From: Porphyridium purpureum
Lineage: Eukaryota > Rhodophyta > Bangiophyceae > Porphyridiales > Porphyridiaceae
Reading direction: 5' to 3'
Assembly: GCA_008690995.1 (NCBI GenBank)
Contig: VRMN01000003.1
Coordinates: 1,860,001-1,924,000, forward strand
Length of the DNA: 64,000 nucleotides
Shown here piece after piece: positions 1 to 64,000 of the stretch. Position 1 is the first letter of the stretch, and every line of letters starts with the position of its first letter. The notes below the pieces were generated by a model. It was not told the DNA's origin. It made no database searches and worked only from the letters and a program-made list of their open reading frames with translations. A program made the position numbers and the translations under genes.

Positions 1-361
1 CACAACCGCGCACGGCACTGTGACGTGCCCCTTTTTGTCCAAGCGGCAGACACCGGATTGAGGCGACGCGCAACGTCTGTGCGCACCACGTGCAAGATGT
101 CTCCCACCGCGCATCACGCGCACAACACACAGCGCACGTGCGGACTTGCACACCGCGCATGCCATCTTACCCAAGACCATTCCTTCGTCATGAGTCTGTG
201 TGAGTGTATGTGAGTTTCCTCTCTCTTGCCTTCGTCGCAATCTCGCATTTCAGTCCTCCCCTTCTCCCGCGCGAGTTTCTACGATCGGCGGCTTACACGC
301 GCACTGTACCTTATCACGAAAGTCAGTCGCACGCATGATTCGCGGGTGTACAGTGCGCGAT
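1..361. promoter_or_regulatory. Intergenic flank left of the retrotransposon
   Basis: No frame here looks like a protein; the short frames have no recognisable domain. It holds two copies of the recurring motif ACTGTAC in inverted arrangement: forward at 303-309 (followed by CTTATC) and reverse at 348-354. The same motif is found in other promoter regions of this window, so I read this as part of a promoter for a gene that may lie outside the left edge. The retrotransposon begins only 16 bp after the second copy. Confidence 0.4.
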
Positions 362-369
362 CGATTCTC

Positions 370-664
370 TTTGATGATAGCGTCTTCGTGAAGCACGCGT
401 ATACCAAACGTGTACCAATAGTAAACTACTGGTGTCTAGCTGAAGCAAGAGGTCCACAACAAGACGACTTTACTCCTTAACACAACCTAGCTCTTACCTC
501 AAAAGGAGACAGAGCGCCGACTCGTCGGCCGTCTCTCACACTCTAATGATATACTACTGTGGTTAACCATTACGGTCACCAACCAACGGAGAGTTGTCAT
601 CATTAAGTATTTGATGACTCCACATCACGTCATCAGGCAGGCAGAGAGGGATGACTATATTCCA
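370..664 (-). repeat. 3' LTR of the Copia element
   Basis: This 295-bp block matches 6008-6302 with no difference that I can see. In element orientation it starts TGGAATATAG and ends CTATCATCAAA, so it has the usual TG start and a CA close to the end. The exact inner edge is uncertain by 2-3 bases because the flanking direct repeat and the LTR end share letters. Confidence 0.95.
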
Positions 665-706
665 CGCACCCCCTCATCACTTCTGCGCTGGCTGCAAAGG
701 AACGAA

Positions 707-3700
707 TCACACTCGCTCGACAAGGTGCCAGCGGGTGTACGGATCATTGTCACGCGACATTTTCTCATCATCATGGCTGTACGCATAGCCGCGCATGCCA
801 GCGTCATCGTCGCAGTCGTCGGGCTGCATGAGCATCGCGAAGGCGTTGCCACGGTTTGCGGCGGAGCGAGCATGCGTCATACGCTGGGCGATGCCAAGGG
901 ATAAGCTTGCACCGTACAGGCCCCACGCGGCTGCATGGCCGCGAAACACGTCGGTGGCAATCGGCTTCGTCAAGCCGTCAGCGACGTTGTCGCGCGTAGC
1001 GACATAGACGAACCTGACGAGTCCGTCCGCTGCTATCTCGTGCAACCATCTCAGAGAGATGCGTTGCATCTTTGGCGCATGCAGTAGCCGGTCACTGTGG
1101 CCGCGCTCCACCGCGCGCAAAGTCGACTCGTTGTCGCACCGCACAACGATCGGAGGCCAGCGCCTCAAAAGTTCTTCCGCCAGTGTCGCCACTGGGAACA
1201 CGCTGCCTTGCGCTGCGTCGTGCAGCGCTACCAACTCAGCCTCGGTCGTCGAGGTGCTGACGCGCCGCTGGCGCCGACTGGTCCAGTCTACAAGGTGTCG
1301 GCATCTGCCATTCGATATGAAGAGCACGGCGCCGCTCGTGGATGACGGTGCCGAAAAGTCGGCATCAGCCCATGCGTGCAACCGAACGTCGCGACTGCCT
1401 GTCGCGGGTATGTCGTATTGCAGACAGACGTCCGCATGCTTCTTCAGATACCCGACGATCTCGTCGAGCGCGCGATCCGCGCTTGGCCCCCACCGGTCGA
1501 CATAACGCGCCACATGCGCCGTGGCATAAGCGATGTCTGCTCGCGTGGTTCGGCTGAGCCACAGCAGTTGGCCAATCACAGTTCGCTTGTTTGTCGGGCA
1601 CGCGCGCCCGCCGGGACCATTGTCGTCGACCCGCTCGCTGAGTGGCGTGCTGCGCACGCGCAAGTTGTCCGCGGTGTGGCCGTTCGCCACATGGGTGGCG
1701 TACACCCCCGAATCCAATACCCATCGGCCGCCGTTGCGATAGATGTGCATGCCGAGATACTTGATAGGGCGCGTACGCGCCGAGTCTGCAATGTATTCGA
1801 CCTTCTGGTCGATTCTGAAAACGGTCTTCAGTTGTTTGACCGCCACTCGTACCGCATCCGTATTGCCGAAGAGTGCGCCATCGTCTACGTACATGCTCAG
1901 CGTGAGCATGCTGCCGTTTGCGCCGCGGCGCCAGTACTGGTTCTTGTCCGCGTTGGATTCTTGCCATCCAAGCCGCCGGGCACGCTCGCGAGCGTCGTGG
2001 CTGAAGTCATTGCCGCTCCGTTTCATTCCGTACAGAGCCTGCGGTAGCTCGACGACAGGCTCGCTACACGCGGCCATCTTCCTGTAGTCAGCTTCGCTGA
2101 CTAGACCCTTCACGACCGGGACCAGGTCGCGCAGATATCCGAATGTCGGACGGCCGCCCAATGGTGCACTGGGGTAGGCACACGTTACATCGAAAAAGGC
2201 GCCGTCGGCGGATGGTCCATGGAGCATGAGCGCCATGCTCATCGAGGCACGGATCGCCAGCAAACCTGGTGGGCGATCAAAAGGGTACGGTTCTTCGCGC
2301 GCGCGACGCCCATCGGCGTCCAGCACGACGCATCCTTGCGCGACGATGCGGCACTTCGTCTTGTGGAACGACGAAGGCATTTCTGAATTCTTCTTGTTGA
2401 AGAGGAGCTTCAACTTAACGAATTGCGCGTTCGGAACGCGCGCCGCCACTGCCTTGTCCATCGTGCGGCGGAAAGGCAGAGCGCCGGTGCTGCTGAGCGC
2501 ACGAAGCTCGGATGCTAATGCATGGCGGCCGGCGGGCGTGGCCATCGCCACCGCTGTGGCCACAACTTCTGCCACCCCCAGACCTGCCGCTTCGTCCTCT
2601 GGTCCCCCTGTCGCCGCGCTTGTATACGTTGCGTCGCTGCTACTCTCTGCTCGCGTCGCGTCGTTCCGCGTCGCGTCGCTCGCTGCTGCTGCGTGCACTG
2701 GAAGCACACCCAGTTCCGCTGCGCGCGCGCGCAAGCCGGCTGGTTTGCGGCCGCGCATGAAGAATGCTGGCCTACCCGCGATGGCAAGCCAGTCCTCACC
2801 AAAACGGGCAATGCCTTCGGATATGGCAATGTCCTCGGCCGGACTCCACGGCAGCTCAATGCGCCGATACTGTGCTCGCGACGCGAGCTTTCCGTGCTCG
2901 TCTCGGTCGCACTGGCAGTGCATTTGCCTGCATGTGCCGTCACCAGTGTGACGTCGGCTGGGCGCCGGACCCAAAATGCATTTCTCGCATTCGGTGCTCC
3001 CACCGACTATTTTCTTGCACTGTGTGTAGAATGCACGGTCCGGTGCATTGTCGCGTGCTCGCGACCATTGATCACCCGTCGCAATGGCCTCATCCGGAGG
3101 CCGCAGTGCCAAACGTCGCAATGGCCACTTGTCGGGAAGTGGCTTCCATTCGCCGACCTTCCTGATCGCAGATGGCCGCAAGTCGGCAATAGGCAGGGCG
3201 AGCAGGTTTATGGGCTGCCGCGGGTCATTCGGCCTCGGTGCCGTGAACCCAACGACGATTGCAGGCAAGCCTTTCGGCTCAAATTTGCCGCGGCTCTCAT
3301 CGTATATGAGAATGCCGCTCCCGAATCCAGGGATGGGCTTGTGCCATGTCAGACCGAGCCGTTGCTCGAAGCTGGTCTGCTCCTGCTTTGCGCCGCGCCA
3401 GGCAAGGTTTCTGGCCAGGCAAAAGTAGGCGGCGGCGAACGGATACCACGCGGTCGGCAAACCAGACTGCATCAGCAGTGCTCGCACTGCTCCGTTCAAG
3501 TCTGCGTGCTTGCGTTCATGCGTCGCGTGCGTGTTCGCCCGGTACGGTACACCAGTGACTTTCTTCACGCCCTTTTCCGCGATGAATCCGTCGAATTCGC
3601 CCATGAACTCGCGGCCCTCGTCACACCGCAACACTCGTGGCCAATCACCACGTCCGCGCTGCAGCTCCGTCAACCCGCGAATGCACTCAGCGGCGGACTT

Positions 3701-5755
3701 GTCCGCCAGCCCAATTGCTGAGAACCACCCAGTGGCTTCGTCGAGGTGAGTGAGCAGCCACCTGCTGCCCTCCACGGCTGCCAGTCCGGGATCCACAATG
3801 TCAATCGACACCACGTCGTTGAACTCGCGCGCTCGTCCGCGCTCTTTGCCAACCGAGTCGTCTCGCCTCACAGCACGCGCGCGCCGCAGCTTTGCCGCGC
3901 TGCATATTCCGCACGTGTCGCGCGACGGCATGTGCAGAACGCAATGGTCCTGCTCTACATGCTCAGCCTCGGCTGTGCCAAGACTGTGACCGCCGATGGT
4001 CATTTCGAAGCGGTTGGTTCGAAGCCAATCGAGACCGATCACGAGGTCATTGTGGCCATTGTACACGACCACGTCCTGCTGCTTCTCTGCTGAATCCAGC
4101 ACCGCCAGATTCACTGTCGCGCGCCCGCGAGACATGCACTGCGTGCCGTCTGCCAATCGAATGGTCAAGGCATTCGCGGTGCTATTTGTGCGCACTCGCA
4201 CCATCGCGCATGCGCTCTCGCTCAGAAAGGTGTGCGTTGCGCCGGTATCGATGACTGCTTTCATCGCCCGGCCGTTCACCCAAGCATTCACCTTGAGCAA
4301 CCCTTTGCCCGCACTGGCGGTCATCAACTCGGCTCCGCCGAGATTGGCATCGCGATCATCGCGCCTATCTGCACAGTTGTGCGTCGCTGGCCCCCACACG
4401 GAGCACCGATGGCAGTAATAGCGCCCACGCTGATTACTCTTCTTGCCATCTTGTTGCGACTTCGGCGTCTGTCGCGGTCGTGGTCTACTGGCACCGCCTC
4501 GTTGCGGTGCGCCACGCTTCTGTCCGCGCCCACGCGCGTCGTTCTGGCCGCCACCACGGTTCCAACCGTGCGTGCTCGGCTCTCGCCAGCCGCCGTCTCG
4601 TCCGTCCGCGCGGCTCTGCGCGTACTGCTCTGCATGATTCGCACGCAGGTTCCGGTGCGGTCCAGCTGGTGACCATTGGTCATGCTGTTGCTGTTGATAC
4701 TCGTTCGAGCGATCCCGCTGGAAGTCGTTGTATCCTCGTTCGTGCACCCGTGCGCGGCTGCCGCTGGCGGTGCCCAAGTCCATTGGCACCGGACCATGCT
4801 GGTTATAGTTCATCTGGGGGTGGTATGCAGGCTGCATGGCTGACGGGTACGTGCGTGCTGTGATGGGCTGCTGGTCTCGACCACGCTTAAATATGACTTT
4901 GTCGGCAACTAAAGCCAAACGCAAAGCGTCGTCATAGGTGGGAGGGAAGTGAAGCGCTACGTGAGTGGCAATAGAAGTGTCAAGAGATTCTGTAAAATAG
5001 TGAAGTTTATCTTTGTCTACCAAATTTGGTATACGCAGACAAACTTCACTAAATGCAGCTTCAAAATCTTGGACACTCATTGCACCCTGCTTCATCTTTT
5101 GCAGTTCATCCCGCACGTCATTTTCTGTTTCTTTTGGCTCGAAGCGCCGCTGAAGCGCGAGCAGAAACTCTTCTACCGAGGTGGGTCTCTGATCAGGTTG
5201 TAATGCCTGGTACCAGAGTTGCGCCAATCCGAAGAGGTGAGTCGAAAGCGTCGACACTGCTTCCTCTTCCTCGGTTTCCGTCCAAAGACGGCCCTGCGAC
5301 CGCCAATCCGAGCGCGCCGGGTTGTACACCCGCGAACGCGCTGCTGCCGTCCAGGTCATAATGGCCGCAGTGGATCGCTCGCCGCCATAGTACAGCATGG
5401 CCGCAGGGCGCATGCAGCTCGGCAAAGCGCCACTTCCACCGGATCCATCGCGAAGCGCCCTCAGACGAACGTTCTCGCTCCGCAGCTCGGCGAGCTCACT
5501 CTGAACAATCGCCGTCCGGGTATTCAGTTCGGTCGCCATCTTGGCGCCGAATTCCTCCGAGAGTTGGCGATGCATTTGGGCGTATGCCGCATTCAGCATC
5601 GCCGCCATCTCTCGTTTCGTTTCCTCGCGCGCGGACTCGCGCCGCGCACTTGCTGCCGCGCCAAGGCGGGTTGCCGAGGCGTTTGCACCACCGCGTGCCG
5701 GCGACGGTGTTGCTGGGGTACTAGCACCCGCAGCCCTATCCATGTCATATTCCAT
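707..5755 (-). CDS. Copia Gag-Pol polyprotein with an inserted Myb/SANT-like module
   Basis: About 1,680 residues in one frame. In order: an N-terminal helical region; a Gag core (about 120-290); a zinc knuckle CHRCSVWGPATHNC (about 450); an aspartic protease with IDTGATHTF (about 505); an integrase with an HHCC zinc region (about 605-620) and DDE core pieces SIDIVD and CDEGREF; a cysteine cluster (about 915-951); a Myb/SANT-like stretch starting PWSPAEDIAI (about 971-1018); reverse transcriptase with YVDD (about 1291); and RNase H ending near TSTTEAEL. The order is that of Ty1/Copia. The ATG at 5755 is preferred to an in-frame TTG two codons upstream. The frame looks whole. The Myb-like part between integrase and reverse transcriptase is unusual and is discussed as a finding. 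Confidence 0.9.
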   Translation of the reverse strand: MEYDMDRAAGASTPATPSPARGGANASATRLGAAASARRESAREETKREMAAMLNAAYAQMHRQLSEEFGAKMATELNTRTAIVQSELAELRSENVRLRALRDGSGGSGALPSCMRPAAMLYYGGERSTAAIMTWTAAARSRVYNPARSDWRSQGRLWTETEEEEAVSTLSTHLFGLAQLWYQALQPDQRPTSVEEFLLALQRRFEPKETENDVRDELQKMKQGAMSVQDFEAAFSEVCLRIPNLVDKDKLHYFTESLDTSIATHVALHFPPTYDDALRLALVADKVIFKRGRDQQPITARTYPSAMQPAYHPQMNYNQHGPVPMDLGTASGSRARVHERGYNDFQRDRSNEYQQQQHDQWSPAGPHRNLRANHAEQYAQSRADGRDGGWREPSTHGWNRGGGQNDARGRGQKRGAPQRGGASRPRPRQTPKSQQDGKKSNQRGRYYCHRCSVWGPATHNCADRRDDRDANLGGAELMTASAGKGLLKVNAWVNGRAMKAVIDTGATHTFLSESACAMVRVRTNSTANALTIRLADGTQCMSRGRATVNLAVLDSAEKQQDVVVYNGHNDLVIGLDWLRTNRFEMTIGGHSLGTAEAEHVEQDHCVLHMPSRDTCGICSAAKLRRARAVRRDDSVGKERGRAREFNDVVSIDIVDPGLAAVEGSRWLLTHLDEATGWFSAIGLADKSAAECIRGLTELQRGRGDWPRVLRCDEGREFMGEFDGFIAEKGVKKVTGVPYRANTHATHERKHADLNGAVRALLMQSGLPTAWYPFAAAYFCLARNLAWRGAKQEQTSFEQRLGLTWHKPIPGFGSGILIYDESRGKFEPKGLPAIVVGFTAPRPNDPRQPINLLALPIADLRPSAIRKVGEWKPLPDKWPLRRLALRPPDEAIATGDQWSRARDNAPDRAFYTQCKKIVGGSTECEKCILGPAPSRRHTGDGTCRQMHCQCDRDEHGKLASRAQYRRIELPWSPAEDIAISEGIARFGEDWLAIAGRPAFFMRGRKPAGLRARAAELGVLPVHAAAASDATRNDATRAESSSDATYTSAATGGPEDEAAGLGVAEVVATAVAMATPAGRHALASELRALSSTGALPFRRTMDKAVAARVPNAQFVKLKLLFNKKNSEMPSSFHKTKCRIVAQGCVVLDADGRRAREEPYPFDRPPGLLAIRASMSMALMLHGPSADGAFFDVTCAYPSAPLGGRPTFGYLRDLVPVVKGLVSEADYRKMAACSEPVVELPQALYGMKRSGNDFSHDARERARRLGWQESNADKNQYWRRGANGSMLTLSMYVDDGALFGNTDAVRVAVKQLKTVFRIDQKVEYIADSARTRPIKYLGMHIYRNGGRWVLDSGVYATHVANGHTADNLRVRSTPLSERVDDNGPGGRACPTNKRTVIGQLLWLSRTTRADIAYATAHVARYVDRWGPSADRALDEIVGYLKKHADVCLQYDIPATGSRDVRLHAWADADFSAPSSTSGAVLFISNGRCRHLVDWTSRRQRRVSTSTTEAELVALHDAAQGSVFPVATLAEELLRRWPPIVVRCDNESTLRAVERGHSDRLLHAPKMQRISLRWLHEIAADGLVRFVYVATRDNVADGLTKPIATDVFRGHAAAWGLYGASLSLGIAQRMTHARSAANRGNAFAMLMQPDDCDDDAGMRGYAYSHDDEKMSRDNDPYTRWHLVERV

Positions 5756-5990
5756 GACCAAACACTGGGCGCGTCGCGCTCACCAGTTGCGCTTCGAGCG
5801 CCTCTTTTTTTTCCTTCTCGATGTTCGCGGCGCCGATCAGCGTCTTGGCTGTCGCGCTGCCACAGTCGCTTTTCCAAAGCGTGATCGAGGGTAGAGTTGG
5901 GGAATGACCGAATGATAGAAACGCAACCACAATAGGTGGTTAGTCAAGCAAGCAAGAAGAAGAAAGATGAGGGAAACACCACAGCGCAAA

Positions 5991-6007
5991 GGCTGGGCTC
6001 ATAACCC
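5991..6007 (-). other. Primer-binding site for a half tRNA-iMet
   Basis: On the plus strand these bases read as the anticodon stem-loop of a methionine tRNA: stem CTGGG, loop CTCATAA, then CCC. The element strand is therefore complementary to the anticodon region and not to the 3' acceptor end. Drosophila copia is known to prime from a tRNA-iMet fragment cut in the anticodon loop, and its site has the same form (GGTTATG...). I infer the same priming here. It is not a tRNA gene, because no other tRNA arms are present. Confidence 0.8.
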
Positions 6008-6302
6008 TTTGATGATAGCGTCTTCGTGAAGCACGCGTATACCAAACGTGTACCAATAGTAAACTACTGGTGTCTAGCTGAAGCAAGAGGTCCACAACAA
6101 GACGACTTTACTCCTTAACACAACCTAGCTCTTACCTCAAAAGGAGACAGAGCGCCGACTCGTCGGCCGTCTCTCACACTCTAATGATATACTACTGTGG
6201 TTAACCATTACGGTCACCAACCAACGGAGAGTTGTCATCATTAAGTATTTGATGACTCCACATCACGTCATCAGGCAGGCAGAGAGGGATGACTATATTC
6301 CA
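6008..6302 (-). repeat. 5' LTR of the Copia element
   Basis: This is the identical partner of 370-664. In element orientation it is the upstream LTR and would carry the element promoter. The primer-binding site follows directly (plus 5991-6007). Identity over the whole length indicates little or no time for the copies to diverge. Confidence 0.95.
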
Positions 6303-6421
6303 CGATTCTCCTGTTGCGCGTGGAGCGCGGGGGGTGGGGCTCGGCTATGTTGGATTCAAGGATCACATGGAAATGTGTGTATGGATGGATGGAAGACACA
6401 ATGAGGTGCGAGAATGGCCAG

Positions 6422-7171
6422 CTATTGCCAGTCACGCGGAGATCCTTGAACCATGCGCATCGCGGGAAGACGAATGTCGTCAAGCAGCGCGTCGTCTGCG
6501 ACTGGCACGGCCTTGAATGTGCCCACCATGCGAAACTCCTCGCGGATAAAGAAGCGGCGCTGCTTGATGGTTAGGTTGCCCCGTTTGCCCAGCACCGCGC
6601 CTTGCAGGAACAGTGCGGTGCTCAGAAAGAGCTTGCCGCGAGGAAGAACCAGGTCGCCGCGTTCAAAGCCGGTGGTGCTGATTACCATTTGCATGGTGTC
6701 GTTTGGTACACGCCAGTCCTTCTTCCTCACGCGCCACGCGGCTGCATTGCATTCGAACGGGGTGAACGATGCCACTTTCAGAACCTGCAGGCTTCCTCCA
6801 GGCTCAACCTGCACAGCAACGGCGCTCTGTAAGCGCCGCGCACTCAAGCCCCATTGCGGCGGCTTTCGAATCCATCGAGCAGTCGAACAGAGTCAGGTTA
6901 GAACCTCCGCGCCACGAGACTCGTCTACGGCACAACAAAGATCGGACATCGCACTTACCATCCACGTATTTTTCTCCCGTCCAAAGTCTAGCTCCAGGAT
7001 GTAGCGCTTGCCCATCAGGCTCGCGGCCTCCGCACTCGCACGTCTAGCACTATCCGCGCCGCTGCATCGCAGGGGCGCCGCGCGCGTCCTCTGCGCTGCG
7101 CAGATCTGCCCGCAATCTGCACCTCCATTCCGCGCTGGCAGCAGTGGGAGTGGGCTCAAGCAGATAAACAT
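6422..7171 (-). CDS. Conserved plastid-type protein of unknown function, two exons
   Basis: I propose exons 6959-7171 and 6422-6826 with a 132-bp intron (6827-6958). The intron starts GTAAGT and ends TTACAG and joins codons in phase 0. The product is 205 aa. Its first ~50 residues are rich in Ala, Arg and Ser and look like a plastid transit peptide. The mature part begins MGKRYILELDFGREKNTWM. After the splice come WRVPND, LPRGKLFLST and GKRGNLTIKQRRFFIREE. I recall similar pieces in plant and algal proteins of unknown function, but cannot name the family. The splice is inferred from canonical sites and from a sensible protein across them. The stop lies about 110 bp from the retrotransposon. 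It shares a 201-bp divergent promoter with the MFS gene. Confidence 0.7.
6827..6958 (-). other. Intron (GT-AG, 132 bp)
   Basis: The donor ATG|GTAAGT and acceptor TTACAG|AGC lie on the minus strand. Removing it joins the exon ending in TWM to the one starting SAVAVQVEP. It is the only intron in the window that I can support with protein continuity. Confidence 0.65.
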
Positions 7172-7372
7172 GACGCCCCTTCTGTTCCCTTGATCGTCGC
7201 TTGGAGATTACAACCACGCGCGTGAGGCAAAATCATGTGACATGGGAAAGGTGTGGTCGAGTGAAAGCATGACATCTCTGGAGACGGGGGAGAAAAAGTG
7301 AGAGCAGAGCCGGGCGCATGAGTGCCCGCGCGCACTCGCTCGGTCGATGCTTGGCTCGCTGGGTTGCTGATC

Positions 7373-8791
7373 ATGGAAGCGAATGAGGTCACAGTGGGCG
7401 CCGCCATTGAGCTTGCTGGACTTGGGCGCTTTCAGTACATGCTGGCGATGAAGTGCATCTTTATCTGGATGGCAGACGCGATGGAAATGATGTTGCTAAG
7501 CTTTCTAATCTGGGAGCTGCAGCCGCGACAACACAACGCGTCGTTGCTCGGTTCGGTCACGTTCGTGGGCATTTTTGTCGGGAGCATCGCGTACGGAATG
7601 GTCTCTGATCGTGTGGGTCGTCGAGTCTGCACGCTACTGGTGCTCCTAAACTTAGCTGCGTTTGGGTGCGCATCTGCGCTTGCGCCCAGCTTCGCGTTGC
7701 TCGTGCTGCTGCGAAGCTTGGTCGGTGTCGGTGTAGGCGGTGTGCCCGTGTCATTCGCGCTTTTTTGCGAGTTCATGCCCGCGCAGCATCGAGGCAAGAT
7801 GCTTGTTCTTGTAGAAAGAGGCGCGTGGGCGCTAGGTGCCATAGCAGAATCTCTGCTGGCGTGGCTCGTGCTCCCAAGGCTCGGCTGGCGCGCCTTTCTG
7901 GCTCTCTCTGCCGTGCCGTCATTTCTCGCGTGCTGTTTGTATCCGTGGCTCCCAGACTCCCCGCACTTTCTCATCTGCGCGGGCCGTCTCGATGAAGCCG
8001 CCATTCAAATTGCCGAGGTTGCACGGGTCAATGGCAATTTACTTCCACCCGACTTTAAGCTCGCGGGAGTGGCGCCGAACGATGCACGCGGCAATATTAT
8101 GCGCCTTTTTTCAAGGTCGATGTGGGCTGAAACGCTCCTGATCTGGTTGCTCTGGCTCACGAATGTGGCGCTGTATTATGGCATTGTACTAATTTCGCCT
8201 GGCTTCCTCGAAAGCCGGCACGAAAACATATTTCTAGGAACCATGGTGAGCGCAGTGGCAGAACTTCCGGGCCTGGTCGCGTGCATGGTCATGATTGACC
8301 GAATCGGGCGTCGTGCGACGTGTGCGCTCCTGATGGCATTCGCGTGTGGTTCGCTGGGTCTACTTTGTGCGAATCTCCAAGCAATGCCGAGACCCGTTGC
8401 CAGCGCTGCGCAACTCGTGGCGCGAGCCAGTCTCGCTGGGACGTTCAACGCGCTTTACGTGAGCACTGCCGAATTCTACCCAACCTCTATCCGAAGCACC
8501 GGCGTCGGCGCGGCATCCGCGGCATCCCGCATTGGCGGCTTTGTCACTCCATGGATAGCCAGTCTCGGGACATCTGGGATTGACGCCGACGCTCGTTCGT
8601 TCCGTCTGCCTCTGGCCATTTACACGGCCATGGCGCTGGTCTCCACAGTGCTCGCCATGCTGCTTCCGTTTGAGACCAACGGTGTCATCATGTCAGACGA
8701 ACGTCCAGCTCTCAAACACGAGCGCATTCCGAATGGCGCTCGAAGATCCGATTCACAGGACCGCACAGCCGATGCCGTGCTTTGTCACTAG
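7373..8791 (+). CDS. MFS transporter, SVOP/organic-solute type
   Basis: The product is 472 aa. The N-terminus runs TVGAAIELAGLGRFQY and then WMADAMEMMLLSFL, the pattern of the synaptic-vesicle-2-related (SVOP) group of the major facilitator superfamily. The loop SDRVGRRVCTLL is MFS motif A. PDSPHFLICAGRLDEA matches the conserved region after helix 6. About twelve hydrophobic segments alternate through the protein. It should move a small organic or inorganic solute across a membrane; the substrate cannot be read from sequence. The first ATG in frame is 7373. The upstream GTG at 7322 is not used because family members begin just before the TVGAA-like segment. Confidence 0.85.
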   Translation: MEANEVTVGAAIELAGLGRFQYMLAMKCIFIWMADAMEMMLLSFLIWELQPRQHNASLLGSVTFVGIFVGSIAYGMVSDRVGRRVCTLLVLLNLAAFGCASALAPSFALLVLLRSLVGVGVGGVPVSFALFCEFMPAQHRGKMLVLVERGAWALGAIAESLLAWLVLPRLGWRAFLALSAVPSFLACCLYPWLPDSPHFLICAGRLDEAAIQIAEVARVNGNLLPPDFKLAGVAPNDARGNIMRLFSRSMWAETLLIWLLWLTNVALYYGIVLISPGFLESRHENIFLGTMVSAVAELPGLVACMVMIDRIGRRATCALLMAFACGSLGLLCANLQAMPRPVASAAQLVARASLAGTFNALYVSTAEFYPTSIRSTGVGAASAASRIGGFVTPWIASLGTSGIDADARSFRLPLAIYTAMALVSTVLAMLLPFETNGVIMSDERPALKHERIPNGARRSDSQDRTADAVLCH

Positions 8792-9135
8792 CAGCACCTT
8801 GCGCAGATACGCGCTCGACTGCGTGGCTCGCATATTCGATTCACGTGTCGTTTCTGCCAGTTTCCAGTCACCGGATGAGGAAAATGGGCCTGTTTTGTGA
8901 ATTTCGTGAGCTGCACGAAAGGAGAAAAAAAAAAAAAGAAAGGAAAAAAAGATCGAACGAGAACGGGGGCGCAACATCTGGGAGGTAGACATAGACAGGT
9001 TCGTGGTCTGGCTTTGGTGAAGGTAGGTTTGCGACAGACGACAAGAGTGTAGGAGAGAGTAATTGGCTGTCCGTTTCGGGCTGCGAGAGTGGGATAGCGC
9101 ATTGAATTCTGTAGAGTCCTGTGAGAACATACATC
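8792..9135. other. Intergenic, no gene seen
   Basis: 344 bp between the MFS stop and the small gene at 9136. It contains an A-rich run near 8927-8950 (purine-rich on the plus strand), which may be part of the leader of the next gene. I see no RNA gene and no copy of the ACTGTAC motif. Confidence 0.4.
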
Positions 9136-9474
9136 ATGGCCGACGCTGAGCCAGCCGTGCCGACGGCGAACCCGGTGTGGCTGGAGAATTGGCTGCGCGA
9201 CACCAGGCAGCGCTCGTGCGAGCGTCTGGTGCTCGACGACGGAGACACGGAGAGCGCGTCGGGAATTACCGCGAGAATGTCGCTGGACTCTCAGTCAAGT
9301 AGTAGCTTAGAAGGTTCCATCCTGCAGGGTGCAGGCTTGGAGACAGACGCTGCAGAGGCTGCTGTAGCTGAGCCCTATTCTTATTATGAGGATGTATTTG
9401 ACTCGGTGCTTGTGTGCGGGCTTATCCTTGCTGGTGCTTCATTGAGCCTTCTGAATGGCGCGTCTGCGGAATGA
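9136..9474 (+). CDS. Small probable tail-anchored membrane protein, unknown
   Basis: The product is 112 aa. The start is the ATG at 9136 (MADAEPAVPTANPVW); the frame is open a little further upstream but only from a GTG. The first ~85 residues are acidic, Ser-rich and probably disordered. A single hydrophobic segment (about 88-106, VFDSVLVCGLILAGASLSLL) lies almost at the C-terminus, the layout of a tail-anchored protein. No known domain is visible. The short acidic N-terminal part WLENWLRDTRQRS looks amphipathic. It could also be a chance frame; the composition and clean ATG favour a real gene. Confidence 0.45.
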   Translation: MADAEPAVPTANPVWLENWLRDTRQRSCERLVLDDGDTESASGITARMSLDSQSSSSLEGSILQGAGLETDAAEAAVAEPYSYYEDVFDSVLVCGLILAGASLSLLNGASAE

Positions 9475-9835
9475 GAGAGAAAACGCCAAAGTGGGAAGCG
9501 AATGGCAAGAGCCTCCTGAAAATATTATGGGTTTTTTGATTCTGGTGACAGGTGAATTGCATGAAAAGTGATACATCTTGGGATGAAGCTGCACAGCCGG
9601 CGTGGTGTCAGCACTCGTGCGCGACCACGCCGAAGTGCGTTTGCTGCGAAGTTGCGAAAGACGGAGCAGAAATCCATCTACACGTGGCTCATGAGAAGGC
9701 CATTTTATTGGTATCGTGCAGCACGTGCGCGACGTCTGAGTGACATAGTGTGAAGTCTTGAGCATTTGCCAACAAAGTACATTTTATACATAGGAAGACA
9801 CATTGACTCACGACCGGGACCGCGCGTGCGGCCGT
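9475..9835. other. Convergent intergenic region, nothing recognised
   Basis: 361 bp between the ends of the small tail-anchored gene (plus) and the TauE/SafE gene (minus). It is expected to hold both 3' UTRs. Short overlapping frames on both strands show no domain. Confidence 0.4.
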
Positions 9836-11320
9836 TCAACTCGCCAGCAGACGTGCTCCCATTACAAGACAGCTGAACAACACCACTTTTCGGAAGTTAT
9901 CCGGGTCCAAGCGCGTGGTGACCCATCGGCCAGCAATAATGCCAAGACAGACAACTGGAAGGCTGGACTTGACAAACTCCATCACGTAGAAATCGTCCAT
10001 GCGGCCCTGCGAAAGATCGTGCGCAATCACTGCGACCGAATTGATCGCACAAACGGCCAGGATACTGGCCCGGACTTCGTTGGCGCGAAAGTCAGTGCCC
10101 TGTGTCCAGAAAACAAGGGGCGGGCCCTGAATGTCAAACGCGCCTCCGAACAAGCCGGCCAAGGATCCCCAGAACACCGACCCACTCTTTGACGCAAACC
10201 ATTTGGGCGCCTTGAGACCTGAGCTAAGATAGACCACAAAGCCCAAGATGACCGCGCCCAGCGTCTTGAGTGCTACGCCAACGTCAACGCAATTCAGCAT
10301 CTCCGCGCCGAACGGAGTGGCGCACACGGACGCAAGGATAACTGGTGCGCAGTCCTTCCACTTGACTTCACGCCAGCTGGGAATCAAGTTGACACTTGAC
10401 ACGAACAAACCGCAGATGGCCGCAATGGGCTGCACGTCCTGCAGCAAGTTCGAGTTTGAGATCCAAGGAAACTGCGTCAGGATACCAACTGAAACAATGG
10501 CGAACCCAAAACCAGTCAGACTCTGTGTAAACGCAGACAGTCCCAGTGCAATCGGCACGACCGAGTTTGGGCTTTGCAAGTGCTGCATGAATCTTTCAAA
10601 AACGCCTTGCTCCGTGGCCGGCGGCAAAAGGTCCATCAGCGGCTCGACTGGAAGCGGCGAGCTCTGGACGCACAGTGACAGAATTAGCGCGAACGCACCG
10701 ACCAGCGCGGCGACATTTGCTGCTGTCAAGGTGTCTGCGTGGAAGAAGAATTCCTGCAGCTCTCGAATCACATCCGTTCTCTTGGTGCGCGGATCTTCTT
10801 TTTGTCGCTCGGCCACCCGGCTTAACCCATCGTCCAGAAAGGCGTCCAGGCTGCTCAGGCGCGACAGGTGGCGTGATGGACTTTCCTCCAGTGATCTGTC
10901 CGCTCGCAACGCGTCGTCCCGAACACTTTCTTCTGGTCTGTTGGGCTGTGGGCTCGCGATATTCACGCGTACTTGCGACGGAATGACAATGGAATTGAGA
11001 CTGCCGAGCGAACGATCTTCTCCTAGAGCGCTCGCAGAATCAGAACCGTCACTCAAGCGGTCAGCCTCTTGCTGAACCTGCTCTGTGCAGCAGCGCAGCG
11101 CGACTCTCCGGCTCCTGCGCGCCGCGCCAGACACCGCGCGCCAACGAGGCAACCCTGCGCCAAAACCACCCGCATGCGTCACGCCAGATCTCGTCTCACC
11201 CCACGCCCTCAGCCCTGCCGCCTGCTTCCCGCCCGCTCCCACGCCAGCCCACCCACCACACGCAAACGCGCCGACCGCATTCTGCCCCATGCGCGCAGTT
11301 CCGCGTTCCTCTCTTGCCAT
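9836..11320 (-). CDS. TauE/SafE-family anion transporter, plastid-type leader
   Basis: The product is 494 aa. The ATG at 11320 (MAREERGTARMG) starts a long Arg/Ala/Gly-rich leader of about 75 residues that resembles a plastid transit peptide. An acidic, Ser-rich linker with a helical stretch follows. From about residue 200 on there are eight or so hydrophobic segments, with LGLSAFTQSLTGFGFAIVSV near the first repeat and GSLAGLFGGAFDIQGPPLVF near the second. The paired Gly-rich repeats are the signature of the TauE/SafE (DUF81) family, which exports sulfite or organosulfonates in bacteria. Membrane anion transport is a good guess; the exact ion and membrane are inference. Confidence 0.85.
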   Translation of the reverse strand: MAREERGTARMGQNAVGAFACGGWAGVGAGGKQAAGLRAWGETRSGVTHAGGFGAGLPRWRAVSGAARRSRRVALRCCTEQVQQEADRLSDGSDSASALGEDRSLGSLNSIVIPSQVRVNIASPQPNRPEESVRDDALRADRSLEESPSRHLSRLSSLDAFLDDGLSRVAERQKEDPRTKRTDVIRELQEFFFHADTLTAANVAALVGAFALILSLCVQSSPLPVEPLMDLLPPATEQGVFERFMQHLQSPNSVVPIALGLSAFTQSLTGFGFAIVSVGILTQFPWISNSNLLQDVQPIAAICGLFVSSVNLIPSWREVKWKDCAPVILASVCATPFGAEMLNCVDVGVALKTLGAVILGFVVYLSSGLKAPKWFASKSGSVFWGSLAGLFGGAFDIQGPPLVFWTQGTDFRANEVRASILAVCAINSVAVIAHDLSQGRMDDFYVMEFVKSSLPVVCLGIIAGRWVTTRLDPDNFRKVVLFSCLVMGARLLAS

Positions 11321-13321
11321 CCGCTTACCTTCCACCCAGAGCGGCACCTGCCGTCTCGTCCGTCACGCCCTTCCTCTCTCTCTCTTTCTCGCACAGTGCG
11401 TACCTGTGTGAATATGAGAGTCTCTCTGTCGCGCCACACGAGTGTGACTGCTGCTTCCTACGTCTCCAATTCACTCACCAGTCTCCCCTCTATCCCTCAC
11501 ACACGCACCATCCACTACTCACTCCAACCCCTCCTTCAATCCCCATGACGCAACTTCATTGCAAACCCGCATGAGCCTTCTTCCTCTTCCTCTTCCGCGT
11601 CTTCTTATGTTCTTCTTATTTGTGTTCCATTAATGCAGTAAGCCTTGTTTTCTATAATGCGAACAGGAAGAGGAAGAAGTACACTCGATCTCGCCGTTCC
11701 ACCTCGCTCGTGGTTGGTTCTTCCACCGCGACAATCAACTACAAAAGAACGCATGCCGCATGAGTCAAGTAGTACGACACAGCTGTACCTCACTGTTCAC
11801 GGAACGTGCTGGAGGGCGATCCAGAAACACGGAAGGGTGTTCCGTGGAAGTACAGCTGACGGGATACGTGGTGTGTGGGCGGTGAAGGGGGTCAGGTGTG
11901 GGTGGGTCAGATGCATTCATGATGAGACTGGACGTGGCGTCCGGCGCTGAAGCATTCGGGGCGATGGAGAACGTTGGTGACGCGCGTAAAGGTTCTTCTT
12001 CGTCTCAAATAAAGATATACATAAATATATGCATTCGTACATGTGCTGGAGATGGCTTTTGCTTTTCCCGTTTTCCTCTCTCCTTTTCTTTCTTCTGTTT
12101 GCTTCCAGACTCGCACAGACAAAGTGGAAGGGTCCAAGCGAGCTCAGCTTTCGGTGGATTGCCGCGGGCGCTGCCGAACCGTGAATGGATCGAATGCTGC
12201 TTTGCTCTGTCTCGCTATCGCAGCCGTGCTCACGACCTGCCACAAGACGTGCTCGATACATAGACAAGAGTCGAGTGCGGAGAGAGACACTGAATCACGT
12301 AGTCTGTCTTTCCAAAAAGCAAAACTCACAAAAAGCCTGACGAGATTGGAAGAGCTGGCGGCAGAAACAATAAGAATATGCTCTGCCGTGGTCACGTCGA
12401 GCACGATAATGATGGCGTTCATACCTTCACGATTGTCTGGTGGCTCCAAGGGGTAAGATTCTGCATCATCACACCAAGAGGACAAGCTACTCAAAGTCCT
12501 GCAAGGAAAAAAAACGGTTGCTGGCGCCGTTGAAATCGCGATGCGTGAATATGCTCCAGGTCGCGGCGAAGCAATTCTAGACCTCGGCGCCGCACCGTGA
12601 CGCCACAAACAGATAGCATGACGTTCGGGCCCAGCTCGAAAAGAGACTAGCAGATGCGCATGCGGCTGTTGCCACCATGGCGGCGCCAGCGCGTTAACGT
12701 GACCAGAGCATTCGAACGCGGACAGGACTGGTTCATCGGAAGGATAGGACGAGTTTCTCCCGACGGCCTCATTGGACCGGAAACTACAAAGGTCTTTCGC
12801 ATTCTCCAAACCTTTTCGCTGGCAGCGGGCCGGTATGTCAAACCCCATTGGAAAGCCAAAGTATCGTTTCTTTCGAGAAACGTGGAGGACCGTGAGAACT
12901 CAAAACCACATGCCTCTCCGGTATCCTCCTTGTGTGCGCCTGCGAACACGCATTACTGCAGTGCCGCTTCTCCATGGACATGTGCAGCTCCCTCTGCGGC
13001 GGGCGCGGGCCCTTCAGATCGCACCCACTGCCATCACATGCAGTGTTTGGCTGGGCGCTCGAGCCGCCCGTCAATTCAGCTACTAGTGCTGACGCCGGCG
13101 CGTGCGCGTGGCTTGCCGGTGCCGCAGCCGCACCAGCCGCACCAGCCGCCGAAGCCCTCGGTGCCACTGCGACCGATGCCTCTCTCCTCAGCTTGTTCTA
13201 TGACATGATGCCCACGCCTTCTGGCGCGGCTAGGTTCTGACACTGCCCCTCGGTCTGTCGCGTCATCCGATGGCGGGCAGGAGGCTGGAGAGCGCCAGAG
13301 GAGACGTGGTGCAGCCGTGTG
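11321..13321. other. 2 kb stretch without a resolved gene; possible spliced gene on minus strand
   Basis: Several frames of 100-230 codons overlap on both strands and none shows a domain, so I list none as a gene. It has an inverted pair CTGTAC (11783-11788) and GTACAG (11850-11855). On the minus strand there is a very good acceptor (T-run then CCTTGCAG ending at 12499) and a GTATG donor at 12424. They enclose an open 74-bp segment at 12425-12498. Further downstream GTGAGT also occurs. This suggests an intron-containing gene that I cannot assemble. The part just before 13322 should contain the promoter of the next gene. Confidence 0.35.
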
Positions 13322-14548
13322 ATGGGGATGAAGCTGGGTGAGAAGCTGCGGAGATGGACGATGCAAGCGAATCTGTGGTCTGGAAAAGGCCAGGGAAGTA
13401 GTTTGTTGTTTTGTCATCGGCGGTATGGAACCGGCCTGGTGAGTCGCGATCCGTCGAGATTCACACGGCTGCTTCTGGCAAGTGACCGCGTGATAACACG
13501 TGCAAAGGATTTCAACAAGTTTATAGATCCTGAGCTTGTGAGTGGGATCGACGGGACTGCCTATGCTCCGAGATATGCTGTGCTCGCGTCCTCGTCGCGC
13601 GGGCCGGAACATTGCGCGATGCTGCGACCCTCGATGGAAGAACTAGATCAGAACAACGCGCTTGCATGGCATGCTCAGATTTTTTTGCGCGCATGGCAGT
13701 TTCTGAAATCCTTAGGCGTCGTGCAGCGTGAGCCGAAGAGGCGGTATTTCATGCTGCGAGACGGCGAGCTGTACGATTTCACACATTCGGACTTTGTTGA
13801 GCGCGGGTGGGATCCAAACATGGAACTCAGACGGCCGTTTGATTTGCGCGAGATCATGCCGATAGCAAATTTAGCCGCTGGCTCAGTTTTGGAGCTCGTC
13901 AACTCGGGAGACATACAAGCACTGCAGCCACTTATGGACCCAGTCGCGTATTCCGAGATCAGCTCGTATGTTGCTCGCGAAGAAGCGTGTTTGCTTCCTC
14001 CGCGAGAGCCATTCCAGCATTTCTCAGCGGTCCCTGAAGCTCTGTGTTGCGCGAAGACGACTCTCGAAATTCGAACTGGGGCGGGGGAACCGCTGCAACA
14101 AGACAAGGAGTGGCTGCAACAGCATGTGGAATCCGCGGACGGATCAGCGTGGAAGGCCTATTTTCACTTGGTTCTTGACCTGCCCATGCGCCTTGAATTT
14201 CAGCGCCAAGGAGATCCATCGACCACAACGGCGTTTACAATCGTACGGATGGACTTCATAACCCCAGCGTGGCAGCTGTCGCTCGCGCAGACCATGTTGG
14301 CCAAGAAGAGTTGGATGGGTCCATTGCAAGACACGCCTCCACGCGAATTCCCTGAAGACGTTAGCGAGACCATCTTGCACGAAGTGGTCGACGGTATCCT
14401 GGACGATATGTACGTTTTCAAGCATACGCCTGAACTCGAAACGACGGACGCTGAAAAAGACGGACAGATGCTCAAGCCAGATTGGATTCTCCACCAGATT
14501 CTGCCCGGCCCAGGCTTGCAATCTTTCAAAAGGTTGGCATTCATGTAG
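13322..14548 (+). CDS. Unknown protein, probably mitochondrial
   Basis: The product is 408 aa. The start is the ATG at 13322 (MGMKLGEKLRRWTMQANLW); the frame opens one codon earlier only at a GTG. The N-terminal 40 residues are basic and amphipathic, like a mitochondrial presequence. The body is soluble and mixed helix/strand, with LKSLGVVQREPKRRYF, RRPFDLREIMPIANL and AAGSVLELVNSGDIQALQ. The last of these vaguely recalls Tim44/mL45-type domains, but I cannot claim homology. The codon pattern and long clean frame support a real gene. It lies upstream of, and on the same strand as, the ABC1 kinase. Confidence 0.7.
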   Translation: MGMKLGEKLRRWTMQANLWSGKGQGSSLLFCHRRYGTGLVSRDPSRFTRLLLASDRVITRAKDFNKFIDPELVSGIDGTAYAPRYAVLASSSRGPEHCAMLRPSMEELDQNNALAWHAQIFLRAWQFLKSLGVVQREPKRRYFMLRDGELYDFTHSDFVERGWDPNMELRRPFDLREIMPIANLAAGSVLELVNSGDIQALQPLMDPVAYSEISSYVAREEACLLPPREPFQHFSAVPEALCCAKTTLEIRTGAGEPLQQDKEWLQQHVESADGSAWKAYFHLVLDLPMRLEFQRQGDPSTTTAFTIVRMDFITPAWQLSLAQTMLAKKSWMGPLQDTPPREFPEDVSETILHEVVDGILDDMYVFKHTPELETTDAEKDGQMLKPDWILHQILPGPGLQSFKRLAFM

Positions 14549-14861
14549 CACAGCGCTCAGCCAAGCATAGGATTAACTACATCGCAAAGTAAAAATGTAA
14601 GAGGTGCTACAGACAGGGCGACATGCGCAGTAGATGAGGATAAAGGGGAAGATTTATCGCGCCAGCAGCATTGCCGCAACTTTCTACCAAGTCGCATGCT
14701 GCTTGAGACACTTCTGTCCTTCCACGTTCATCGAGATCCATGACATGTTCAAGTGGTAGAATGAAACAAATGACTCTGGTTTAGTGGAGAGGGCGAGCTT
14801 GTGGCGGGACGTGGACTGGAGACGGCTGCAGGGAGCTCGAAGGGACGGAACGACGTGGGAA
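14549..14861. promoter_or_regulatory. Intergenic/promoter region of the ABC1 kinase gene
   Basis: 313 bp between two plus-strand genes. It should contain the 3' end of the unknown mitochondrial gene and the promoter and leader of the kinase. No distinct motif was recognised. A GTG-initiated extension (from 14784) exists but is taken as 5' UTR. Confidence 0.4.
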
Positions 14862-16685
14862 ATGGTGCCCGCATTCGTGTTCTCTGCGACCCCGACAGGC
14901 GCGACGCGCGACGCACTGGTGCAGTCGAAAAGACTGCAGGTGCGTCGGCAGGAATGCCGCGCGTGTCGGCGCTCCATGCGCGCGGCGGTGTCGTCGGGCA
15001 CTGATGCGGCGGGCTCCGAGATCGCGTCACCTGGACAAGCAGTGGTCATGCCGAAGCCTCTTACGTCGTATGAAAGGATCAAGCGCTCTGTGACCTTTTG
15101 GTCTCGCGTCGTGCCCATTTTGCTCAAGTATCGGCAGACAAAACGCCGAATCGAGTCGTCGAGCACCTACCTGTCCAAGCAGGAGCGGGAAGAAATTTGG
15201 AATCAAACGCACGAGTGGGGCTCAGATGAGCTGATTAATGTCATTCAGGAGCTCAAAGGCTTTTATGTCAAGTCGGGACAGGTGATTTCTTCGCGCGTAG
15301 ATTTGTTCCCTGAACCATACATTCGCAAGCTCTCGGTGCTGCAGGATTCTATTGAACCAATCGATACTGCCATAGTCAAAGAAATCGTGAGACAAGAGCT
15401 CCTCGAAGGCGAGCCTCTTGAAACCCTCTTTTCGCACTTTGAGGAGAAGCCGCTCGGCTCAGCGTCCATTGCCCAGGTTCACCGCGCTGTGCTCGTGGAC
15501 GGGCGCATAGTGGCTGTTAAAGTGCAGCGGCCGGCAGAAGAGCCCAAACTACGCGCAGATATTGCAAATCTCAAGCTGTTTGCCAAGCGTTTCCGAGAGC
15601 AACTTCCCGCAGACTACTTTATTATTTTTTCCGAGCTTGAGCGTGCGCTGTACAATGAGCTCGACTTCCAGAGTGAGGCGCTCAATCAAGAGAAAATTCA
15701 CGCTACCATTGCACATCTTCCAAACGGTCAACTAGCAGAGCCGCCACTGGTAGTGCCCCGACCGATTCCTGGCCTTGTGACGCGCAAGGTGCTCGTTATG
15801 GAATTTGTCCAAGGCCTACCCCTGCTCAAGGCCCAGGCGGCCATGAAGGAGCGTGGGTATGCTGCAAGCTCTCCAGAGAGCCGTCTTGTGGGACTCCGCC
15901 TTTTGGAGTCGCTCACCGAGGCCTACAGCCGGCAAGTCTTTGGCTCAGGAATCTTGCATGGTGACGCACATCCGGGAAATATTCTGGTGCTACCGGAAGC
16001 ATCTGGTTTCGCGCTGATTGACTGCGGGCAGGTGAAACAGCTCTCGGGCAGCTTACAGCAGCTTTTGGCTCGCACTATGTTGTGCGTGCGTGACTTTGGA
16101 GACTTTGGAAAGGGCTCCAGCGCCTTCCCGCGAGCCAAGGTTGCGGAGCTCGCGGGCCTTGTGCGCGAGTTCGGCGTTCAAGTGAATGGCGTTGATGAGG
16201 AGCAGCAGGACAATGTGCTGGCCTCCTGTGGCTTGGTTTTATTTGGGCCTTCCAATATGGAGCGATTGCCCGGAGGTCTGAGTCCGCGTGAACTGGATCC
16301 TAATTCTCCAATCAAGCAGGTGAGCTCGTTTCCGCAAGAGCTGGTGATGTTGGGGCGTGCGACCATTTTGATCAAAGGGCTTGCAGCGCGTTTAAATATT
16401 CCCTGGTTCCTCGCTGAAAAATGGGCTCCCGCGGCTGAGCAGGCGCTGCAGTGTGGAGTCGAAGGCTGCTACCGCGTGCCTGTATACGCCAAGCCGCCGC
16501 CACCAGTTGGCGCAGCGCAGCTGCCCCTCAGATCTTCCGCCACGGCAGGCCGGCCAAAGTTCCGTGAGGTTGTTAGCTTGTTCCGATCCTGGGCGAAGGG
16601 AAAGTCAATCGAGATGCTTCCAGCTAGCGCTAAATCCGTGCTTGCCGAGCGCGCCCTTGCAAAGCAACTGGAAGAAAACAAATAA
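14862..16685 (+). CDS. ABC1-family atypical kinase, plastid type
   Basis: The product is 607 aa. The first ~45 residues (MVPAFVFSATPTGATRDALV onward) are basic and Ser/Ala-rich, as in a plastid leader. Core motifs of the ABC1/ADCK/UbiB family are present. These are the KxGQ motif as KSGQ (about 137-140), the Ala-rich loop SASIAQVH (about 200-207) in place of a normal glycine loop, VAVKVQRP, the catalytic HGDAHPGNIL, and LIDCGQV in the DFG position. Family members act on quinone or prenyl-lipid metabolism in mitochondria and plastids. The leader and similarity to plant ABC1K proteins suggest the plastid. The stop overlaps an AATAAA; the next gene on the other strand ends only 9 bp away. Confidence 0.9.
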   Translation: MVPAFVFSATPTGATRDALVQSKRLQVRRQECRACRRSMRAAVSSGTDAAGSEIASPGQAVVMPKPLTSYERIKRSVTFWSRVVPILLKYRQTKRRIESSSTYLSKQEREEIWNQTHEWGSDELINVIQELKGFYVKSGQVISSRVDLFPEPYIRKLSVLQDSIEPIDTAIVKEIVRQELLEGEPLETLFSHFEEKPLGSASIAQVHRAVLVDGRIVAVKVQRPAEEPKLRADIANLKLFAKRFREQLPADYFIIFSELERALYNELDFQSEALNQEKIHATIAHLPNGQLAEPPLVVPRPIPGLVTRKVLVMEFVQGLPLLKAQAAMKERGYAASSPESRLVGLRLLESLTEAYSRQVFGSGILHGDAHPGNILVLPEASGFALIDCGQVKQLSGSLQQLLARTMLCVRDFGDFGKGSSAFPRAKVAELAGLVREFGVQVNGVDEEQQDNVLASCGLVLFGPSNMERLPGGLSPRELDPNSPIKQVSSFPQELVMLGRATILIKGLAARLNIPWFLAEKWAPAAEQALQCGVEGCYRVPVYAKPPPPVGAAQLPLRSSATAGRPKFREVVSLFRSWAKGKSIEMLPASAKSVLAERALAKQLEENK

Positions 16686-16694
16686 ATACATTGA

Positions 16695-18170
16695 CTATGT
16701 CCTCTCCGGTTCTGCGCGATGTGAGAAGCCGTAGATGTTGCTTAGGTTATCTGTAGTGGTGCACCACGCCTTATAGACAGTGCCCATTTCGTCTGGAGAC
16801 ACAAGGCGAACAAAGTCCTTCTGCAGTTTTGCCAATTCTTGCTCTGACGTGCCCGCCTTTGCCGCAAGCGCCTGAAAGCGCTCGCGGATTCCCAGCTCAA
16901 CCAAAAAGTCGGCTTGAGTGACCATACCATGCTCACATAGCCCATGCACATACTCCACGCCTTGTTTCCGACTGTGCATGACATTGTCCACAGCGCTCGA
17001 CAGCGCCCCGAAATCCACATCCGCGGTCAGGTCAGCCTCGCCTGGTGCAGTCAGAATGTGTTGAAATTGATGCCGCTGAATGGCTCGGACGGACGAGGCG
17101 ATGGGGCCGCCATTACCATAGTCGATAACAAGTGCAGAACCACCAGGCACGCTCCGCCTCATAACGTCGAGCACGAGCTCCATCACAACGAGTGCCTCTG
17201 GGCAGATCTCCACGCAGCCGCCAGGAAGCGCCTTCGTCTCGAGCGCGGAGACGACGCGCTCCTTGTACGCCGGAGCGTCCATGTACATGCACGCTTTGGT
17301 GCGCGCGCGCGACACCACCATGGATAATTGGTCCTTCTCATCGGCAGCCACCATTTTTTCTCTCCACACCGCAAGCGCGGGGTCCCACACGAGTTGATGC
17401 ACAGGCAGGGCGTCGAAGAATTCTTGCGCTAAGAAAATCGGTGCAGCGTTAAATGAATCCTTACTTGCGTGATACGCATGTACCGAATCGAACCAGTGCA
17501 CTTTTAGTCCGCCGCCGGCCTCATCCATAAAGGGCTGCAACTTGGCCTGCTGCATTTCTCGAAGTTTCGAACTGGCCTCGACCAAATGCAGCTCAAGTCG
17601 ATCGGCCCACCGCGGGCTCTTTAGAAGTGTCTTGATGGCACGCAGCGCGTCCGCAATCATTGTTCCACGGCCCGGACCCAGTTCGACGAGCTCGATCTTC
17701 GACCTTAACGGCAGCTTGTGCATGATCGTCACACACCAGACTCCGACGAGCTCTCCGAACGTTTGCGAGACCTCCGGTGCGGTAACAAAGTCTCCGCTCG
17801 CGCCAAACACATCGCTCTTGCTGTAGTATCCAAGCGTATTATGCGTCAGACACTGTTTCATGAACTCGGCAACGGACATGGGTTGCGACGCTCGGATAGT
17901 CCGCGCGAGTAGCCTCCCCAGAGCGGTACTCGGGACCGGCGCGTTGAGGCTCGCAGGTGACGGGCCGACGCTCTCGCCTTCACCACTCGCATAGAATTGT
18001 GTTTGTCCCCTGAGCCCAGATCGATCAATCTTGATCTCTGTGAAGCTTTCGTCGCCTCCATCACTCGCGCGGCTGCTCAGTGCGCGACCACACGCGGCGC
18101 GAAAGCTTTGCCCAAGCAACGGCGACGCTTGGCACAGCCGCCACCCTCTTCCAGCCGCTAGCGCGCGCAT
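16695..18170 (-). CDS. NDUFAF7: NDUFAF7/MidA-type protein arginine methyltransferase
   Basis: The product is 491 aa. It starts at ATG 18170 (MRALAAGRGWRLCQ), giving an Arg/Ala-rich mitochondrial presequence. The conserved SAM-methyltransferase region is clear: NTLGYYSKSDVFGASGDF, TAPEVSQTFGELVGVW, the SAM loop VELGPGRGTM (about 162-171), then FDALPVHQLV and DYGNGG. NDUFAF7 methylates an arginine of the complex I subunit NDUFS2 in the mitochondrial matrix and is needed for early complex I assembly (known for human and Dictyostelium/MidA). Length and motif order match the family. It is convergent with the ABC1 kinase gene. Confidence 0.93.
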   Translation of the reverse strand: MRALAAGRGWRLCQASPLLGQSFRAACGRALSSRASDGGDESFTEIKIDRSGLRGQTQFYASGEGESVGPSPASLNAPVPSTALGRLLARTIRASQPMSVAEFMKQCLTHNTLGYYSKSDVFGASGDFVTAPEVSQTFGELVGVWCVTIMHKLPLRSKIELVELGPGRGTMIADALRAIKTLLKSPRWADRLELHLVEASSKLREMQQAKLQPFMDEAGGGLKVHWFDSVHAYHASKDSFNAAPIFLAQEFFDALPVHQLVWDPALAVWREKMVAADEKDQLSMVVSRARTKACMYMDAPAYKERVVSALETKALPGGCVEICPEALVVMELVLDVMRRSVPGGSALVIDYGNGGPIASSVRAIQRHQFQHILTAPGEADLTADVDFGALSSAVDNVMHSRKQGVEYVHGLCEHGMVTQADFLVELGIRERFQALAAKAGTSEQELAKLQKDFVRLVSPDEMGTVYKAWCTTTDNLSNIYGFSHRAEPERT

Positions 18171-21100
18171 TCCCTCAGGTCTACACGGGCCGTCTTCCGT
18201 TCTGTCGAGAGCACGCAAGAAGCTACAAACGAATTGACCGGAGAACGGACGCCTACCGATGCTGTATGTGTGTGTGTGACGGGAACCGCAGAATGTTTAA
18301 TTGCGCGCCGCACGCCGGTGACTGTGCCTGTGGGTTCGTCCTGAAGGGCGGTGACCGAAAAGTCGCTACCATGGCGAGCTGGGTCACTTCATGGCACCAG
18401 CGATGTAGGCATCGAGTGGGGCAGGCGCTCTGAGATCCGTGTCCGCATTGCACTCTAGAGAATCAGGAAGCCTGCGTGTGCGGGCCCAACAGCAAGATGA
18501 GCTAGTCACGGGCCCGATACACCCACCGAGATACATGTCCTCCCGCCCCTGTCTGTACTTTAGTGCGAGGGATTGCCGTTCGCAGACAAAGCGCTCGATT
18601 GGTCACAGCCAAGATTGTCACAAACGGCTGCACAACACGAAGCACGAGCTGCCAGCGTGGGCGCAACCACGAAGGTGACACCAAAGTCACTTGCCGCACG
18701 AACTTGTGCGTTCCGGTCACCAAGCTGGACGATGACGATGGCACGCTAAAATTGTGGATGGGCATGATGTTGGTGGTTGTGATATGAGCGGCGGCCGGTG
18801 GGACAACACACGCGAGCTCGAGCAACCGTCAACCATCCCACCACCACGTTACCACGTCCTACGTGCTTTGCGCGATAGTTCCACATCGTGCCAGGCTGCT
18901 GAGTCAGCAGCATCGATTCCCCAACTGGGAACAGCCACCCGGGAGCCGCCTGACGGAAAAAGAAGCTGGAGATGGAAAAACGCAGTCAGCAACATGACTC
19001 AACCAAAATAATGAGGGTTACCGAACGCCGCTCATCTCGTGCCCCGACCCACCGGCCGGTTGTTTCCTGCCCGGCGGGTTTTTGTCAATTCCCGCCGGCG
19101 GTGGTATCGATTTGGGATTCCAAGGTGTGCTCATTGGGAATCGTCGCGATGCTGATGCTTGAGGATATAATGCCCGACATGTAAGGACCGTAGAGATGTT
19201 GAAGGTCGCAATCGTCACGAGTGCGGGCAGGGGTGAGGTCGAGTCTGTAGATGCTAGACCTTTCCTCGCGCCTCGCGAGATCGGAAAGAAGGGGACCCGG
19301 TGAGCCGCTTCAATTAAATGAGCGGGAGCAGAACTGTGGACCAGGACAATCACGACCACGAAAAGGAAAGTATGGCGGCAGGCGTGTGTCGCGCGGAGCT
19401 TGTGATTATCGCACCGGATCAAACCATCGAGAACTCACAATGTGCGCCGCCCACCGCGTTGTTGCAGAAGACCTGCTCGAGGACGCGAGTGGGTCGCACA
19501 CCAGTACCAGTCAAGTGCCCTCTAGGGGAGTATTCCCGACGCAAGGCGTACTACGCGCATCACCGGGGTCAGTTGTGCACCAGAAAGGGCGAAATGCGAG
19601 TGTCGAGTCCAATTGCCTCACCGCGCCATGACTGCTCGCAATGCTGCAGAGTTCGGAGCAAGAGCCATTCCAACCATTCTTCGTCCATCACCCATTGACG
19701 AAGGAACCTTTTGGAATAATGAGGCCAAGCTGCTCCTGCCAATAGCTACAAGAAAGGTCGTAAGTCATTTAGTCGTGTTATTAAGCGTGCTATTGACACA
19801 TAGCAGTGCACAGAACGTACTAAATAGTCTACTCTGCAAATACTTTCGCAACACATGAACACGGATAAAGTAATTGGGAGCCCTGGTCGGTCACGTTCGC
19901 GACATCTCTGATGAAAAAGCCGCATGACGTGTTGACGCGGAACACCATGTAGTTTCTGACTCGCAGAAGTTTCGCAGTGAAAGTGCAGGCATGAACCTTT
20001 TCGCCAAAAAAATGTACGCGCCAACGCTAATGCGCTCGTCAAAAGCCTCGTACCGAACTCACATATGCACAAGGCCTTTCTGTGATGTTCGCGTCACACG
20101 CCTCATGCAGCAAACACCACGTCGGGTCTTGAGGAACTTCTTGCAAGCCGCTTTCATCTCGTGCTTGCGCCGCGTTGAGAATCCAGTCGTGCGTGTGAGC
20201 TCGTTGACTTGCTCGTGCACAAATTAAGCCATGCTGGTATCCATGTGCATACGCGGGATCATTTGTTCGGCACACTGGATTGAAAAGATCCATACCCAGC
20301 CAGCCTCGCGTGGACAACTGAGATTTTTGAGATGAGTAGGCCCCGGAGACCAACATCATGGATACAGCAAGAAACCGCGCTCACAAATGTTGGCTGGGAA
20401 TGGCAGCGAATGGTGATCTGGAGTGCGGAACCGGCATATCGCATTGTTCAGCTGGACGTGGTACAAAGCCGCGAATTCCTGTCGATCGAGGAAATGAACC
20501 AATCGCTCCCTCGGGTCGCTCCCTGACACACAGATTCGTCGACGTCAGAGACAACAAGCTGCTTGGATTTGATGAAACTTGTCCATGAGCAGTCGCTGGT
20601 AAATGACTTGCGCATCTGTAATCCAGGCAGTAAAACTAGCAGCAGCAGCATCACCACCACGGGGCGTCATTCCGCGAAGATATTTTCAAGATGAAATGAG
20701 CTCCTCCTGATTGGCACGCGCCTGAGCTCCATGTCCCAGCCGTCAGGAAAAGCAATTGAGCCGCTGTGCGACGAAAGGTTTCGGCAGTGCCAGACCAATT
20801 ACGTAGACTAGATGTTCAAGTGAAGAGTCAGCGGGCCCACGATTACGCCACACGAGCGTTGCAAGCGGCCGACGCCACCTCCATCGCTGTTCATACACAT
20901 ACTTCATTTCCCAAATCGCAGATTCGTCAGTGTCGACGACGTTCCGTTGAATGAAACGCGCCGGGCTACGATGAACATCGCTATTCCGTTATGAACATTC
21001 GTGCAGATGAACAATGCCATTTGAGTGCATTGGCTGAAACCGCGCGTCACATAGCTGTGCCGCGACTCAGGTGTGGACTTATTCGGGCGTCTTTCAACTC

Positions 21101-21687
21101 TCTGCGTTTGGAATGCGGGATTCAGCCTGATCGCGCACCGCGCCTGGTCGGCGTCAGTACTTTGCACATTTGTTGTTTTTTTTTCTCCAGCTGCGTTTGC
21201 TTCGCAACAAGCCGCAGAATGGAGATTGTCGAGTTCGTCAGACTGGAGCTGGATGGCTACGGTCTGGTGGAAGATTCAGCACGCATGTCAGCCAGGATCC
21301 AAGCGCACCATGCCATGTCCACAGCGCCACGGCACGCAAGACAGATGGGAAAGTCGCGAGCGGCGCAGCACACTTGGACAAAGCGGATGCTGTACCCACT
21401 GTACTTGGCGATACCTGAAAACCACGCTCACACAGTGATTCCAGAAGTATGTTTAATATGCGTTATTTGTATGGTAAAGGACTCTGGGTGTTGTAGTCTG
21501 CAAGTATATCAAAGAAGAGTGGTTTAATATTGATAATTTTCATATTATCAAGCGTTACGCATAGAGTGATTGGCTCTTGAGTTGCTTGTGAGAGGCGATT
21601 GGGAATTTTTGGGTAGTTGGTGAGGGGGATAGAGAGAGAGAGGGAGAGAGAGAGAGAGAGATAAAGGTTTGCGAGCGCTTAAAGGTG
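18171..21687. other. 3.5 kb gene-poor stretch
   Basis: The longest gap in a window that is otherwise dense. Frames of 60-180 codons exist on both strands but overlap each other, have mixed composition and show no known domain. CTGTAC cores occur at 18553-18558 and 21398-21404. A (GA)n tract lies at 21630-21661. The left end should hold the promoter of NDUFAF7 and the right end that of the acyl-CoA-binding gene. The rest may be non-coding RNA, a decayed gene or a multi-exon gene with short exons; I cannot tell which. Confidence 0.4.
21630..21661. repeat. (GA)n microsatellite upstream of the ACBP gene
   Basis: About 32 bp of nearly pure GA with one GG interruption, ending 26 bp before the start codon of the acyl-CoA-binding gene. 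It lies in the leader or core promoter and fits the purine-rich leaders seen at other genes here. Confidence 0.85.
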
Positions 21688-22821
21688 ATGGTGGTGGTGG
21701 TAAATCATTCGAACAAGGCGCCGTACACGCTCGTCGCAGAGAAGGACGATGAGGTGGAACTGGGAGTGGAACAAAAGGCGCATCATCACACGTACTCGCA
21801 GAATCATCAGTATACCAAGCCGCAGCCGTCTCAGCCAGACGACACGATTTACCTGCAAGAGCACGACGCCATGGCGCCCGTGCTCGGCTTGCAGTACCAT
21901 CCGCGAATAAGGCATGGCTTTGTTTTGCTCATGCTTCTGGGGCTGCTGACCGCGTTGGTGATGCACGTCGACAACCATGCCCAGTTGCTGGCCGACACCA
22001 TGCTCGCAGAACGCAGGCCGCACACACCCGAAAATGCCATTTCCGTCGACGGTTCCCAGTCCGTGCCTGTATATACAGACGGGAAGCCCATGCTCGTGGC
22101 CTCGTCTGCCGAGGCCGCACAGAATGTCGACGCCCAGAGTGGTCAGTCGCCGTCCGAAGAACAAGTCGACGCTGCAGGCCCCAGCACGAGCAGCAGTACA
22201 AGCTCTTTGAGTCAGGACGTGACGTCTATGGTATCCAAAAATGAGCTACAACAAGAGGTCGATGACTTTCTGGCAAGAGCCGAGCCAGGGCCCGTACCAG
22301 AGGAACCGCCTGGACCGGAGAAAGCGGACTCACAAGGTCAAGATCTTGGAACCAGTGCCAGTGCCGTTGATGCCGCGAGTGGTACGCTCGACTCACTTTC
22401 ATCATCGAACGATGGTCACCGCGAGCACGACTTGCCATTTACGTCGAGCGACGTCGAAGAGCTCAAACCGCAATCGGGCGAGTTCTTGGAAGATGCGTTC
22501 CGCAAGCACAAGGCTTTTGTGAACATGAAAATGTTAGGGAAGAAGTGGATTTCGGCCGAAGAGGAGGCCGACCTGATTGGGCTCAAGATGCAGGCGTTAT
22601 TCGGTGACTGCGTGCACGGTGAAGACAAGGCGCTCTTTCAGTCAGACATTCAGGAGGATGAGGAAGAAATTGAGGCTGGCACCCCCGCATACCAAGCGTG
22701 GTGCGAGCGCTCTGGCTTATCAAAGACCGACGCCATGAGACATATGATTCAACTTGTGAACAATCTCTTGCAGGATTTTCTCGAGGAGGAAGCCGCGAAC
22801 AACCCTAGTCGCGACAGCTAA
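21688..22821 (+). CDS. Membrane-anchored acyl-CoA-binding protein
   Basis: The product is 377 aa. There is a cytosolic-type N-terminus of about 75 residues, one transmembrane helix at about 77-95 (HGFVLLMLLGLLTALVMHV), a ~165-residue acidic Ser-rich linker, and a C-terminal acyl-CoA-binding domain (about 265-362). The domain is shown by IGLKMQALFGDC, then TPAYQAWCERSGLSKTDAM and HMIQLVNNLL. These correspond to the LYGLYKQATVGDC and AWNALKGMSKEDAM segments of ACBP. It would bind long-chain acyl-CoA esters at a membrane, as plant ACBP1/2 and animal ACBD5 do, though their layouts differ. The start is the ATG at 21688. Confidence 0.8.
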   Translation: MVVVVNHSNKAPYTLVAEKDDEVELGVEQKAHHHTYSQNHQYTKPQPSQPDDTIYLQEHDAMAPVLGLQYHPRIRHGFVLLMLLGLLTALVMHVDNHAQLLADTMLAERRPHTPENAISVDGSQSVPVYTDGKPMLVASSAEAAQNVDAQSGQSPSEEQVDAAGPSTSSSTSSLSQDVTSMVSKNELQQEVDDFLARAEPGPVPEEPPGPEKADSQGQDLGTSASAVDAASGTLDSLSSSNDGHREHDLPFTSSDVEELKPQSGEFLEDAFRKHKAFVNMKMLGKKWISAEEEADLIGLKMQALFGDCVHGEDKALFQSDIQEDEEEIEAGTPAYQAWCERSGLSKTDAMRHMIQLVNNLLQDFLEEEAANNPSRDS

Positions 22822-23029
22822 GTGGATGTGCGAGCTGGTGAGCTGAAAACAATCCGCAGAGGTGCAGGCGTCGGTGCTTTGGTGTGGCAGGCTTACGAAG
22901 GAGCATCTCGGTTACTTTTCTCCGGCCTTCTGCTTGCCGTTGCTATTCTAGCCGACTTTAGGCCTTGACATGGCAAAGTCGCGCCCTTGCGAACACCAGC
23001 GCCCGCTTTAATATTTAAGTCTGAATGCT

Positions 23030-26000
23030 CTAATCCACCGCAAAGCTCTCATCTGATGCGTACACCTGTTGTGCGGGTATCCCAATCTCATGCTCACCGA
23101 CATCTTCGTCAAATGCAGTGCAGAGTTTTGTAGCCCTCTCCGTGCCGGCGCCTGAAAGAACACCATTTTCCCAGCCAAGCGACATCCGCAAGGCGTCTTT
23201 CACGTCACAGCCGCTGCCACTGCTTTGTTCGCGATCCTCCACTTTGTTTTGAGTGACGGAATCAGAGGAGAATAAAATCGGCTTTGGGTTGTGGCTTCGT
23301 TCAACCGCAGTCCTGTTTGAATCCACTGCTGCGACAATACCTGATTCGTCAAATCGCCGCCGCTTTGTGACCGAAGGAGCGTCATCGCCGGTGCTTTTAC
23401 GGGCCCAACTGTGCTCAACGACCAGTGCATCTTTCGCGTCGCGGTCATCGCCTTGTTGCAATTCCGCGGACACAGTAAGGGCGGAAGCAGGCAGCTTTCC
23501 GACCAACGGAAGTACGCCATCAGACGCAGTGGGCCTCGGTGTCGCCTCATCCACCGCCGCCGCATCTAATCCTTTCCTGCTCGTCGTGACCACCGCCTCG
23601 TTGATCGGGACGTTTTTCACGATACCCGTGTCCAGCAGGTCAACGGCGGAGGCGCCCGAGCCGTCGCTATCCGCCACAACTACCACAGGCGCAGGAATAC
23701 CCGGTCCCTGATCCTGAAAGCGATTCTGACCTTGACCCGCGTCCCCACGCCTGCTCGTATCGTACACCGCCAGTGTGACATTCTCCGCTTGCGCACCTAC
23801 GTCACTCGCATTTTGGCGTACGCGAACCACTCGAGGAGAATCAAGTCGATGCCCTATGTTTACGTCAGGCATCTCTTGGCCTGATCCGTGCTCAAAGGAC
23901 CCAAGATCCAACCCACAGCCACCGACACCGCGTAAATTGAACGGATGGCCCTGGATCTGTTCTGCCAAGGGATATGTATTAAAGTCAAAGCCCACGACAT
24001 AACACTCCGTGCCATTCAAATCAAGAGACGTGAACGGGCCTGAGTTGATGCCACCACCTTGCGCTCCGCTATCAAAACTGTTGCGAGCAACATGCTCGCG
24101 CTGGTCGTTTTCGTCAGTCTGGTTCACCAACGTGGCAGACCCGGCAACCGGTGCACAAGCGCGACTGCGCTCGACCAAAAGCATCATCTCGCGAAGCGCC
24201 GCAATGCGCTTTGCGAGGGACGGGAAGCGCTGTGCATCCGCTAAATCCGGAAAGTCCGGCCCCATGATAACCTTGGCACACATGGTGCGACGCCCCGCGA
24301 GAATACGGTCAAGCAGCTCAAGAAATGCAGAGAGCAGCATGTTATCCTTCCCGTAACCTGCGCTACCCGACTGCATTCCCAGAAAGGCCCGCACGAGTGC
24401 GTGTAGAATGCCGTGCGTCACGCAGTATGCAACCACTTGCTCGTCCCCGCACAACAGACAGCTTTTCAAAAACCGGAACCGCGCTAGCCGCTCGTGGCCT
24501 CGCGACACAACCGCTTCTGACCCGTGGTCCGCCCTCTCCGTTTCCAGCTCGCGCGCAACGCGCTCAAAGACGCCGTGCTCAATAAAAAAGTCGGCTGCCG
24601 CTTTGCCGTGGGACTGAAGGCATGAGAGGAGAATGTCCAAGAACAACGTCGGGCCAACATGTAGGTCCGGGTCGCAACCAGTCATATTCCCATCTACTTC
24701 GCTGCGGCGGCCGTCCGCGTTGGTGCCGCTGCTACAACTGCTGCCCTTGCCATCGTATCGATTGACCAGGTGCACTGCGTAGCGTTCGTAAAAAACGGCA
24801 ATGACTGCCGTACGCTCATGGACAGGAAGCGTGTTATCTAAATCGAGGAGTAAGCGCACGAGATCTGCCACCGCAAAGCTAGCACAGGCGCAGGCTTCAG
24901 GAGCACTGAGAATAGCCAGCAGAAAAGCGACAAACGCTTCGGCACTAACGTTCACCGAAGAGGCTGGCGGGCCAGTACCTCCAGTTTCCGTATTCGCTGT
25001 TTCACTTCCACCTGATCTATTTTCCCCGACACTTCTGTCACTATCAGTACCGATGCCAATATCCCTGACTTGTGCGGTGAAGGCTAGGCTCCGAAGATAC
25101 GCTGGGTCATAAAGGAATGGGCTCTGCAACAGTTCCACCCCCAAATTAAGTACGCGTTCATCGGCGCTGTCGAGTGCAAGACGGCACACGTCCAAAAGAC
25201 CATGCTCCACCAGAACGTTGCGAAGCACATCAAAGTCAATCAGCAGTGTGCTGTTTTGTGCGCTACTGTTCGTGTTTGACATGAAGCCGCCTAACATGCC
25301 TCCTTGATGCTGGAGGTTGTGCTGGCTCTGTACCGACTTGGACAAAACAGATAACTCGACGACAAATTTGAGCCGGTCCAAACTTTGGTCCGACAGGGAT
25401 CCTTCCCTTCGTTCCATTTCAGACAACAGCAGACGAAGTAATCCTCCCAAGATACCACCTTGGTTCTCTCGGTCTCCATCCGACGTCTCTCCTAGCTGTG
25501 CAACGGCAGAATCTTTGGAAGCCGTACAACTGGCAGCCGCTGATGCCGTGAAATATGCGAATATATCCGCGTTGTTGCATGCCACCAGTGCGTAAAAGTC
25601 ATTGCGCAACCCTTCATCGGAGCAACAGTATCGCGCCAAGATAACGTCCTTGATGTACGTGGCTCGATAATTCTGATGTATTTTTTGCACGACATAGGGG
25701 TCGTCAATTGCGACGACTTCTTTTCTGCGTGCAGTATTCATCAAAAACATTCGATGCTTAGCCAGCGGCACCTGAAGTGGCGGCGCATCAGTGGGAATAG
25801 CGACTTCGCCAACACCTTCCCTGCATGTATCGGCAGAGGCGTGCAATACTTCAGAACGAGAGTCCGTCCCAGAAAAGACGGGAGCCGCTTCTGGGTCGTA
25901 CTCAAGAGCGCCGATCAAATCCGGTGCAAAGTCGTCCTGTAGCATGTAGCGCAGAAGACGCAGATTTCCGAGAAGAAAGAGTCCGCGCACGACAAAAAAG

Positions 26001-28072
26001 CACGCACGCAGACCTTGAATGTCATGCGCGCTTTCGAATTCCCGAAAAAGACCAAGCAGTCGGGGCAAAAAGTCGTTCTCTGGCAACAACATTTCAGACA
26101 CGAAATGCTCGGCCGCGCGGGGCCCGCTCGCCAATGCCCTGGATCCGGATTCCTTTCCTGTCCGTAACCATGATTCTCCGCTTCCGTTGGAGCCAGCATT
26201 TGAATGCGGTTGCTGAAGTGAAATGTTTGTCAGTGAACTGTTGGTGGCTTCAAACAACATGCGTGCGATCAAGTCAAGGCTTGTCCTGCTCGGGGTCGGA
26301 AGCGAAGGAATCGCTGCATTCGTGCCTAACCTGGTCAAACACGAATTTCGGCGGCCAGTGCCTGCACCGACTTCACCATGCCCTGAAGTTCTACCTGTGC
26401 TTTCGTCATCAAACAATCTCGACACAGTAATATCATTTAAAACGTTCGCGTGCGCCAAGCCATATGAATTCCCGTCGCTGAAGTCCATCAGCTCCGCATC
26501 AGCTCCGTCTTCCTCGACTGGGCGACCACGCATGCCACCTACCCTACTCGGCTCGCATTCGCTTCCCGATCCATCTTCGAGCCCGTCAAACCATGGATCT
26601 ACATCACCGTCATCCTTCGGACTAGCAAACGACGTTCGCGCAGTGGGATGGCCACCCGATCGCCTGGCGCGCCTACTGTCCACCAAAAGCTCTTCCTGGA
26701 CTCGGCAGATTTCAGCGTACACTTCTTGGCAGCCCGAGGCCTCTGCAAAGGACAAAGCCATCTCCATCGGTTGCTCATCCTCATCGGCCCCCTCGGTATC
26801 ATTGCTATGGTCCTCACCATCAACAGCTTCTCCAGCGGAGCCAATCGGCGTCCAGCGCGGTACATTTTCCAGTGGTTCAGTCCATGAGATGATGGTCTCT
26901 CCTTGTAGCTGATAGATGACATCATCGAGCCTGCGAATCACAGAAAACAGAAGCACCTCGCAGGTTCCTTCTTGAACCATTCGTAGCACCACGTCCCGCG
27001 TCCGAGCGGTACGACGAGACCTGATTCCGCCGACCCGGGATAATTGCCGCTGCTGTTGATGCACAAGTACCTGTTGCTGTCCCTGTTGTCCTTGTTGCTG
27101 CCGTTCCCCTGCACACGGCGCGCTGCCACTGCCGATGGAAGCTGTTATATTCTCGCAGGTCAGGCACCCCGTTCCAATATCTCGCCACGTTGCTGTCGCA
27201 TCCAGTGTGTACAACTTTACGCGCTGCGGCAGCGTGAGCGATGGACTAGTCTTGTGCAGACGCTCCATCGAGCGGTAAGCAGAAAGAAAGTGCTTGATCC
27301 TCTCTCCACTGGTATCTGTCATTTCCTCCTCCGCTTGCTCTGGAAAGTCAGCGGAGCCTTCATTTTCGTCGCCGTCGTCTTCGGTTCTCAACAGGTCATG
27401 TGATGAGCTCTGCTCTGTGCATTCGCCGGACAAATTCTGCTCACAAGATCCATTTGCACCCGCACTGGAACGTTCACCTTCAGATCGCTGTTTTCGCGAC
27501 AGCGTAAGACTTGGCTCATCAAGCGAATCGGCCAAAGGATGGTCCTGACGACATTCGTGCGCGTCTTCAGTCTTCTCGACCTCTTCAGCCTTTGCCCAGC
27601 CGCTTGACTGGATTTCATCCTCTCCATCTGGTACGCGTTGTATATCTCTGCCCAAACCTGTTATTTCCGCGTTTCCAGACGACAAACCATCCTCGGCGGG
27701 CGTGGCGTTCGGAACGTGTGGATCTACCTCATCTGCACGCGACGCGGTGGTATCTTCTGTTAAATGCACTCGTCCTGACGTGAGCGCTGAGCTCTCGGCG
27801 TCGGATGCCATCTCCCGCGGTCTTGCGCTTGCAACGTCCACCGCAGGCGCGCGTGCACGCTCACCCTTCTCAACTAGATCGTCTTTGGCGCTGTTCCCCA
27901 ATGCGGCCGACAAGCATGCGCGTGCAGGCGCATGAGTGCGGTCGCTCCATCCAGGCAGCGGGCGCACTTCCGCCGCCGCCGCCGCACTTGCAGCACCCGT
28001 CTCGACTGCTACAGCGTTTGCACGCGACATCCTGCCGTCCATGCACTCATCTGCCTTTCCCGACGTGTGCAT
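23030..28072 (-). CDS. Protein phosphatase 4 regulatory subunit 3 (SMEK/PP4R3), very long
   Basis: The product is about 1,680 aa from ATG 28072 (MHTSGKADECMDGRM). The frame stays open further upstream with low-complexity sequence but without a better ATG; 28042 and 28030 are other candidates. Recognised parts are a PH/EVH1-like domain beginning RVKLYTLDATATWRDIGTG (about 283) and SFAEASGCQEVYAEI (about 440), then the SMK-1 region (about 650-850) with GLRACFFVVRGLFLLGN, DDFAPDLIGALEYDP and QKIHQNYRATYIKDVILARY. Armadillo-like helical repeats follow. The subunit directs PP4 catalytic activity to substrates in the nucleus and at chromatin. It is roughly twice the usual 800-900 aa, owing to a ~280-aa acidic N-terminal extension, Gln/Gly-rich inserts and a long disordered C-terminus. 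Confidence 0.88.
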   Translation of the reverse strand: MHTSGKADECMDGRMSRANAVAVETGAASAAAAAEVRPLPGWSDRTHAPARACLSAALGNSAKDDLVEKGERARAPAVDVASARPREMASDAESSALTSGRVHLTEDTTASRADEVDPHVPNATPAEDGLSSGNAEITGLGRDIQRVPDGEDEIQSSGWAKAEEVEKTEDAHECRQDHPLADSLDEPSLTLSRKQRSEGERSSAGANGSCEQNLSGECTEQSSSHDLLRTEDDGDENEGSADFPEQAEEEMTDTSGERIKHFLSAYRSMERLHKTSPSLTLPQRVKLYTLDATATWRDIGTGCLTCENITASIGSGSAPCAGERQQQGQQGQQQVLVHQQQRQLSRVGGIRSRRTARTRDVVLRMVQEGTCEVLLFSVIRRLDDVIYQLQGETIISWTEPLENVPRWTPIGSAGEAVDGEDHSNDTEGADEDEQPMEMALSFAEASGCQEVYAEICRVQEELLVDSRRARRSGGHPTARTSFASPKDDGDVDPWFDGLEDGSGSECEPSRVGGMRGRPVEEDGADAELMDFSDGNSYGLAHANVLNDITVSRLFDDESTGRTSGHGEVGAGTGRRNSCLTRLGTNAAIPSLPTPSRTSLDLIARMLFEATNSSLTNISLQQPHSNAGSNGSGESWLRTGKESGSRALASGPRAAEHFVSEMLLPENDFLPRLLGLFREFESAHDIQGLRACFFVVRGLFLLGNLRLLRYMLQDDFAPDLIGALEYDPEAAPVFSGTDSRSEVLHASADTCREGVGEVAIPTDAPPLQVPLAKHRMFLMNTARRKEVVAIDDPYVVQKIHQNYRATYIKDVILARYCCSDEGLRNDFYALVACNNADIFAYFTASAAASCTASKDSAVAQLGETSDGDRENQGGILGGLLRLLLSEMERREGSLSDQSLDRLKFVVELSVLSKSVQSQHNLQHQGGMLGGFMSNTNSSAQNSTLLIDFDVLRNVLVEHGLLDVCRLALDSADERVLNLGVELLQSPFLYDPAYLRSLAFTAQVRDIGIGTDSDRSVGENRSGGSETANTETGGTGPPASSVNVSAEAFVAFLLAILSAPEACACASFAVADLVRLLLDLDNTLPVHERTAVIAVFYERYAVHLVNRYDGKGSSCSSGTNADGRRSEVDGNMTGCDPDLHVGPTLFLDILLSCLQSHGKAAADFFIEHGVFERVARELETERADHGSEAVVSRGHERLARFRFLKSCLLCGDEQVVAYCVTHGILHALVRAFLGMQSGSAGYGKDNMLLSAFLELLDRILAGRRTMCAKVIMGPDFPDLADAQRFPSLAKRIAALREMMLLVERSRACAPVAGSATLVNQTDENDQREHVARNSFDSGAQGGGINSGPFTSLDLNGTECYVVGFDFNTYPLAEQIQGHPFNLRGVGGCGLDLGSFEHGSGQEMPDVNIGHRLDSPRVVRVRQNASDVGAQAENVTLAVYDTSRRGDAGQGQNRFQDQGPGIPAPVVVVADSDGSGASAVDLLDTGIVKNVPINEAVVTTSRKGLDAAAVDEATPRPTASDGVLPLVGKLPASALTVSAELQQGDDRDAKDALVVEHSWARKSTGDDAPSVTKRRRFDESGIVAAVDSNRTAVERSHNPKPILFSSDSVTQNKVEDREQSSGSGCDVKDALRMSLGWENGVLSGAGTERATKLCTAFDEDVGEHEIGIPAQQVYASDESFAVD

Positions 28073-29722
28073 GCCCGTTATTCGCGCGCGGCTCCTGCGC
28101 ACCGCATTCTGGAACGCCGTCCACCCCTCGCGCTCCTCCTCCCCCTTCCTCCACCCACCGTCCCCCCTTTCCACTCCTCCTTCCCTCCCCTCACACACAC
28201 ACACACACCAAACAAATAAGCACTCAGACCCGCTTTCGTTCTTTGCCGCGCTCCTCTTCCACTCCCCCTCTCTTGAACATATGTTTTTTTCTTTTCTTCC
28301 TTCTTTTTCACCCCGCCAACCCACGAGGTACAGTTCCAAGTTCTGTTTCTCCTTCTCTTGCTTCTTCTTCTGTTTCTCCTCCTTCTCTTCTAAAACGAAC
28401 CACTCCGACTATGTTTCCGCTCGTCCGTTGTTTCCATCACGCGCTTTACCACGTCGATATCTACTCCTCCTAGATAAATAGATACGTTTTAGATTGATCG
28501 ATCTAGATCGTTTGGTGGTTGATGCGAGGTGAGCAAGACACACATTCATATGTAAACGTGATGAATTAAATCCACACGGTGATGAGACACAGTGGCGCGG
28601 TGTCAGTGAAAACGGCGCGTGTTGTGATAACAGGGGGAAATTGAGGAGGAGCAAAGTAGGATTGAAATTGAACGGAAGTACAGTGGCGTGGACTGACACT
28701 GTACTTTATCTGGGATTGCGAGGGTGGTTTGGTGTGGAGGCGGAAGCAGGCGGGGGTGAATGGATGGGACGCGTTCATTGGGGGGAGGCAGAGTGTGGTT
28801 AGAGTGGTGCGTGGTGACGATGTGGCGGAGTTACGGAAATGCGCGGCGCTGCTGAGAGAATGTGAGTCGGCGCAAGCCGCCGGGCTTGGTGGTGCGTGCT
28901 GCGAGGTGGTGAGGACTGAGGACAAGTAGGAAGGAAGAGGCGGTGCGTGACAGTATGGGTCTGGTGAGCTGGGTGAAAGTGCTAAGGGAGGAATGTCGTA
29001 GGAGGACGCAAAGCGTGGTCTGAAGGTCGTGGTCTACGGTCTGGCGCAGAGCGTGAGCGGTGGCTCGATGGCGGATTCCGGCGATAGGGTAAATATGCAG
29101 ACGCGGGTCTGCCCTGCTGCGATTTCGTAAAACTCAATGTGCTGTGAGAAGCACGAGCTCGCGTGAGTGTTGGGAGTTGCAGCAGGACGTGCAAGGCACC
29201 AGCAAACGAGCGACTGAATGGAGCTTCCAATGAGGAGACCTAAGGGCTTCGAGTTCGTCGCGAGCGTTGCCGACAGCTTTATCAGCACTGCGTTCAGCGC
29301 GGCGGGGCTCCATCGACGTTTCGGCACGGCAGGCCTTCGTTGTCAGAGCATATGCCAGTTGCGCTCAGGCTTTTGATCAGCAATCTACAACGTTTCGCGG
29401 TGTTCTGCTCGGCGGCTGTTGTATTGTTGCTAACCTCGTGCAGAAGCCGCAGAGGGGTGATCTGGTACAGGATTGCACGCCTCGGCAGGCAACGCTCGAA
29501 TTGACAACAGAATCGTGGCATTCCCTCTCGTAAGATGTTCTCGTCATCGTTTGTGGAGTAGCGTCCGCATCTGTAAGAGTGAAAAGCATTTATCGTGTTC
29601 TTCAGCTACATCCGGTTTTCTCGACATTGTAAGTTTACAAATAATTTGTAGCTTTACGCTGACCTCTGTAGAGACGTCCGTTCACACCGTCGTACAACTC
29701 GCGATTCGTACCTGAGCACCCA
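28073..29722. promoter_or_regulatory. Divergent promoter region between SMEK and the sulfotransferase gene
   Basis: 1.65 kb. The left third (about 28100-28410) is very C/T-rich on the plus strand, so the SMEK leader is purine-rich; it includes a CA repeat at 28192-28209. ACTGTAC motifs occur at 28328-28334 (reverse), 28678-28684 (reverse) and 28698-28704 (forward, followed by TTTATC). The last two form a tight inverted pair. A short palindromic AT-rich patch (GATCGATCTAGATCG) lies near 28496. Small frames around 29219-29533 show nothing recognisable. Confidence 0.5.
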
Positions 29723-30691
29723 ATGCGGGAGCAGCACCGCCTGGGTGGATGCGTCTCGTCTCTCATGACGAAGGGTGATCCTGCCTCCGGGGCGAGACTA
29801 GCGCCGCACCTGTTTCGCACGTTCTGGTGGCTCTGCGCGTTCGTATGTACCGCTGCTTGTCTAGTGCAGACAGTGCGTGGCTTGGAGTGTGACCTGTGCG
29901 CAGATAATTGGCTGTTCATTCTTGCGGCAGGAGGCCGCACTGCGAGCACGACGGCTTTGTCCATGTTTTCTCTGCTGCCGCAAATAGAGCTCGCCGGCGA
30001 ACATGCCGGGGGCTTGGAGGAGCAATTCGCTGTTTTGCGGCGGCTGGAACTCATAAACCATGGAAGCGTGGCGTGGAAGGGCCCTCAGCTACACAGTCGT
30101 GCTTTCTTCTGCGTCACACAAGAGCTGGTCAAGACCATGGTGTACGGCGCCGGACAGGCAAGCCGCGAGCCAAAGACCAAAATCGTAGGCTTTAAAGAAA
30201 TTCGGTATGTTTCCTGGCACATGCAGTGGTTCTTGGCCTCCGCCTTTCCTTGCGCGCGCATCATTTTCCCAGTGCGTCAGAATGCTTCTGCGGAAATACT
30301 CGTCAAGTCGGGTTTCAACTATGATCTTCTACACCGGGAATGGGCCGAGGAGCGCAAGGTGGCGGAATCGATCCACAAGGCGTCCCCGCATACCTCGTTC
30401 GTCCTGCCTATTGAGCGAGTGTCTGAGGAAATGTATAATTAAGTTCTGCATGGTCTGCTTGGCGTCCGCAATTGCAGCTTTCGAGCTGTTCTCGGCGAAA
30501 ACATGAACGGCACCTACAGCCACCTCCCGAAAAGAGACGAGATACGCGATCTAAGAGAGAAAGAAATGCGCATGCAGTTCATAGAAGGCGAGTGCGACGT
30601 ATCGCAGGTCGACTTTAAACTCACTGAAGAGCAACTAAGTTATAATCGATATGCGTGGCAAAAGCTCGCTGCTGAACGTGGCCGCTCATAG
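29723..30691 (+). pseudogene. Sulfotransferase-like gene with one in-frame stop
   Basis: The frame from ATG 29723 reads 239 residues to TAA at 30440-30442. It then stays open in the same frame to a stop at 30691, for about 322 codons in all. The protein has a hydrophobic segment (about 31-51), then FILAAGGRTASTTALSMF, which resembles the 5'-phosphosulfate loop of PAPS-dependent sulfotransferases. FKEIRYVSW and ARIIFPVRQNASAEILVKSG are close to the 3'-phosphate-binding region. After the stop, VLHGLLGVRNCSFRAVLGEN continues naturally, as does a Tyr/Trp-containing tail. In this alga such enzymes would sulfate wall polysaccharide in the Golgi. The TAA (where AAA for Lys would read through) makes it a recent pseudogene, an allele with a null change, a sequencing error, or a read-through gene. 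Confidence 0.7.
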
Positions 30692-31018
30692 GAGAAAGTG
30701 GGAGCTCGTTTGCGATGCCTCCAACTAGTCGTACCATGACGATATCAATCCCACGTTTGACGAAGGCTATAGAAGACGGACTTTAGTTTCACTTGTTCTG
30801 GTCAAGAACATGACCCGGCAAAGTACCGGCAGCTTTTCACAGACTGCAGACAGACGCTCCTTTTTATGGCGTTTTCCATGGTCTTATGTGACGCGCAAAT
30901 GAGGCCCGGCGACAATCTCAGATGTAGGTCTGAGCACAGAGAGCCAAGAAAAAACCCAAGAACAAACTTGCAGGTCAAGCTCACTTTCGCAACCTTGCAA
31001 AGAAAATCAGTGCGATTA
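30692..31018. other. Convergent intergenic region, nothing recognised
   Basis: 327 bp between the end of the sulfotransferase-like gene (plus) and the end of the URI-like gene (minus). It should hold both 3' UTRs. No motif or RNA gene was seen. Confidence 0.4.
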
Positions 31019-32419
31019 TCATTCCTTACCAAGCTTGTCTCTTTGGAACCTTGTTCCAGTCTTCGACATCGGTTTGGGCTTCGGCCTTGGTCGAGCATTG
31101 ACGCCATGTGGCAGCGTGGGCCGCTCTCGAACAATATCGCTGAGAGCCGTGCTCACCCCCTCTGTTGGTGTCGATACATACTGCTTCGGTCTGGGACAGA
31201 ACTCCATATTTTCAGTTGCATTATCCAAAGTTTCATTATCTTTGGGAATCGAGCTTATCTCTGGTCGGAGTTCGGGCAACGTCTCGGTGGGAGCAAAAGT
31301 CACCTTCGATGCGCGTTTTTGCATTGCACCAGGCTCTTTAAACGGAGGGGCGACCTCTGCAGATGGACCTGGCGCGGGTCCACCCGAATCGTCCAGAAGA
31401 AATCCCGATCTGAATCCTTGTGCAAATGTGCCACTTGGCTGTGAGACCTTTGCTGAATCAGTTGTGCTGAAGTGCTGAGGTTTGTCATGAGCGGTTCGCG
31501 AACCACCTTCTCTGATATCATCAGCATTAGAGCCGGCTTCTGGAGAACTGCTGTCTAGACCGGTGCCAAACGCTTGCAAGAACGTGCTGTGTAAGGCGTC
31601 CAGTTCCTCTAGTGATGATCCTGCTTCGGATGACATGCCACTTTCACTTGTACTACCGTCAGTACTGTAATTTTCGTGTCGATTGCCAACAGCGCGTTCT
31701 AAATTCGAGCCTTTGGGCAAGGTCCGAAGCGGCGCTGCACTCAGCATGTGGTTCTCTAGTCCCAGCACCTTTGCGGGCACGTCCGATGTCTGATCCGTGT
31801 AGACTTCGACCAAGTTGACCATGGTCTCGTCCTCCTGATTTCCGGCTAGATGTCTAGAGACCCCACCTTCACTGAGAGTCACGCTGTTCTCGCGTCTGGA
31901 CTGAGAGGAACTGTCCAGCCCAGCCACGCTGGCATCCCCAGCTTCAGCAAGCAGACACTCAGCGCACATACCATCCGGTTCCGCGCTCCCGGTCTTCATG
32001 AACCGCGTGTGGCCGCGCTCTATGCAGTCTGGCTGGATGCGCTGCGCACATTTCAAAAGTCGACTGCTTTGAACCACGTCTCCATCCTTACTTTCTCTTC
32101 GGCTATCTAAGATGAGGCCATCGAGGTAAGTCATCCTGCGCTTCAAGTGGGCAATCGTTTCAGCGCGCGAGTACTCGGCAAAGGTGGACTCACCCAGCAG
32201 GACTAAGAGCCTTTCAGTCGAGATGGCACCGGCACGTACGTATACGCGCGGTCCAAAGGGGGCTAACGTTACGGAATGTTCATTTGTCGCGGCGCCGTCG
32301 CCAATCTCCTCACGCCTTTCTAGTTCTGTCACGACACATTCATACTTCGCACGCGTCTGGAGAAGCTTGTGTATGCTCTGCGAAGACGGCGTTTCCACAT
32401 AGTAAGCACCACCCGCCAT
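31019..32419 (-). CDS. URI-like prefoldin-domain protein
   Basis: The product is 466 aa from ATG 32419 (MAGGAYYVETPSS), the first ATG in a frame that opens further upstream only at a GTG. The first ~115 residues form a prefoldin alpha domain: a helix (SIHKLLQTRAKYECVVTEL), the beta hairpins LAPFGPRVYVRAGAI and RLLVLLGESTFAEYS, then a second helix (IAHLKRRMTYLDGLI). The FGP..Y..G...T..V..LG...F pattern is typical of URI1/UXT-type prefoldins, which join R2TP/RNA-polymerase assembly. The rest is acidic and disordered, as in URI1, with a basic, Pro/Lys-rich end. The conserved-looking ALSDIVRERP near the C-terminus recalls the short C-terminal motif of URI proteins. The family assignment is good; URI versus another prefoldin is less sure. 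Confidence 0.7.
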   Translation of the reverse strand: MAGGAYYVETPSSQSIHKLLQTRAKYECVVTELERREEIGDGAATNEHSVTLAPFGPRVYVRAGAISTERLLVLLGESTFAEYSRAETIAHLKRRMTYLDGLILDSRRESKDGDVVQSSRLLKCAQRIQPDCIERGHTRFMKTGSAEPDGMCAECLLAEAGDASVAGLDSSSQSRRENSVTLSEGGVSRHLAGNQEDETMVNLVEVYTDQTSDVPAKVLGLENHMLSAAPLRTLPKGSNLERAVGNRHENYSTDGSTSESGMSSEAGSSLEELDALHSTFLQAFGTGLDSSSPEAGSNADDIREGGSRTAHDKPQHFSTTDSAKVSQPSGTFAQGFRSGFLLDDSGGPAPGPSAEVAPPFKEPGAMQKRASKVTFAPTETLPELRPEISSIPKDNETLDNATENMEFCPRPKQYVSTPTEGVSTALSDIVRERPTLPHGVNARPRPKPKPMSKTGTRFQRDKLGKE

Positions 32420-32744
32420 CCCGCGCGACGGCGAGCAAGCTGATTGCGCGAGCTTGTCACTTTGCCCCCCACTTGCGGCGTCGAAAAGAGACAAGAAGAG
32501 TACAGCATAACTATGTCCACGTTTACTGTTCCGGTGGTCGACTCTGTTCCTGCGGAAAATTGACTCGGGTGGTTTGCTGGCATCCCCGGACAGAGTCGGA
32601 GAATCTGCGCCCCTGAAGACATGTGCTTGCGTGATTTTCCGCGTACATGCAAAACCCAAGAGCACAGGAAGAAAGAAAAAATAACCGATAAAGGCAGTAA
32701 AAGAACATCATTCCTGATCTTCTTCACGCAAGAACACACCCATC
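32420..32744. promoter_or_regulatory. Intergenic between SNF1 kinase and URI-like gene
   Basis: 325 bp between two minus-strand genes. It should contain the 3' UTR of the SNF1 kinase and the promoter of the URI-like gene. The open frame that extends through it from 32665 lacks an ATG, so I treat it as leader. No clear motif was seen. Confidence 0.4.
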
Positions 32745-34181
32745 TCACCGACCATGCACGCGCAGCTCACGCAAAAGCATATTACAGGCGTACAAAAAGG
32801 AAAACATGTTGCCGAGGCGGTGGATGATGTCCAGTCGGAATCCGCTTGTGGTCTTGTAAAGTTGGAGAGTAAATCGGCACTGAAGGAGCTCGCCATCCTT
32901 GCTGACCTGCTGCGTCTCGTCGAACACAATGACCTTGATCTGGAAAGGCTGGTGCGATGGGCTCTTCCACCGCCAACGCAGCGCGCTCAAAGCACGGTAC
33001 ACTTCCATCATGACGTCCGCTGCCCGCGGAAGGCGGCTGTGCACGCCAATAATCCAGGAACGCGCGTTGAGCGGGGATCCGTCCGCCGAGCCGTTCAGCC
33101 CTGTGTCTCGAGGCGCCTGCCTTTTGCTCTCTCGCTGCATGCTCGTCGGTTTGCCCATTCCGGCCGCGTTCTCCACAAATGAGCGATCAAGTGTCAGTTT
33201 GCTATCCTTGAGCAAAAAGTAAGCCGCGGTGTATACATTCTTCCGATTCTGGATCAATGAACGATAAATGGTCGCCTGCGGGTAACCCATTTTTTGCTCA
33301 ACCATGGCCAAAATGTTCTGATCAATAGGCTCGCGATCGTATCCCACCTTTGGCGGCACAGCCAAGTATCGTGGCAGTCGCGCTTGGAACCAGCTGTGCC
33401 GGCGGATTTCCTCGATGGATATTCTGCGCATTGGGTCCGTTACCAGCATCTTGCCGATCAAATCGCGCGATAGCTCGCTCAGGAACGATGGAAGAACGTA
33501 GATTCCACCCTTGATCTTCTTGAATAAATACGGAATATTTTCGTCGTCAAACGGCAGGGTGCCGCACAACAGCGCGAACAAAATCACACCGCATGACCAC
33601 ACGTCGACTTCAGGTCCGGCATACAATTTGCCGGAGATAACCTCGGGCGCGGCGTAGTTGGGCGACCCGCAGCTCGTCTTGAGGAAAAAGCCGTCCTGCA
33701 TCAGATTCGAAAGTCCAAAATCCGCAATCTTCACGTTGTTGTTGGCATCCAGCAGCAGATTTTCTGGCTTCAAGTCGCGGTGCGCGACCATATGCTTGTG
33801 ACAATATTCGATGCCCGACACGATTTGCTGGAAGAACATGCGCGCCTCGTCCTCCGATAACCTGCCGCGCTCGACGATATAGTCGAACAGCTCGCCGCCG
33901 GGCGAGTACTCAGTCACTACATAGATGTCATTGGGCGCATCAATCACCTCGTAGAGCTGGATGATATGTGGGTGCGTGAATAGCTTCAGGATCTTGATCT
34001 CGCGCTTCACCTTGTCTTCCATGTCGAGCATTTTGATTTTCTGCCGATTCAAAATCTTCACCGCCACCTTGCGACCGGTTGCCTCGTGCTCGGCAAGCTT
34101 CACTTTACCAAAGGAGCCCACGCCCAACGTTCGCCCGAGGCGGTAATTGCCCACCTTCATAGTGCTGTGTGTGAGCGACAT
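32745..34181 (-). CDS. SNF1: SNF1/AMPK catalytic subunit (Ser/Thr kinase)
   Basis: The product is 478 aa. The kinase domain begins YRLGRTLGVGSFGKVKLA with the ATP lysine in VAVKIL (K42). It has HRDLKPENLLLD, ADFGLSNLM, and the activation loop LKTSCGSPNYAAPEVISG, whose Thr is the site used by upstream LKB1-type kinases. A UBA-like autoinhibitory region follows (NILAMVEQKMGYPQ and SLIQNRKNVYTAAYFLL), and a KA1-like C-terminal domain ends the protein (IKVIVFDETQ and FRLDIIHRLGNMFSFLY). The length matches SNF1/AMPK alpha. It is the energy-sensing kinase of the cytosol and nucleus. The start ATG 34181 is clear. A divergent promoter is shared with Wee1. Confidence 0.95.
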   Translation of the reverse strand: MSLTHSTMKVGNYRLGRTLGVGSFGKVKLAEHEATGRKVAVKILNRQKIKMLDMEDKVKREIKILKLFTHPHIIQLYEVIDAPNDIYVVTEYSPGGELFDYIVERGRLSEDEARMFFQQIVSGIEYCHKHMVAHRDLKPENLLLDANNNVKIADFGLSNLMQDGFFLKTSCGSPNYAAPEVISGKLYAGPEVDVWSCGVILFALLCGTLPFDDENIPYLFKKIKGGIYVLPSFLSELSRDLIGKMLVTDPMRRISIEEIRRHSWFQARLPRYLAVPPKVGYDREPIDQNILAMVEQKMGYPQATIYRSLIQNRKNVYTAAYFLLKDSKLTLDRSFVENAAGMGKPTSMQRESKRQAPRDTGLNGSADGSPLNARSWIIGVHSRLPRAADVMMEVYRALSALRWRWKSPSHQPFQIKVIVFDETQQVSKDGELLQCRFTLQLYKTTSGFRLDIIHRLGNMFSFLYACNMLLRELRVHGR

Positions 34182-35592
34182 GCTTGCGTGCGCTCCGCGC
34201 TACCGCTGCGTCCCGCTTGCGCACCACTGCAACCCCGTTTCCGAATTCACTCGTTCTTACACAACAATTAAAGCGCTTCCGCGATCACGCCTGAACATTC
34301 ACTCTCTCAGACAGCGTAGATCTCGCCGATCCGCACGCAAGCGCATCGAAGTGCCGCGACCTGAGGAAGAAGAAACAAAAAACAAAAAGGAAAAAGAAAC
34401 ACGCTCGTTGGATGACAACCAATCTGTACACTTGCTCCAACTACTTCCAACGCCGGCCCCAACTTTTAACCACGCGCGTTCCGCGCCGCCCACCGCTCTT
34501 TCCAGCACACCACCACTGCCGCGAGTCGTCACCTCTGTCTTCCCGCTTTCACTTGCCCGACTTACCACCCTTCCGTTGTTCCATCCACCCCCGCTCACAC
34601 AACTTGCACCCAAAGTTCCACCGCTGTACTTCCTTCCTTTCTTCGCAACCAGAACTGTACACAAACCCAATATAATGGTGTCCAAACCCTTGATCTAACC
34701 CGTCGACCACATGGACCAGTTAGATCAAGGGTTTCTGGCATGATCACTTTTGGCATCATGATGGATGTTCAGCAAAAGTACTGTATGACTGTACTATTTC
34801 TATGTTGCCGGAAGTTTATTTTCAGACACCCCGCCCGCGACGCTATTTTTGCAACGGCCGTTTACACCCATCTTGCGCGACATTTCCAGTGTGCTCGCTT
34901 TTGGAAACTTTGTGCACATCCAACAAAATCGGTGGCCGGCACGACATCCCACTACTGAAAAAGAAACAAAAACCAAACAAAAATTTGAAAATCAAGTAGA
35001 AGTCTGGGGTAACTAACCGAGCTCGTATGTTTGTATTAGGAAAAACGCAGTTGTGGTTAATGTGGCGATTTGTTTTTGGTGGTGGGAGAGAGAGAAAATC
35101 GAACGAAGATTTGAAATATGAGTGATCCAGAAGAGCCGGTGTCCCAATACACAAGCAATGGGACAGAGGGAGGGAGAGCGAGAGAGAGAGAGCAAGGGCG
35201 GCAGCGAGACGCATGAGAGACGTCGAACAGGTAGTGTGGGTATATTAATGAACGAGTGCCACCGCGATCAGTTGACAGGCGTGTGTGTGTGTTTGATGAG
35301 AGCGCGACAGGCATGCGTCGACGTTTAGGACAGACTGGACCGAGTGGTGCGTGTGTATAAACGCCAAGTGGGGAGCGTGTGAGGCCGCATGCGCACGAGC
35401 TGCAGAGAGCAATTTGCAGAGGCTGGCTCCCTCGCGTGTCTGCGTGAGCCTCTATCGGTGAACGGCAGAGCAAAGAGATACCAAACTGGCCTCCTTCAGA
35501 AAAGTGATCGACTGCAAGAGAAATGTTTTGAGCAGAGGCAGCGCGACACAGCGTGAGGCGCACGAAAGAGGAGCAAGAACACCAAAGACGAA
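34182..35592. promoter_or_regulatory. Divergent promoter region SNF1 / Wee1
   Basis: 1.4 kb. About 34400-34650 is C/T-rich on the plus strand (a purine-rich leader for SNF1). CTGTAC cores lie at 34624-34629, 34654-34660 and 34788-34794. A perfect 16-bp inverted repeat lies at 34684-34734. GA-rich and GT-rich simple tracts occur at about 35165-35200 and 35280-35290, upstream of Wee1. I see no protein-coding gene. Confidence 0.5.
34684..34734. repeat. Perfect 16-bp inverted repeat with 19-nt loop
   Basis: The left arm AAACCCTTGATCTAAC (34684-34699) is exactly complementary to GTTAGATCAAGGGTTT (34719-34734). The loop is 34700-34718 and contains GTCGAC. Symmetry does not extend past the arms. 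It could form a stable hairpin in DNA or RNA, or a large operator. Confidence 0.9.
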
Positions 35593-37356
35593 ATGGGAAT
35601 GAGCAGACGACCAGCAAATATGAAAGACCTCGTGTTGAACCATGACGGCATCGACTCGCAGGATCTCTCAGGGAACTCCCAGGGCGCAGGAAATACGGAC
35701 TCAGAAGAAGCCGTGGTGTGCACTCCGCAGAACCAGCCCATCGAGGTCTCGTTCACGTGTCCCTCGGTGGACGCTCGGCGAGTCAAGTCAGCCAAGAAGC
35801 CAAGTGGGGGCTCAGGTCGTCAGCAGCGCGGCAGCCTGGTGAATCATAACGCTACACCAAGCCGACAAAGCTGGCCGGCGAATCGAAAGCATTTATGTAA
35901 CTCCAAAGTGCCCATGCTGCGGCTCAGGCCGTCCAAATTGAGCGGCGGAGCCAAGAAAAGGCCGGCTAACGACGACGGGGTTTCAGAGACGCAGGACGAA
36001 GCCGACACTATAGCCATGATGAGTCAGGATCACTGCGATCTTGCGGATGAAAATGTCGAGCCGAACGCCGACGCTTTATTCGAGTACACACAGACACAGA
36101 CTCAAGGCGACGGAGCGACGAACGAGCTGTGCACGCAGATGTCGATGGACCTTTTTCTTGCCGACAGTCAGGACACTTCCATGGACTTTGTCAAGCAGTC
36201 CGAGCCGGTTGAAACAGGGCCACACAATAAGCGAACCAAGTATGACAGCTTGGACGGCATAACCCGCTTCCATCAAATGACGCAGGCCATGGCGATCCCG
36301 AACCCATTCATTGCGAACCCAACAAACGAGCCAGCGCAGACGTTCCGGATCAAATCACTGGTGGAGCAAGTGTGCACATCTAGCATGCAAAGACGCAAGT
36401 ATGCGGTTGAGTTTGCAGAAGTCAGCGTCCTTGGGAAGGGCGACTTTAGCATGGTGGCGCGTGCCGTGCAGAAGACAGACGGACAGACGTACGCGGTTAA
36501 GCAAACTTCGCGGCCTCTATACTCGACAAATCTCGTGATACAGGCTCTTCGAGAGGTGCAGGCGCTGGCAGCGATCCCCACCCACCCCAACGTGCTCCGT
36601 TTCTACTCGGCGTGGCTTGAGCAAGACTGCACGCGCTTGTATATTCAGACAGAATGCTGCGACGCACTCAAAAATCAAAACATTTGCCCGATGGAATTTG
36701 GCGCTGATCTCAGCCGCGCGCTTGCCCATGTGCATGGCGTCGGAATCATGCATGGCGATGTGAAGCCGGAGAACGTGTTGATTCGCCGTCATGCCACGGC
36801 AACATTACAAAATCGGCCGGACTTTGTGCTTGCTGATTTTGGTCTTGCGTGTCGAATGCACGCTGACGATCTTGGCGCAAACGTCACAGACGGCGACTGC
36901 CGGTATCTTTGCCCAGAAATCCTGCAATCAGGCGGCGCGCCGGGATTTTCCAGGCGGCATGGCACCGAGGCGCTTGCTGCCGTAGACATGTTTGCCTTTG
37001 GTATGAGCCTTCTTGAAGTGAGCCTGTTTGGAAAAACTCGGGACGAAGGCAGCGCCACCTCGAATCTGAACGACACCAAGACGCTTCGCCAGCGCGTGCT
37101 CGAAGGCGAGTTGGAGGACGCCTCTTCTGGCCTGTCATGCGCGCTTCAGGACGCACTGCTCGACAACAACCTTCTTCCGCAGATCATCAAAATGTGCGTG
37201 CGAGCCGAGCCGCACCAGCGCCCAACGGCCGAGACGGTATCGCGCATGTTCGAAACCGAGTCGAGCGCCGCTAGCGTCGAGACGCGCGCGCTCAAGGCTC
37301 GCATCGAGGCTCTCGAGAAGGAAAACAATCGACTGCACGCCTTGCTAGGCAGCTAA
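35593..37356 (+). CDS. WEE1: Wee1-family protein kinase
   Basis: The product is 587 aa. The N-terminal ~265 residues are polar and probably disordered. The kinase domain has the loop LGKGDFSMVARA (about 280-291), AVKQTSRPL with K303, the catalytic HGDVKPENVLI (about 387-397), ADFGLACRM (about 414-422), and the Wee1-type DGDCRYLCPEIL in place of the usual APE segment. Wee1 phosphorylates the inhibitory Tyr of cyclin-dependent kinases in the nucleus and holds cells in G2. The pattern FAEVSVLGKGDFS, followed by ALREVQALAAI and HPNVLRFYSAW, is close to plant and animal Wee1. A short C-terminal coiled coil (RALKARIEALEKENNRLHAL) ends the protein. Catalytic residues are present. Confidence 0.93.
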   Translation: MGMSRRPANMKDLVLNHDGIDSQDLSGNSQGAGNTDSEEAVVCTPQNQPIEVSFTCPSVDARRVKSAKKPSGGSGRQQRGSLVNHNATPSRQSWPANRKHLCNSKVPMLRLRPSKLSGGAKKRPANDDGVSETQDEADTIAMMSQDHCDLADENVEPNADALFEYTQTQTQGDGATNELCTQMSMDLFLADSQDTSMDFVKQSEPVETGPHNKRTKYDSLDGITRFHQMTQAMAIPNPFIANPTNEPAQTFRIKSLVEQVCTSSMQRRKYAVEFAEVSVLGKGDFSMVARAVQKTDGQTYAVKQTSRPLYSTNLVIQALREVQALAAIPTHPNVLRFYSAWLEQDCTRLYIQTECCDALKNQNICPMEFGADLSRALAHVHGVGIMHGDVKPENVLIRRHATATLQNRPDFVLADFGLACRMHADDLGANVTDGDCRYLCPEILQSGGAPGFSRRHGTEALAAVDMFAFGMSLLEVSLFGKTRDEGSATSNLNDTKTLRQRVLEGELEDASSGLSCALQDALLDNNLLPQIIKMCVRAEPHQRPTAETVSRMFETESSAASVETRALKARIEALEKENNRLHALLGS

Positions 37357-37674
37357 ACGGAAACGCAGCTCACATGATACCGCCGCCGCCGTCGCCGCGT
37401 CCTGCTCCTCGTCGTGCGCACACCCACGTGATGCGCACGCCGATGTATATTTGTGATCGGAGCTCAGGAGTTTCCCGAGGCTCGCACGAAAGAAGTAAAA
37501 GTAGAGTGGAGTACAGTCTGTCACGTGGAATGACCGCGTTTGCGATGAGTCTGCGGTGCTGCGCTGCTGCCGTGCGGGCCAAACACAAGGCGGCTTGCGT
37601 GCAACACGTTCCCGTGCGCGTGTGTGTGGACCCTGACGCCGAGCTTGGGCACAGGGTAGTATGGCGCGTGAAGC
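37357..37674. promoter_or_regulatory. Promoter region of the glycosyltransferase gene
   Basis: 318 bp between Wee1 and the next plus-strand gene. It carries one reverse ACTGTAC motif at 37511-37517, about 160 bp before the ATG. No other signal was recognised. Confidence 0.45.
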
Positions 37675-40392
37675 ATGAGGAGTGCGCAGGTTCAGGCAGG
37701 CAGCAGTACGCGGCGCTCGGCGTCGTTCCGTCTGCCGATGCCCGCCGCAGATGAGCAGCCGGTGTCGTGGATTGCGCGCGCGCCGCAGCAGCACGTCGCC
37801 GCACTGCGCCGCGGCGCGCAGAGTGTGGGCGTGATGGTGGATATGGTGCAGACAAATAGGCAAGCTCGGGCCGCGCTGCTGGTGGGATTGGGTCTGGTGC
37901 TGATGGTGTGGACCCTCGTCGTGCATGAGGACACGGCGCAACCGCTGAAATCAACGCCAGATCGTACCGCACAGCGCCCAGCCACACACCAAGCGAGCGC
38001 CGCTGCGTTTGGCAGGCTGACAAGCGCAGATCCCTTGCAGTCAGCATTGGAAAAGTTTATGAAGCAGAAGACGCAGTTTGTGCGTGGTGGAACACCTGCA
38101 GCCGGTACATCAGCTGGCGGGGTAAACTCAGTTTCATTGCTTGTGTCGTGTCCTGCAGGACGCGCAGCGGACGTGCCTGCAGATTGGAACAACTCTGCCC
38201 CGCGACTGGAAGCTATGGACGCGTTCAGGAAGTGCGCTGACAGCTGGCAGGCTGTCGAAGGCCTCCTGGAGGTCGTGTTTGTGCATTGGGGCTCGAATCA
38301 ATTCCGAAGTGTTCTGCTGGAACGCGAAGGGCCGGTGCCCGTCATTCATGTGCACGCCAGTACTAACGAGTATTTTAGCTCGACGCGTGCGTACAACTTG
38401 GCCTCGCGTTTCTCTAGTGCTGATGCCTTGCTTTTGGTTGACTGCGCGACCGTACTCGCCCCAGATTTTCTAAAGAAACATCGACTTGGGCCGGGCCAGT
38501 ACTACGCCTCATCTTGGGCGTCTGCACACACACCGGAGCAAGAAAGACTGCGAACAACGTTGCTAGTTGCCAAGCAGGATTTTGACTCTGTGTTTGGGTA
38601 CGACGAGCGCATGACACTGAGCGGGTATCAGGAAGCTGACATCAGCCGCCGGCTGAAAAAAGAGCGCAACTTGAAGTATCAGCAGCTAAATTTGGCATTG
38701 ATGCGTCACCTTGAAGCTGCCAGCGAGCGGCCGCCAAGACCATCACCACCAAGCAGGGGCCAAACAAGCGGGGCGATGGCGAATGATTCAGCAAGGCGAC
38801 AAAGACACGGAATATGGCAGTCATTGCTCCTTCCGGAATCATGGGGGGTTCCCGCGGACGAAGTTCCCTTCAAGGTTGGCATTCAGGTGAATGCCGTGTC
38901 GAGCGAGCGTTCCGATAAGTGGAACGATGTGGCGGTGTCCCGCTGCTGCTGGTTTATTTCTGGCACTGAGCAAGATCTCTTTTACGATGTGCGCTCGGAA
39001 TCGGTTCTCGATATCGAGCTCCACGTACGCGGTGATCATCTAGGTGCTGGCTTCGTCGAAGAACTGAGCTCCAGCGAGTTGCGCGCCGAACGCGTGGCGC
39101 TTGGTATTGAAAGGATCTTGCACGATGCCATGCGTGTGCCGTGGGACGTGCTTGTGGAGCTTTCATTCACCGAACTTCTGGATTTACTTTCATTTATGGT
39201 AGACCACGGTTCAGAATCTCATTCACGGGTAGTTTTTGCGATCATCGAGTGCGAGGACGTTGTGCAGGCACTGCACCGGCTTGTCTTGATCGTGAGCTAC
39301 TGCTCGTCGCGACAGATGGCTTGCCTTGTCTCCTTTCTACACTCTACGCTCACGTTGAGTGATTTGCTCGATGTGCACGCCACGACAGCTGCCTTTGATC
39401 GCAGCATGAACCGCGAAGAGGCAACACACTTCTTGCCACTGCCGCATTGGAAGTGTCGTGACATAGACGCGTGCACGCGTTGGGACAAGGCGTATGTCGG
39501 CATGCATGAGTTGCTCGCGTACGAGGATCCGACGAGCAGCGAAGTCTCGTTACTTTCCGGTGAAAATCTTGATGGCAGCGACACAGATGGGAAGAGCGAG
39601 AGCGTTGGACGATACAGGTCCATACTTTTTTCCTTCGAGAGCGCAGCGGGGAACTCTTCCTCCACAATCCTGGACGATTATCGGCACCTGGTGGTCCGGC
39701 TCGTAGATCCGCAATCAGCTAGGGCCAATCTGGTAGATAGTGAACCGCGGCATCTTCCGGAGCAACAGCTGTTGAGCTCTGGAGGGATCAAAGCGATTCC
39801 ATCGGTGCGCATTCCTCACAGGTTGGCGACGTCGATTCTGCACGAGCGGCTCATTCCGGACCGAGCCGTGCAGGACGTCGCACAGAGAGCTCTGCGGAAA
39901 CCCTGTCGAGCCATCTACCTGCAAGGACCAGACGACGAGCTCGACGTGCGCCAAACCGCCGCGCAGGATCTCAACACTGGGTTCCACACGTTTGTGTTTG
40001 GCTCCGACCGTTCGGCCGTTGAAGCGCTCCGCGTGCTTGCGGGCCTGATCGAGCGGGAGGAGGACGACGATGCGAGCGGAATCGACGACGCGCTCGGCAT
40101 TGAGCAGGAGGGGCTGAGCGGGAGCCGAGACGAGCGCGCGCAGCTCGTGGAACGCCGCCGCGTCGAACGGCGCATGCAGTCGACACGCGGCAATGCCGCG
40201 GCGCTAAGCAGCTCGAGCAGCCCGTGCCATGAGCCGCGGTGCTCACAAGCCACCGCGGGCGAGCTGTACGCGGCACTAATGTGCGAGCAATGGTCATCCA
40301 CACGGTCCAGCGCCAGCCGCAGCGCCCAGCGTCTGTGGACGCTCTACCAACCCCAACGCGAGCTGGGCTACTTCCATTTCGAGGAGGAGTAG
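37675..40392 (+). CDS. Golgi-type (type II membrane) glycosyltransferase-like protein
   Basis: The product is 905 aa. There is a ~65-residue cytosolic tail, one transmembrane helix (about 66-83, AALLVGLGLVLMVWTLVV), a stem, and then a GT-A-like domain. In that domain TNEYFSSTRAYNLASRFSSA, ALLLVDCATVLAPDFL and GYDERMTLSGYQEADISRRL resemble the RAxNxA, DxD and GYDE.....ED.D elements of the galactosyl/GalNAc-transferase type (GT2/GT7/GT27-like). The usual DxD metal motif appears as DCA, lacking the second Asp. The C-terminal ~500 residues contain no domain I know. Polysaccharide synthesis is a reasonable role, but the unusual metal site leaves activity open. The start ATG 37675 is the first in frame. 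Confidence 0.6.
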   Translation: MRSAQVQAGSSTRRSASFRLPMPAADEQPVSWIARAPQQHVAALRRGAQSVGVMVDMVQTNRQARAALLVGLGLVLMVWTLVVHEDTAQPLKSTPDRTAQRPATHQASAAAFGRLTSADPLQSALEKFMKQKTQFVRGGTPAAGTSAGGVNSVSLLVSCPAGRAADVPADWNNSAPRLEAMDAFRKCADSWQAVEGLLEVVFVHWGSNQFRSVLLEREGPVPVIHVHASTNEYFSSTRAYNLASRFSSADALLLVDCATVLAPDFLKKHRLGPGQYYASSWASAHTPEQERLRTTLLVAKQDFDSVFGYDERMTLSGYQEADISRRLKKERNLKYQQLNLALMRHLEAASERPPRPSPPSRGQTSGAMANDSARRQRHGIWQSLLLPESWGVPADEVPFKVGIQVNAVSSERSDKWNDVAVSRCCWFISGTEQDLFYDVRSESVLDIELHVRGDHLGAGFVEELSSSELRAERVALGIERILHDAMRVPWDVLVELSFTELLDLLSFMVDHGSESHSRVVFAIIECEDVVQALHRLVLIVSYCSSRQMACLVSFLHSTLTLSDLLDVHATTAAFDRSMNREEATHFLPLPHWKCRDIDACTRWDKAYVGMHELLAYEDPTSSEVSLLSGENLDGSDTDGKSESVGRYRSILFSFESAAGNSSSTILDDYRHLVVRLVDPQSARANLVDSEPRHLPEQQLLSSGGIKAIPSVRIPHRLATSILHERLIPDRAVQDVAQRALRKPCRAIYLQGPDDELDVRQTAAQDLNTGFHTFVFGSDRSAVEALRVLAGLIEREEDDDASGIDDALGIEQEGLSGSRDERAQLVERRRVERRMQSTRGNAAALSSSSSPCHEPRCSQATAGELYAALMCEQWSSTRSSASRSAQRLWTLYQPQRELGYFHFEEE

Positions 40393-40755
40393 ATCGAGGA
40401 GACACAGCCGCCACATTAAAGTCAACGTTAATTAATTAAGTGTTTAAGCGTGAGCAAGTGAATAAAGTACAGCTCCTATTCATGTCGAACTGTACTTTGC
40501 ACCTGTTTGTTTGTTTTCGTTTTTTTGGTGCGTGCGCAGTGCGCTCGTCGGGACGACCGCTTGGGTCTTTTGGTGTGAGAAGGGAGGAGACGGACGGGAA
40601 GAACGGAAGGTGGTGGTGGGGTCTTGGGTGTCTGGCAGCGCGTCGTGTGCACGGAGAGTCGGGGGCGGGGAGGAGTGGTACGTGTGCGCTTGGCCGCAGA
40701 GGAAGGGGGGAGCCTGTGCGGTGCGCGCGCGAGAGGCGGCGGGGTGACGGTAAGC
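40393..40755. promoter_or_regulatory. Promoter and leader of NAA15
   Basis: 363 bp. It has an inverted pair of motifs: GTACAG at 40467-40472 (preceded by ATAAA) and ACTGTAC at 40489-40495 (followed by TTTG). The last ~190 bp are strongly G/A-rich on the sense strand. An open frame upstream of the ATG starts only at TTG and is taken as leader. Confidence 0.5.
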
Positions 40756-43584
40756 ATGGGCGTCAAGGACAAGGACAAAGCAGATGGATCGGCGTCCGGC
40801 TCGGCGTTGCCCAGCAAGGAGGCCGCGTTGTTCCGGAGCATGGTGAAGATGTATGAGATGAAGCAGTACAAGAAGGCTCTCAAAGCTGCTGATCAGATTC
40901 TCAGGAAGGTTCCGGCGCATGGTGAGACGCTCGCCATGAAGGGGCTGGTGTGGTCCAGTCTCGGGCCAGAGAATAAGAGCGAAGCATATGATATGGTTCG
41001 CGCGGGCCTCAGAGCTGATCTGAGATCCCACGTATGCTGGCATGTGTACGGTTTGCTCTATCGAGCAGATCGCGATTACAAGGAGGCGTCCAAGGCATAC
41101 TTGCAGGCGCTGCGCATCGATAAGGACAACATGCAGATTCTCCGGGATCTTGCGCTGCTACAGGTGCAATGCCGCGACTTTGAAGGCTTTGAAAGCACGC
41201 GCAGAAAACTGCTCACCGTCAAGCCGAATCAAAACGCAAACTGGATTGCCTTTGCTTTGGCGCACCAGCTGAATGAGAACCACGCCGACGCCGTGCAGGT
41301 GTTGAACACATACGAAGGTACGCTCAAGGACACGAGTTCGCAAGAATCCATGTTCCCGTACGAGGCCTCGGAGCTGGCAATGTACAAACACATGCTGCTC
41401 TTTGAAAGCAAGGAGTATGAAAAGGCTCTGCAGCATCTAGAGCAGAACGAAGACAAGGTTGTGGACAAGCTGGGCTGGACAGAGGCCCGAGCGCAGTCAC
41501 TAGCCATGCTGGAGCGGTACGATGAGGCCGAAGCGGCTTATCGAACTTTGTTGCACCGTAATCCTGAAAATAAGACGTACATAGCAAGACTCGCCGACAT
41601 TATGGTCACTCGAAACAGAATACACGCCAGTCAGGCCGGCAATGAGGCTGTGACAAAGTCAGAGTCAGAACTTTATGTAGAGCTGTGCGATGCGTTGAGC
41701 GTGACATACCCAGAGGCGCTGAGCTTTCGTCGCCTCGCGCTAGAGCACACAGACGGTGACGACTTTCTGAGGCGCGCAGACGTTCTTGTTCGTCGCTTTT
41801 TGTACAAAGGTGTTCCTTCCTTATTTTCCATGTTCAAATCGATTTACAGAGATCAGCCTCACAAGGCGCAGCTTCTGGGAGGTCTGTTCGAGTCGTACGC
41901 TGCGCATTTAAACTCCAACAGCACGGCATCACTGCCTCCGTTCAAAGGTTCCGCCTACGTGGACGCGAATGGCAGTGCGAACAGCAGCGATGGAGCCAAG
42001 GAAGACAACGTGTCAGAAGCAAAATTGCAAGATTTGACACTGTGGGTGGACTACTTTTTGGTGCAGCATTACGTGGCGCTTGGTCAGCATGAAAGAGCGC
42101 TACAACTTGTCAACGACGCTCTCCTGCGGACGCCGTCCAGTATTGAGCTCTTGCTGGTAAAAGGTCGCGTGCTGAAGGTCGTGGGCGATGTAAATGCGGC
42201 CGTGAGTGCGCTGAACGCCGCGCGCAAGCTTGATCTTGCCGATCGATACCTCAACCATAAGTGTGCGAAGTATGCCATGCGAGCGAACCGCGTTGATCTT
42301 GCCGAGCAATGGATCGGGTTATTTACGCGCGAGGGCGATATCCCGCCTGTGCAGGCAATGTACGAAATGCAGTGTCTGTGGTTTGAACTCGAAAGCGGCG
42401 CAGCGTTCCTGCGCCGGGGCCTGACTGCAAGAGCCTTGAAGCGCTTTATCGCGGTGGATCGCCACTTTGCAGACTTCATTGAGGACCAATTTGATTTCCA
42501 CAACTACTGCGTTCGCAAAATGACGCTCCGCAGTTATGTGCAGGTGCTACGACTCGAAGATCACATTAAGGATCACCATGGTTATATGGCCGCGATGCGT
42601 GCGCTTGTGAGGCTTTTCCTTCGTCTCGCTGATCAGCCTCTCGAAGAGCAGCTGAAGAGCAAAATGTCGCTCATGGAAGCAGAGCTCGAGAAAATGACCG
42701 CGGCTGACCGGAAAAAGGCGCTGGCAAAGCGGAAAAAGGCTGAGGCCAAAGAAAAGACCACGGAGAAAGACAAGGAGGATGTTTCAAAAGCGGCGAGTGG
42801 AACCGGAAAGAAGGGCGATGAAGATTCGGTCGCCGGTGGAAAGAAGAAGCCGGGCAGCGCCGTGAGGCAGCCTGGCTGGATGGAAACGGACCCGGACGGC
42901 GTTGAGCTGCTGCGCAGCGTCGGCGATTTTGTGGAAGAGGCCCACAAGTATGCAAACGAGCTGGACCGTTGGGCGCCGAGAGAGCTCGAGACGCAGGTGC
43001 TCGTGTTCGACGTCGCGTTGCGTCGAAAGAAAGTGCTTGTGGCTGCGCGGGCGTACAAGCGCGCGCAGACAATCTGTAGAAGCAGCGAGGCCTTGGAGCT
43101 CGTGTGCATGGCCATCCATCTGCTCAGAGTCAGTGAGGCAGCGAGCTGGAAGCCGGTACTCAGCGCGCTTCCTGCGGAAGTGTCTGATGTGTTTCAAAAT
43201 GTTGTCGAAGAGATCCGGGGACAGACTGGAGTCAGCAGCGCGCTGGAGTACGCGCAGAAAGCGGCGACTCGTCAAACAAAGGCGTCAAGTGGCGAGGGCA
43301 TCAGTGTTGATGATCAGCTCATGCTTGCTCGGGCGCTACTCAAGATGTGCCGCACAGACGACGATTGGGCACGCGATGCGCGCCCGATGGCCGTTGGCCT
43401 GCTGCTTGAGTGGCCGAAAGATGGCGCGTCAGGCCCTTGTCTTCGCACGTGCGAGGAACTCTATTTGAACGAGCAGGAGCTTGCACTTGGCGCGGACGAT
43501 AAGCAACGGTATGTGCAATTATGCCTCGAACGGTTTCCGCGCGCCAACGTATTTGGCGGTGGCGACAAGGAGATTGTTATGTAG
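40756..43584 (+). CDS. NAA15: NatA N-terminal acetyltransferase auxiliary subunit
   Basis: The product is 942 aa from ATG 40756 (MGVKDKDKADGSASG). It is almost all TPR-type helical repeats. The N-terminal block matches NAA15/Nat1 closely: LRKVPAHGETLAMKGL, RSHVCWHVYGLLYRADRDY, DKDNMQILRDLALLQVQCRD and NANWIAFALAHQL. A Lys-rich charged segment (about 635-710, ADRKKALAKRKKAEAKEK) is also typical, and is followed by more repeats to the end. NAA15 anchors the catalytic subunit NAA10 to the ribosome for co-translational N-terminal acetylation. Length and layout are those of the family. The gene is convergent with the peptide deformylase gene. Confidence 0.95.
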   Translation: MGVKDKDKADGSASGSALPSKEAALFRSMVKMYEMKQYKKALKAADQILRKVPAHGETLAMKGLVWSSLGPENKSEAYDMVRAGLRADLRSHVCWHVYGLLYRADRDYKEASKAYLQALRIDKDNMQILRDLALLQVQCRDFEGFESTRRKLLTVKPNQNANWIAFALAHQLNENHADAVQVLNTYEGTLKDTSSQESMFPYEASELAMYKHMLLFESKEYEKALQHLEQNEDKVVDKLGWTEARAQSLAMLERYDEAEAAYRTLLHRNPENKTYIARLADIMVTRNRIHASQAGNEAVTKSESELYVELCDALSVTYPEALSFRRLALEHTDGDDFLRRADVLVRRFLYKGVPSLFSMFKSIYRDQPHKAQLLGGLFESYAAHLNSNSTASLPPFKGSAYVDANGSANSSDGAKEDNVSEAKLQDLTLWVDYFLVQHYVALGQHERALQLVNDALLRTPSSIELLLVKGRVLKVVGDVNAAVSALNAARKLDLADRYLNHKCAKYAMRANRVDLAEQWIGLFTREGDIPPVQAMYEMQCLWFELESGAAFLRRGLTARALKRFIAVDRHFADFIEDQFDFHNYCVRKMTLRSYVQVLRLEDHIKDHHGYMAAMRALVRLFLRLADQPLEEQLKSKMSLMEAELEKMTAADRKKALAKRKKAEAKEKTTEKDKEDVSKAASGTGKKGDEDSVAGGKKKPGSAVRQPGWMETDPDGVELLRSVGDFVEEAHKYANELDRWAPRELETQVLVFDVALRRKKVLVAARAYKRAQTICRSSEALELVCMAIHLLRVSEAASWKPVLSALPAEVSDVFQNVVEEIRGQTGVSSALEYAQKAATRQTKASSGEGISVDDQLMLARALLKMCRTDDDWARDARPMAVGLLLEWPKDGASGPCLRTCEELYLNEQELALGADDKQRYVQLCLERFPRANVFGGGDKEIVM

Positions 43585-43786
43585 AGTAGAAATGCCTTTC
43601 CTAAATCTTCCCGGTAGGTAGTTTAGACGAAACAGGCTCGTCGTGCGGGATGTCTCAGTGCAGGATAGAAACTGGTTCCCTGCACGCACTCAACCTAGGT
43701 TTGGCCAAGGCTGATGGAGTTGAAACGAGCATGTTGTTCCAAACCACACGGCAAGCTGCTGAACAAACTAGTCAGGCCGCGGCCAT

Positions 43787-44521
43787 CTACAATGCGGGCG
43801 TTCCGTCGAATTCGGCTATCAATTCGTCGAGACGTGGCTGAACTCTCTCTCGCTCAGGCTCACTCAAGCGGTCAATGTACAAAACCCCTTCCAAATGGTC
43901 GTACTCGTGCTGAAACACAATAGCTTCCCAGCCCGTGTACTTCACCTTGAACTTCTTTCCGTTCGGCTTTTGCGCCTCAACTTTAATCCACACACTGCGG
44001 TCGACCTTGCCGCCCATTCCTGGAAACGACAGGCACGCTTCGTCACCGAGCTCCGTTTTACCAGACTGTTCCACAATGCGTGGGTTGACGAGCGCGACCT
44101 CACTCAGCCAAGCCGCAGCGTCACCCTTAGGATTGAACACCATGACTCGCTTGTTGACGCCCACTTGCGGTGCCGCGAGTCCCACGCCTCGGGACGCGTA
44201 CATTACCTTGAACATCTGCTTCGTCAGTTCAACAAGTTCCCTATCAAATTCGGTCACAAGCGCATTCTCTGCGCGCAGAATGGGACTCGGGTATTTCACA
44301 ATCTGTAGCGAAGTACCAGGCACCACCCCCGGGTCCACCTCGAGCTCAATCTCCACCTGTTCTTTCGCATTCATGGCCAGCGCGGAACGCGCCCTCGTAC
44401 CGCAGCGTCCTCCCGGACGCCTGCCGGAGCTGGCCGCATACGGATGCGCGCACCTTTGATGCCGCGTCTCGCGCGGGGCGGTCGCCGTTACGCACCAACC
44501 TCCCACAGGAAGAAATGCCAT
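43787..44521 (-). CDS. Peptide deformylase, plastid type
   Basis: The product is 244 aa from ATG 44521, with a ~50-residue Arg/Ala/Ser-rich leader, as for a plastid import sequence. The three peptide deformylase motifs are present: GVGLAAPQVG (112-121), EACLSFPG (161-168) with the metal-binding Cys163, and HEYDHLEG (205-212) with His205, Glu206 and His209. The enzyme removes the formyl group from new plastid-made proteins. The second motif is normally EGCLS; here Gly is replaced by Ala (EACLS), a conservative but uncommon change. The sequence resembles plant PDF1B. The divergent gap to the next gene is 150 bp. Confidence 0.93.
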   Translation of the reverse strand: MAFLPVGGWCVTATAPRETRHQRCAHPYAASSGRRPGGRCGTRARSALAMNAKEQVEIELEVDPGVVPGTSLQIVKYPSPILRAENALVTEFDRELVELTKQMFKVMYASRGVGLAAPQVGVNKRVMVFNPKGDAAAWLSEVALVNPRIVEQSGKTELGDEACLSFPGMGGKVDRSVWIKVEAQKPNGKKFKVKYTGWEAIVFQHEYDHLEGVLYIDRLSEPERERVQPRLDELIAEFDGTPAL

Positions 44522-44671
44522 CTGTACCTGCTGCTCCTTGTCCGCGACCCGTGTCGTCTGTCACTGCTCCCTTGCCCCCAGGGTGTACCAAAGCTGACCT
44601 TGAAGTGTGCGGCGTCGCGGGCAAAGGTGGGTGAAAGGAAGGTTGCGTGGTGATGCCATGTGAATAGAGTG

Positions 44672-47140
44672 ATGTCGGACCCGCGTCGAAGGATGTCAAA
44701 GCCGCGTGCGGCTGCGGCCGCGCGCGGTCCTGCGGCTGCGGCCGCGACGGCGGCAGCGACGACACCGCAGCGCCAGGTGGTCAAGTCGCAGGCAGAGAAG
44801 GACCGGGAATATGCAGAGCACAACGTCAATGTTGGCGTTCCGGACGCTGTGATGACGACCGCTGGAATAAAGTCATTCGTTGCCATGCTGAGCGAGTGGA
44901 GAGGTCTTGTCGAAGTCAATCGAGTGGTGCAAAGGTTCGTAGATGGGGACGAGATCGGAAACGGGTACCAAGCGTATCAAGCGAAATGCAAGATTGTGTC
45001 CGACGTGCTCTGCAGGGTGATCCAAGAGAAGGACGCCATTTCAACAGCCGAAGCGCAACAGAAGATTGATGAAATTGGGCAGAAGAAAATAGAGGAAATC
45101 GCTTTCAATGAAATTGAAGCCATTGCTCGCAGGCGCGGAAAACCGTATCGAGAGAAGGCAGTGAAAAGGCTCGACGAGCTGTTTCTTTTACCAGAAAGAA
45201 GGGAGTTCTATGACCGCCTCGTGAAGCTTTGCTACCCAGACCACTCTGAGCTCTTCAAAAGTATGGCTAAACTGCTGCCAGAGAGCCAGTTTGCCAGGGC
45301 GATTGTGCGTGACGGTGAACGTATACGCGAACGCGACAGAGTCAAGCGGGAAAGAACTGAGAGCGGTCATGACGCGCAAGAATCCGTTTTACATGATAAA
45401 AAGCGGCATGTGCCTGCGTCGCGTATGGCACTGAAAGAGGCGTCGAGTCGTTTCAGAAAGGAAATTGGTTGTTGTCGAACACCGACTGATGTGGCCAACA
45501 TTCCCACGACTCTGATGGAGTGGGGGCTGCGCATGTATGAAACAAATACTCAGGAACCCACGCAATTTCCTCAGGCGCTATCCACACCCACATTCATGAC
45601 GCAAATCGACTTGCTCATTCGCGAGACGATTTCCATGAAGTCAGGTGTCGACGGCCGCGCTGCATTGGTCCTTGTGCGTGTCTTTTGTGCAGCAGCAGCT
45701 CGCTTACGAAAGATGGCTGCAGATGGAGGGAATGATGCAGACTTTTTCGCAAGCGCAGCTTCGTTCATCAACCTATTGGCCCATCGAAGTGCCAGAGGCC
45801 TGTTCTTGAGCCCGAGGCCTCCCGGTCTTCATTTACGGGCCAGCCTTTCTCCCAGCGTCGAATGGGGTGCTCATTTTGGTGAACTGGCGTTATTTTTGTG
45901 TTGTGCAAGAGCCGGGACGATTGAAATTTATGACACTGGAGCTCTGTGCCTCGTAAACGCTGCTGTGCAGGCACGCAACTTGTTGGACCCGCCGTTGAAT
46001 GGGCGAGTACTTTTCGCGCACGAATTTGGGCCTACGTCTGAGTATGCATGCATAGCTCATCCGCGCACAAGCGATTCGAAGAGTCTGTCGCAATCGATGG
46101 CAAAGGAACCGAACTCAATGAATGCAGAGTCTGTTGGACATGATAGCAGTCGCTTAATCTACACTTTTGAGCGCGAAATGTATGCGGTTGTACCTGAAGC
46201 GCTGCAATTGTTGCAGAAAGAGTTCGACAGGCAATCAAGCGAGCGGGAAGCAAAACGTCTTCTCGAACTGCCGGGCGTGCGAGAGGCTCTGGTGTGGCTT
46301 GCATTTAGACCTCATTGTGACGACGATGTTGCCATAGATTTGGACAGTACGCACAGTGCTTCTGACTCGGAATCAGTTCTTTCTGTAGACGCTGAAACAG
46401 CCATCAGGATGCTAGGCTTGTGGTATCCAGGAGGTCGGGCAAGGCAGGAGTTCATGTTCAATTTTCGGGCCGCCGTTCAATTGTCCTGCGTTACGATCAG
46501 GAGCGACTTTCAGCTGAGAAAGGTAAAGCAGCACCAGAACGGGCTGCTTACTTTGGCGACGAGCTCGGCGCTGATCGCGCTCGGAGTGCTTTTTTGGCTG
46601 CAACGATGCGTGGCACGTCTGAGCCATCAAGGAGATCTGACTGGATACTCGGTCCAGCGTGTGAATGATATGATCGTACGGATTCTGTCTACTTTCCCGG
46701 GTCTGTGTGAGCATGGGCTGACTGTGATACGTGTCGGTATACAGAAGGGGCATGCGCGAGGCACGAGTCCGTCGCGTGTGTTCAGATTTCGCAGGATGTT
46801 CATTCACATGCTTGCGATATTCTGCACCGCGAATCCGGCGGCGGCTTGCCTTGGCATGCGACTGGTAAAGAGGTGCGAAGCAGAGGGCTTGGACAGAAGA
46901 CTTGCGCTCACCTTTGTTGAAATGCTTGTTGAGGGTTTGCTGCCGAACAACGATCGCATCCAGGAGTTTACGTTGAAGCAGTACCTGTACGACACTGTCA
47001 GTGCGAAAAGTGTCGATCCGTTCAGACAGAAACTCGACAACGCGGTGCAAAGGTGGCTTGCGCGCCGCACGTTTCAGGTCCAGAGGAGCGTGTCTGATGT
47101 ACAGAACCTGCCTGATACCGGTGCGCCAGAAATTCCTTGA
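44672..47140 (+). CDS. Large helical protein of unknown function
   Basis: The product is 822 aa from ATG 44672 (MSDPRRRMSKPRAAAAARG). After an Ala-rich start, the protein is almost wholly helical and soluble, with a charged region around residues 210-260 (ERIRERDRVKRERTESG). A C-terminal part (ACLGMRLVKRCEAEGLDRRL and FVEMLVEGLLPNNDRIQEF) faintly recalls the end of TH1/NELF-C/D. The middle part also has ERREFYDRLVKLCYPDHSEL. This resemblance is too weak to name the protein. The continuous 2.5 kb frame with normal composition makes the gene itself secure. Confidence 0.75.
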   Translation: MSDPRRRMSKPRAAAAARGPAAAAATAAATTPQRQVVKSQAEKDREYAEHNVNVGVPDAVMTTAGIKSFVAMLSEWRGLVEVNRVVQRFVDGDEIGNGYQAYQAKCKIVSDVLCRVIQEKDAISTAEAQQKIDEIGQKKIEEIAFNEIEAIARRRGKPYREKAVKRLDELFLLPERREFYDRLVKLCYPDHSELFKSMAKLLPESQFARAIVRDGERIRERDRVKRERTESGHDAQESVLHDKKRHVPASRMALKEASSRFRKEIGCCRTPTDVANIPTTLMEWGLRMYETNTQEPTQFPQALSTPTFMTQIDLLIRETISMKSGVDGRAALVLVRVFCAAAARLRKMAADGGNDADFFASAASFINLLAHRSARGLFLSPRPPGLHLRASLSPSVEWGAHFGELALFLCCARAGTIEIYDTGALCLVNAAVQARNLLDPPLNGRVLFAHEFGPTSEYACIAHPRTSDSKSLSQSMAKEPNSMNAESVGHDSSRLIYTFEREMYAVVPEALQLLQKEFDRQSSEREAKRLLELPGVREALVWLAFRPHCDDDVAIDLDSTHSASDSESVLSVDAETAIRMLGLWYPGGRARQEFMFNFRAAVQLSCVTIRSDFQLRKVKQHQNGLLTLATSSALIALGVLFWLQRCVARLSHQGDLTGYSVQRVNDMIVRILSTFPGLCEHGLTVIRVGIQKGHARGTSPSRVFRFRRMFIHMLAIFCTANPAAACLGMRLVKRCEAEGLDRRLALTFVEMLVEGLLPNNDRIQEFTLKQYLYDTVSAKSVDPFRQKLDNAVQRWLARRTFQVQRSVSDVQNLPDTGAPEIP

Positions 47141-47281
47141 GGGGTTTTCCGGCCCCTTCCAGTCCAAGGGCAGAACGCGTGCACTGCGGCAGCCGACATT
47201 GTGACCAGATTATCACGCGGCGAAAGTGGTCTCAACGAGCGGTCGATTTATTTCATGGTTCCGCCTCGCGTACTCCTCCTT

Positions 47282-48436
47282 CTACCGAATTAATGAAAAG
47301 AACTCTGCGCGCCTGTCGCGCTCCGAACGAAACACGCCGCGCATGGCCGTGGTCACCGTGCTGGCACCAGACTTCTTCACGCCACGCATCACCATGCACA
47401 TATGTTGTGCTTCAATATGCACGGCGACGCCCTTGGGTCGAATCTCTTCCTCGATCGCGTCCGCAATCTGCGACGTCAGCCGTTCCTGTACCTGCAAGCG
47501 CTGAGCGAATGTGTCCGCAATCTTGGCGAGCTTGCTCAATCCAACCACCTTGCCATTTGGGATGTACGCGATGCAGCACTTGCCGTAAAAGGGCACTAAG
47601 TGGTGCTCGCACAGCGAGTAGATATCGATACCTCGCAGCAGTACCAGTTCATGGTGATCCTCATCAAACTCTGCCGAGCCCAGAATCTGGGCGGGGCTCT
47701 CGCTGTACCCGCTGGTAAAACTAAGCATCGCCTCTGCAAACCGCAAAGGCGTCTTGAGCAGCCCTTCGCGGTCCGCGTCCTCGCCAATTGTGGTCAGGAT
47801 CGTGCGTACCGCAGCCGCGATCCTGCGTCTCTTCTCCTCGTGTCCGAGCACCAGCGCCGCGCTGCTTTCATCCTCTGTGTTCGTGGCGACCTCGTCACGC
47901 TCTCGCTTGCGTGACAGCACCTGGCTGCTCTGCTTCTGTACGGGCAGCTCCATCGATGCCTTTGCAGCATCAAGCGCCCTGCTCGCGCTCAGCAAAGGCT
48001 CCTGCGTCTCCGCCGACGAGGCGGCCTGAGGCTTGATGGCCGGCCGGCCGTCCACGTCATTCTCGTCGTTGTCGTTTTCGTCTTGGGACATGGACAGCGA
48101 CGGCGACACGGTCGATGCGTCCACGGCTGGTAGCGGCGGGTGTGAGCTACTTGGCGATACCACGTCATTCTCCTGCAGACGCCCGGCGTCATCCGCCGCG
48201 TCGGCCAATGCGCACTGCGAGCACGGCGTCCTGCTGCACTTGCTGCATTGCGTCTTGCTGGGCTTCTTCCCATTCATGACGTGGAGGTTCTTCAGCAGGC
48301 TCTCGCGGCCATGCTCGGCCCCCGCGTCCATCCTCAGCTTCGCGTCCACTTGACAGCCACGCGCCACGCCCCCGACCTCAGCGCGCAGCAGCTTCCGCGG
48401 CACGCACTCCGCTCCTCGCCGCCGCACTTCTTGCAT
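47282..48436 (-). CDS. GTP cyclohydrolase I with a Cys-rich N-terminal extension
   Basis: The product is 384 aa from ATG 48436; a shorter start at 48277 ([10 protein letters not shown]) is possible. The C-terminal ~190 residues are a complete GTP cyclohydrolase I (FolE/GCH1). They show [19 protein letters not shown], then [17 protein letters not shown] (zinc Cys and the His pair), [32 protein letters not shown] and the second zinc Cys in [14 protein letters not shown]. It converts GTP to 7,8-dihydroneopterin triphosphate, the first step to folate and pterins. The extension contains [12 protein letters not shown] (about 64-75), a CX2CX4CX2C pattern, and a long acidic linker. Such a Cys4 motif is not part of the usual enzyme. 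The 3' end is convergent with the unknown 822-aa gene. Confidence 0.93.
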
Positions 48437-48929
48437 CCACTTCCCGGCCGCCCGCAAAAATTCAACTCGCTGTTCTTTCCCCGCAGCGCCAAGACCACGG
48501 TCTCAATCCACGAAACCCACCCACTTGCTGACGCGACGCACGTTCTGGCCGGACCTGCGCAGTGGAATCGGAGCTTTACCTGGCCACGTCCTTTCCCACC
48601 CGCCAAACCTCGACAACCGCACTGCCCTTCCCGCCGCTGCTCATCTGTCTGCACGCTTCTATCCTCCCCGTCTCCAACCCACCCACCTCACCACCCCCTC
48701 TGTCCTTTCTCCCCCTTCCTCTTCGCACGACTCACGCACTCTCATCACCATCCACGCCGGCCACTTCACCTCCCTCTTACTACTACCACTACTACCACTA
48801 CTACTACTACTACCACCTTCTATCACAACAACCCGCTTTACTAGACAAACATGCGCACAGTACTCTACATCGATCGACTCACCAAGCCGCATCCCACTTA
48901 TACTAATAACACCACCCACCTACATACAA

Positions 48930-48960
<31 letters not shown>

Positions 48961-49783
48961 CCTCACAATAAGAAACGGGGCGTCGGCAGTCGTCCGTGCA
49001 CTGTACCTTATTCGCACTGTACTTTACGACTTCTGGTTCGTCCAAGCCCACGGGTTTGTTATGACACACACACGTGCAGAAGAAGTGATGTGGTTAGTTA
49101 GAAGGGTTTGGGTTGACGCGTGGAAGGCGCGACCATGGCAAACATGAAAAGCGGTGTGTAGCAACAACGCAACTCACATGCTTGCGTGCGGAACGGCGTG
49201 TTGTGCGGTGGTGGACGGAACTATCCGAGTTCTCGGCTGCGACACTGTGTAACTAAGAAGAACACGAAGAACAAGGACAGTGACTGACGACAGCACGCGC
49301 GCGCATGCGGTAAGGTTCTGTGGTGTCCGCAGTACCTCATTTCTGCCATGTCGTCGAATCGTCGTGACATGACGCAGCGTCGCAACTTTCTGGTTTGGTG
49401 CGGCGGTTCTGTGATAAAGTACAGTGCGTGAGTTTCCCACACCCCCCCCCCCCCCTTCCAAATCTGTTTTGGTGACAGAAAGAGACAAACAAGGCGGTCG
49501 ATGAGAATCACTGTACTCTCATTGAAGGAGCTGGATTTTGTATGCAAGGGCGCGCGGGGGGTGAAGGAAGGAGGGGAGTGGTTGGTCTTGTGCTTTTATG
49601 TTTGCATGGGCGAGTGACACGAGAGAGACAGAGAGACAGAGTGTGTGCGTGTGCGTGTGCATGTGTGTGTGGGGTTGGGAGGGTGAAGATCGGTGGGGTT
49701 AGGGGCAGAGTGTGGAGAGAGAGAGAGAGGGGGAGGGTGGGCAGGAAGGAGAGGAACGGTGGTGGTGGTTTGGCGGCCTGTGT
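48437..49783. promoter_or_regulatory. Divergent promoter region GCH1 / F-box gene
   Basis: 1.35 kb and rich in signals. ACTGTAC motifs lie at 49000-49006 and 49016-49022 (tandem, both preceded by GC and followed by a TTA-containing tail). Others are at 49419-49425 (reverse, preceded by GATAAA) and 49510-49516. Simple tracts: a TAC/CAC triplet run at 48778-48816, a CA repeat at 48930-48956 and a 14-C run at 49442-49455. The leaders of both genes are purine-rich on their own sense strands. No coding gene is supported. Confidence 0.55.
48930..48956. repeat. (CA)n microsatellite
   Basis: About 27 bp of pure CA dinucleotide, in the divergent promoter region between GCH1 and the F-box gene. Confidence 0.95.
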
Positions 49784-51517
49784 ATGGAGGAGCCGCCGGT
49801 CGCGCGCTTGAAGCGCGTGCTGTCTCCGCGCGCGCCGGGCTGCGCGTCCGCGGCTGGGGCGACTGCGAGCGCCGTGCATGCGTGTGAGGTGGATGAGCTC
49901 GCCAGCAGGCACGCGGGGGTCGTGCATGCGTCCAGCGGGGCGACGGACGCGGTGAAGGGCAGCCATATGCATGCGCTGAGCGAGTCTTTGACGTGTCTGG
50001 CAAACACCGCCGCCGCCGCCGCCGCCGCGACGAGGGATGATCTTTTTGCCTCGGACGCACCGCCGTCCGCGTCCCCGGCGAGTGCATGGAAGCGACGCGC
50101 CATGCTGCCTCATGCAAGGCCGGCTCTGTCCCTGGCATCCGCGCAGAATTCCGAAGCACAACCTCCGCTGCCTCTGTCAGGTTCATGCGCACCGCCGTCG
50201 GAACCTTCGGCACGGCGCATCGCATCGTTCCGTCGGCAGATTCCAGCCGTTCCGGTGATAGATCCGCTTTTTGTTCCCTTTGGCCAGCCAACGCCGCCTC
50301 GGGATGAAACGCAGCAGGTGGGGTCGCCCGCGGAGTCCGAAGGGGCCTGGATGATGGACACGGACATGCTTGCGAGATGTGCGTTGACGCCTGCCGTCGC
50401 CACGTCGTCTCATCTTCCTGACAATGCTTTACTCTCAGACCAAATCGATGCTGCCGTGCCGCAGAGTGCGTCGGGCACATCCATTGAATGCCTACCCGAG
50501 GACGCACTCATCAACGTGCTCCGCCACCTTCCGCACATTCGCGACGTGCTGCGCGCGCGCTCGGTTTGCCGCCCGTGGCGCGATCTGATAGATTCCAACG
50601 CTGTCATTTTCAGCGAATCATCGTTCAGAGGCGTCAAGTTTCACCGGCGCGTCAAGCTTGTGCTCGAGCCTTCGTTGCGCCTTCCCAAACAAGTGCGGAA
50701 CGGCACCCGCGGCGCGCTCTCCATTCAGAATGCGCGGCAACGAGATCGGCACCAGAACGCGCGCATTATTTTGGAAGAACCCGCGGGGAAGCATGTCGTG
50801 CAGTGCGCCCGTCGGGGTGGCAACCTGGTAGCAGCTCTGCTCTACTCGGTATTCTTTGAACGATATCGGGTGAGCGTGGTGACTCTTTCCTTGAACGCCG
50901 CGCTCTCTCTTCTAGAGCCCCAGCAGCAGCGATGCGCTGCTGGGTCACCGATGACTGCTTCCAGAGCAACGTCGCCAAAAGGATTGAGGCGCTTGCATTG
51001 TGCGTGGCTTGTTCCGCACCCGCAGTGGGTTGCCCTCCACGTCTCTCGGTCTGCATGGGCGCAACAAGGTACGGAACGGCAGACAACCGACAGGAACTCA
51101 GTGACCGACTCGTTCATATCAGACTTTGAAACTTCCTCACCGCATGACGCCCGCGGCTCTATTCTGGGACTGGTTCTCGTGACGTCCTGTGTCGACCGCT
51201 TTACCAGCTCGGACGGTCGTACCGAAAGAAGGCCGCACGTGCCGGACAGAGAAGCAAATGGAAGCCTTCTTCGGACACGAAATGATGATTCACATACTCA
51301 GCCCTCGGTCGAAAACCATGTGGGTGGCTCACATCCTGTTGATTCTGTTTCCGCGGACCTGAGCACGACCAGTGCTCGCTTCGAATGGCGCGTTGGCGCG
51401 GCTTTACGCTTTGATAAGGCGCTCATCTGTGCTGGTCACCGAGGCTTGAGGAAGCTGAACAACGAAATGAGCGAGATGATCGTCCAAATGCCTAGCGAGC
51501 TCGAGTGGTTCGCATGA
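49784..51517 (+). CDS. F-box protein
   Basis: The product is 577 aa from ATG 49784 (MEEPPVARLKRV); the frame opens earlier only at a GTG. The first ~230 residues are Ala/Ser/Pro-rich and probably disordered, with an Ala run near 75-83. An F-box lies at about 234-280: ECLPEDALINVLRHLPHIRD and ARSVCRPWRDLIDSNAVIF. It should bind SKP1 and act as a substrate receptor of an SCF ubiquitin ligase. The C-terminal ~290 residues contain FHRRVKLVLEPSLRLPKQV and QCARRGGNLVAALLYSVFF, but no known substrate-binding repeats, so the target is unknown. Confidence 0.75.
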   Translation: MEEPPVARLKRVLSPRAPGCASAAGATASAVHACEVDELASRHAGVVHASSGATDAVKGSHMHALSESLTCLANTAAAAAAATRDDLFASDAPPSASPASAWKRRAMLPHARPALSLASAQNSEAQPPLPLSGSCAPPSEPSARRIASFRRQIPAVPVIDPLFVPFGQPTPPRDETQQVGSPAESEGAWMMDTDMLARCALTPAVATSSHLPDNALLSDQIDAAVPQSASGTSIECLPEDALINVLRHLPHIRDVLRARSVCRPWRDLIDSNAVIFSESSFRGVKFHRRVKLVLEPSLRLPKQVRNGTRGALSIQNARQRDRHQNARIILEEPAGKHVVQCARRGGNLVAALLYSVFFERYRVSVVTLSLNAALSLLEPQQQRCAAGSPMTASRATSPKGLRRLHCAWLVPHPQWVALHVSRSAWAQQGTERQTTDRNSVTDSFISDFETSSPHDARGSILGLVLVTSCVDRFTSSDGRTERRPHVPDREANGSLLRTRNDDSHTQPSVENHVGGSHPVDSVSADLSTTSARFEWRVGAALRFDKALICAGHRGLRKLNNEMSEMIVQMPSELEWFA

Positions 51518-52281
51518 AAGCATTGCTCGTGAGGAAAAAGGAAAAAGGAAAAAGAAGAGATAATGGGCAGAAGTTTGGTGTCTAGGTACGCTGGGCATTC
51601 TGCCCAAGTACGCTCTATGTAAATAAGTCAAAGAGAGCCTGTAGAACAAGGGCTTTTGTGTGTCGAACGTTGAGACGGGATGGGCTGAACAGGTATCCGG
51701 GATCTGAAAGGCGTGTCAGAGCGGCAGAGCTTTCGGCGCCTCAATGAAACAGCCCAGGATTACACCGTGGGACAAAGTACCGAACGCTTCTCACACTTCC
51801 CGACCACTCTTGCACCGCGTGGCAATGGGTGCTAGAGAAATCTTGTACGCGCACTTTAAGTTGGCAAGTCCTGGCCTTCTTATTTTGGTGGTCAAGACGT
51901 GCATTCGTGACTGGTCATGTGCCGGCCCCAAAAGCTTGCTCGCATCCAAAGTAGGTAAACGGTTCCGCATAGCGCGACTCCTAATCGAAGTCATCAGCTT
52001 TTTCACCGGTCAAAGACTTTGAAGGGGCGCGAAAGCTTGTGCAAAATGCGAACCTAGCGAGAACCAAGAGAAGTTCGGCTTGTGTACAGTGAATCCACGG
52101 ATGAGAACTCGACAGGGACGCATAGTTTTCTGCGATGAAAAGGCAGGACCGAGTGTGTGACATGTGAAAAAGAAAGAAGAATGCAAAGTAAAAACCTGCA
52201 AACCGGAGCAACGCTTTTGAACATTAAACTACGCGTATGATTCTTGACATGACGTATTCTCCGTCGATCCTTGACCAGGAC
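51518..52281. other. Convergent intergenic region, no gene seen
   Basis: 764 bp between the F-box gene (plus) and enolase (minus). One reverse ACTGTAC lies at 52084-52090. Short frames show no domain and no tRNA was found. It probably contains the two 3' UTRs; the F-box end is followed by an A-rich run near 51533-51560. Confidence 0.4.
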
Positions 52282-53595
52282 TTACACCAGCCACGGAGTA
52301 CGAATGTTTGCGCCAGCGTACACGGCCTTATCGCCCAACTGTTCCTCAATTCGAAGCAGTTGGTTGTACTTTGCCAGACGCTCCGACCTGCAAGGCGCAC
52401 CCGTCTTGATGCTGCCTGTGCCAAGACCCACCACAAGATCTGCAATGAAGCTGTCCTCGGTTTCGCCAGAACGGTGGCTCACCATGACGCCCCACTTGTT
52501 CTCACGGCACATGTTGTGGGCCTCGATAGCCTCGCTGATCGAGCCGATCTGGTTCACCTTCAGCAGCAGAGCCGTACATGCCTTCTTCTCGAAAGCCATC
52601 TTGATGCGATCCGGGTTCGTGACCAGCAGATCGTCACCGACAATCTGGCAGTCGGTTGCGGCGGTCATCTTGGCATACCCAGTCCAGTCGTCCTGGTCGA
52701 ATGGATCCTCTATCGAAATGACCGGATAATTTTCAATGAAGCCCTTGTACATATCGATCATCTCGTCTTCGGTCTTGTAGAACGATCCATCCGAGTTGGG
52801 GTTCTTGAAGTCGAGATCGTACTTCTGCTTATCCTCTTTCCAGAACTCAGATGCGGCGACGTCCATGCCGATCGAGATCTTGCCCTCGTACCCTGCGATC
52901 TTGATGGCGTCCATGAGCAGCTTGAGGCCCTCCTCGTTATCCTGAATGTTCGGCGCAAAGCCTCCCTCGTCACCGACTCCAGTCGCATCGATGCCGTACT
53001 TCTTCTTGATCACCGACTTGAGGTGCTGGTACACTTCGGCGCCCATCTTCATGCCCTCCTTGAACGAGGTGGCACCAGTGGGCATGATCATGAACTCCTG
53101 CATGGCGAGCTTGTTTCCGGCGTGCGAGCCGCCGTTGATCACGTTGAAGCTGGGCGTTGGCAGGATCATTTTATGCCCGCCCGCAAGTTCGTTGATGTGC
53201 ACGTACAGCGGCACCTTCTTGGCCGCGGCGCCAGCACGGCACACAGCCATGGACACGCCAAGAATGGCGTTTGCTCCCAGGCGCTTCTTGAAGCCTCCCG
53301 GGGTGCCGTCCAGCTCGATCATCTTGGCGTCGACCGCCTTTTGATCGGCGGGATCCATGCCCGTGATGGCCGGGCCGATCTCGTTAATCACGTTTGCGAC
53401 CGCCTTGCTGACGCCCTTCCCAAGGTACGCCGACTTGTCTCCATCCCGCAGCTCGAGCGCCTCGTAGATCCCCGTGGACGCACCGGACGGCACCATGGCG
53501 GAGAACACGCCCAGCTCGGTCGTCACCTCGACCTCCACGGTCGGATTCCCACGCGAGTCAAACACCTCGCGCGCATGCACGCCTGTAATCCCCAT
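52282..53595 (-). CDS. ENO: Enolase
   Basis: The product is 437 aa, beginning [20 protein letters not shown] with no leader, so cytosolic. Family marks run the whole length: [74 protein letters not shown], the signature [17 protein letters not shown] with the catalytic Lys, and [20 protein letters not shown]. The enzyme interconverts 2-phosphoglycerate and phosphoenolpyruvate in glycolysis. Length is normal and catalytic residues look intact. The leader upstream of the ATG (plus 53600-53700) is strongly C/T on the plus strand, so purine-rich in the transcript. Confidence 0.98.
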
Positions 53596-54266
53596 CTTTA
53601 CCCAGCCACCCTTCTTCCAACACTCCTCAACCCAGCCCCTCTCCTTCCTCTTCCTCCTTCCTCTCCTCTCCTCTCCTCTCCTCCCTCTCCTCCCTCTCCG
53701 TCTGTCCCAGTCTTCTTATCAAAAACACCTCAGCCAACCAACAAACCTGTTCAGCGCCTCTCACCTGAAAACCCAAAAGCCAAAACCTTAGAAGCCAAAC
53801 TGAGCCCATCACCGCGGGCGCACCCTATGAAAAACAGACCGTCTGCATAGGAACCCGAGCTGTTCCTTGTGTCTGGCCTGCGGCTAACGAAATCCGTTAG
53901 AGCGTGGTGAATGGAGTCTCTGAACACCGAGCGACAGGCTTCTGATGTGAAGAGCGATGATGCCGTTTGCGGTGCGCAGTGCGCTGCTGCTGCTGCTGAT
54001 GCTGTTGCCGTTGCTGCTGCTGCTCACCATTGCAAGTATAGACGCACAAAGTACAGCCGCAGAACGGTTGGGTTTGGTTCTCGATATATCTGCCAAAATG
54101 TGACACGCTGCTTCCGGTTGATTGCAGGACCCGAGTATCAAGCCTGCTCTGCGTGGATTAGAAGTAGGGTTTATCACACCGGCAGCCAGCCACGTCACGC
54201 TTTCCTTTTTTTTTTTTTTTTTTTTTTCCTTCTTTCTTCCTTCCTCGGCAATGCATCTTGGAGGGC
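53596..54266. promoter_or_regulatory. Promoter region of enolase, and 3' region of the pseudokinase gene
   Basis: 671 bp between two minus-strand genes. It holds the purine-rich enolase leader (53600-53760), one reverse CTGTAC core at 54051-54056 preceded by CACAAA, a CTG/TGC triplet-rich patch near 53985-54030, and a run of 22 T at 54206-54227. The T run lies just past the end of the pseudokinase gene and would be poly-A in its transcript. Confidence 0.5.
54206..54227. repeat. Poly-T run (22 nt)
   Basis: Uninterrupted T on the plus strand, 39 bp beyond the stop of the minus-strand pseudokinase gene. It could be a poly-A stretch in the 3' UTR or the scar of an inserted processed sequence. 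No other retro-copy sign is visible. Confidence 0.9.
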
Positions 54267-55862
54267 TCAAGTCTCTGCCTCGTTGCGCGGGGCGCCTGGA
54301 GCAGTGCCCGTCGACTGGGAAGACTTTGCGGCGCCGGGACGGGCGGGGCCGTCGGTAGGTTTCGCGGGAAGCGGGCGCAACAGTGCACTGAAAATGCTGT
54401 GAAAATCGCGCGCCTCGCGTATTGACTCGGGAGATAACGGCTCATTCTCCATGCAATGGCGATATAACGCCGCGCTCTCCTTCAGTATGTCCTCAACGCC
54501 TGAGCGCTGGGACGAGTTGAGCAGAAGCGGGGTTTCCAGACTAAGTACAGGCAGTACAGGGACTGGGAGCGGGACGCCGAGCCGATTCACACGCTCCAAC
54601 GAGCTCCAAACCTGAACAAGGTCAGAGTTTTCGCTCTGGACTCGCCCAAGCAGGCCCGCAGGTACGCTTAAGTACAGCTGGTGCAGCGCGTCTTTACCAG
54701 CGCTTAAAAGGTCTTGCTGCTGTAGCCAAGGGTGCTGCAACAGCTGCACAGCCGTCGGCCGCGAGCTCGGCGAAAGTCGCATGCACCGTGTGGTAAAGTC
54801 AATCAGCTTCAGCGACCATAGCCATCCATCTCGGAAGCGCGGCTGGTCGTGCGCGCGAAGTCTACGCAACGTGTCTGCGCTGCAATGCTTTGAGGATGTC
54901 GCATCTTTGTACATTGCCGTATGTTCTTCTCCGCCGGCAAGCTCAATACACAAGAGACCCAACGAATAAATATCGGCGCACGCTAGCTGAGACCATAGTC
55001 CAGTACTTTGCGGCTGCTCCCAAAGGTCTGACCGAGCAGCTAGAAGCTCTGGTGCTGTGAATCCTAGCAAAGTTGTGGCGCTTTCTCGGCGTCTTGGACC
55101 AAGTGCCGGCGCCAGAAGATGGTATATCATAGCGTCTTGCAAAAATATACCTTGGTCGCTGTCCGGCTCATAGAACACGTTTGAGGTTTTTATACGGCCG
55201 TGCGCGTAGCCCGCTGCGTGCAAGTGACAAAGCACATCCAAAGCGCCACGTATTATGTAGGCGATAATGGCTTCCACGAACCGGCGCTCCACAAGCACAG
55301 ATAAGAGGTCGTGTATAGAGCCCCGGAGCATCCATGGAAACTGCAAGCAAATCTCATCCTTTCTCTCACGCACAACGCACGGCACGATGCCGGCTTCCTT
55401 CCAAGACAGTGCACGATAAAAGAGTGTGCGCTCTAACTTTTCATACGAAAGAGTGACCAAGTAGGCTGCGCGACTTGCGGTCGTTGGACTGTCCAGCGAA
55501 ACAACTTTCAGCATGCAACACTGCTTGGGCGCATCTGGCGCGGGACGAGCGCGTTCGGCGCCATCCGTCGGTGCATGCTTCTGTGTCCCATCGTTCACTG
55601 CCGTCAAGGTGGGTACACCATCTTCCATGGTTTCCACGACGCTCGCCAGTGTCACCTTCTTACGCCCTCTGGAGCCATCGGGTCGTACAGCCGCCTGCGC
55701 CGGCTGCAGCGGCGACGCACCGCTGGACGGACTCACGCCGCTGTCCGCACCTGCGGGACTTCCCGAGCTCTCCCCCACCAACCCAGTGCCATACCAACAA
55801 TCTCCCAGCGCACGCAGCTCCAGCTCCGCATTCCGCGTATGATCGCAATTCACAGGCAACAT
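54267..55862 (-). CDS. STRAD-like pseudokinase
   Basis: The product is 531 aa from ATG 55862. The N-terminal ~110 residues are disordered. A kinase-like fold follows: CCMLKVVSLDSP holds a candidate ATP lysine, LQFPWMLRGSIHDLLSVL is the hinge region, and HLHAAGYAHGRIKTSNVFY stands where HRD..K..N should be, without the catalytic Asp. LQDAM stands where DFG should be. LGFTAPELLA and DIYSLGLLCIELA are well kept. There is no clear glycine loop. Loss of both key Asp residues with a retained fold is typical of STE20-type pseudokinases such as STRAD, which activates LKB1. Partner and family are inference. Confidence 0.65.
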   Translation of the reverse strand: MLPVNCDHTRNAELELRALGDCWYGTGLVGESSGSPAGADSGVSPSSGASPLQPAQAAVRPDGSRGRKKVTLASVVETMEDGVPTLTAVNDGTQKHAPTDGAERARPAPDAPKQCCMLKVVSLDSPTTASRAAYLVTLSYEKLERTLFYRALSWKEAGIVPCVVRERKDEICLQFPWMLRGSIHDLLSVLVERRFVEAIIAYIIRGALDVLCHLHAAGYAHGRIKTSNVFYEPDSDQGIFLQDAMIYHLLAPALGPRRRESATTLLGFTAPELLAARSDLWEQPQSTGLWSQLACADIYSLGLLCIELAGGEEHTAMYKDATSSKHCSADTLRRLRAHDQPRFRDGWLWSLKLIDFTTRCMRLSPSSRPTAVQLLQHPWLQQQDLLSAGKDALHQLYLSVPAGLLGRVQSENSDLVQVWSSLERVNRLGVPLPVPVLPVLSLETPLLLNSSQRSGVEDILKESAALYRHCMENEPLSPESIREARDFHSIFSALLRPLPAKPTDGPARPGAAKSSQSTGTAPGAPRNEAET

Positions 55863-56209
55863 GATGTCTCAACCATCTCGATCGATGCACTCGCCTGCCC
55901 TGCTCTCTCTCTCTCTCTCTCTCTGTGTCCCTTGCAACTACCTGACCTTTTCGGTTTCCGGTTCAATCCAAATAAAACGGTTTCTTCCATTCAAACCGAA
56001 CTGAACCGAAAACATAAACCGATTTCGGCCAGTGGCGATGCGGAGTGCGGATCGTGCTACACGACACGAGGAGAAAGGGCCGGACAGTCTGAAGAGTGCA
56101 ACATGCTGAGAGACCAACGGGACAACTGAAGGCTCTGAGCATCATCCAGCCGGCAGTGACGAAACGTGACACGACTTGATCCAGAACACGCCGACGTAGG
56201 CGGTTTGGC
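55863..56209. promoter_or_regulatory. Divergent promoter region with six AACCG/CGGTT boxes
   Basis: 347 bp between the pseudokinase gene and the CoA-disulfide reductase gene. It holds a (CT)n tract at 55902-55924. Then come three CGGTT boxes (55952-55956, 55959-55963, 55978-55982) followed by three AACCG boxes (55994-55998, 56004-56008, 56017-56021). Together they make a roughly symmetric cluster of 70 bp. This is probably a multi-site binding region for one transcription factor. Confidence 0.55.
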
Positions 56210-57997
56210 ATGGGTGGGAGCATCATGGGACTTGGATTGGGATCGCCGATGGCGCGGTCCAGCAGCGTGATTCATGGAGTGATCAGGAGATTCGCGAGCA
56301 CAAGGATGGTGGACATTATAGGCAAGCGCATTGCTGTCATTGGTGGTGTTGCCGGTGGAGCATCCGCGGCCGCTCGTGCGAGGCGCATGTCTGAGGACGC
56401 AGAGATCACGGTGTTCGAGCGCGGGCCGTATGTGTCGTTCGCGAATTGTGGACTGCCGTACTACGTGGGTAATGTGATCAAGTCACAGGATAAGCTCGTG
56501 CTGGCAAGCCCCGAGCTGTTCATGAAACGCTACAATATTCGTGTGCACACGAATACAGAGGTCATGCGCATCGACACGAGGGGTAAGGTTTTGGTCGTGA
56601 AGAAGACAAGCGACGACAGCGGCGAGAGTTCAGTGTGGCTTCACCCGTACGATGAGCTTGTGTTATCACCCGGGGCGACGGCGATCAAGCCAAGTATTCC
56701 GGGTATCGACCTTCCAGGCATCTTTTCTATTCGAACCGTACCAGATTCGGAGCATGTGCGTCAATACATCGAGGACACAAAGGCAAAGTCTGCAGTGGTC
56801 GTCGGAGGGGGATTCATCGGGCTGGAAATGGCCGAAAACCTGCATCACCTTGGGCTGAAAACCACCATCATTGAAGGCCTGCCACAGGTCATGGCACCGC
56901 TGGATGCCGAAATGATCGCGCCTGTGCACGATCGGATTCGGGCCTCTGGAAGCGAACTGCTTCTTGAGGAGCAAGTTACGTCATTTGAGCGAAAGGACAC
57001 GGGTGGGCCAATCACGGTGACTACCGCAGCAGGAAAGACAATCGAATCGGACATCGTGATCATGTCCATTGGCGTACGCCCCGTGGTTGACCTTGCTAAG
57101 GCTGCAGGCATCGAACTTGGTCGGAAGGGAGGTATCAGCGTAGACGCCTCGATGCGAACGTCGCAACCTCATATTTATGCCGTGGGTGACGCAATTGAAA
57201 CCGAGAACGTCGTCTCTGGTGAACACGAGCTTGTCCCATTGGCAGGACCCGCCAATCGACAGGGTCGAGTGGCTGCAGATAATGCAGTGACAGATCGTCA
57301 AGTCCGTTTCCGGGGCGTTCAGAGCACCTCTGTATGTGGCGTGTTCGGTCTCACGGTGGCAAGTACAGGCTTGAGCGAAAAGACATTGAAAAAGTTGGGC
57401 CGCGAATATGCAAAAGTGTACCTGCATCCAGGACATCACGTCTCTTACTACCCAGGAGCCAAGACAATTGACTTCAAGCTTCTGTACGATCCGAAAAGTG
57501 GCCAGGTGCTCGGTGCACAAGGTGTGGGCGAAGAGGGTGTTGAGCGGCGCATTGACGTGCTTGCAGTTGCCATCCAAGGAAAGATGACTGTGTTCGACCT
57601 GGAGGAAGTAGAATTGTGCTACGCTCCAGCGTATGGATCTGCCAAGGACATCACAAATATGGCCGGAATGGTTGCAGCAAATTTCATTCGCGGGGATCAT
57701 CCTACACTGCATGCTGATCAAGTCCAACTTGGCGATTATTTTCTGCTTGACGTTCGAGAGCAATCAGAGTTCCAGGCCGGACACATTCCCAACGCAACGA
57801 ATGTGCCTCTTTCGGAACTGCGCCAGCGCATGGATGAGCTTCCACTGGACCGCCCGATTTTGTGTTACTGTGCTGTCGGACAAAGAGGATACAACGCCAC
57901 TCGAGCACTCATGCAGAACGACTTTGAGGTGTACAACTTGAGCGGCGGATTCCGTACGTACATGGCCGCGAAAGCTGCGAACCTGCTCCTTGAGTGA
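56210..57997 (+). CDS. CoA-disulfide reductase / NADH-oxidase-type flavoprotein fused to rhodanese
   Basis: The product is 595 aa. The first ~35 residues (MARSSSVIHGVIRRFAST) look like a mitochondrial presequence. Next come the FAD loop IAVIGGVAGGASAAARARR and the active site SFANCGLPYYVG with the redox Cys80. The NAD loop follows (VVVGGGFIGLEMAENL), then IYAVGDAIETENVVSG and the dimerisation domain. The last ~90 residues are a rhodanese domain: LLDVREQSEFQAGHIPNA and the active-site loop CAVGQRG with Cys554. This layout (CoADR-Rhd) is common in bacteria and is known for reducing CoA disulfide or persulfide. In a eukaryote it suggests an old transfer from bacteria followed by addition of a leader. 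Both catalytic cysteines are present. Confidence 0.9.
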   Translation: MGGSIMGLGLGSPMARSSSVIHGVIRRFASTRMVDIIGKRIAVIGGVAGGASAAARARRMSEDAEITVFERGPYVSFANCGLPYYVGNVIKSQDKLVLASPELFMKRYNIRVHTNTEVMRIDTRGKVLVVKKTSDDSGESSVWLHPYDELVLSPGATAIKPSIPGIDLPGIFSIRTVPDSEHVRQYIEDTKAKSAVVVGGGFIGLEMAENLHHLGLKTTIIEGLPQVMAPLDAEMIAPVHDRIRASGSELLLEEQVTSFERKDTGGPITVTTAAGKTIESDIVIMSIGVRPVVDLAKAAGIELGRKGGISVDASMRTSQPHIYAVGDAIETENVVSGEHELVPLAGPANRQGRVAADNAVTDRQVRFRGVQSTSVCGVFGLTVASTGLSEKTLKKLGREYAKVYLHPGHHVSYYPGAKTIDFKLLYDPKSGQVLGAQGVGEEGVERRIDVLAVAIQGKMTVFDLEEVELCYAPAYGSAKDITNMAGMVAANFIRGDHPTLHADQVQLGDYFLLDVREQSEFQAGHIPNATNVPLSELRQRMDELPLDRPILCYCAVGQRGYNATRALMQNDFEVYNLSGGFRTYMAAKAANLLLE

Positions 57998-58069
57998 CGT
58001 GCAACGCGAGTCTTAGAGTAGTAAAACTTCACTAGTGTATTTCTGTAAGGGTGATACACCGATCACCAG

Positions 58070-59002
58070 TCAGGAAATTTTTCGCATCAGAGCGTCTCTG
58101 GCACCTATCACGGGGCGCATGCATACGGGACATGAATTGTGCCGCCGCATGATAAGCCAGCGGTCGACGCATTTCGCGTGGAAGCAGTGTCCGCATCTTA
58201 AGGCTCGCAGGTCCATGAGATGATGCGCGCGGGGCGAGCACGCCGTCCTAATCATTGGAATCTCTTCGAAGCACACCGTGCAAAGTTCAAATTCGTCTTT
58301 CATGTCCTCGTCCTCTCGTATCTCGTGATCAGCTTTGCTTTGCATACTCCAGGGCTTGAATCGCTGCGTGTTCTGCTCGACCTCTTCTGCTATCACTTGT
58401 GAGCTGATGTAACGATCCTGAAAGAACACAGTATGTGAGCGACCGTCCAGAGGGTCGTACTCAATGTCTTCCGAATGCCGCCCCTGTCTCTGGTCACGGC
58501 TGTTCCGCTGCCCATTTCGCATCGTCCGCACGGCAATCAGGCCCGTAAGGGGCAGCAGGACAAAATACAAGACCACCATTAAACTTAAACCGAGAACTGT
58601 GCTGGCAATGGAGGCGCCCTTCTCGTGTCTTTTCTCTTGCTTCAAACGCTGGTTTCGTCTGACATGCTGCGCCGGCGTGGCACGGTTCCGACTCCGGAAA
58701 CTTTCTTTCGGTGCGGAAGAACGTTCCCTCCTCCCTGGAGGCCGCTGCGCATGACTCGTGGGTGAAGACGCGAAAAGGTGGAATCCAAATGAAGCTTGTG
58801 CCACCTCCTTCAAGCGTGCAGTTGAAATTCCCGAGACGGATTCTGTGTCCCGATAGACTGCCAGCCCGCGTGCCAAAAGAACCGCGCAGATGACGATCAC
58901 TACGGCTGTCCAAGGCTTCATTATCTTCGTTGTCGCACGCCCCTCGCAGAAGGCAAAGGTTTTCTTCCAACTCAAGCCGTTAGATGACTTGCTCTCAATC
59001 AT
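58070..59002 (-). CDS. RING-H2 membrane E3 ubiquitin ligase
   Basis: The product is 310 aa. There are two hydrophobic segments: about 31-50 (WTAVVIVICAVLLARGLAV, a signal anchor) and about 138-160 (LGLSLMVVLYFVLLPLTGLI). The C-terminal RING-H2 finger has CTVCFEEI, then CGHCFHAKCVDRWLIMRRH and CPVCMRPV, giving the C3H2C3 order. The stretch between the second and third pairs is longer than usual. It is like the ATL/RNF membrane ligases, which ubiquitinate membrane or secretory-pathway proteins. Its ATG is only 35 bp from the stop codon of the next gene upstream on the same strand. Its 3' end is 72 bp from the CoA-disulfide reductase gene. Confidence 0.85.
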   Translation of the reverse strand: MIESKSSNGLSWKKTFAFCEGRATTKIMKPWTAVVIVICAVLLARGLAVYRDTESVSGISTARLKEVAQASFGFHLFASSPTSHAQRPPGRRERSSAPKESFRSRNRATPAQHVRRNQRLKQEKRHEKGASIASTVLGLSLMVVLYFVLLPLTGLIAVRTMRNGQRNSRDQRQGRHSEDIEYDPLDGRSHTVFFQDRYISSQVIAEEVEQNTQRFKPWSMQSKADHEIREDEDMKDEFELCTVCFEEIPMIRTACSPRAHHLMDLRALRCGHCFHAKCVDRWLIMRRHNSCPVCMRPVIGARDALMRKIS

Positions 59003-59037
59003 ACAAAATTCAGCAATTTTACGATGAAAATATTTGG

Positions 59038-61305
59038 TTAGGGTTCAGGGAGCGCTCCGGCTTCTTCCTTGAGCAGCAAGTGCTCCCACTTTTTCTCAAT
59101 CCAGTCGAGTTCCTCCACCTGCTCGCGATTCTGGCTGTGCGAAAAGCGCTGTGTGCGCTCCAGTGTAACATGCGATGTCCCATCCTGTCCCATATGTACC
59201 GCATGCGTGGCCGCGTGTACCAGATGTTGACTTGTCGAGCGCAGAGCGCCCTGCCGAGGTTCCATGCTCTTCGCTTCATCACCCATTTCGGTCACTCTGT
59301 CCCTAGAGGCTGATTTCCTTAGAGTACCTGTCTGCTCCAGGAAGCTGTCGAACAGGCGGCGAGTCATTCCTTTTTGGCCAGATCTATCGAAACGTCGTGG
59401 ACATGAAACCCCACCGAGAGCGTCGAACAAGGTATTCCACTCGCACTGCAGCCGCGGCTCTTCGTCGATCAAGAGATTGTCCGGTAGCTCAAGACTTCCC
59501 CGCCACTCACAGAATCGCCTCAAATCAGGTGATTTTTCCTCGTACATACTGGCGAGATATCTGCTTGCTCGATCCACAACTTCCGAGTCTCCAATGGTGG
59601 CGTCCGTGGGGACGCCTGCGCTTCTCTCAGCTTGAATCTCTACGCTTTCCACGAATCCGGCGGGATTGAGCTGTTCTCGATAGACAGCGCGACTAAAGCT
59701 CGAAGGATATTCGACCACAGATGTTCCGGTCTGACTTTTGAAATCTTGCATGAGCAAGTCACCGAAGCGCGAAAGTTGGACCAGACCAAGTGAAGAACTC
59801 CCCGTCGATACCCAGGACAGCCCCGCGAGAAGTGGCCGCGACCTGGTGGACTGCTTTTGGTATTGATCTTGAAAGGAAGGAATAGAAGCTACGGGCGAGT
59901 GCAGTTGCGCGATGCTTGACGTGAACACTCCCACGGCGCGCCCTGTCCTTTGGACCAGCTCGCGACAATAAGGAGCCACCACAACCTCGCTTGTGACTGG
60001 ATTCGCCAGCGCCAGGCACCAGGCGCCCGCCTCCAATAAAGGTGCGGATGCAAGTAAAAGCGAGTGCCCGTCTTCGAGCCAGAATGGCATTCTTGTTTCA
60101 AACAGAGCGCGACCAGGTGCTCGTTCATCAATTACCGCGAGCACCGAGTCTGTTGCCAACAGGTAGCTGTGTGGCCCGGCAGCATACGGTAGGGGTTCAA
60201 AGCCGCAGCAGCCGCGGTCCAGAGCTTTCAAGCTCCAGTCGCTCGCCTCCCAGAATGAATAAGTGCTGGGAGCTCGAAAGTCAAGGCGGCGTACTGACCG
60301 AGGCAAACACAGGAGACGTACATATGCAGAATTTGAGAGTGACGAGTTCCGCAGCCGAACAAAAGGACTCCATGACGCCGCTCCGTCTGGTACCGTGACG
60401 CTCTCCTTCAGTCCGACACGAGAGGTTAGGCTCGAGACATAGAGGCGTGATTCTGGGAGAGAAAGAGAGACGTTCTCAAACGAGGTCTTATCCGGCGCAA
60501 GACATGATTCCAAAAGCCTTTCTGTCGGCGCGCTAGTGAACGCCTCGTATCGCACTCCGTCAGGGACAATCGAAAGCTGCTGCAGCATGTGAGGCTCTGA
60601 GCGTGCAGTCCTCTCCAAAGGGAACGTGTGCAACGTTGACACAGTTCGTTTCCGGCACAGCACTGCAGTCCCGAAGCCGTTCATCAAAGGAGCTGCTTTC
60701 AGGTCCAACATGGGCTCCTCATTTCCTTGATTGCGTCCCATGAATCCTAGTCCTGAAAAGTTGCAGCGGCGAACTTCGACCGAGTTGGACATCAATGTGG
60801 AAGCGTGCGAGTCTACACAGAAGAACCTATCATGCAGCGAACCGTAGACATGCTGCGGCCTAGCTCCCACCACAAGGGCATTTCCATAGCCTTCGCAAGA
60901 GTCTGCTCTGTGAGCGATCCCAGGCTGCGAACATGTGCCGTTCACTGACATCACTCTTGCCAGCGACACCGGCCCGAAGCGATGTTTCTTGTAGTGAGCC
61001 GAATTCCGTACCACGTTGGTCACGAGGGCGGACGCATACATATGCGGCACAGCTGAAGCCGAAGCCGAAGCCGAAGCCGGCGTAGCATCTGGAACAGCCC
61101 CTTTGGCTCGCTTGACACCACTTTTCTGGCTTGACTCGCCTGCCGTTCCGCTCGGCGCGCTGTACCGTAGCCTGCCCATCGGCGCCGCGGCGCCCTCAGT
61201 GCCTGCCCAGCTTGCCCAGTCGAACACATGCTCGCTGTTCTCACCGTTGTCAACTTCCGAGTGGTTCTGATCGCTTCGGGTCCGGCTTACCCCGAGATGG
61301 TCCAT
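59038..61305 (-). CDS. Large protein of unknown function, possibly Pol I factor-like
   Basis: The product is 755 aa from ATG 61305 (MDHLGVSRTRSDQ). After a ~90-residue disordered part with an (Ala-Ser)n run (ASASASASA), the protein is rich in beta-strand-like segments, for example HSYLLATDSVLAVIDERAP, EDGHSLLLASAPLLEAG, and LGLVQLSRFGDLLMQDF. This arrangement recalls the beta-propeller of RRN6/TAF1C, RNA polymerase I core-factor subunits, but that is only a resemblance in pattern. The C-terminus is charged and helical (WIEKKWEHLLLKEE). The gene itself is well supported by its long frame; the function is not known. Confidence 0.7.
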   Translation of the reverse strand: MDHLGVSRTRSDQNHSEVDNGENSEHVFDWASWAGTEGAAAPMGRLRYSAPSGTAGESSQKSGVKRAKGAVPDATPASASASASAVPHMYASALVTNVVRNSAHYKKHRFGPVSLARVMSVNGTCSQPGIAHRADSCEGYGNALVVGARPQHVYGSLHDRFFCVDSHASTLMSNSVEVRRCNFSGLGFMGRNQGNEEPMLDLKAAPLMNGFGTAVLCRKRTVSTLHTFPLERTARSEPHMLQQLSIVPDGVRYEAFTSAPTERLLESCLAPDKTSFENVSLSLPESRLYVSSLTSRVGLKESVTVPDGAASWSPFVRLRNSSLSNSAYVRLLCLPRSVRRLDFRAPSTYSFWEASDWSLKALDRGCCGFEPLPYAAGPHSYLLATDSVLAVIDERAPGRALFETRMPFWLEDGHSLLLASAPLLEAGAWCLALANPVTSEVVVAPYCRELVQRTGRAVGVFTSSIAQLHSPVASIPSFQDQYQKQSTRSRPLLAGLSWVSTGSSSLGLVQLSRFGDLLMQDFKSQTGTSVVEYPSSFSRAVYREQLNPAGFVESVEIQAERSAGVPTDATIGDSEVVDRASRYLASMYEEKSPDLRRFCEWRGSLELPDNLLIDEEPRLQCEWNTLFDALGGVSCPRRFDRSGQKGMTRRLFDSFLEQTGTLRKSASRDRVTEMGDEAKSMEPRQGALRSTSQHLVHAATHAVHMGQDGTSHVTLERTQRFSHSQNREQVEELDWIEKKWEHLLLKEEAGALPEP

Positions 61306-62217
61306 GTGCACGAGATCGCTTGGTTACATTGCTGTTTCGCTTCGCGCCACCGTTGCTGTGGCAAAATTGGAAGGCGAAGGCCCGCCCCTCGCTTCTACAG
61401 AAGACAGAAAGATACGAACGCCGCTTCAAACCGCATCCGCTGACTGCACGCTTCCTTTGCCCGCACGACCAAGACACCACTGGCGGACACTTGCACAATC
61501 GAACGAACGAACAGAATGTGGCACCCGGTCCGAGGAACCCGCAAGAATGACACCTATGTCAGCACAAGCTTTCCCCGTCTCTGCTGAGGTCGCGCAAATT
61601 TTCAAGCGCAGCGTCGTCCGCGGGCGACCGGCTTCTTCTGTGCCACGTGTAGGCACACACCCAACGACCATCTCGTCCTGGTCCAAGCACCACACGCCGC
61701 CGCCAACCACCCCGCCGCCTGGATTTCTTTATCGGCTTCAACCGTGTAACCATGTAGCCGATAAACCGTTATCTTTCCGATGAATCGAGCTTGGCTGTCG
61801 CGTGCACAGAGCTGCCGAGCGTGCGTATCTGCGAAATACGCACGCTCATACCTGCAGCGATGCCAAGAACTGCATGTTGCACACTGTGCGACGCATTCAA
61901 GGATTGCGATGTCAGCGCTCCGCAGCACATCTTTCTCCGCAGCTGCGAAGTATTGCACATCTCGGCTTCCACCTTTTCGGGGCCAGCACCTGACAAATTT
62001 GAAGGCCATTGCGAAGGTGACGATGCCCTTGTCACCGTCGAAGTCTCAGAAAAAAATGGGTGCGAGGAAGCTGATTCATAGTAGACTAGTAGCTGTGGGC
62101 TCGACTCGCCCTTTTCCACTCACAGGAGGATTTTGGAATGATTGTGAAACGTGGGCACGAGGTTTCCGGGAACATCTGGTTTTATGAATTGCAAACTTGG
62201 CGAGACGGTATCTCGCT
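61306..62217. other. Intergenic region with small Cys-rich frames
   Basis: 912 bp. It should contain the promoter of the 755-aa gene and the 3' UTR of the Fe-S carrier gene. Overlapping frames exist on both strands at about 61600-62190. The most protein-like is 61860-62081 (plus, 73 codons, starting MPRTACCTLCDAFKDC, with several Cys and an acidic end), preceded by CCTGCAG, a possible splice acceptor. This is not enough to call a gene. Confidence 0.35.
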
Positions 62218-62826
62218 TCACATGGCAAAGCTCTGACCGCAGCCGCAGTTTTGAGTGGCATTCGGCTGGGTGAACTTGAACCCGCCGCCAATGAGCGCGT
62301 CCGAATAGTCCAACTTCATTCCAAACAAGTACAAGAGGCTTTTCGGGTCACACACGACACTGACCGCGCCATTCAGAAGCTTAACCATGGTATCATCTTT
62401 GCTCACTTTCTCCTCGCTCTCGAAATCCATCACGAAGCTCATGCCCGAGCACCCACCCGACCGCACGCCCACGCGCAGCACTTTGGCCTCGGGAGTCGAG
62501 CTCAGCAGCTTACCGAGCTGCTGCAGAGCCGCGTCTGTGACAGTAATAAACGACTCGTCCTCCTTCCCGTGCAGAGACTGCTCTTGCAAACCCGCGGCAG
62601 CCGCCTGCGACCCAGTCTCGATCTCCGCCGCGAGGCGTTGCACAACGCCTCGCCCGCCCCTCGCGTTCCTCGTCCTCCCGGCCAGCGGCGCTCGCTGAGC
62701 ACACATGCGCTCTGAGCCGCGAGACGCGGGAACCAGGGCGACGCCAGGGAGCACGTTCACAAACCCCACCATCTTTTCTTTGTTCTTGCTCCTTCGACTC
62801 CTTCTCTTGCCACTCTTTCCACGCAT
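62218..62826 (-). CDS. A-type iron-sulfur cluster carrier (SufA/IscA-like), plastid type
   Basis: The product is 202 aa from ATG 62826; ATG 62772 (MVGFVNVLPG) would give a more normal transit peptide. About 85 N-terminal residues are basic and Ala-rich, then a HesB/IscA domain runs to the end. It includes ITVTDAALQQLGKLL, LRVGVRSGGCSGMSFVMDF, VVCDPKSLLYLFGMKLDYSD and the C-terminal NCGCGQSF. The three conserved cysteines (GGCSG and CGC) that hold the cluster are present. The protein carries or passes Fe-S clusters, in the plastid if the leader is a transit peptide. Divergent from MsrA with only 95 bp between start codons. Confidence 0.92.
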   Translation of the reverse strand: MRGKSGKRRSRRSKNKEKMVGFVNVLPGVALVPASRGSERMCAQRAPLAGRTRNARGGRGVVQRLAAEIETGSQAAAAGLQEQSLHGKEDESFITVTDAALQQLGKLLSSTPEAKVLRVGVRSGGCSGMSFVMDFESEEKVSKDDTMVKLLNGAVSVVCDPKSLLYLFGMKLDYSDALIGGGFKFTQPNATQNCGCGQSFAM

Positions 62827-62921
62827 CGCCTCTTTCGATAAAGTTGCGGGACGCGACGCACTTTAGGCGGTTGACTGGCAGGCTGGCTTGGCTGCTGATC
62901 CCGAACGAGGAATCGTTCAAG

Positions 62922-63851
62922 ATGGCATTTTGTGTGTCTGGCCTCGGGTTCTCTGGTCAACTAGTAGCTCTGCCTTCTCAGAGAGCACGGCAGACTCGGT
63001 CGCGTGCGCCGATTTGCGCGACTCGGGATCCTGACAGCAACAGCTGCCGGAAGGAGAAGAATCAGAATGAGCAGGATATAGAGATGGCCCCGTCGATGTC
63101 CCGGCGGCGCGCGATGCTGACCTTCGGCGCACTGACAGGAATGATGATTGGAGGCTGGACACTGCAGTCGGTAGAACAGCAAGGTCTCGTGGGGCGGGTG
63201 GGTGCAAAGGAATTGCCAGTCGCCCCGAAAGACGGGCTGGAGACGGCTGTTTTTGCCGGCGGCTGCTTTTGGTGCATGGAGAAGCCCTTTGATGTGCTTC
63301 CGGGTGTGGTGTCCACCACGTCTGGGTACTCGGGAGGGCGCGAAATGGACCCGTCGTATGAGCTCGTCTCGATGGGCCGCACAAACCATGCCGAATGTGT
63401 GGCCGTGCGCTATGACCCGAAGCAGGTCAGCTATGAGACATTGTTGGACGTCTTTTGGCACAATGTTAATCCAACCACAAGGGATCGGCAATTTTGTGAT
63501 CGAGGCCATCAGTACCGCACTGCGATATTCTACACCACGGACGCGCAAAAGGTCGCGGCACTCCGCTCACGTGACGAGCTAGCGCGAAACCAGACATTTG
63601 GGAAGGTGCCGATTGTGACAGAAATTGCGGCCGCAGGTGAGTTCTGGGAGGCTGAGGAATACCATCAGGACTATTATCGCAAGCAGCCGCAGCTGTACGC
63701 GTTCTACCGATTTAATTGTGGTCGTGATCAATGGCTAGAGCGACAGTGGGCCGAGAAGGGCACCGATGAGAAAGTGGACCAAGGGCGCTCCACGTTCAAT
63801 GTGTGGGACATACCAAGCGCGATTTGGCAACGCATTAATCGACCGTTCTGA
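62922..63851 (+). CDS. MSRA: Peptide methionine sulfoxide reductase A with a bipartite, lumen-type leader
   Basis: The product is 309 aa from ATG 62922 (MAFCVSGLGFSGQ); the frame opens earlier only at a TTG. The MsrA domain starts near residue 105, with the active-site FAGGCFWCMEKPF (Cys115), GYSGGREMDPSYE, HAECVAVRYDP, DRQFCDRGHQYRTAIFY and EAEEYHQDYY. It reduces methionine-S-sulfoxide. The leader has two parts: a basic transit-type region (1-55), then SMSRRRAMLTFGALTGMMIG (59-78) with three Arg before a hydrophobic core and a small-residue site near VGA (93-95). That is the pattern of a twin-arginine signal for the thylakoid lumen. Lumen location is inference. Confidence 0.93.
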   Translation: MAFCVSGLGFSGQLVALPSQRARQTRSRAPICATRDPDSNSCRKEKNQNEQDIEMAPSMSRRRAMLTFGALTGMMIGGWTLQSVEQQGLVGRVGAKELPVAPKDGLETAVFAGGCFWCMEKPFDVLPGVVSTTSGYSGGREMDPSYELVSMGRTNHAECVAVRYDPKQVSYETLLDVFWHNVNPTTRDRQFCDRGHQYRTAIFYTTDAQKVAALRSRDELARNQTFGKVPIVTEIAAAGEFWEAEEYHQDYYRKQPQLYAFYRFNCGRDQWLERQWAEKGTDEKVDQGRSTFNVWDIPSAIWQRINRPF

Positions 63852-64000
63852 ACGTACTAGGCAGAGGAATGCGTGGTTAGCGCGTATTCATTTATAATAC
63901 CTTCGATTTAGCATAGAACACAGCCCCCGTCCTCCTTCCTCTTAGTGTTCTGCTCCTTGAAAGACTGTGGATCCATCACTCGAATGAGTGTAACAAAAGC
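63852..64000. other. Right edge, no gene seen
   Basis: 149 bp after the MsrA stop. It contains a TATAATA-type AT-rich patch around 63893 that may belong to the MsrA 3' UTR. Nothing else is recognised. Confidence 0.4.

Follow-up and report, generated by a model that had tools for sequence, protein, structure and literature searches.

An asymmetric seven-base word, ACTGTAC, enriched outside coding DNA in the red alga Porphyridium purpureum as a likely transcription factor binding site

Introduction

The question raised by this locus is why one seven-base word, ACTGTAC, should recur in the spacers between genes bearing Pfam names as mixed as those found in the 64-kb stretch of Porphyridium purpureum DNA analyzed here (hereafter, the window). 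For red algae, the promoter elements given in part of one report (PMC8966773) are no more than matches against lists of plant elements, and no nuclear promoter element of P. purpureum is named in the portions of four other papers that we draw upon (PMC10866757, PMC6374488, PMC6811547 and PMC10859422). One of them describes the transformation of this alga, with strong transgene expression (PMC10866757). A well-specified word present in thousands of copies might offer an entry to gene regulation in P. purpureum, a handle for finding the putative factor that recognizes it, and a testable design rule for promoters.

Results

The ACTGTAC sites of the window

The observation itself is confirmed: ACTGTAC is present, exactly, at each of the 15 positions listed in the initial annotation (Table 1), with a mean of 3.03 copies in dinucleotide-shuffled versions of the window and none of 100 shuffles reaching 15. 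According to codon-scored open reading frame (ORF) calls, all of the 15 sites lie outside coding DNA, as had been claimed, and with a cruder ORF set five of them fall within short ORFs of 122-179 codons. The six shorter CTGTAC cores assigned to the same set do exist, but they are to be removed from it, because no enrichment outside coding DNA is seen for CTGTAC when the first A is missing. An upstream placement does not hold for the site at 52084, which is flanked on both sides by stop ends, those of the F-box gene (49784-51517, + strand) and of an enolase gene (52282-53595, - strand; Pfam 1.6e-145), and no clear target can be assigned within the window to the sites at 303 and 348, which adjoin a retroelement from outside.

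Table 1. Position, strand and surroundings of the 15 ACTGTAC sites in the window.
Feature	Position	Strand	Surroundings
ACTGTAC site	303..309	+	Within exact 15-bp GCACTGTACCTTATC (301-315); faces 348, gap 38; just outside left LTR
ACTGTAC site	348..354	-	14 bp from left LTR (369-666) of retroelement insertion
ACTGTAC site	21398..21404	+	About 290 bp upstream of ORF 21688-22821 (ACBP match slightly below Pfam cut-off)
ACTGTAC site	28328..28334	-	About 260 bp upstream of PP4R3/SMEK ORF (start 28072, -)
ACTGTAC site	28678..28684	-	Left half of back-to-back pair, gap 13
ACTGTAC site	28698..28704	+	Right half of back-to-back pair with 28678; ACTGTACTTTATC form
ACTGTAC site	34654..34660	+	Between divergent kinase ORFs (starts 34181 on -, 35593 on +)
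ACTGTAC site	34788..34794	+	Divergent kinase spacer, shared with 34654
ACTGTAC site	37511..37517	-	About 161 bp upstream of ORF 37675-40392 (without Pfam match)
ACTGTAC site	40489..40495	+	About 264 bp upstream of NAA15-like ORF 40756-43584
ACTGTAC site	49000..49006	+	First of direct pair, gap 9; divergent GCH1/F-box spacer (48437-49783)
ACTGTAC site	49016..49022	+	Second of direct pair with 49000
ACTGTAC site	49419..49425	-	In exact GCACTGTACTTTATC; GCH1/F-box spacer
ACTGTAC site	49510..49516	+	About 271 bp upstream of F-box ORF 49784
ACTGTAC site	52084..52090	-	Convergent F-box/enolase spacer; exception, upstream of no called gene

Enrichment outside coding DNA

In the whole genome, where the comparison is that of the word with its reversal, ACTGTAC occurs 6320 times and the reversed word 3088 times. 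Non-coding and coding DNA were compared in a held-out sample of 200 kb taken outside the window (64.5 kb non-coding and 134.5 kb coding), the split between the two depending on ORF-based gene calls. This sample contains 43 sites in non-coding DNA and seven in coding DNA, corresponding to a density ratio of 12.8 (12.0 with a pseudocount). The 43 non-coding copies compare with 5.0 and 6.5 expected under second- and third-order Markov models, respectively; higher-order models, which contain most of ACTGTAC, expect 11.3 and 31.3 in the same sample. There, ACTGTAC ranks fourth among 8006 7-mers (top once simple repeats are excluded) and first among 629 7-mers of like composition, whose mean is 5.3. 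Shuffles, Markov models and composition-matched 7-mers together rule out chance or base composition as the origin of the set. With a cruder gene set, 264 kb contain 42 non-coding and 23 coding sites (ratio 7). The initial annotation had proposed a common cis element and had made the idea turn on enrichment over coding DNA; this enrichment is found in the held-out 200 kb, and there is strong support for ACTGTAC being such an element.

Shape of the site

All 21 single-base variants of the word show non-coding/coding ratios between 0.2 and 4.2, against 12.0 for ACTGTAC. Around it, only position -1 and positions +7 to +9 stand out in 58 non-coding sites, and the unit can be described as an asymmetric 7-bp core with a weak flank, roughly (A/C)ACTGTAC(not G)(C/T)(C/T). 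The longer, 14-bp motif initially described does have five copies in the window within two mismatches of GCACTGTACYTTATC (two exact, two with one mismatch and one with two), and its full form is three to four times above the prediction from independent flanks (13 vs 4.0; 14 vs 3.2). It accounts, however, for about 0.2% of ACTGTAC sites, and we reject it as the unit, regarding it as a rare minority variant of the 7-bp core.

Pairs and their spacing

Two of the pairs previously pointed out in the window, 28678/28698 and 49000/49016, do have a gap of at most 30 bp, while 303/348 is wider (gap 38) and 40467/40489 includes a non-core CTGTAC. Taken alone, the window gives weak evidence of clustering: as many as its two close pairs arise in 339 of 5000 permutations made within spacers. 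The held-out 200 kb contain 11 close pairs, against a permutation mean of 2.37, and no permutation out of 5000 reaches this number; the same (0/5000) is true of the window and the held-out DNA combined, so that the clustering goes beyond what placement gives. The genome as a whole has 1436 pairs with gaps of 1-30 bp, compared with 14 for reversed-word controls: 889 direct (control, 9), 303 facing (1) and 244 back-to-back (4). Repeated DNA supplies part of this count, as identical facing pairs reappear at distances of about 6.2-8 kb.

The commonest gaps among the places listed are 2 for direct pairs (17/100), 3-5 for back-to-back pairs (22/50) and 6-7 for facing pairs (10/45). These histograms cover 100 of the 889 direct and 50 of the 244 back-to-back places, from C1 and part of C2, and 45 of 50 listed facing places, five second copies of repeats being left out. 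The set of pair sequences comprised 64 of the 65 direct places with a gap of at least 6 (one duplicate was removed) and 40 of the 45 facing places, from which repeats and one nested place had been removed; two of these 40 had a gap below 6 and were then filtered. At gaps 1-4 the genome contains four facing pairs, all with gap 4, versus 76 back-to-back pairs (Fisher P about 3e-25, pairs being treated as independent), a scarcity which suggests steric exclusion. The overlapping or gap-0 facing forms ACTGTACAGT, ACTGTACGTACAGT and GTACAGTACTGTAC were absent from 264 kb, a small sample for such forms.

Position relative to genes

Site density is highest in divergent spacers (0.98 sites/kb), intermediate in tandem ones (0.59) and lowest in convergent ones (0.32). 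A site within 600 bp upstream was found for 28 of 95 sampled genes of at least 200 aa, and for nine of the 95 with a control word. Upstream of the ATG the density is 0.7-1.9 per kb over bins from 100 to 1000 bp, broad and without a sharp peak. Density is also high within 200 bp downstream of stop codons (20 sites in 18.8 kb), which we attribute to the shortness of tandem spacers. With score-trimmed starts, the DNA next to the start codon is free of sites over 10.4 kb (Poisson P 0.0009), and with first-ATG starts it has two in 9.8 kb, the depletion thus depending on the start chosen. As for orientation to the gene, the overall count is 29:25, which leans to balance because sites in divergent spacers are counted for both genes; tandem spacers alone give 13 same versus nine opposite, numbers too small to weigh much but compatible with a mild bias that may exist.

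Discussion

We consider it likely that ACTGTAC with its weak flank is the DNA-binding site of a transcription factor in a large share of P. purpureum promoters. A putative sequence-specific and broadly acting factor would recognize the word in proximal promoters, binding as an asymmetric unit of about 9-10 bp (the core plus some 2 bp on its 3' side) without a clear preference as to how it faces the gene, and adjacent copies might help one another, giving rise to homotypic clusters with spacings that range from a few bp to about 30 bp. We infer that a protein binds at ACTGTAC, and it probably acts on transcription, through activation or promoter opening. As to the family of the factor, the leading guess is that of the C2H2 zinc fingers, expanded in P. 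purpureum, whose genome gives 80 C2H2 finger matches.

Homotypic clusters of transcription factor sites are a general class, in which one short word is repeated many times in promoter-side DNA, on either strand, at intervals of a few to tens of bp. Both the promoter-side non-coding enrichment and the clustering beyond placement are found here; what differs is that the case concerns a red alga and that its factor is postulated from sequence counts. General regulatory factor sites, such as those of Reb1 and Abf1 in yeast and the DRE of Drosophila, offer a second likeness, since there too one well-specified word is common to a large share of promoters whose genes differ in function (28/95 genes in our case), although the word is another one and paired sites are common here.

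The weak orientation preference, the broad position and the mixed gene types would also fit a general factor acting at boundary, nucleosome-positioning or replication-origin elements rather than at promoter activator sites. We hold this to be rather unlikely; sites are densest in divergent promoters, a point that speaks against it indirectly.

An obligate homodimer seated on two ACTGTAC half-sites, close to the dimeric factor initially proposed, would account for the excess of close pairs and for the favoured gaps among the places listed. It appears unlikely. Were no site shared between pairs, the paired fraction of the 6320 sites would still be about 45% at most; lone copies too occur upstream of starts; all three orientations are present, and the spacing, as seen in the listed places, is broad, with no single combination of orientation and spacing dominating. 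Limited pairing, mixed orientation and broad spacing are better fitted by an asymmetric site for a monomer, with cooperation between neighbours, and of the original proposal the cis element stands and the dimer is not established.

If the word acted instead in the RNA, as a UTR, polyadenylation or stability signal, the density after stop codons and the lean towards the strand of the gene in tandem spacers would be expected. That lean is small, however, convergent spacers are the least dense and at most two sites lie within 100 bp of the ATG, all of which makes an RNA-level role very improbable. The same low probability is given to the view that the sites are remnants of a dispersed repeat or owe their spread to retrotransposons. 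Some identical facing pairs are indeed spaced as LTRs would be, and LTR elements make up 8% of the P. purpureum genome, as stated in a portion of PMC6811547; against this, the 58 non-coding sites have no clear common sequence beyond about 11 bp and the window's own LTRs (298 bp) carry no ACTGTAC.

SBP-domain proteins such as CRR1 of Chlamydomonas bind a GTAC copper element, and GTAC ends the ACTGTAC core. This reading is rejected: GTAC is insufficient and the full ACTGTAC is required, as CCTGTAC, GCTGTAC and TCTGTAC stand at background (ratios 0.9, 0.9 and 0.7 in the held-out 200 kb), no SBP match was found in the genome (weak by itself, the search control having matched in no genome), and zero SBP genes are listed for P. 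purpureum (PMC4827209, Table 3).

Returning to the transcription factor site, a more comprehensive picture, possible but doubtful as a whole, is that a single lineage-specific factor, perhaps one of the expanded C2H2 proteins, serves about one third of P. purpureum promoters through the asymmetric 9-10 bp site. Partners would bind 3' of it, forming fixed composites (ACTGTAC-YTTATC, which has a GATAAR partner, and ACTGTAC-ACTACT), LTR retrotransposons would carry ACTGTAC as their own promoter, and photosynthetic antenna genes would be preferred targets.

As regards the antenna, ten phycobilisome linker matches were found, six of which were examined; at two of the linker loci (L043 and L047) the site lies within a further open frame, located on the opposite or the neighbouring side. 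A parallel search for LHC genes yielded no loci. In a post hoc comparison on this small sample (Fisher P 0.014 against the baseline of sampled genes), five of the six loci have a site within 600 bp upstream.

Enrichment Outside Coding DNA

The initial annotation had described ACTGTAC as a recurring intergenic word, and all 15 window positions assigned to it hold it exactly, five times the expectation (shuffled mean 3.03; none of 100 shuffles reached 15). The six places of the shorter CTGTAC were also recovered, and five copies match the 15-bp GCACTGTACYTTATC with at most two mismatches. Since the idea came from the window itself, the test was carried out on 200 kb held out from the same contig (C2:100001-200000 and C2:1000001-1100000), where coding and non-coding DNA were separated by ORFs filtered by codon score. 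In this sample, 43 copies fall in 64.5 kb of non-coding and 7 in 134.5 kb of coding DNA (ratio 12.8); the promoter versus coding comparison, named beforehand as the refuting check for the whole genome, here shows a clear enrichment. The word ranks fourth among 8006 held-out 7-mers, with only poly-A and CA repeats ahead, and first among the 629 of like composition. Markov models of the first to third order predict 3.7-6.5 of the 43 non-coding copies, and those of the fourth and fifth order, which already hold most of the word, 11.3 and 31.3. With a cruder gene set, counting many doubtful short ORFs as coding, the 264 kb formed by the held-out DNA and the window still yielded 42 non-coding versus 23 coding copies (0.78 versus 0.11 per kb). 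The promoter versus coding comparison as such is confined to these 264 kb from a single contig, roughly 1% of the genome. The whole genome (22.16 Mb, 46 contigs) holds 3181 copies in forward and 3139 in reverse orientation, versus 1548 and 1540 of the word read backwards, used as control. AACCCTA/TAGGGTT, a telobox-like word, is likewise commoner in non-coding DNA (11 versus 3 in the sampled 264 kb).

Core, Flanks and Composite Forms

Any single-base change lowers the held-out non-coding/coding ratio from 12.0 to 0.2-4.2; the core is therefore a well-specified, non-palindromic heptamer. At 58 sites, C or A is preferred before the core, and in the three positions after it G is avoided, followed by pyrimidines; G is the first 3' base in 9 of 198 flanks (direct pairs supply 64 of them, facing pairs 76 and the sampled sites 58). 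The extended forms ACTGTACTTTATC (13 genome copies versus 4.0 expected under independent flanks) and GCACTGTACYTTAT (14 versus 3.2), neither of which occurs backwards, represent a real but rare composite. ACTACT directly 3' of ACTGTAC, in 7 of the 198 flanks, is far above chance, some cases being the two sides of one pair, and a second composite element is possible.

Pairing and Spacing

Pairs with gaps of 1-30 bp are abundant genome-wide: 889 direct (control 9), 303 facing (control 1) and 244 back-to-back (control 4). When each site was moved at random inside its own spacer, the 13 pairs of the 264 kb (11 direct, 2 back-to-back, none facing) compared with 2.85, and the 11 held-out pairs with 2.37, with 0 of 5000 permutations reaching the observed count in either case. 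The proposal that the word is often paired is sustained by the held-out DNA; pairing in the window alone is not significant (339 of 5000 permutations).

Among the matches listed, the preferred gap is 2 for direct pairs (17 of 100, with several from short tandem arrays), 3-5 for back-to-back pairs (22 of 50) and 6-7 for facing pairs (10 of 45, none below 5). In the whole genome, gaps of 1-4 include 4 facing pairs, all with gap 4, versus 76 back-to-back. As both arrangements are short inverted repeats, hairpin avoidance alone cannot account for this difference. We suggest instead a footprint that would extend about 2 bp beyond the 3' end of the core and hardly beyond the 5' end; such asymmetry predicts minimum gaps near 1 (back-to-back), 2 (direct) and 4 (facing), which match those observed.

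Position Relative to Genes

Sites are densest in divergent spacers (0.98 per kb; 28 in 28.7 kb), followed by tandem (0.59; 22 in 37.1 kb) and convergent ones (0.32; 6 in 18.5 kb). The 100 bp upstream of start codons contain none in 10.4 kb with score-trimmed starts and, with first-ATG starts, two in 9.8 kb, both in one spacer; density is 1.0-1.9 per kb at 100-400 bp and 0.7-1.4 at 400 bp-1 kb. A site lies within 600 bp upstream of 28 of 95 genes of at least 200 aa (control word, 9 of 95). The 20 sites within 200 bp past stop codons (18.8 kb) may be explained by compact tandem spacing. Orientation to the gene is the same for 13 and opposite for 9 sites of tandem spacers; the 29:25 count enters divergent-spacer sites twice, once per gene. 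At 17 of 21 extended-form loci, several overlapping or inside the window, the matching copy lies clear of any ORF of at least 120 codons; the exceptions are L008 (a 465-codon ORF), L001/L029 (a single place) and L003 (short ORFs).

Window sites adjoin genes for PP4R3, kinases, NAA15, GTP cyclohydrolase and F-box proteins, and extended sites adjoin Cse1-like, MPN-domain, FAD-binding, LHC, aminotransferase and FabA-like genes; Pfam scans gave no match for two of nine extended-site ORFs and one window ORF. This mixture favours a general factor. Phycobilisome linkers as preferred targets are a lead: five of six loci fetched, out of 10 genome matches, have a site (P 0.014, post hoc). One linker, about 100 kb beyond the right end of the window on contig C2, where the window spans 1860001-1924000, is identical over 490/490 residues to chain 6kgx_b8 (LRC2) of 6KGX, which we take to be the P. 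purpureum phycobilisome structure. Within the window, a 537-aa ORF without a match in the Pfam scan overlaps an enolase gene on the opposite strand; enolase is probably the real gene of the two.

Candidate Factor

Three C2H2 fingers would suit a footprint of 9-10 bp, and because of this fit the C2H2 family is our leading, albeit tentative, guess for the putative binding factor. At least 80 C2H2 finger matches were found in the genome (150 of 185 candidates scored), some of them clustered in tandem, which fits the reported C2H2 expansion. Table 3 of PMC4827209 gives 199 factors for P. purpureum, including 60 C2H2, no SBP, 23 two-repeat MYB and 16 MYB-SHAQKYF. Our SBP search of the genome gave no match, nor did its positive control in any genome. 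No such motif was described among the papers matched on Porphyridium promoters, regulatory elements and transcription factors (most subscription papers and all supplements being beyond reach) or among the best 15 of 193 matches on red-alga promoters; ACTGTAC as a binding motif had no literature match, and no comparable motif is named in passages of PMC10866757, PMC6374488, PMC6811547 and PMC10859422.

Retroelements

A distance of 14 bp separates the ACTGTAC copy at 348 from an LTR retroelement, whose fully identical LTRs and matching 5-bp flanks point to a recent insertion. Elsewhere, identical facing pairs are repeated at distances of about 6.2-8 kb, which would fit a location inside LTRs; the host promoter word may be present in some retroelements.

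Coordinates of the features discussed (C1, C2, C18 and C38 are genome contigs)
Feature	Location	Strand	Remarks
LTR retroelement	window 369-6304
LTRs	window 369-666 and 6007-6304		298 bp, 100% identical
Identical 5-bp flanks	window 364-368 and 6305-6309
Gag/protease/integrase ORF	window 707-5755	-	inside the LTR retroelement
Recurring facing pairs	C1:1068554/1074743; C2:35702/41895; C2:1251185/1257620; C2:1302915/1310953; C2:1375444/1381858
Short ACTGTAC tandem arrays	C1:2124919-2124952; C1:2328201-2328225		ACTGTACAC repeated, 9-bp period
C2H2 tandem clusters	C18:159651-170779; C38:203934-215599; C1:1747553-1752965
Enolase gene	window 52282-53595	-
537-aa ORF	window 52237-53850	+
Phycobilisome linker gene	C2:2024715
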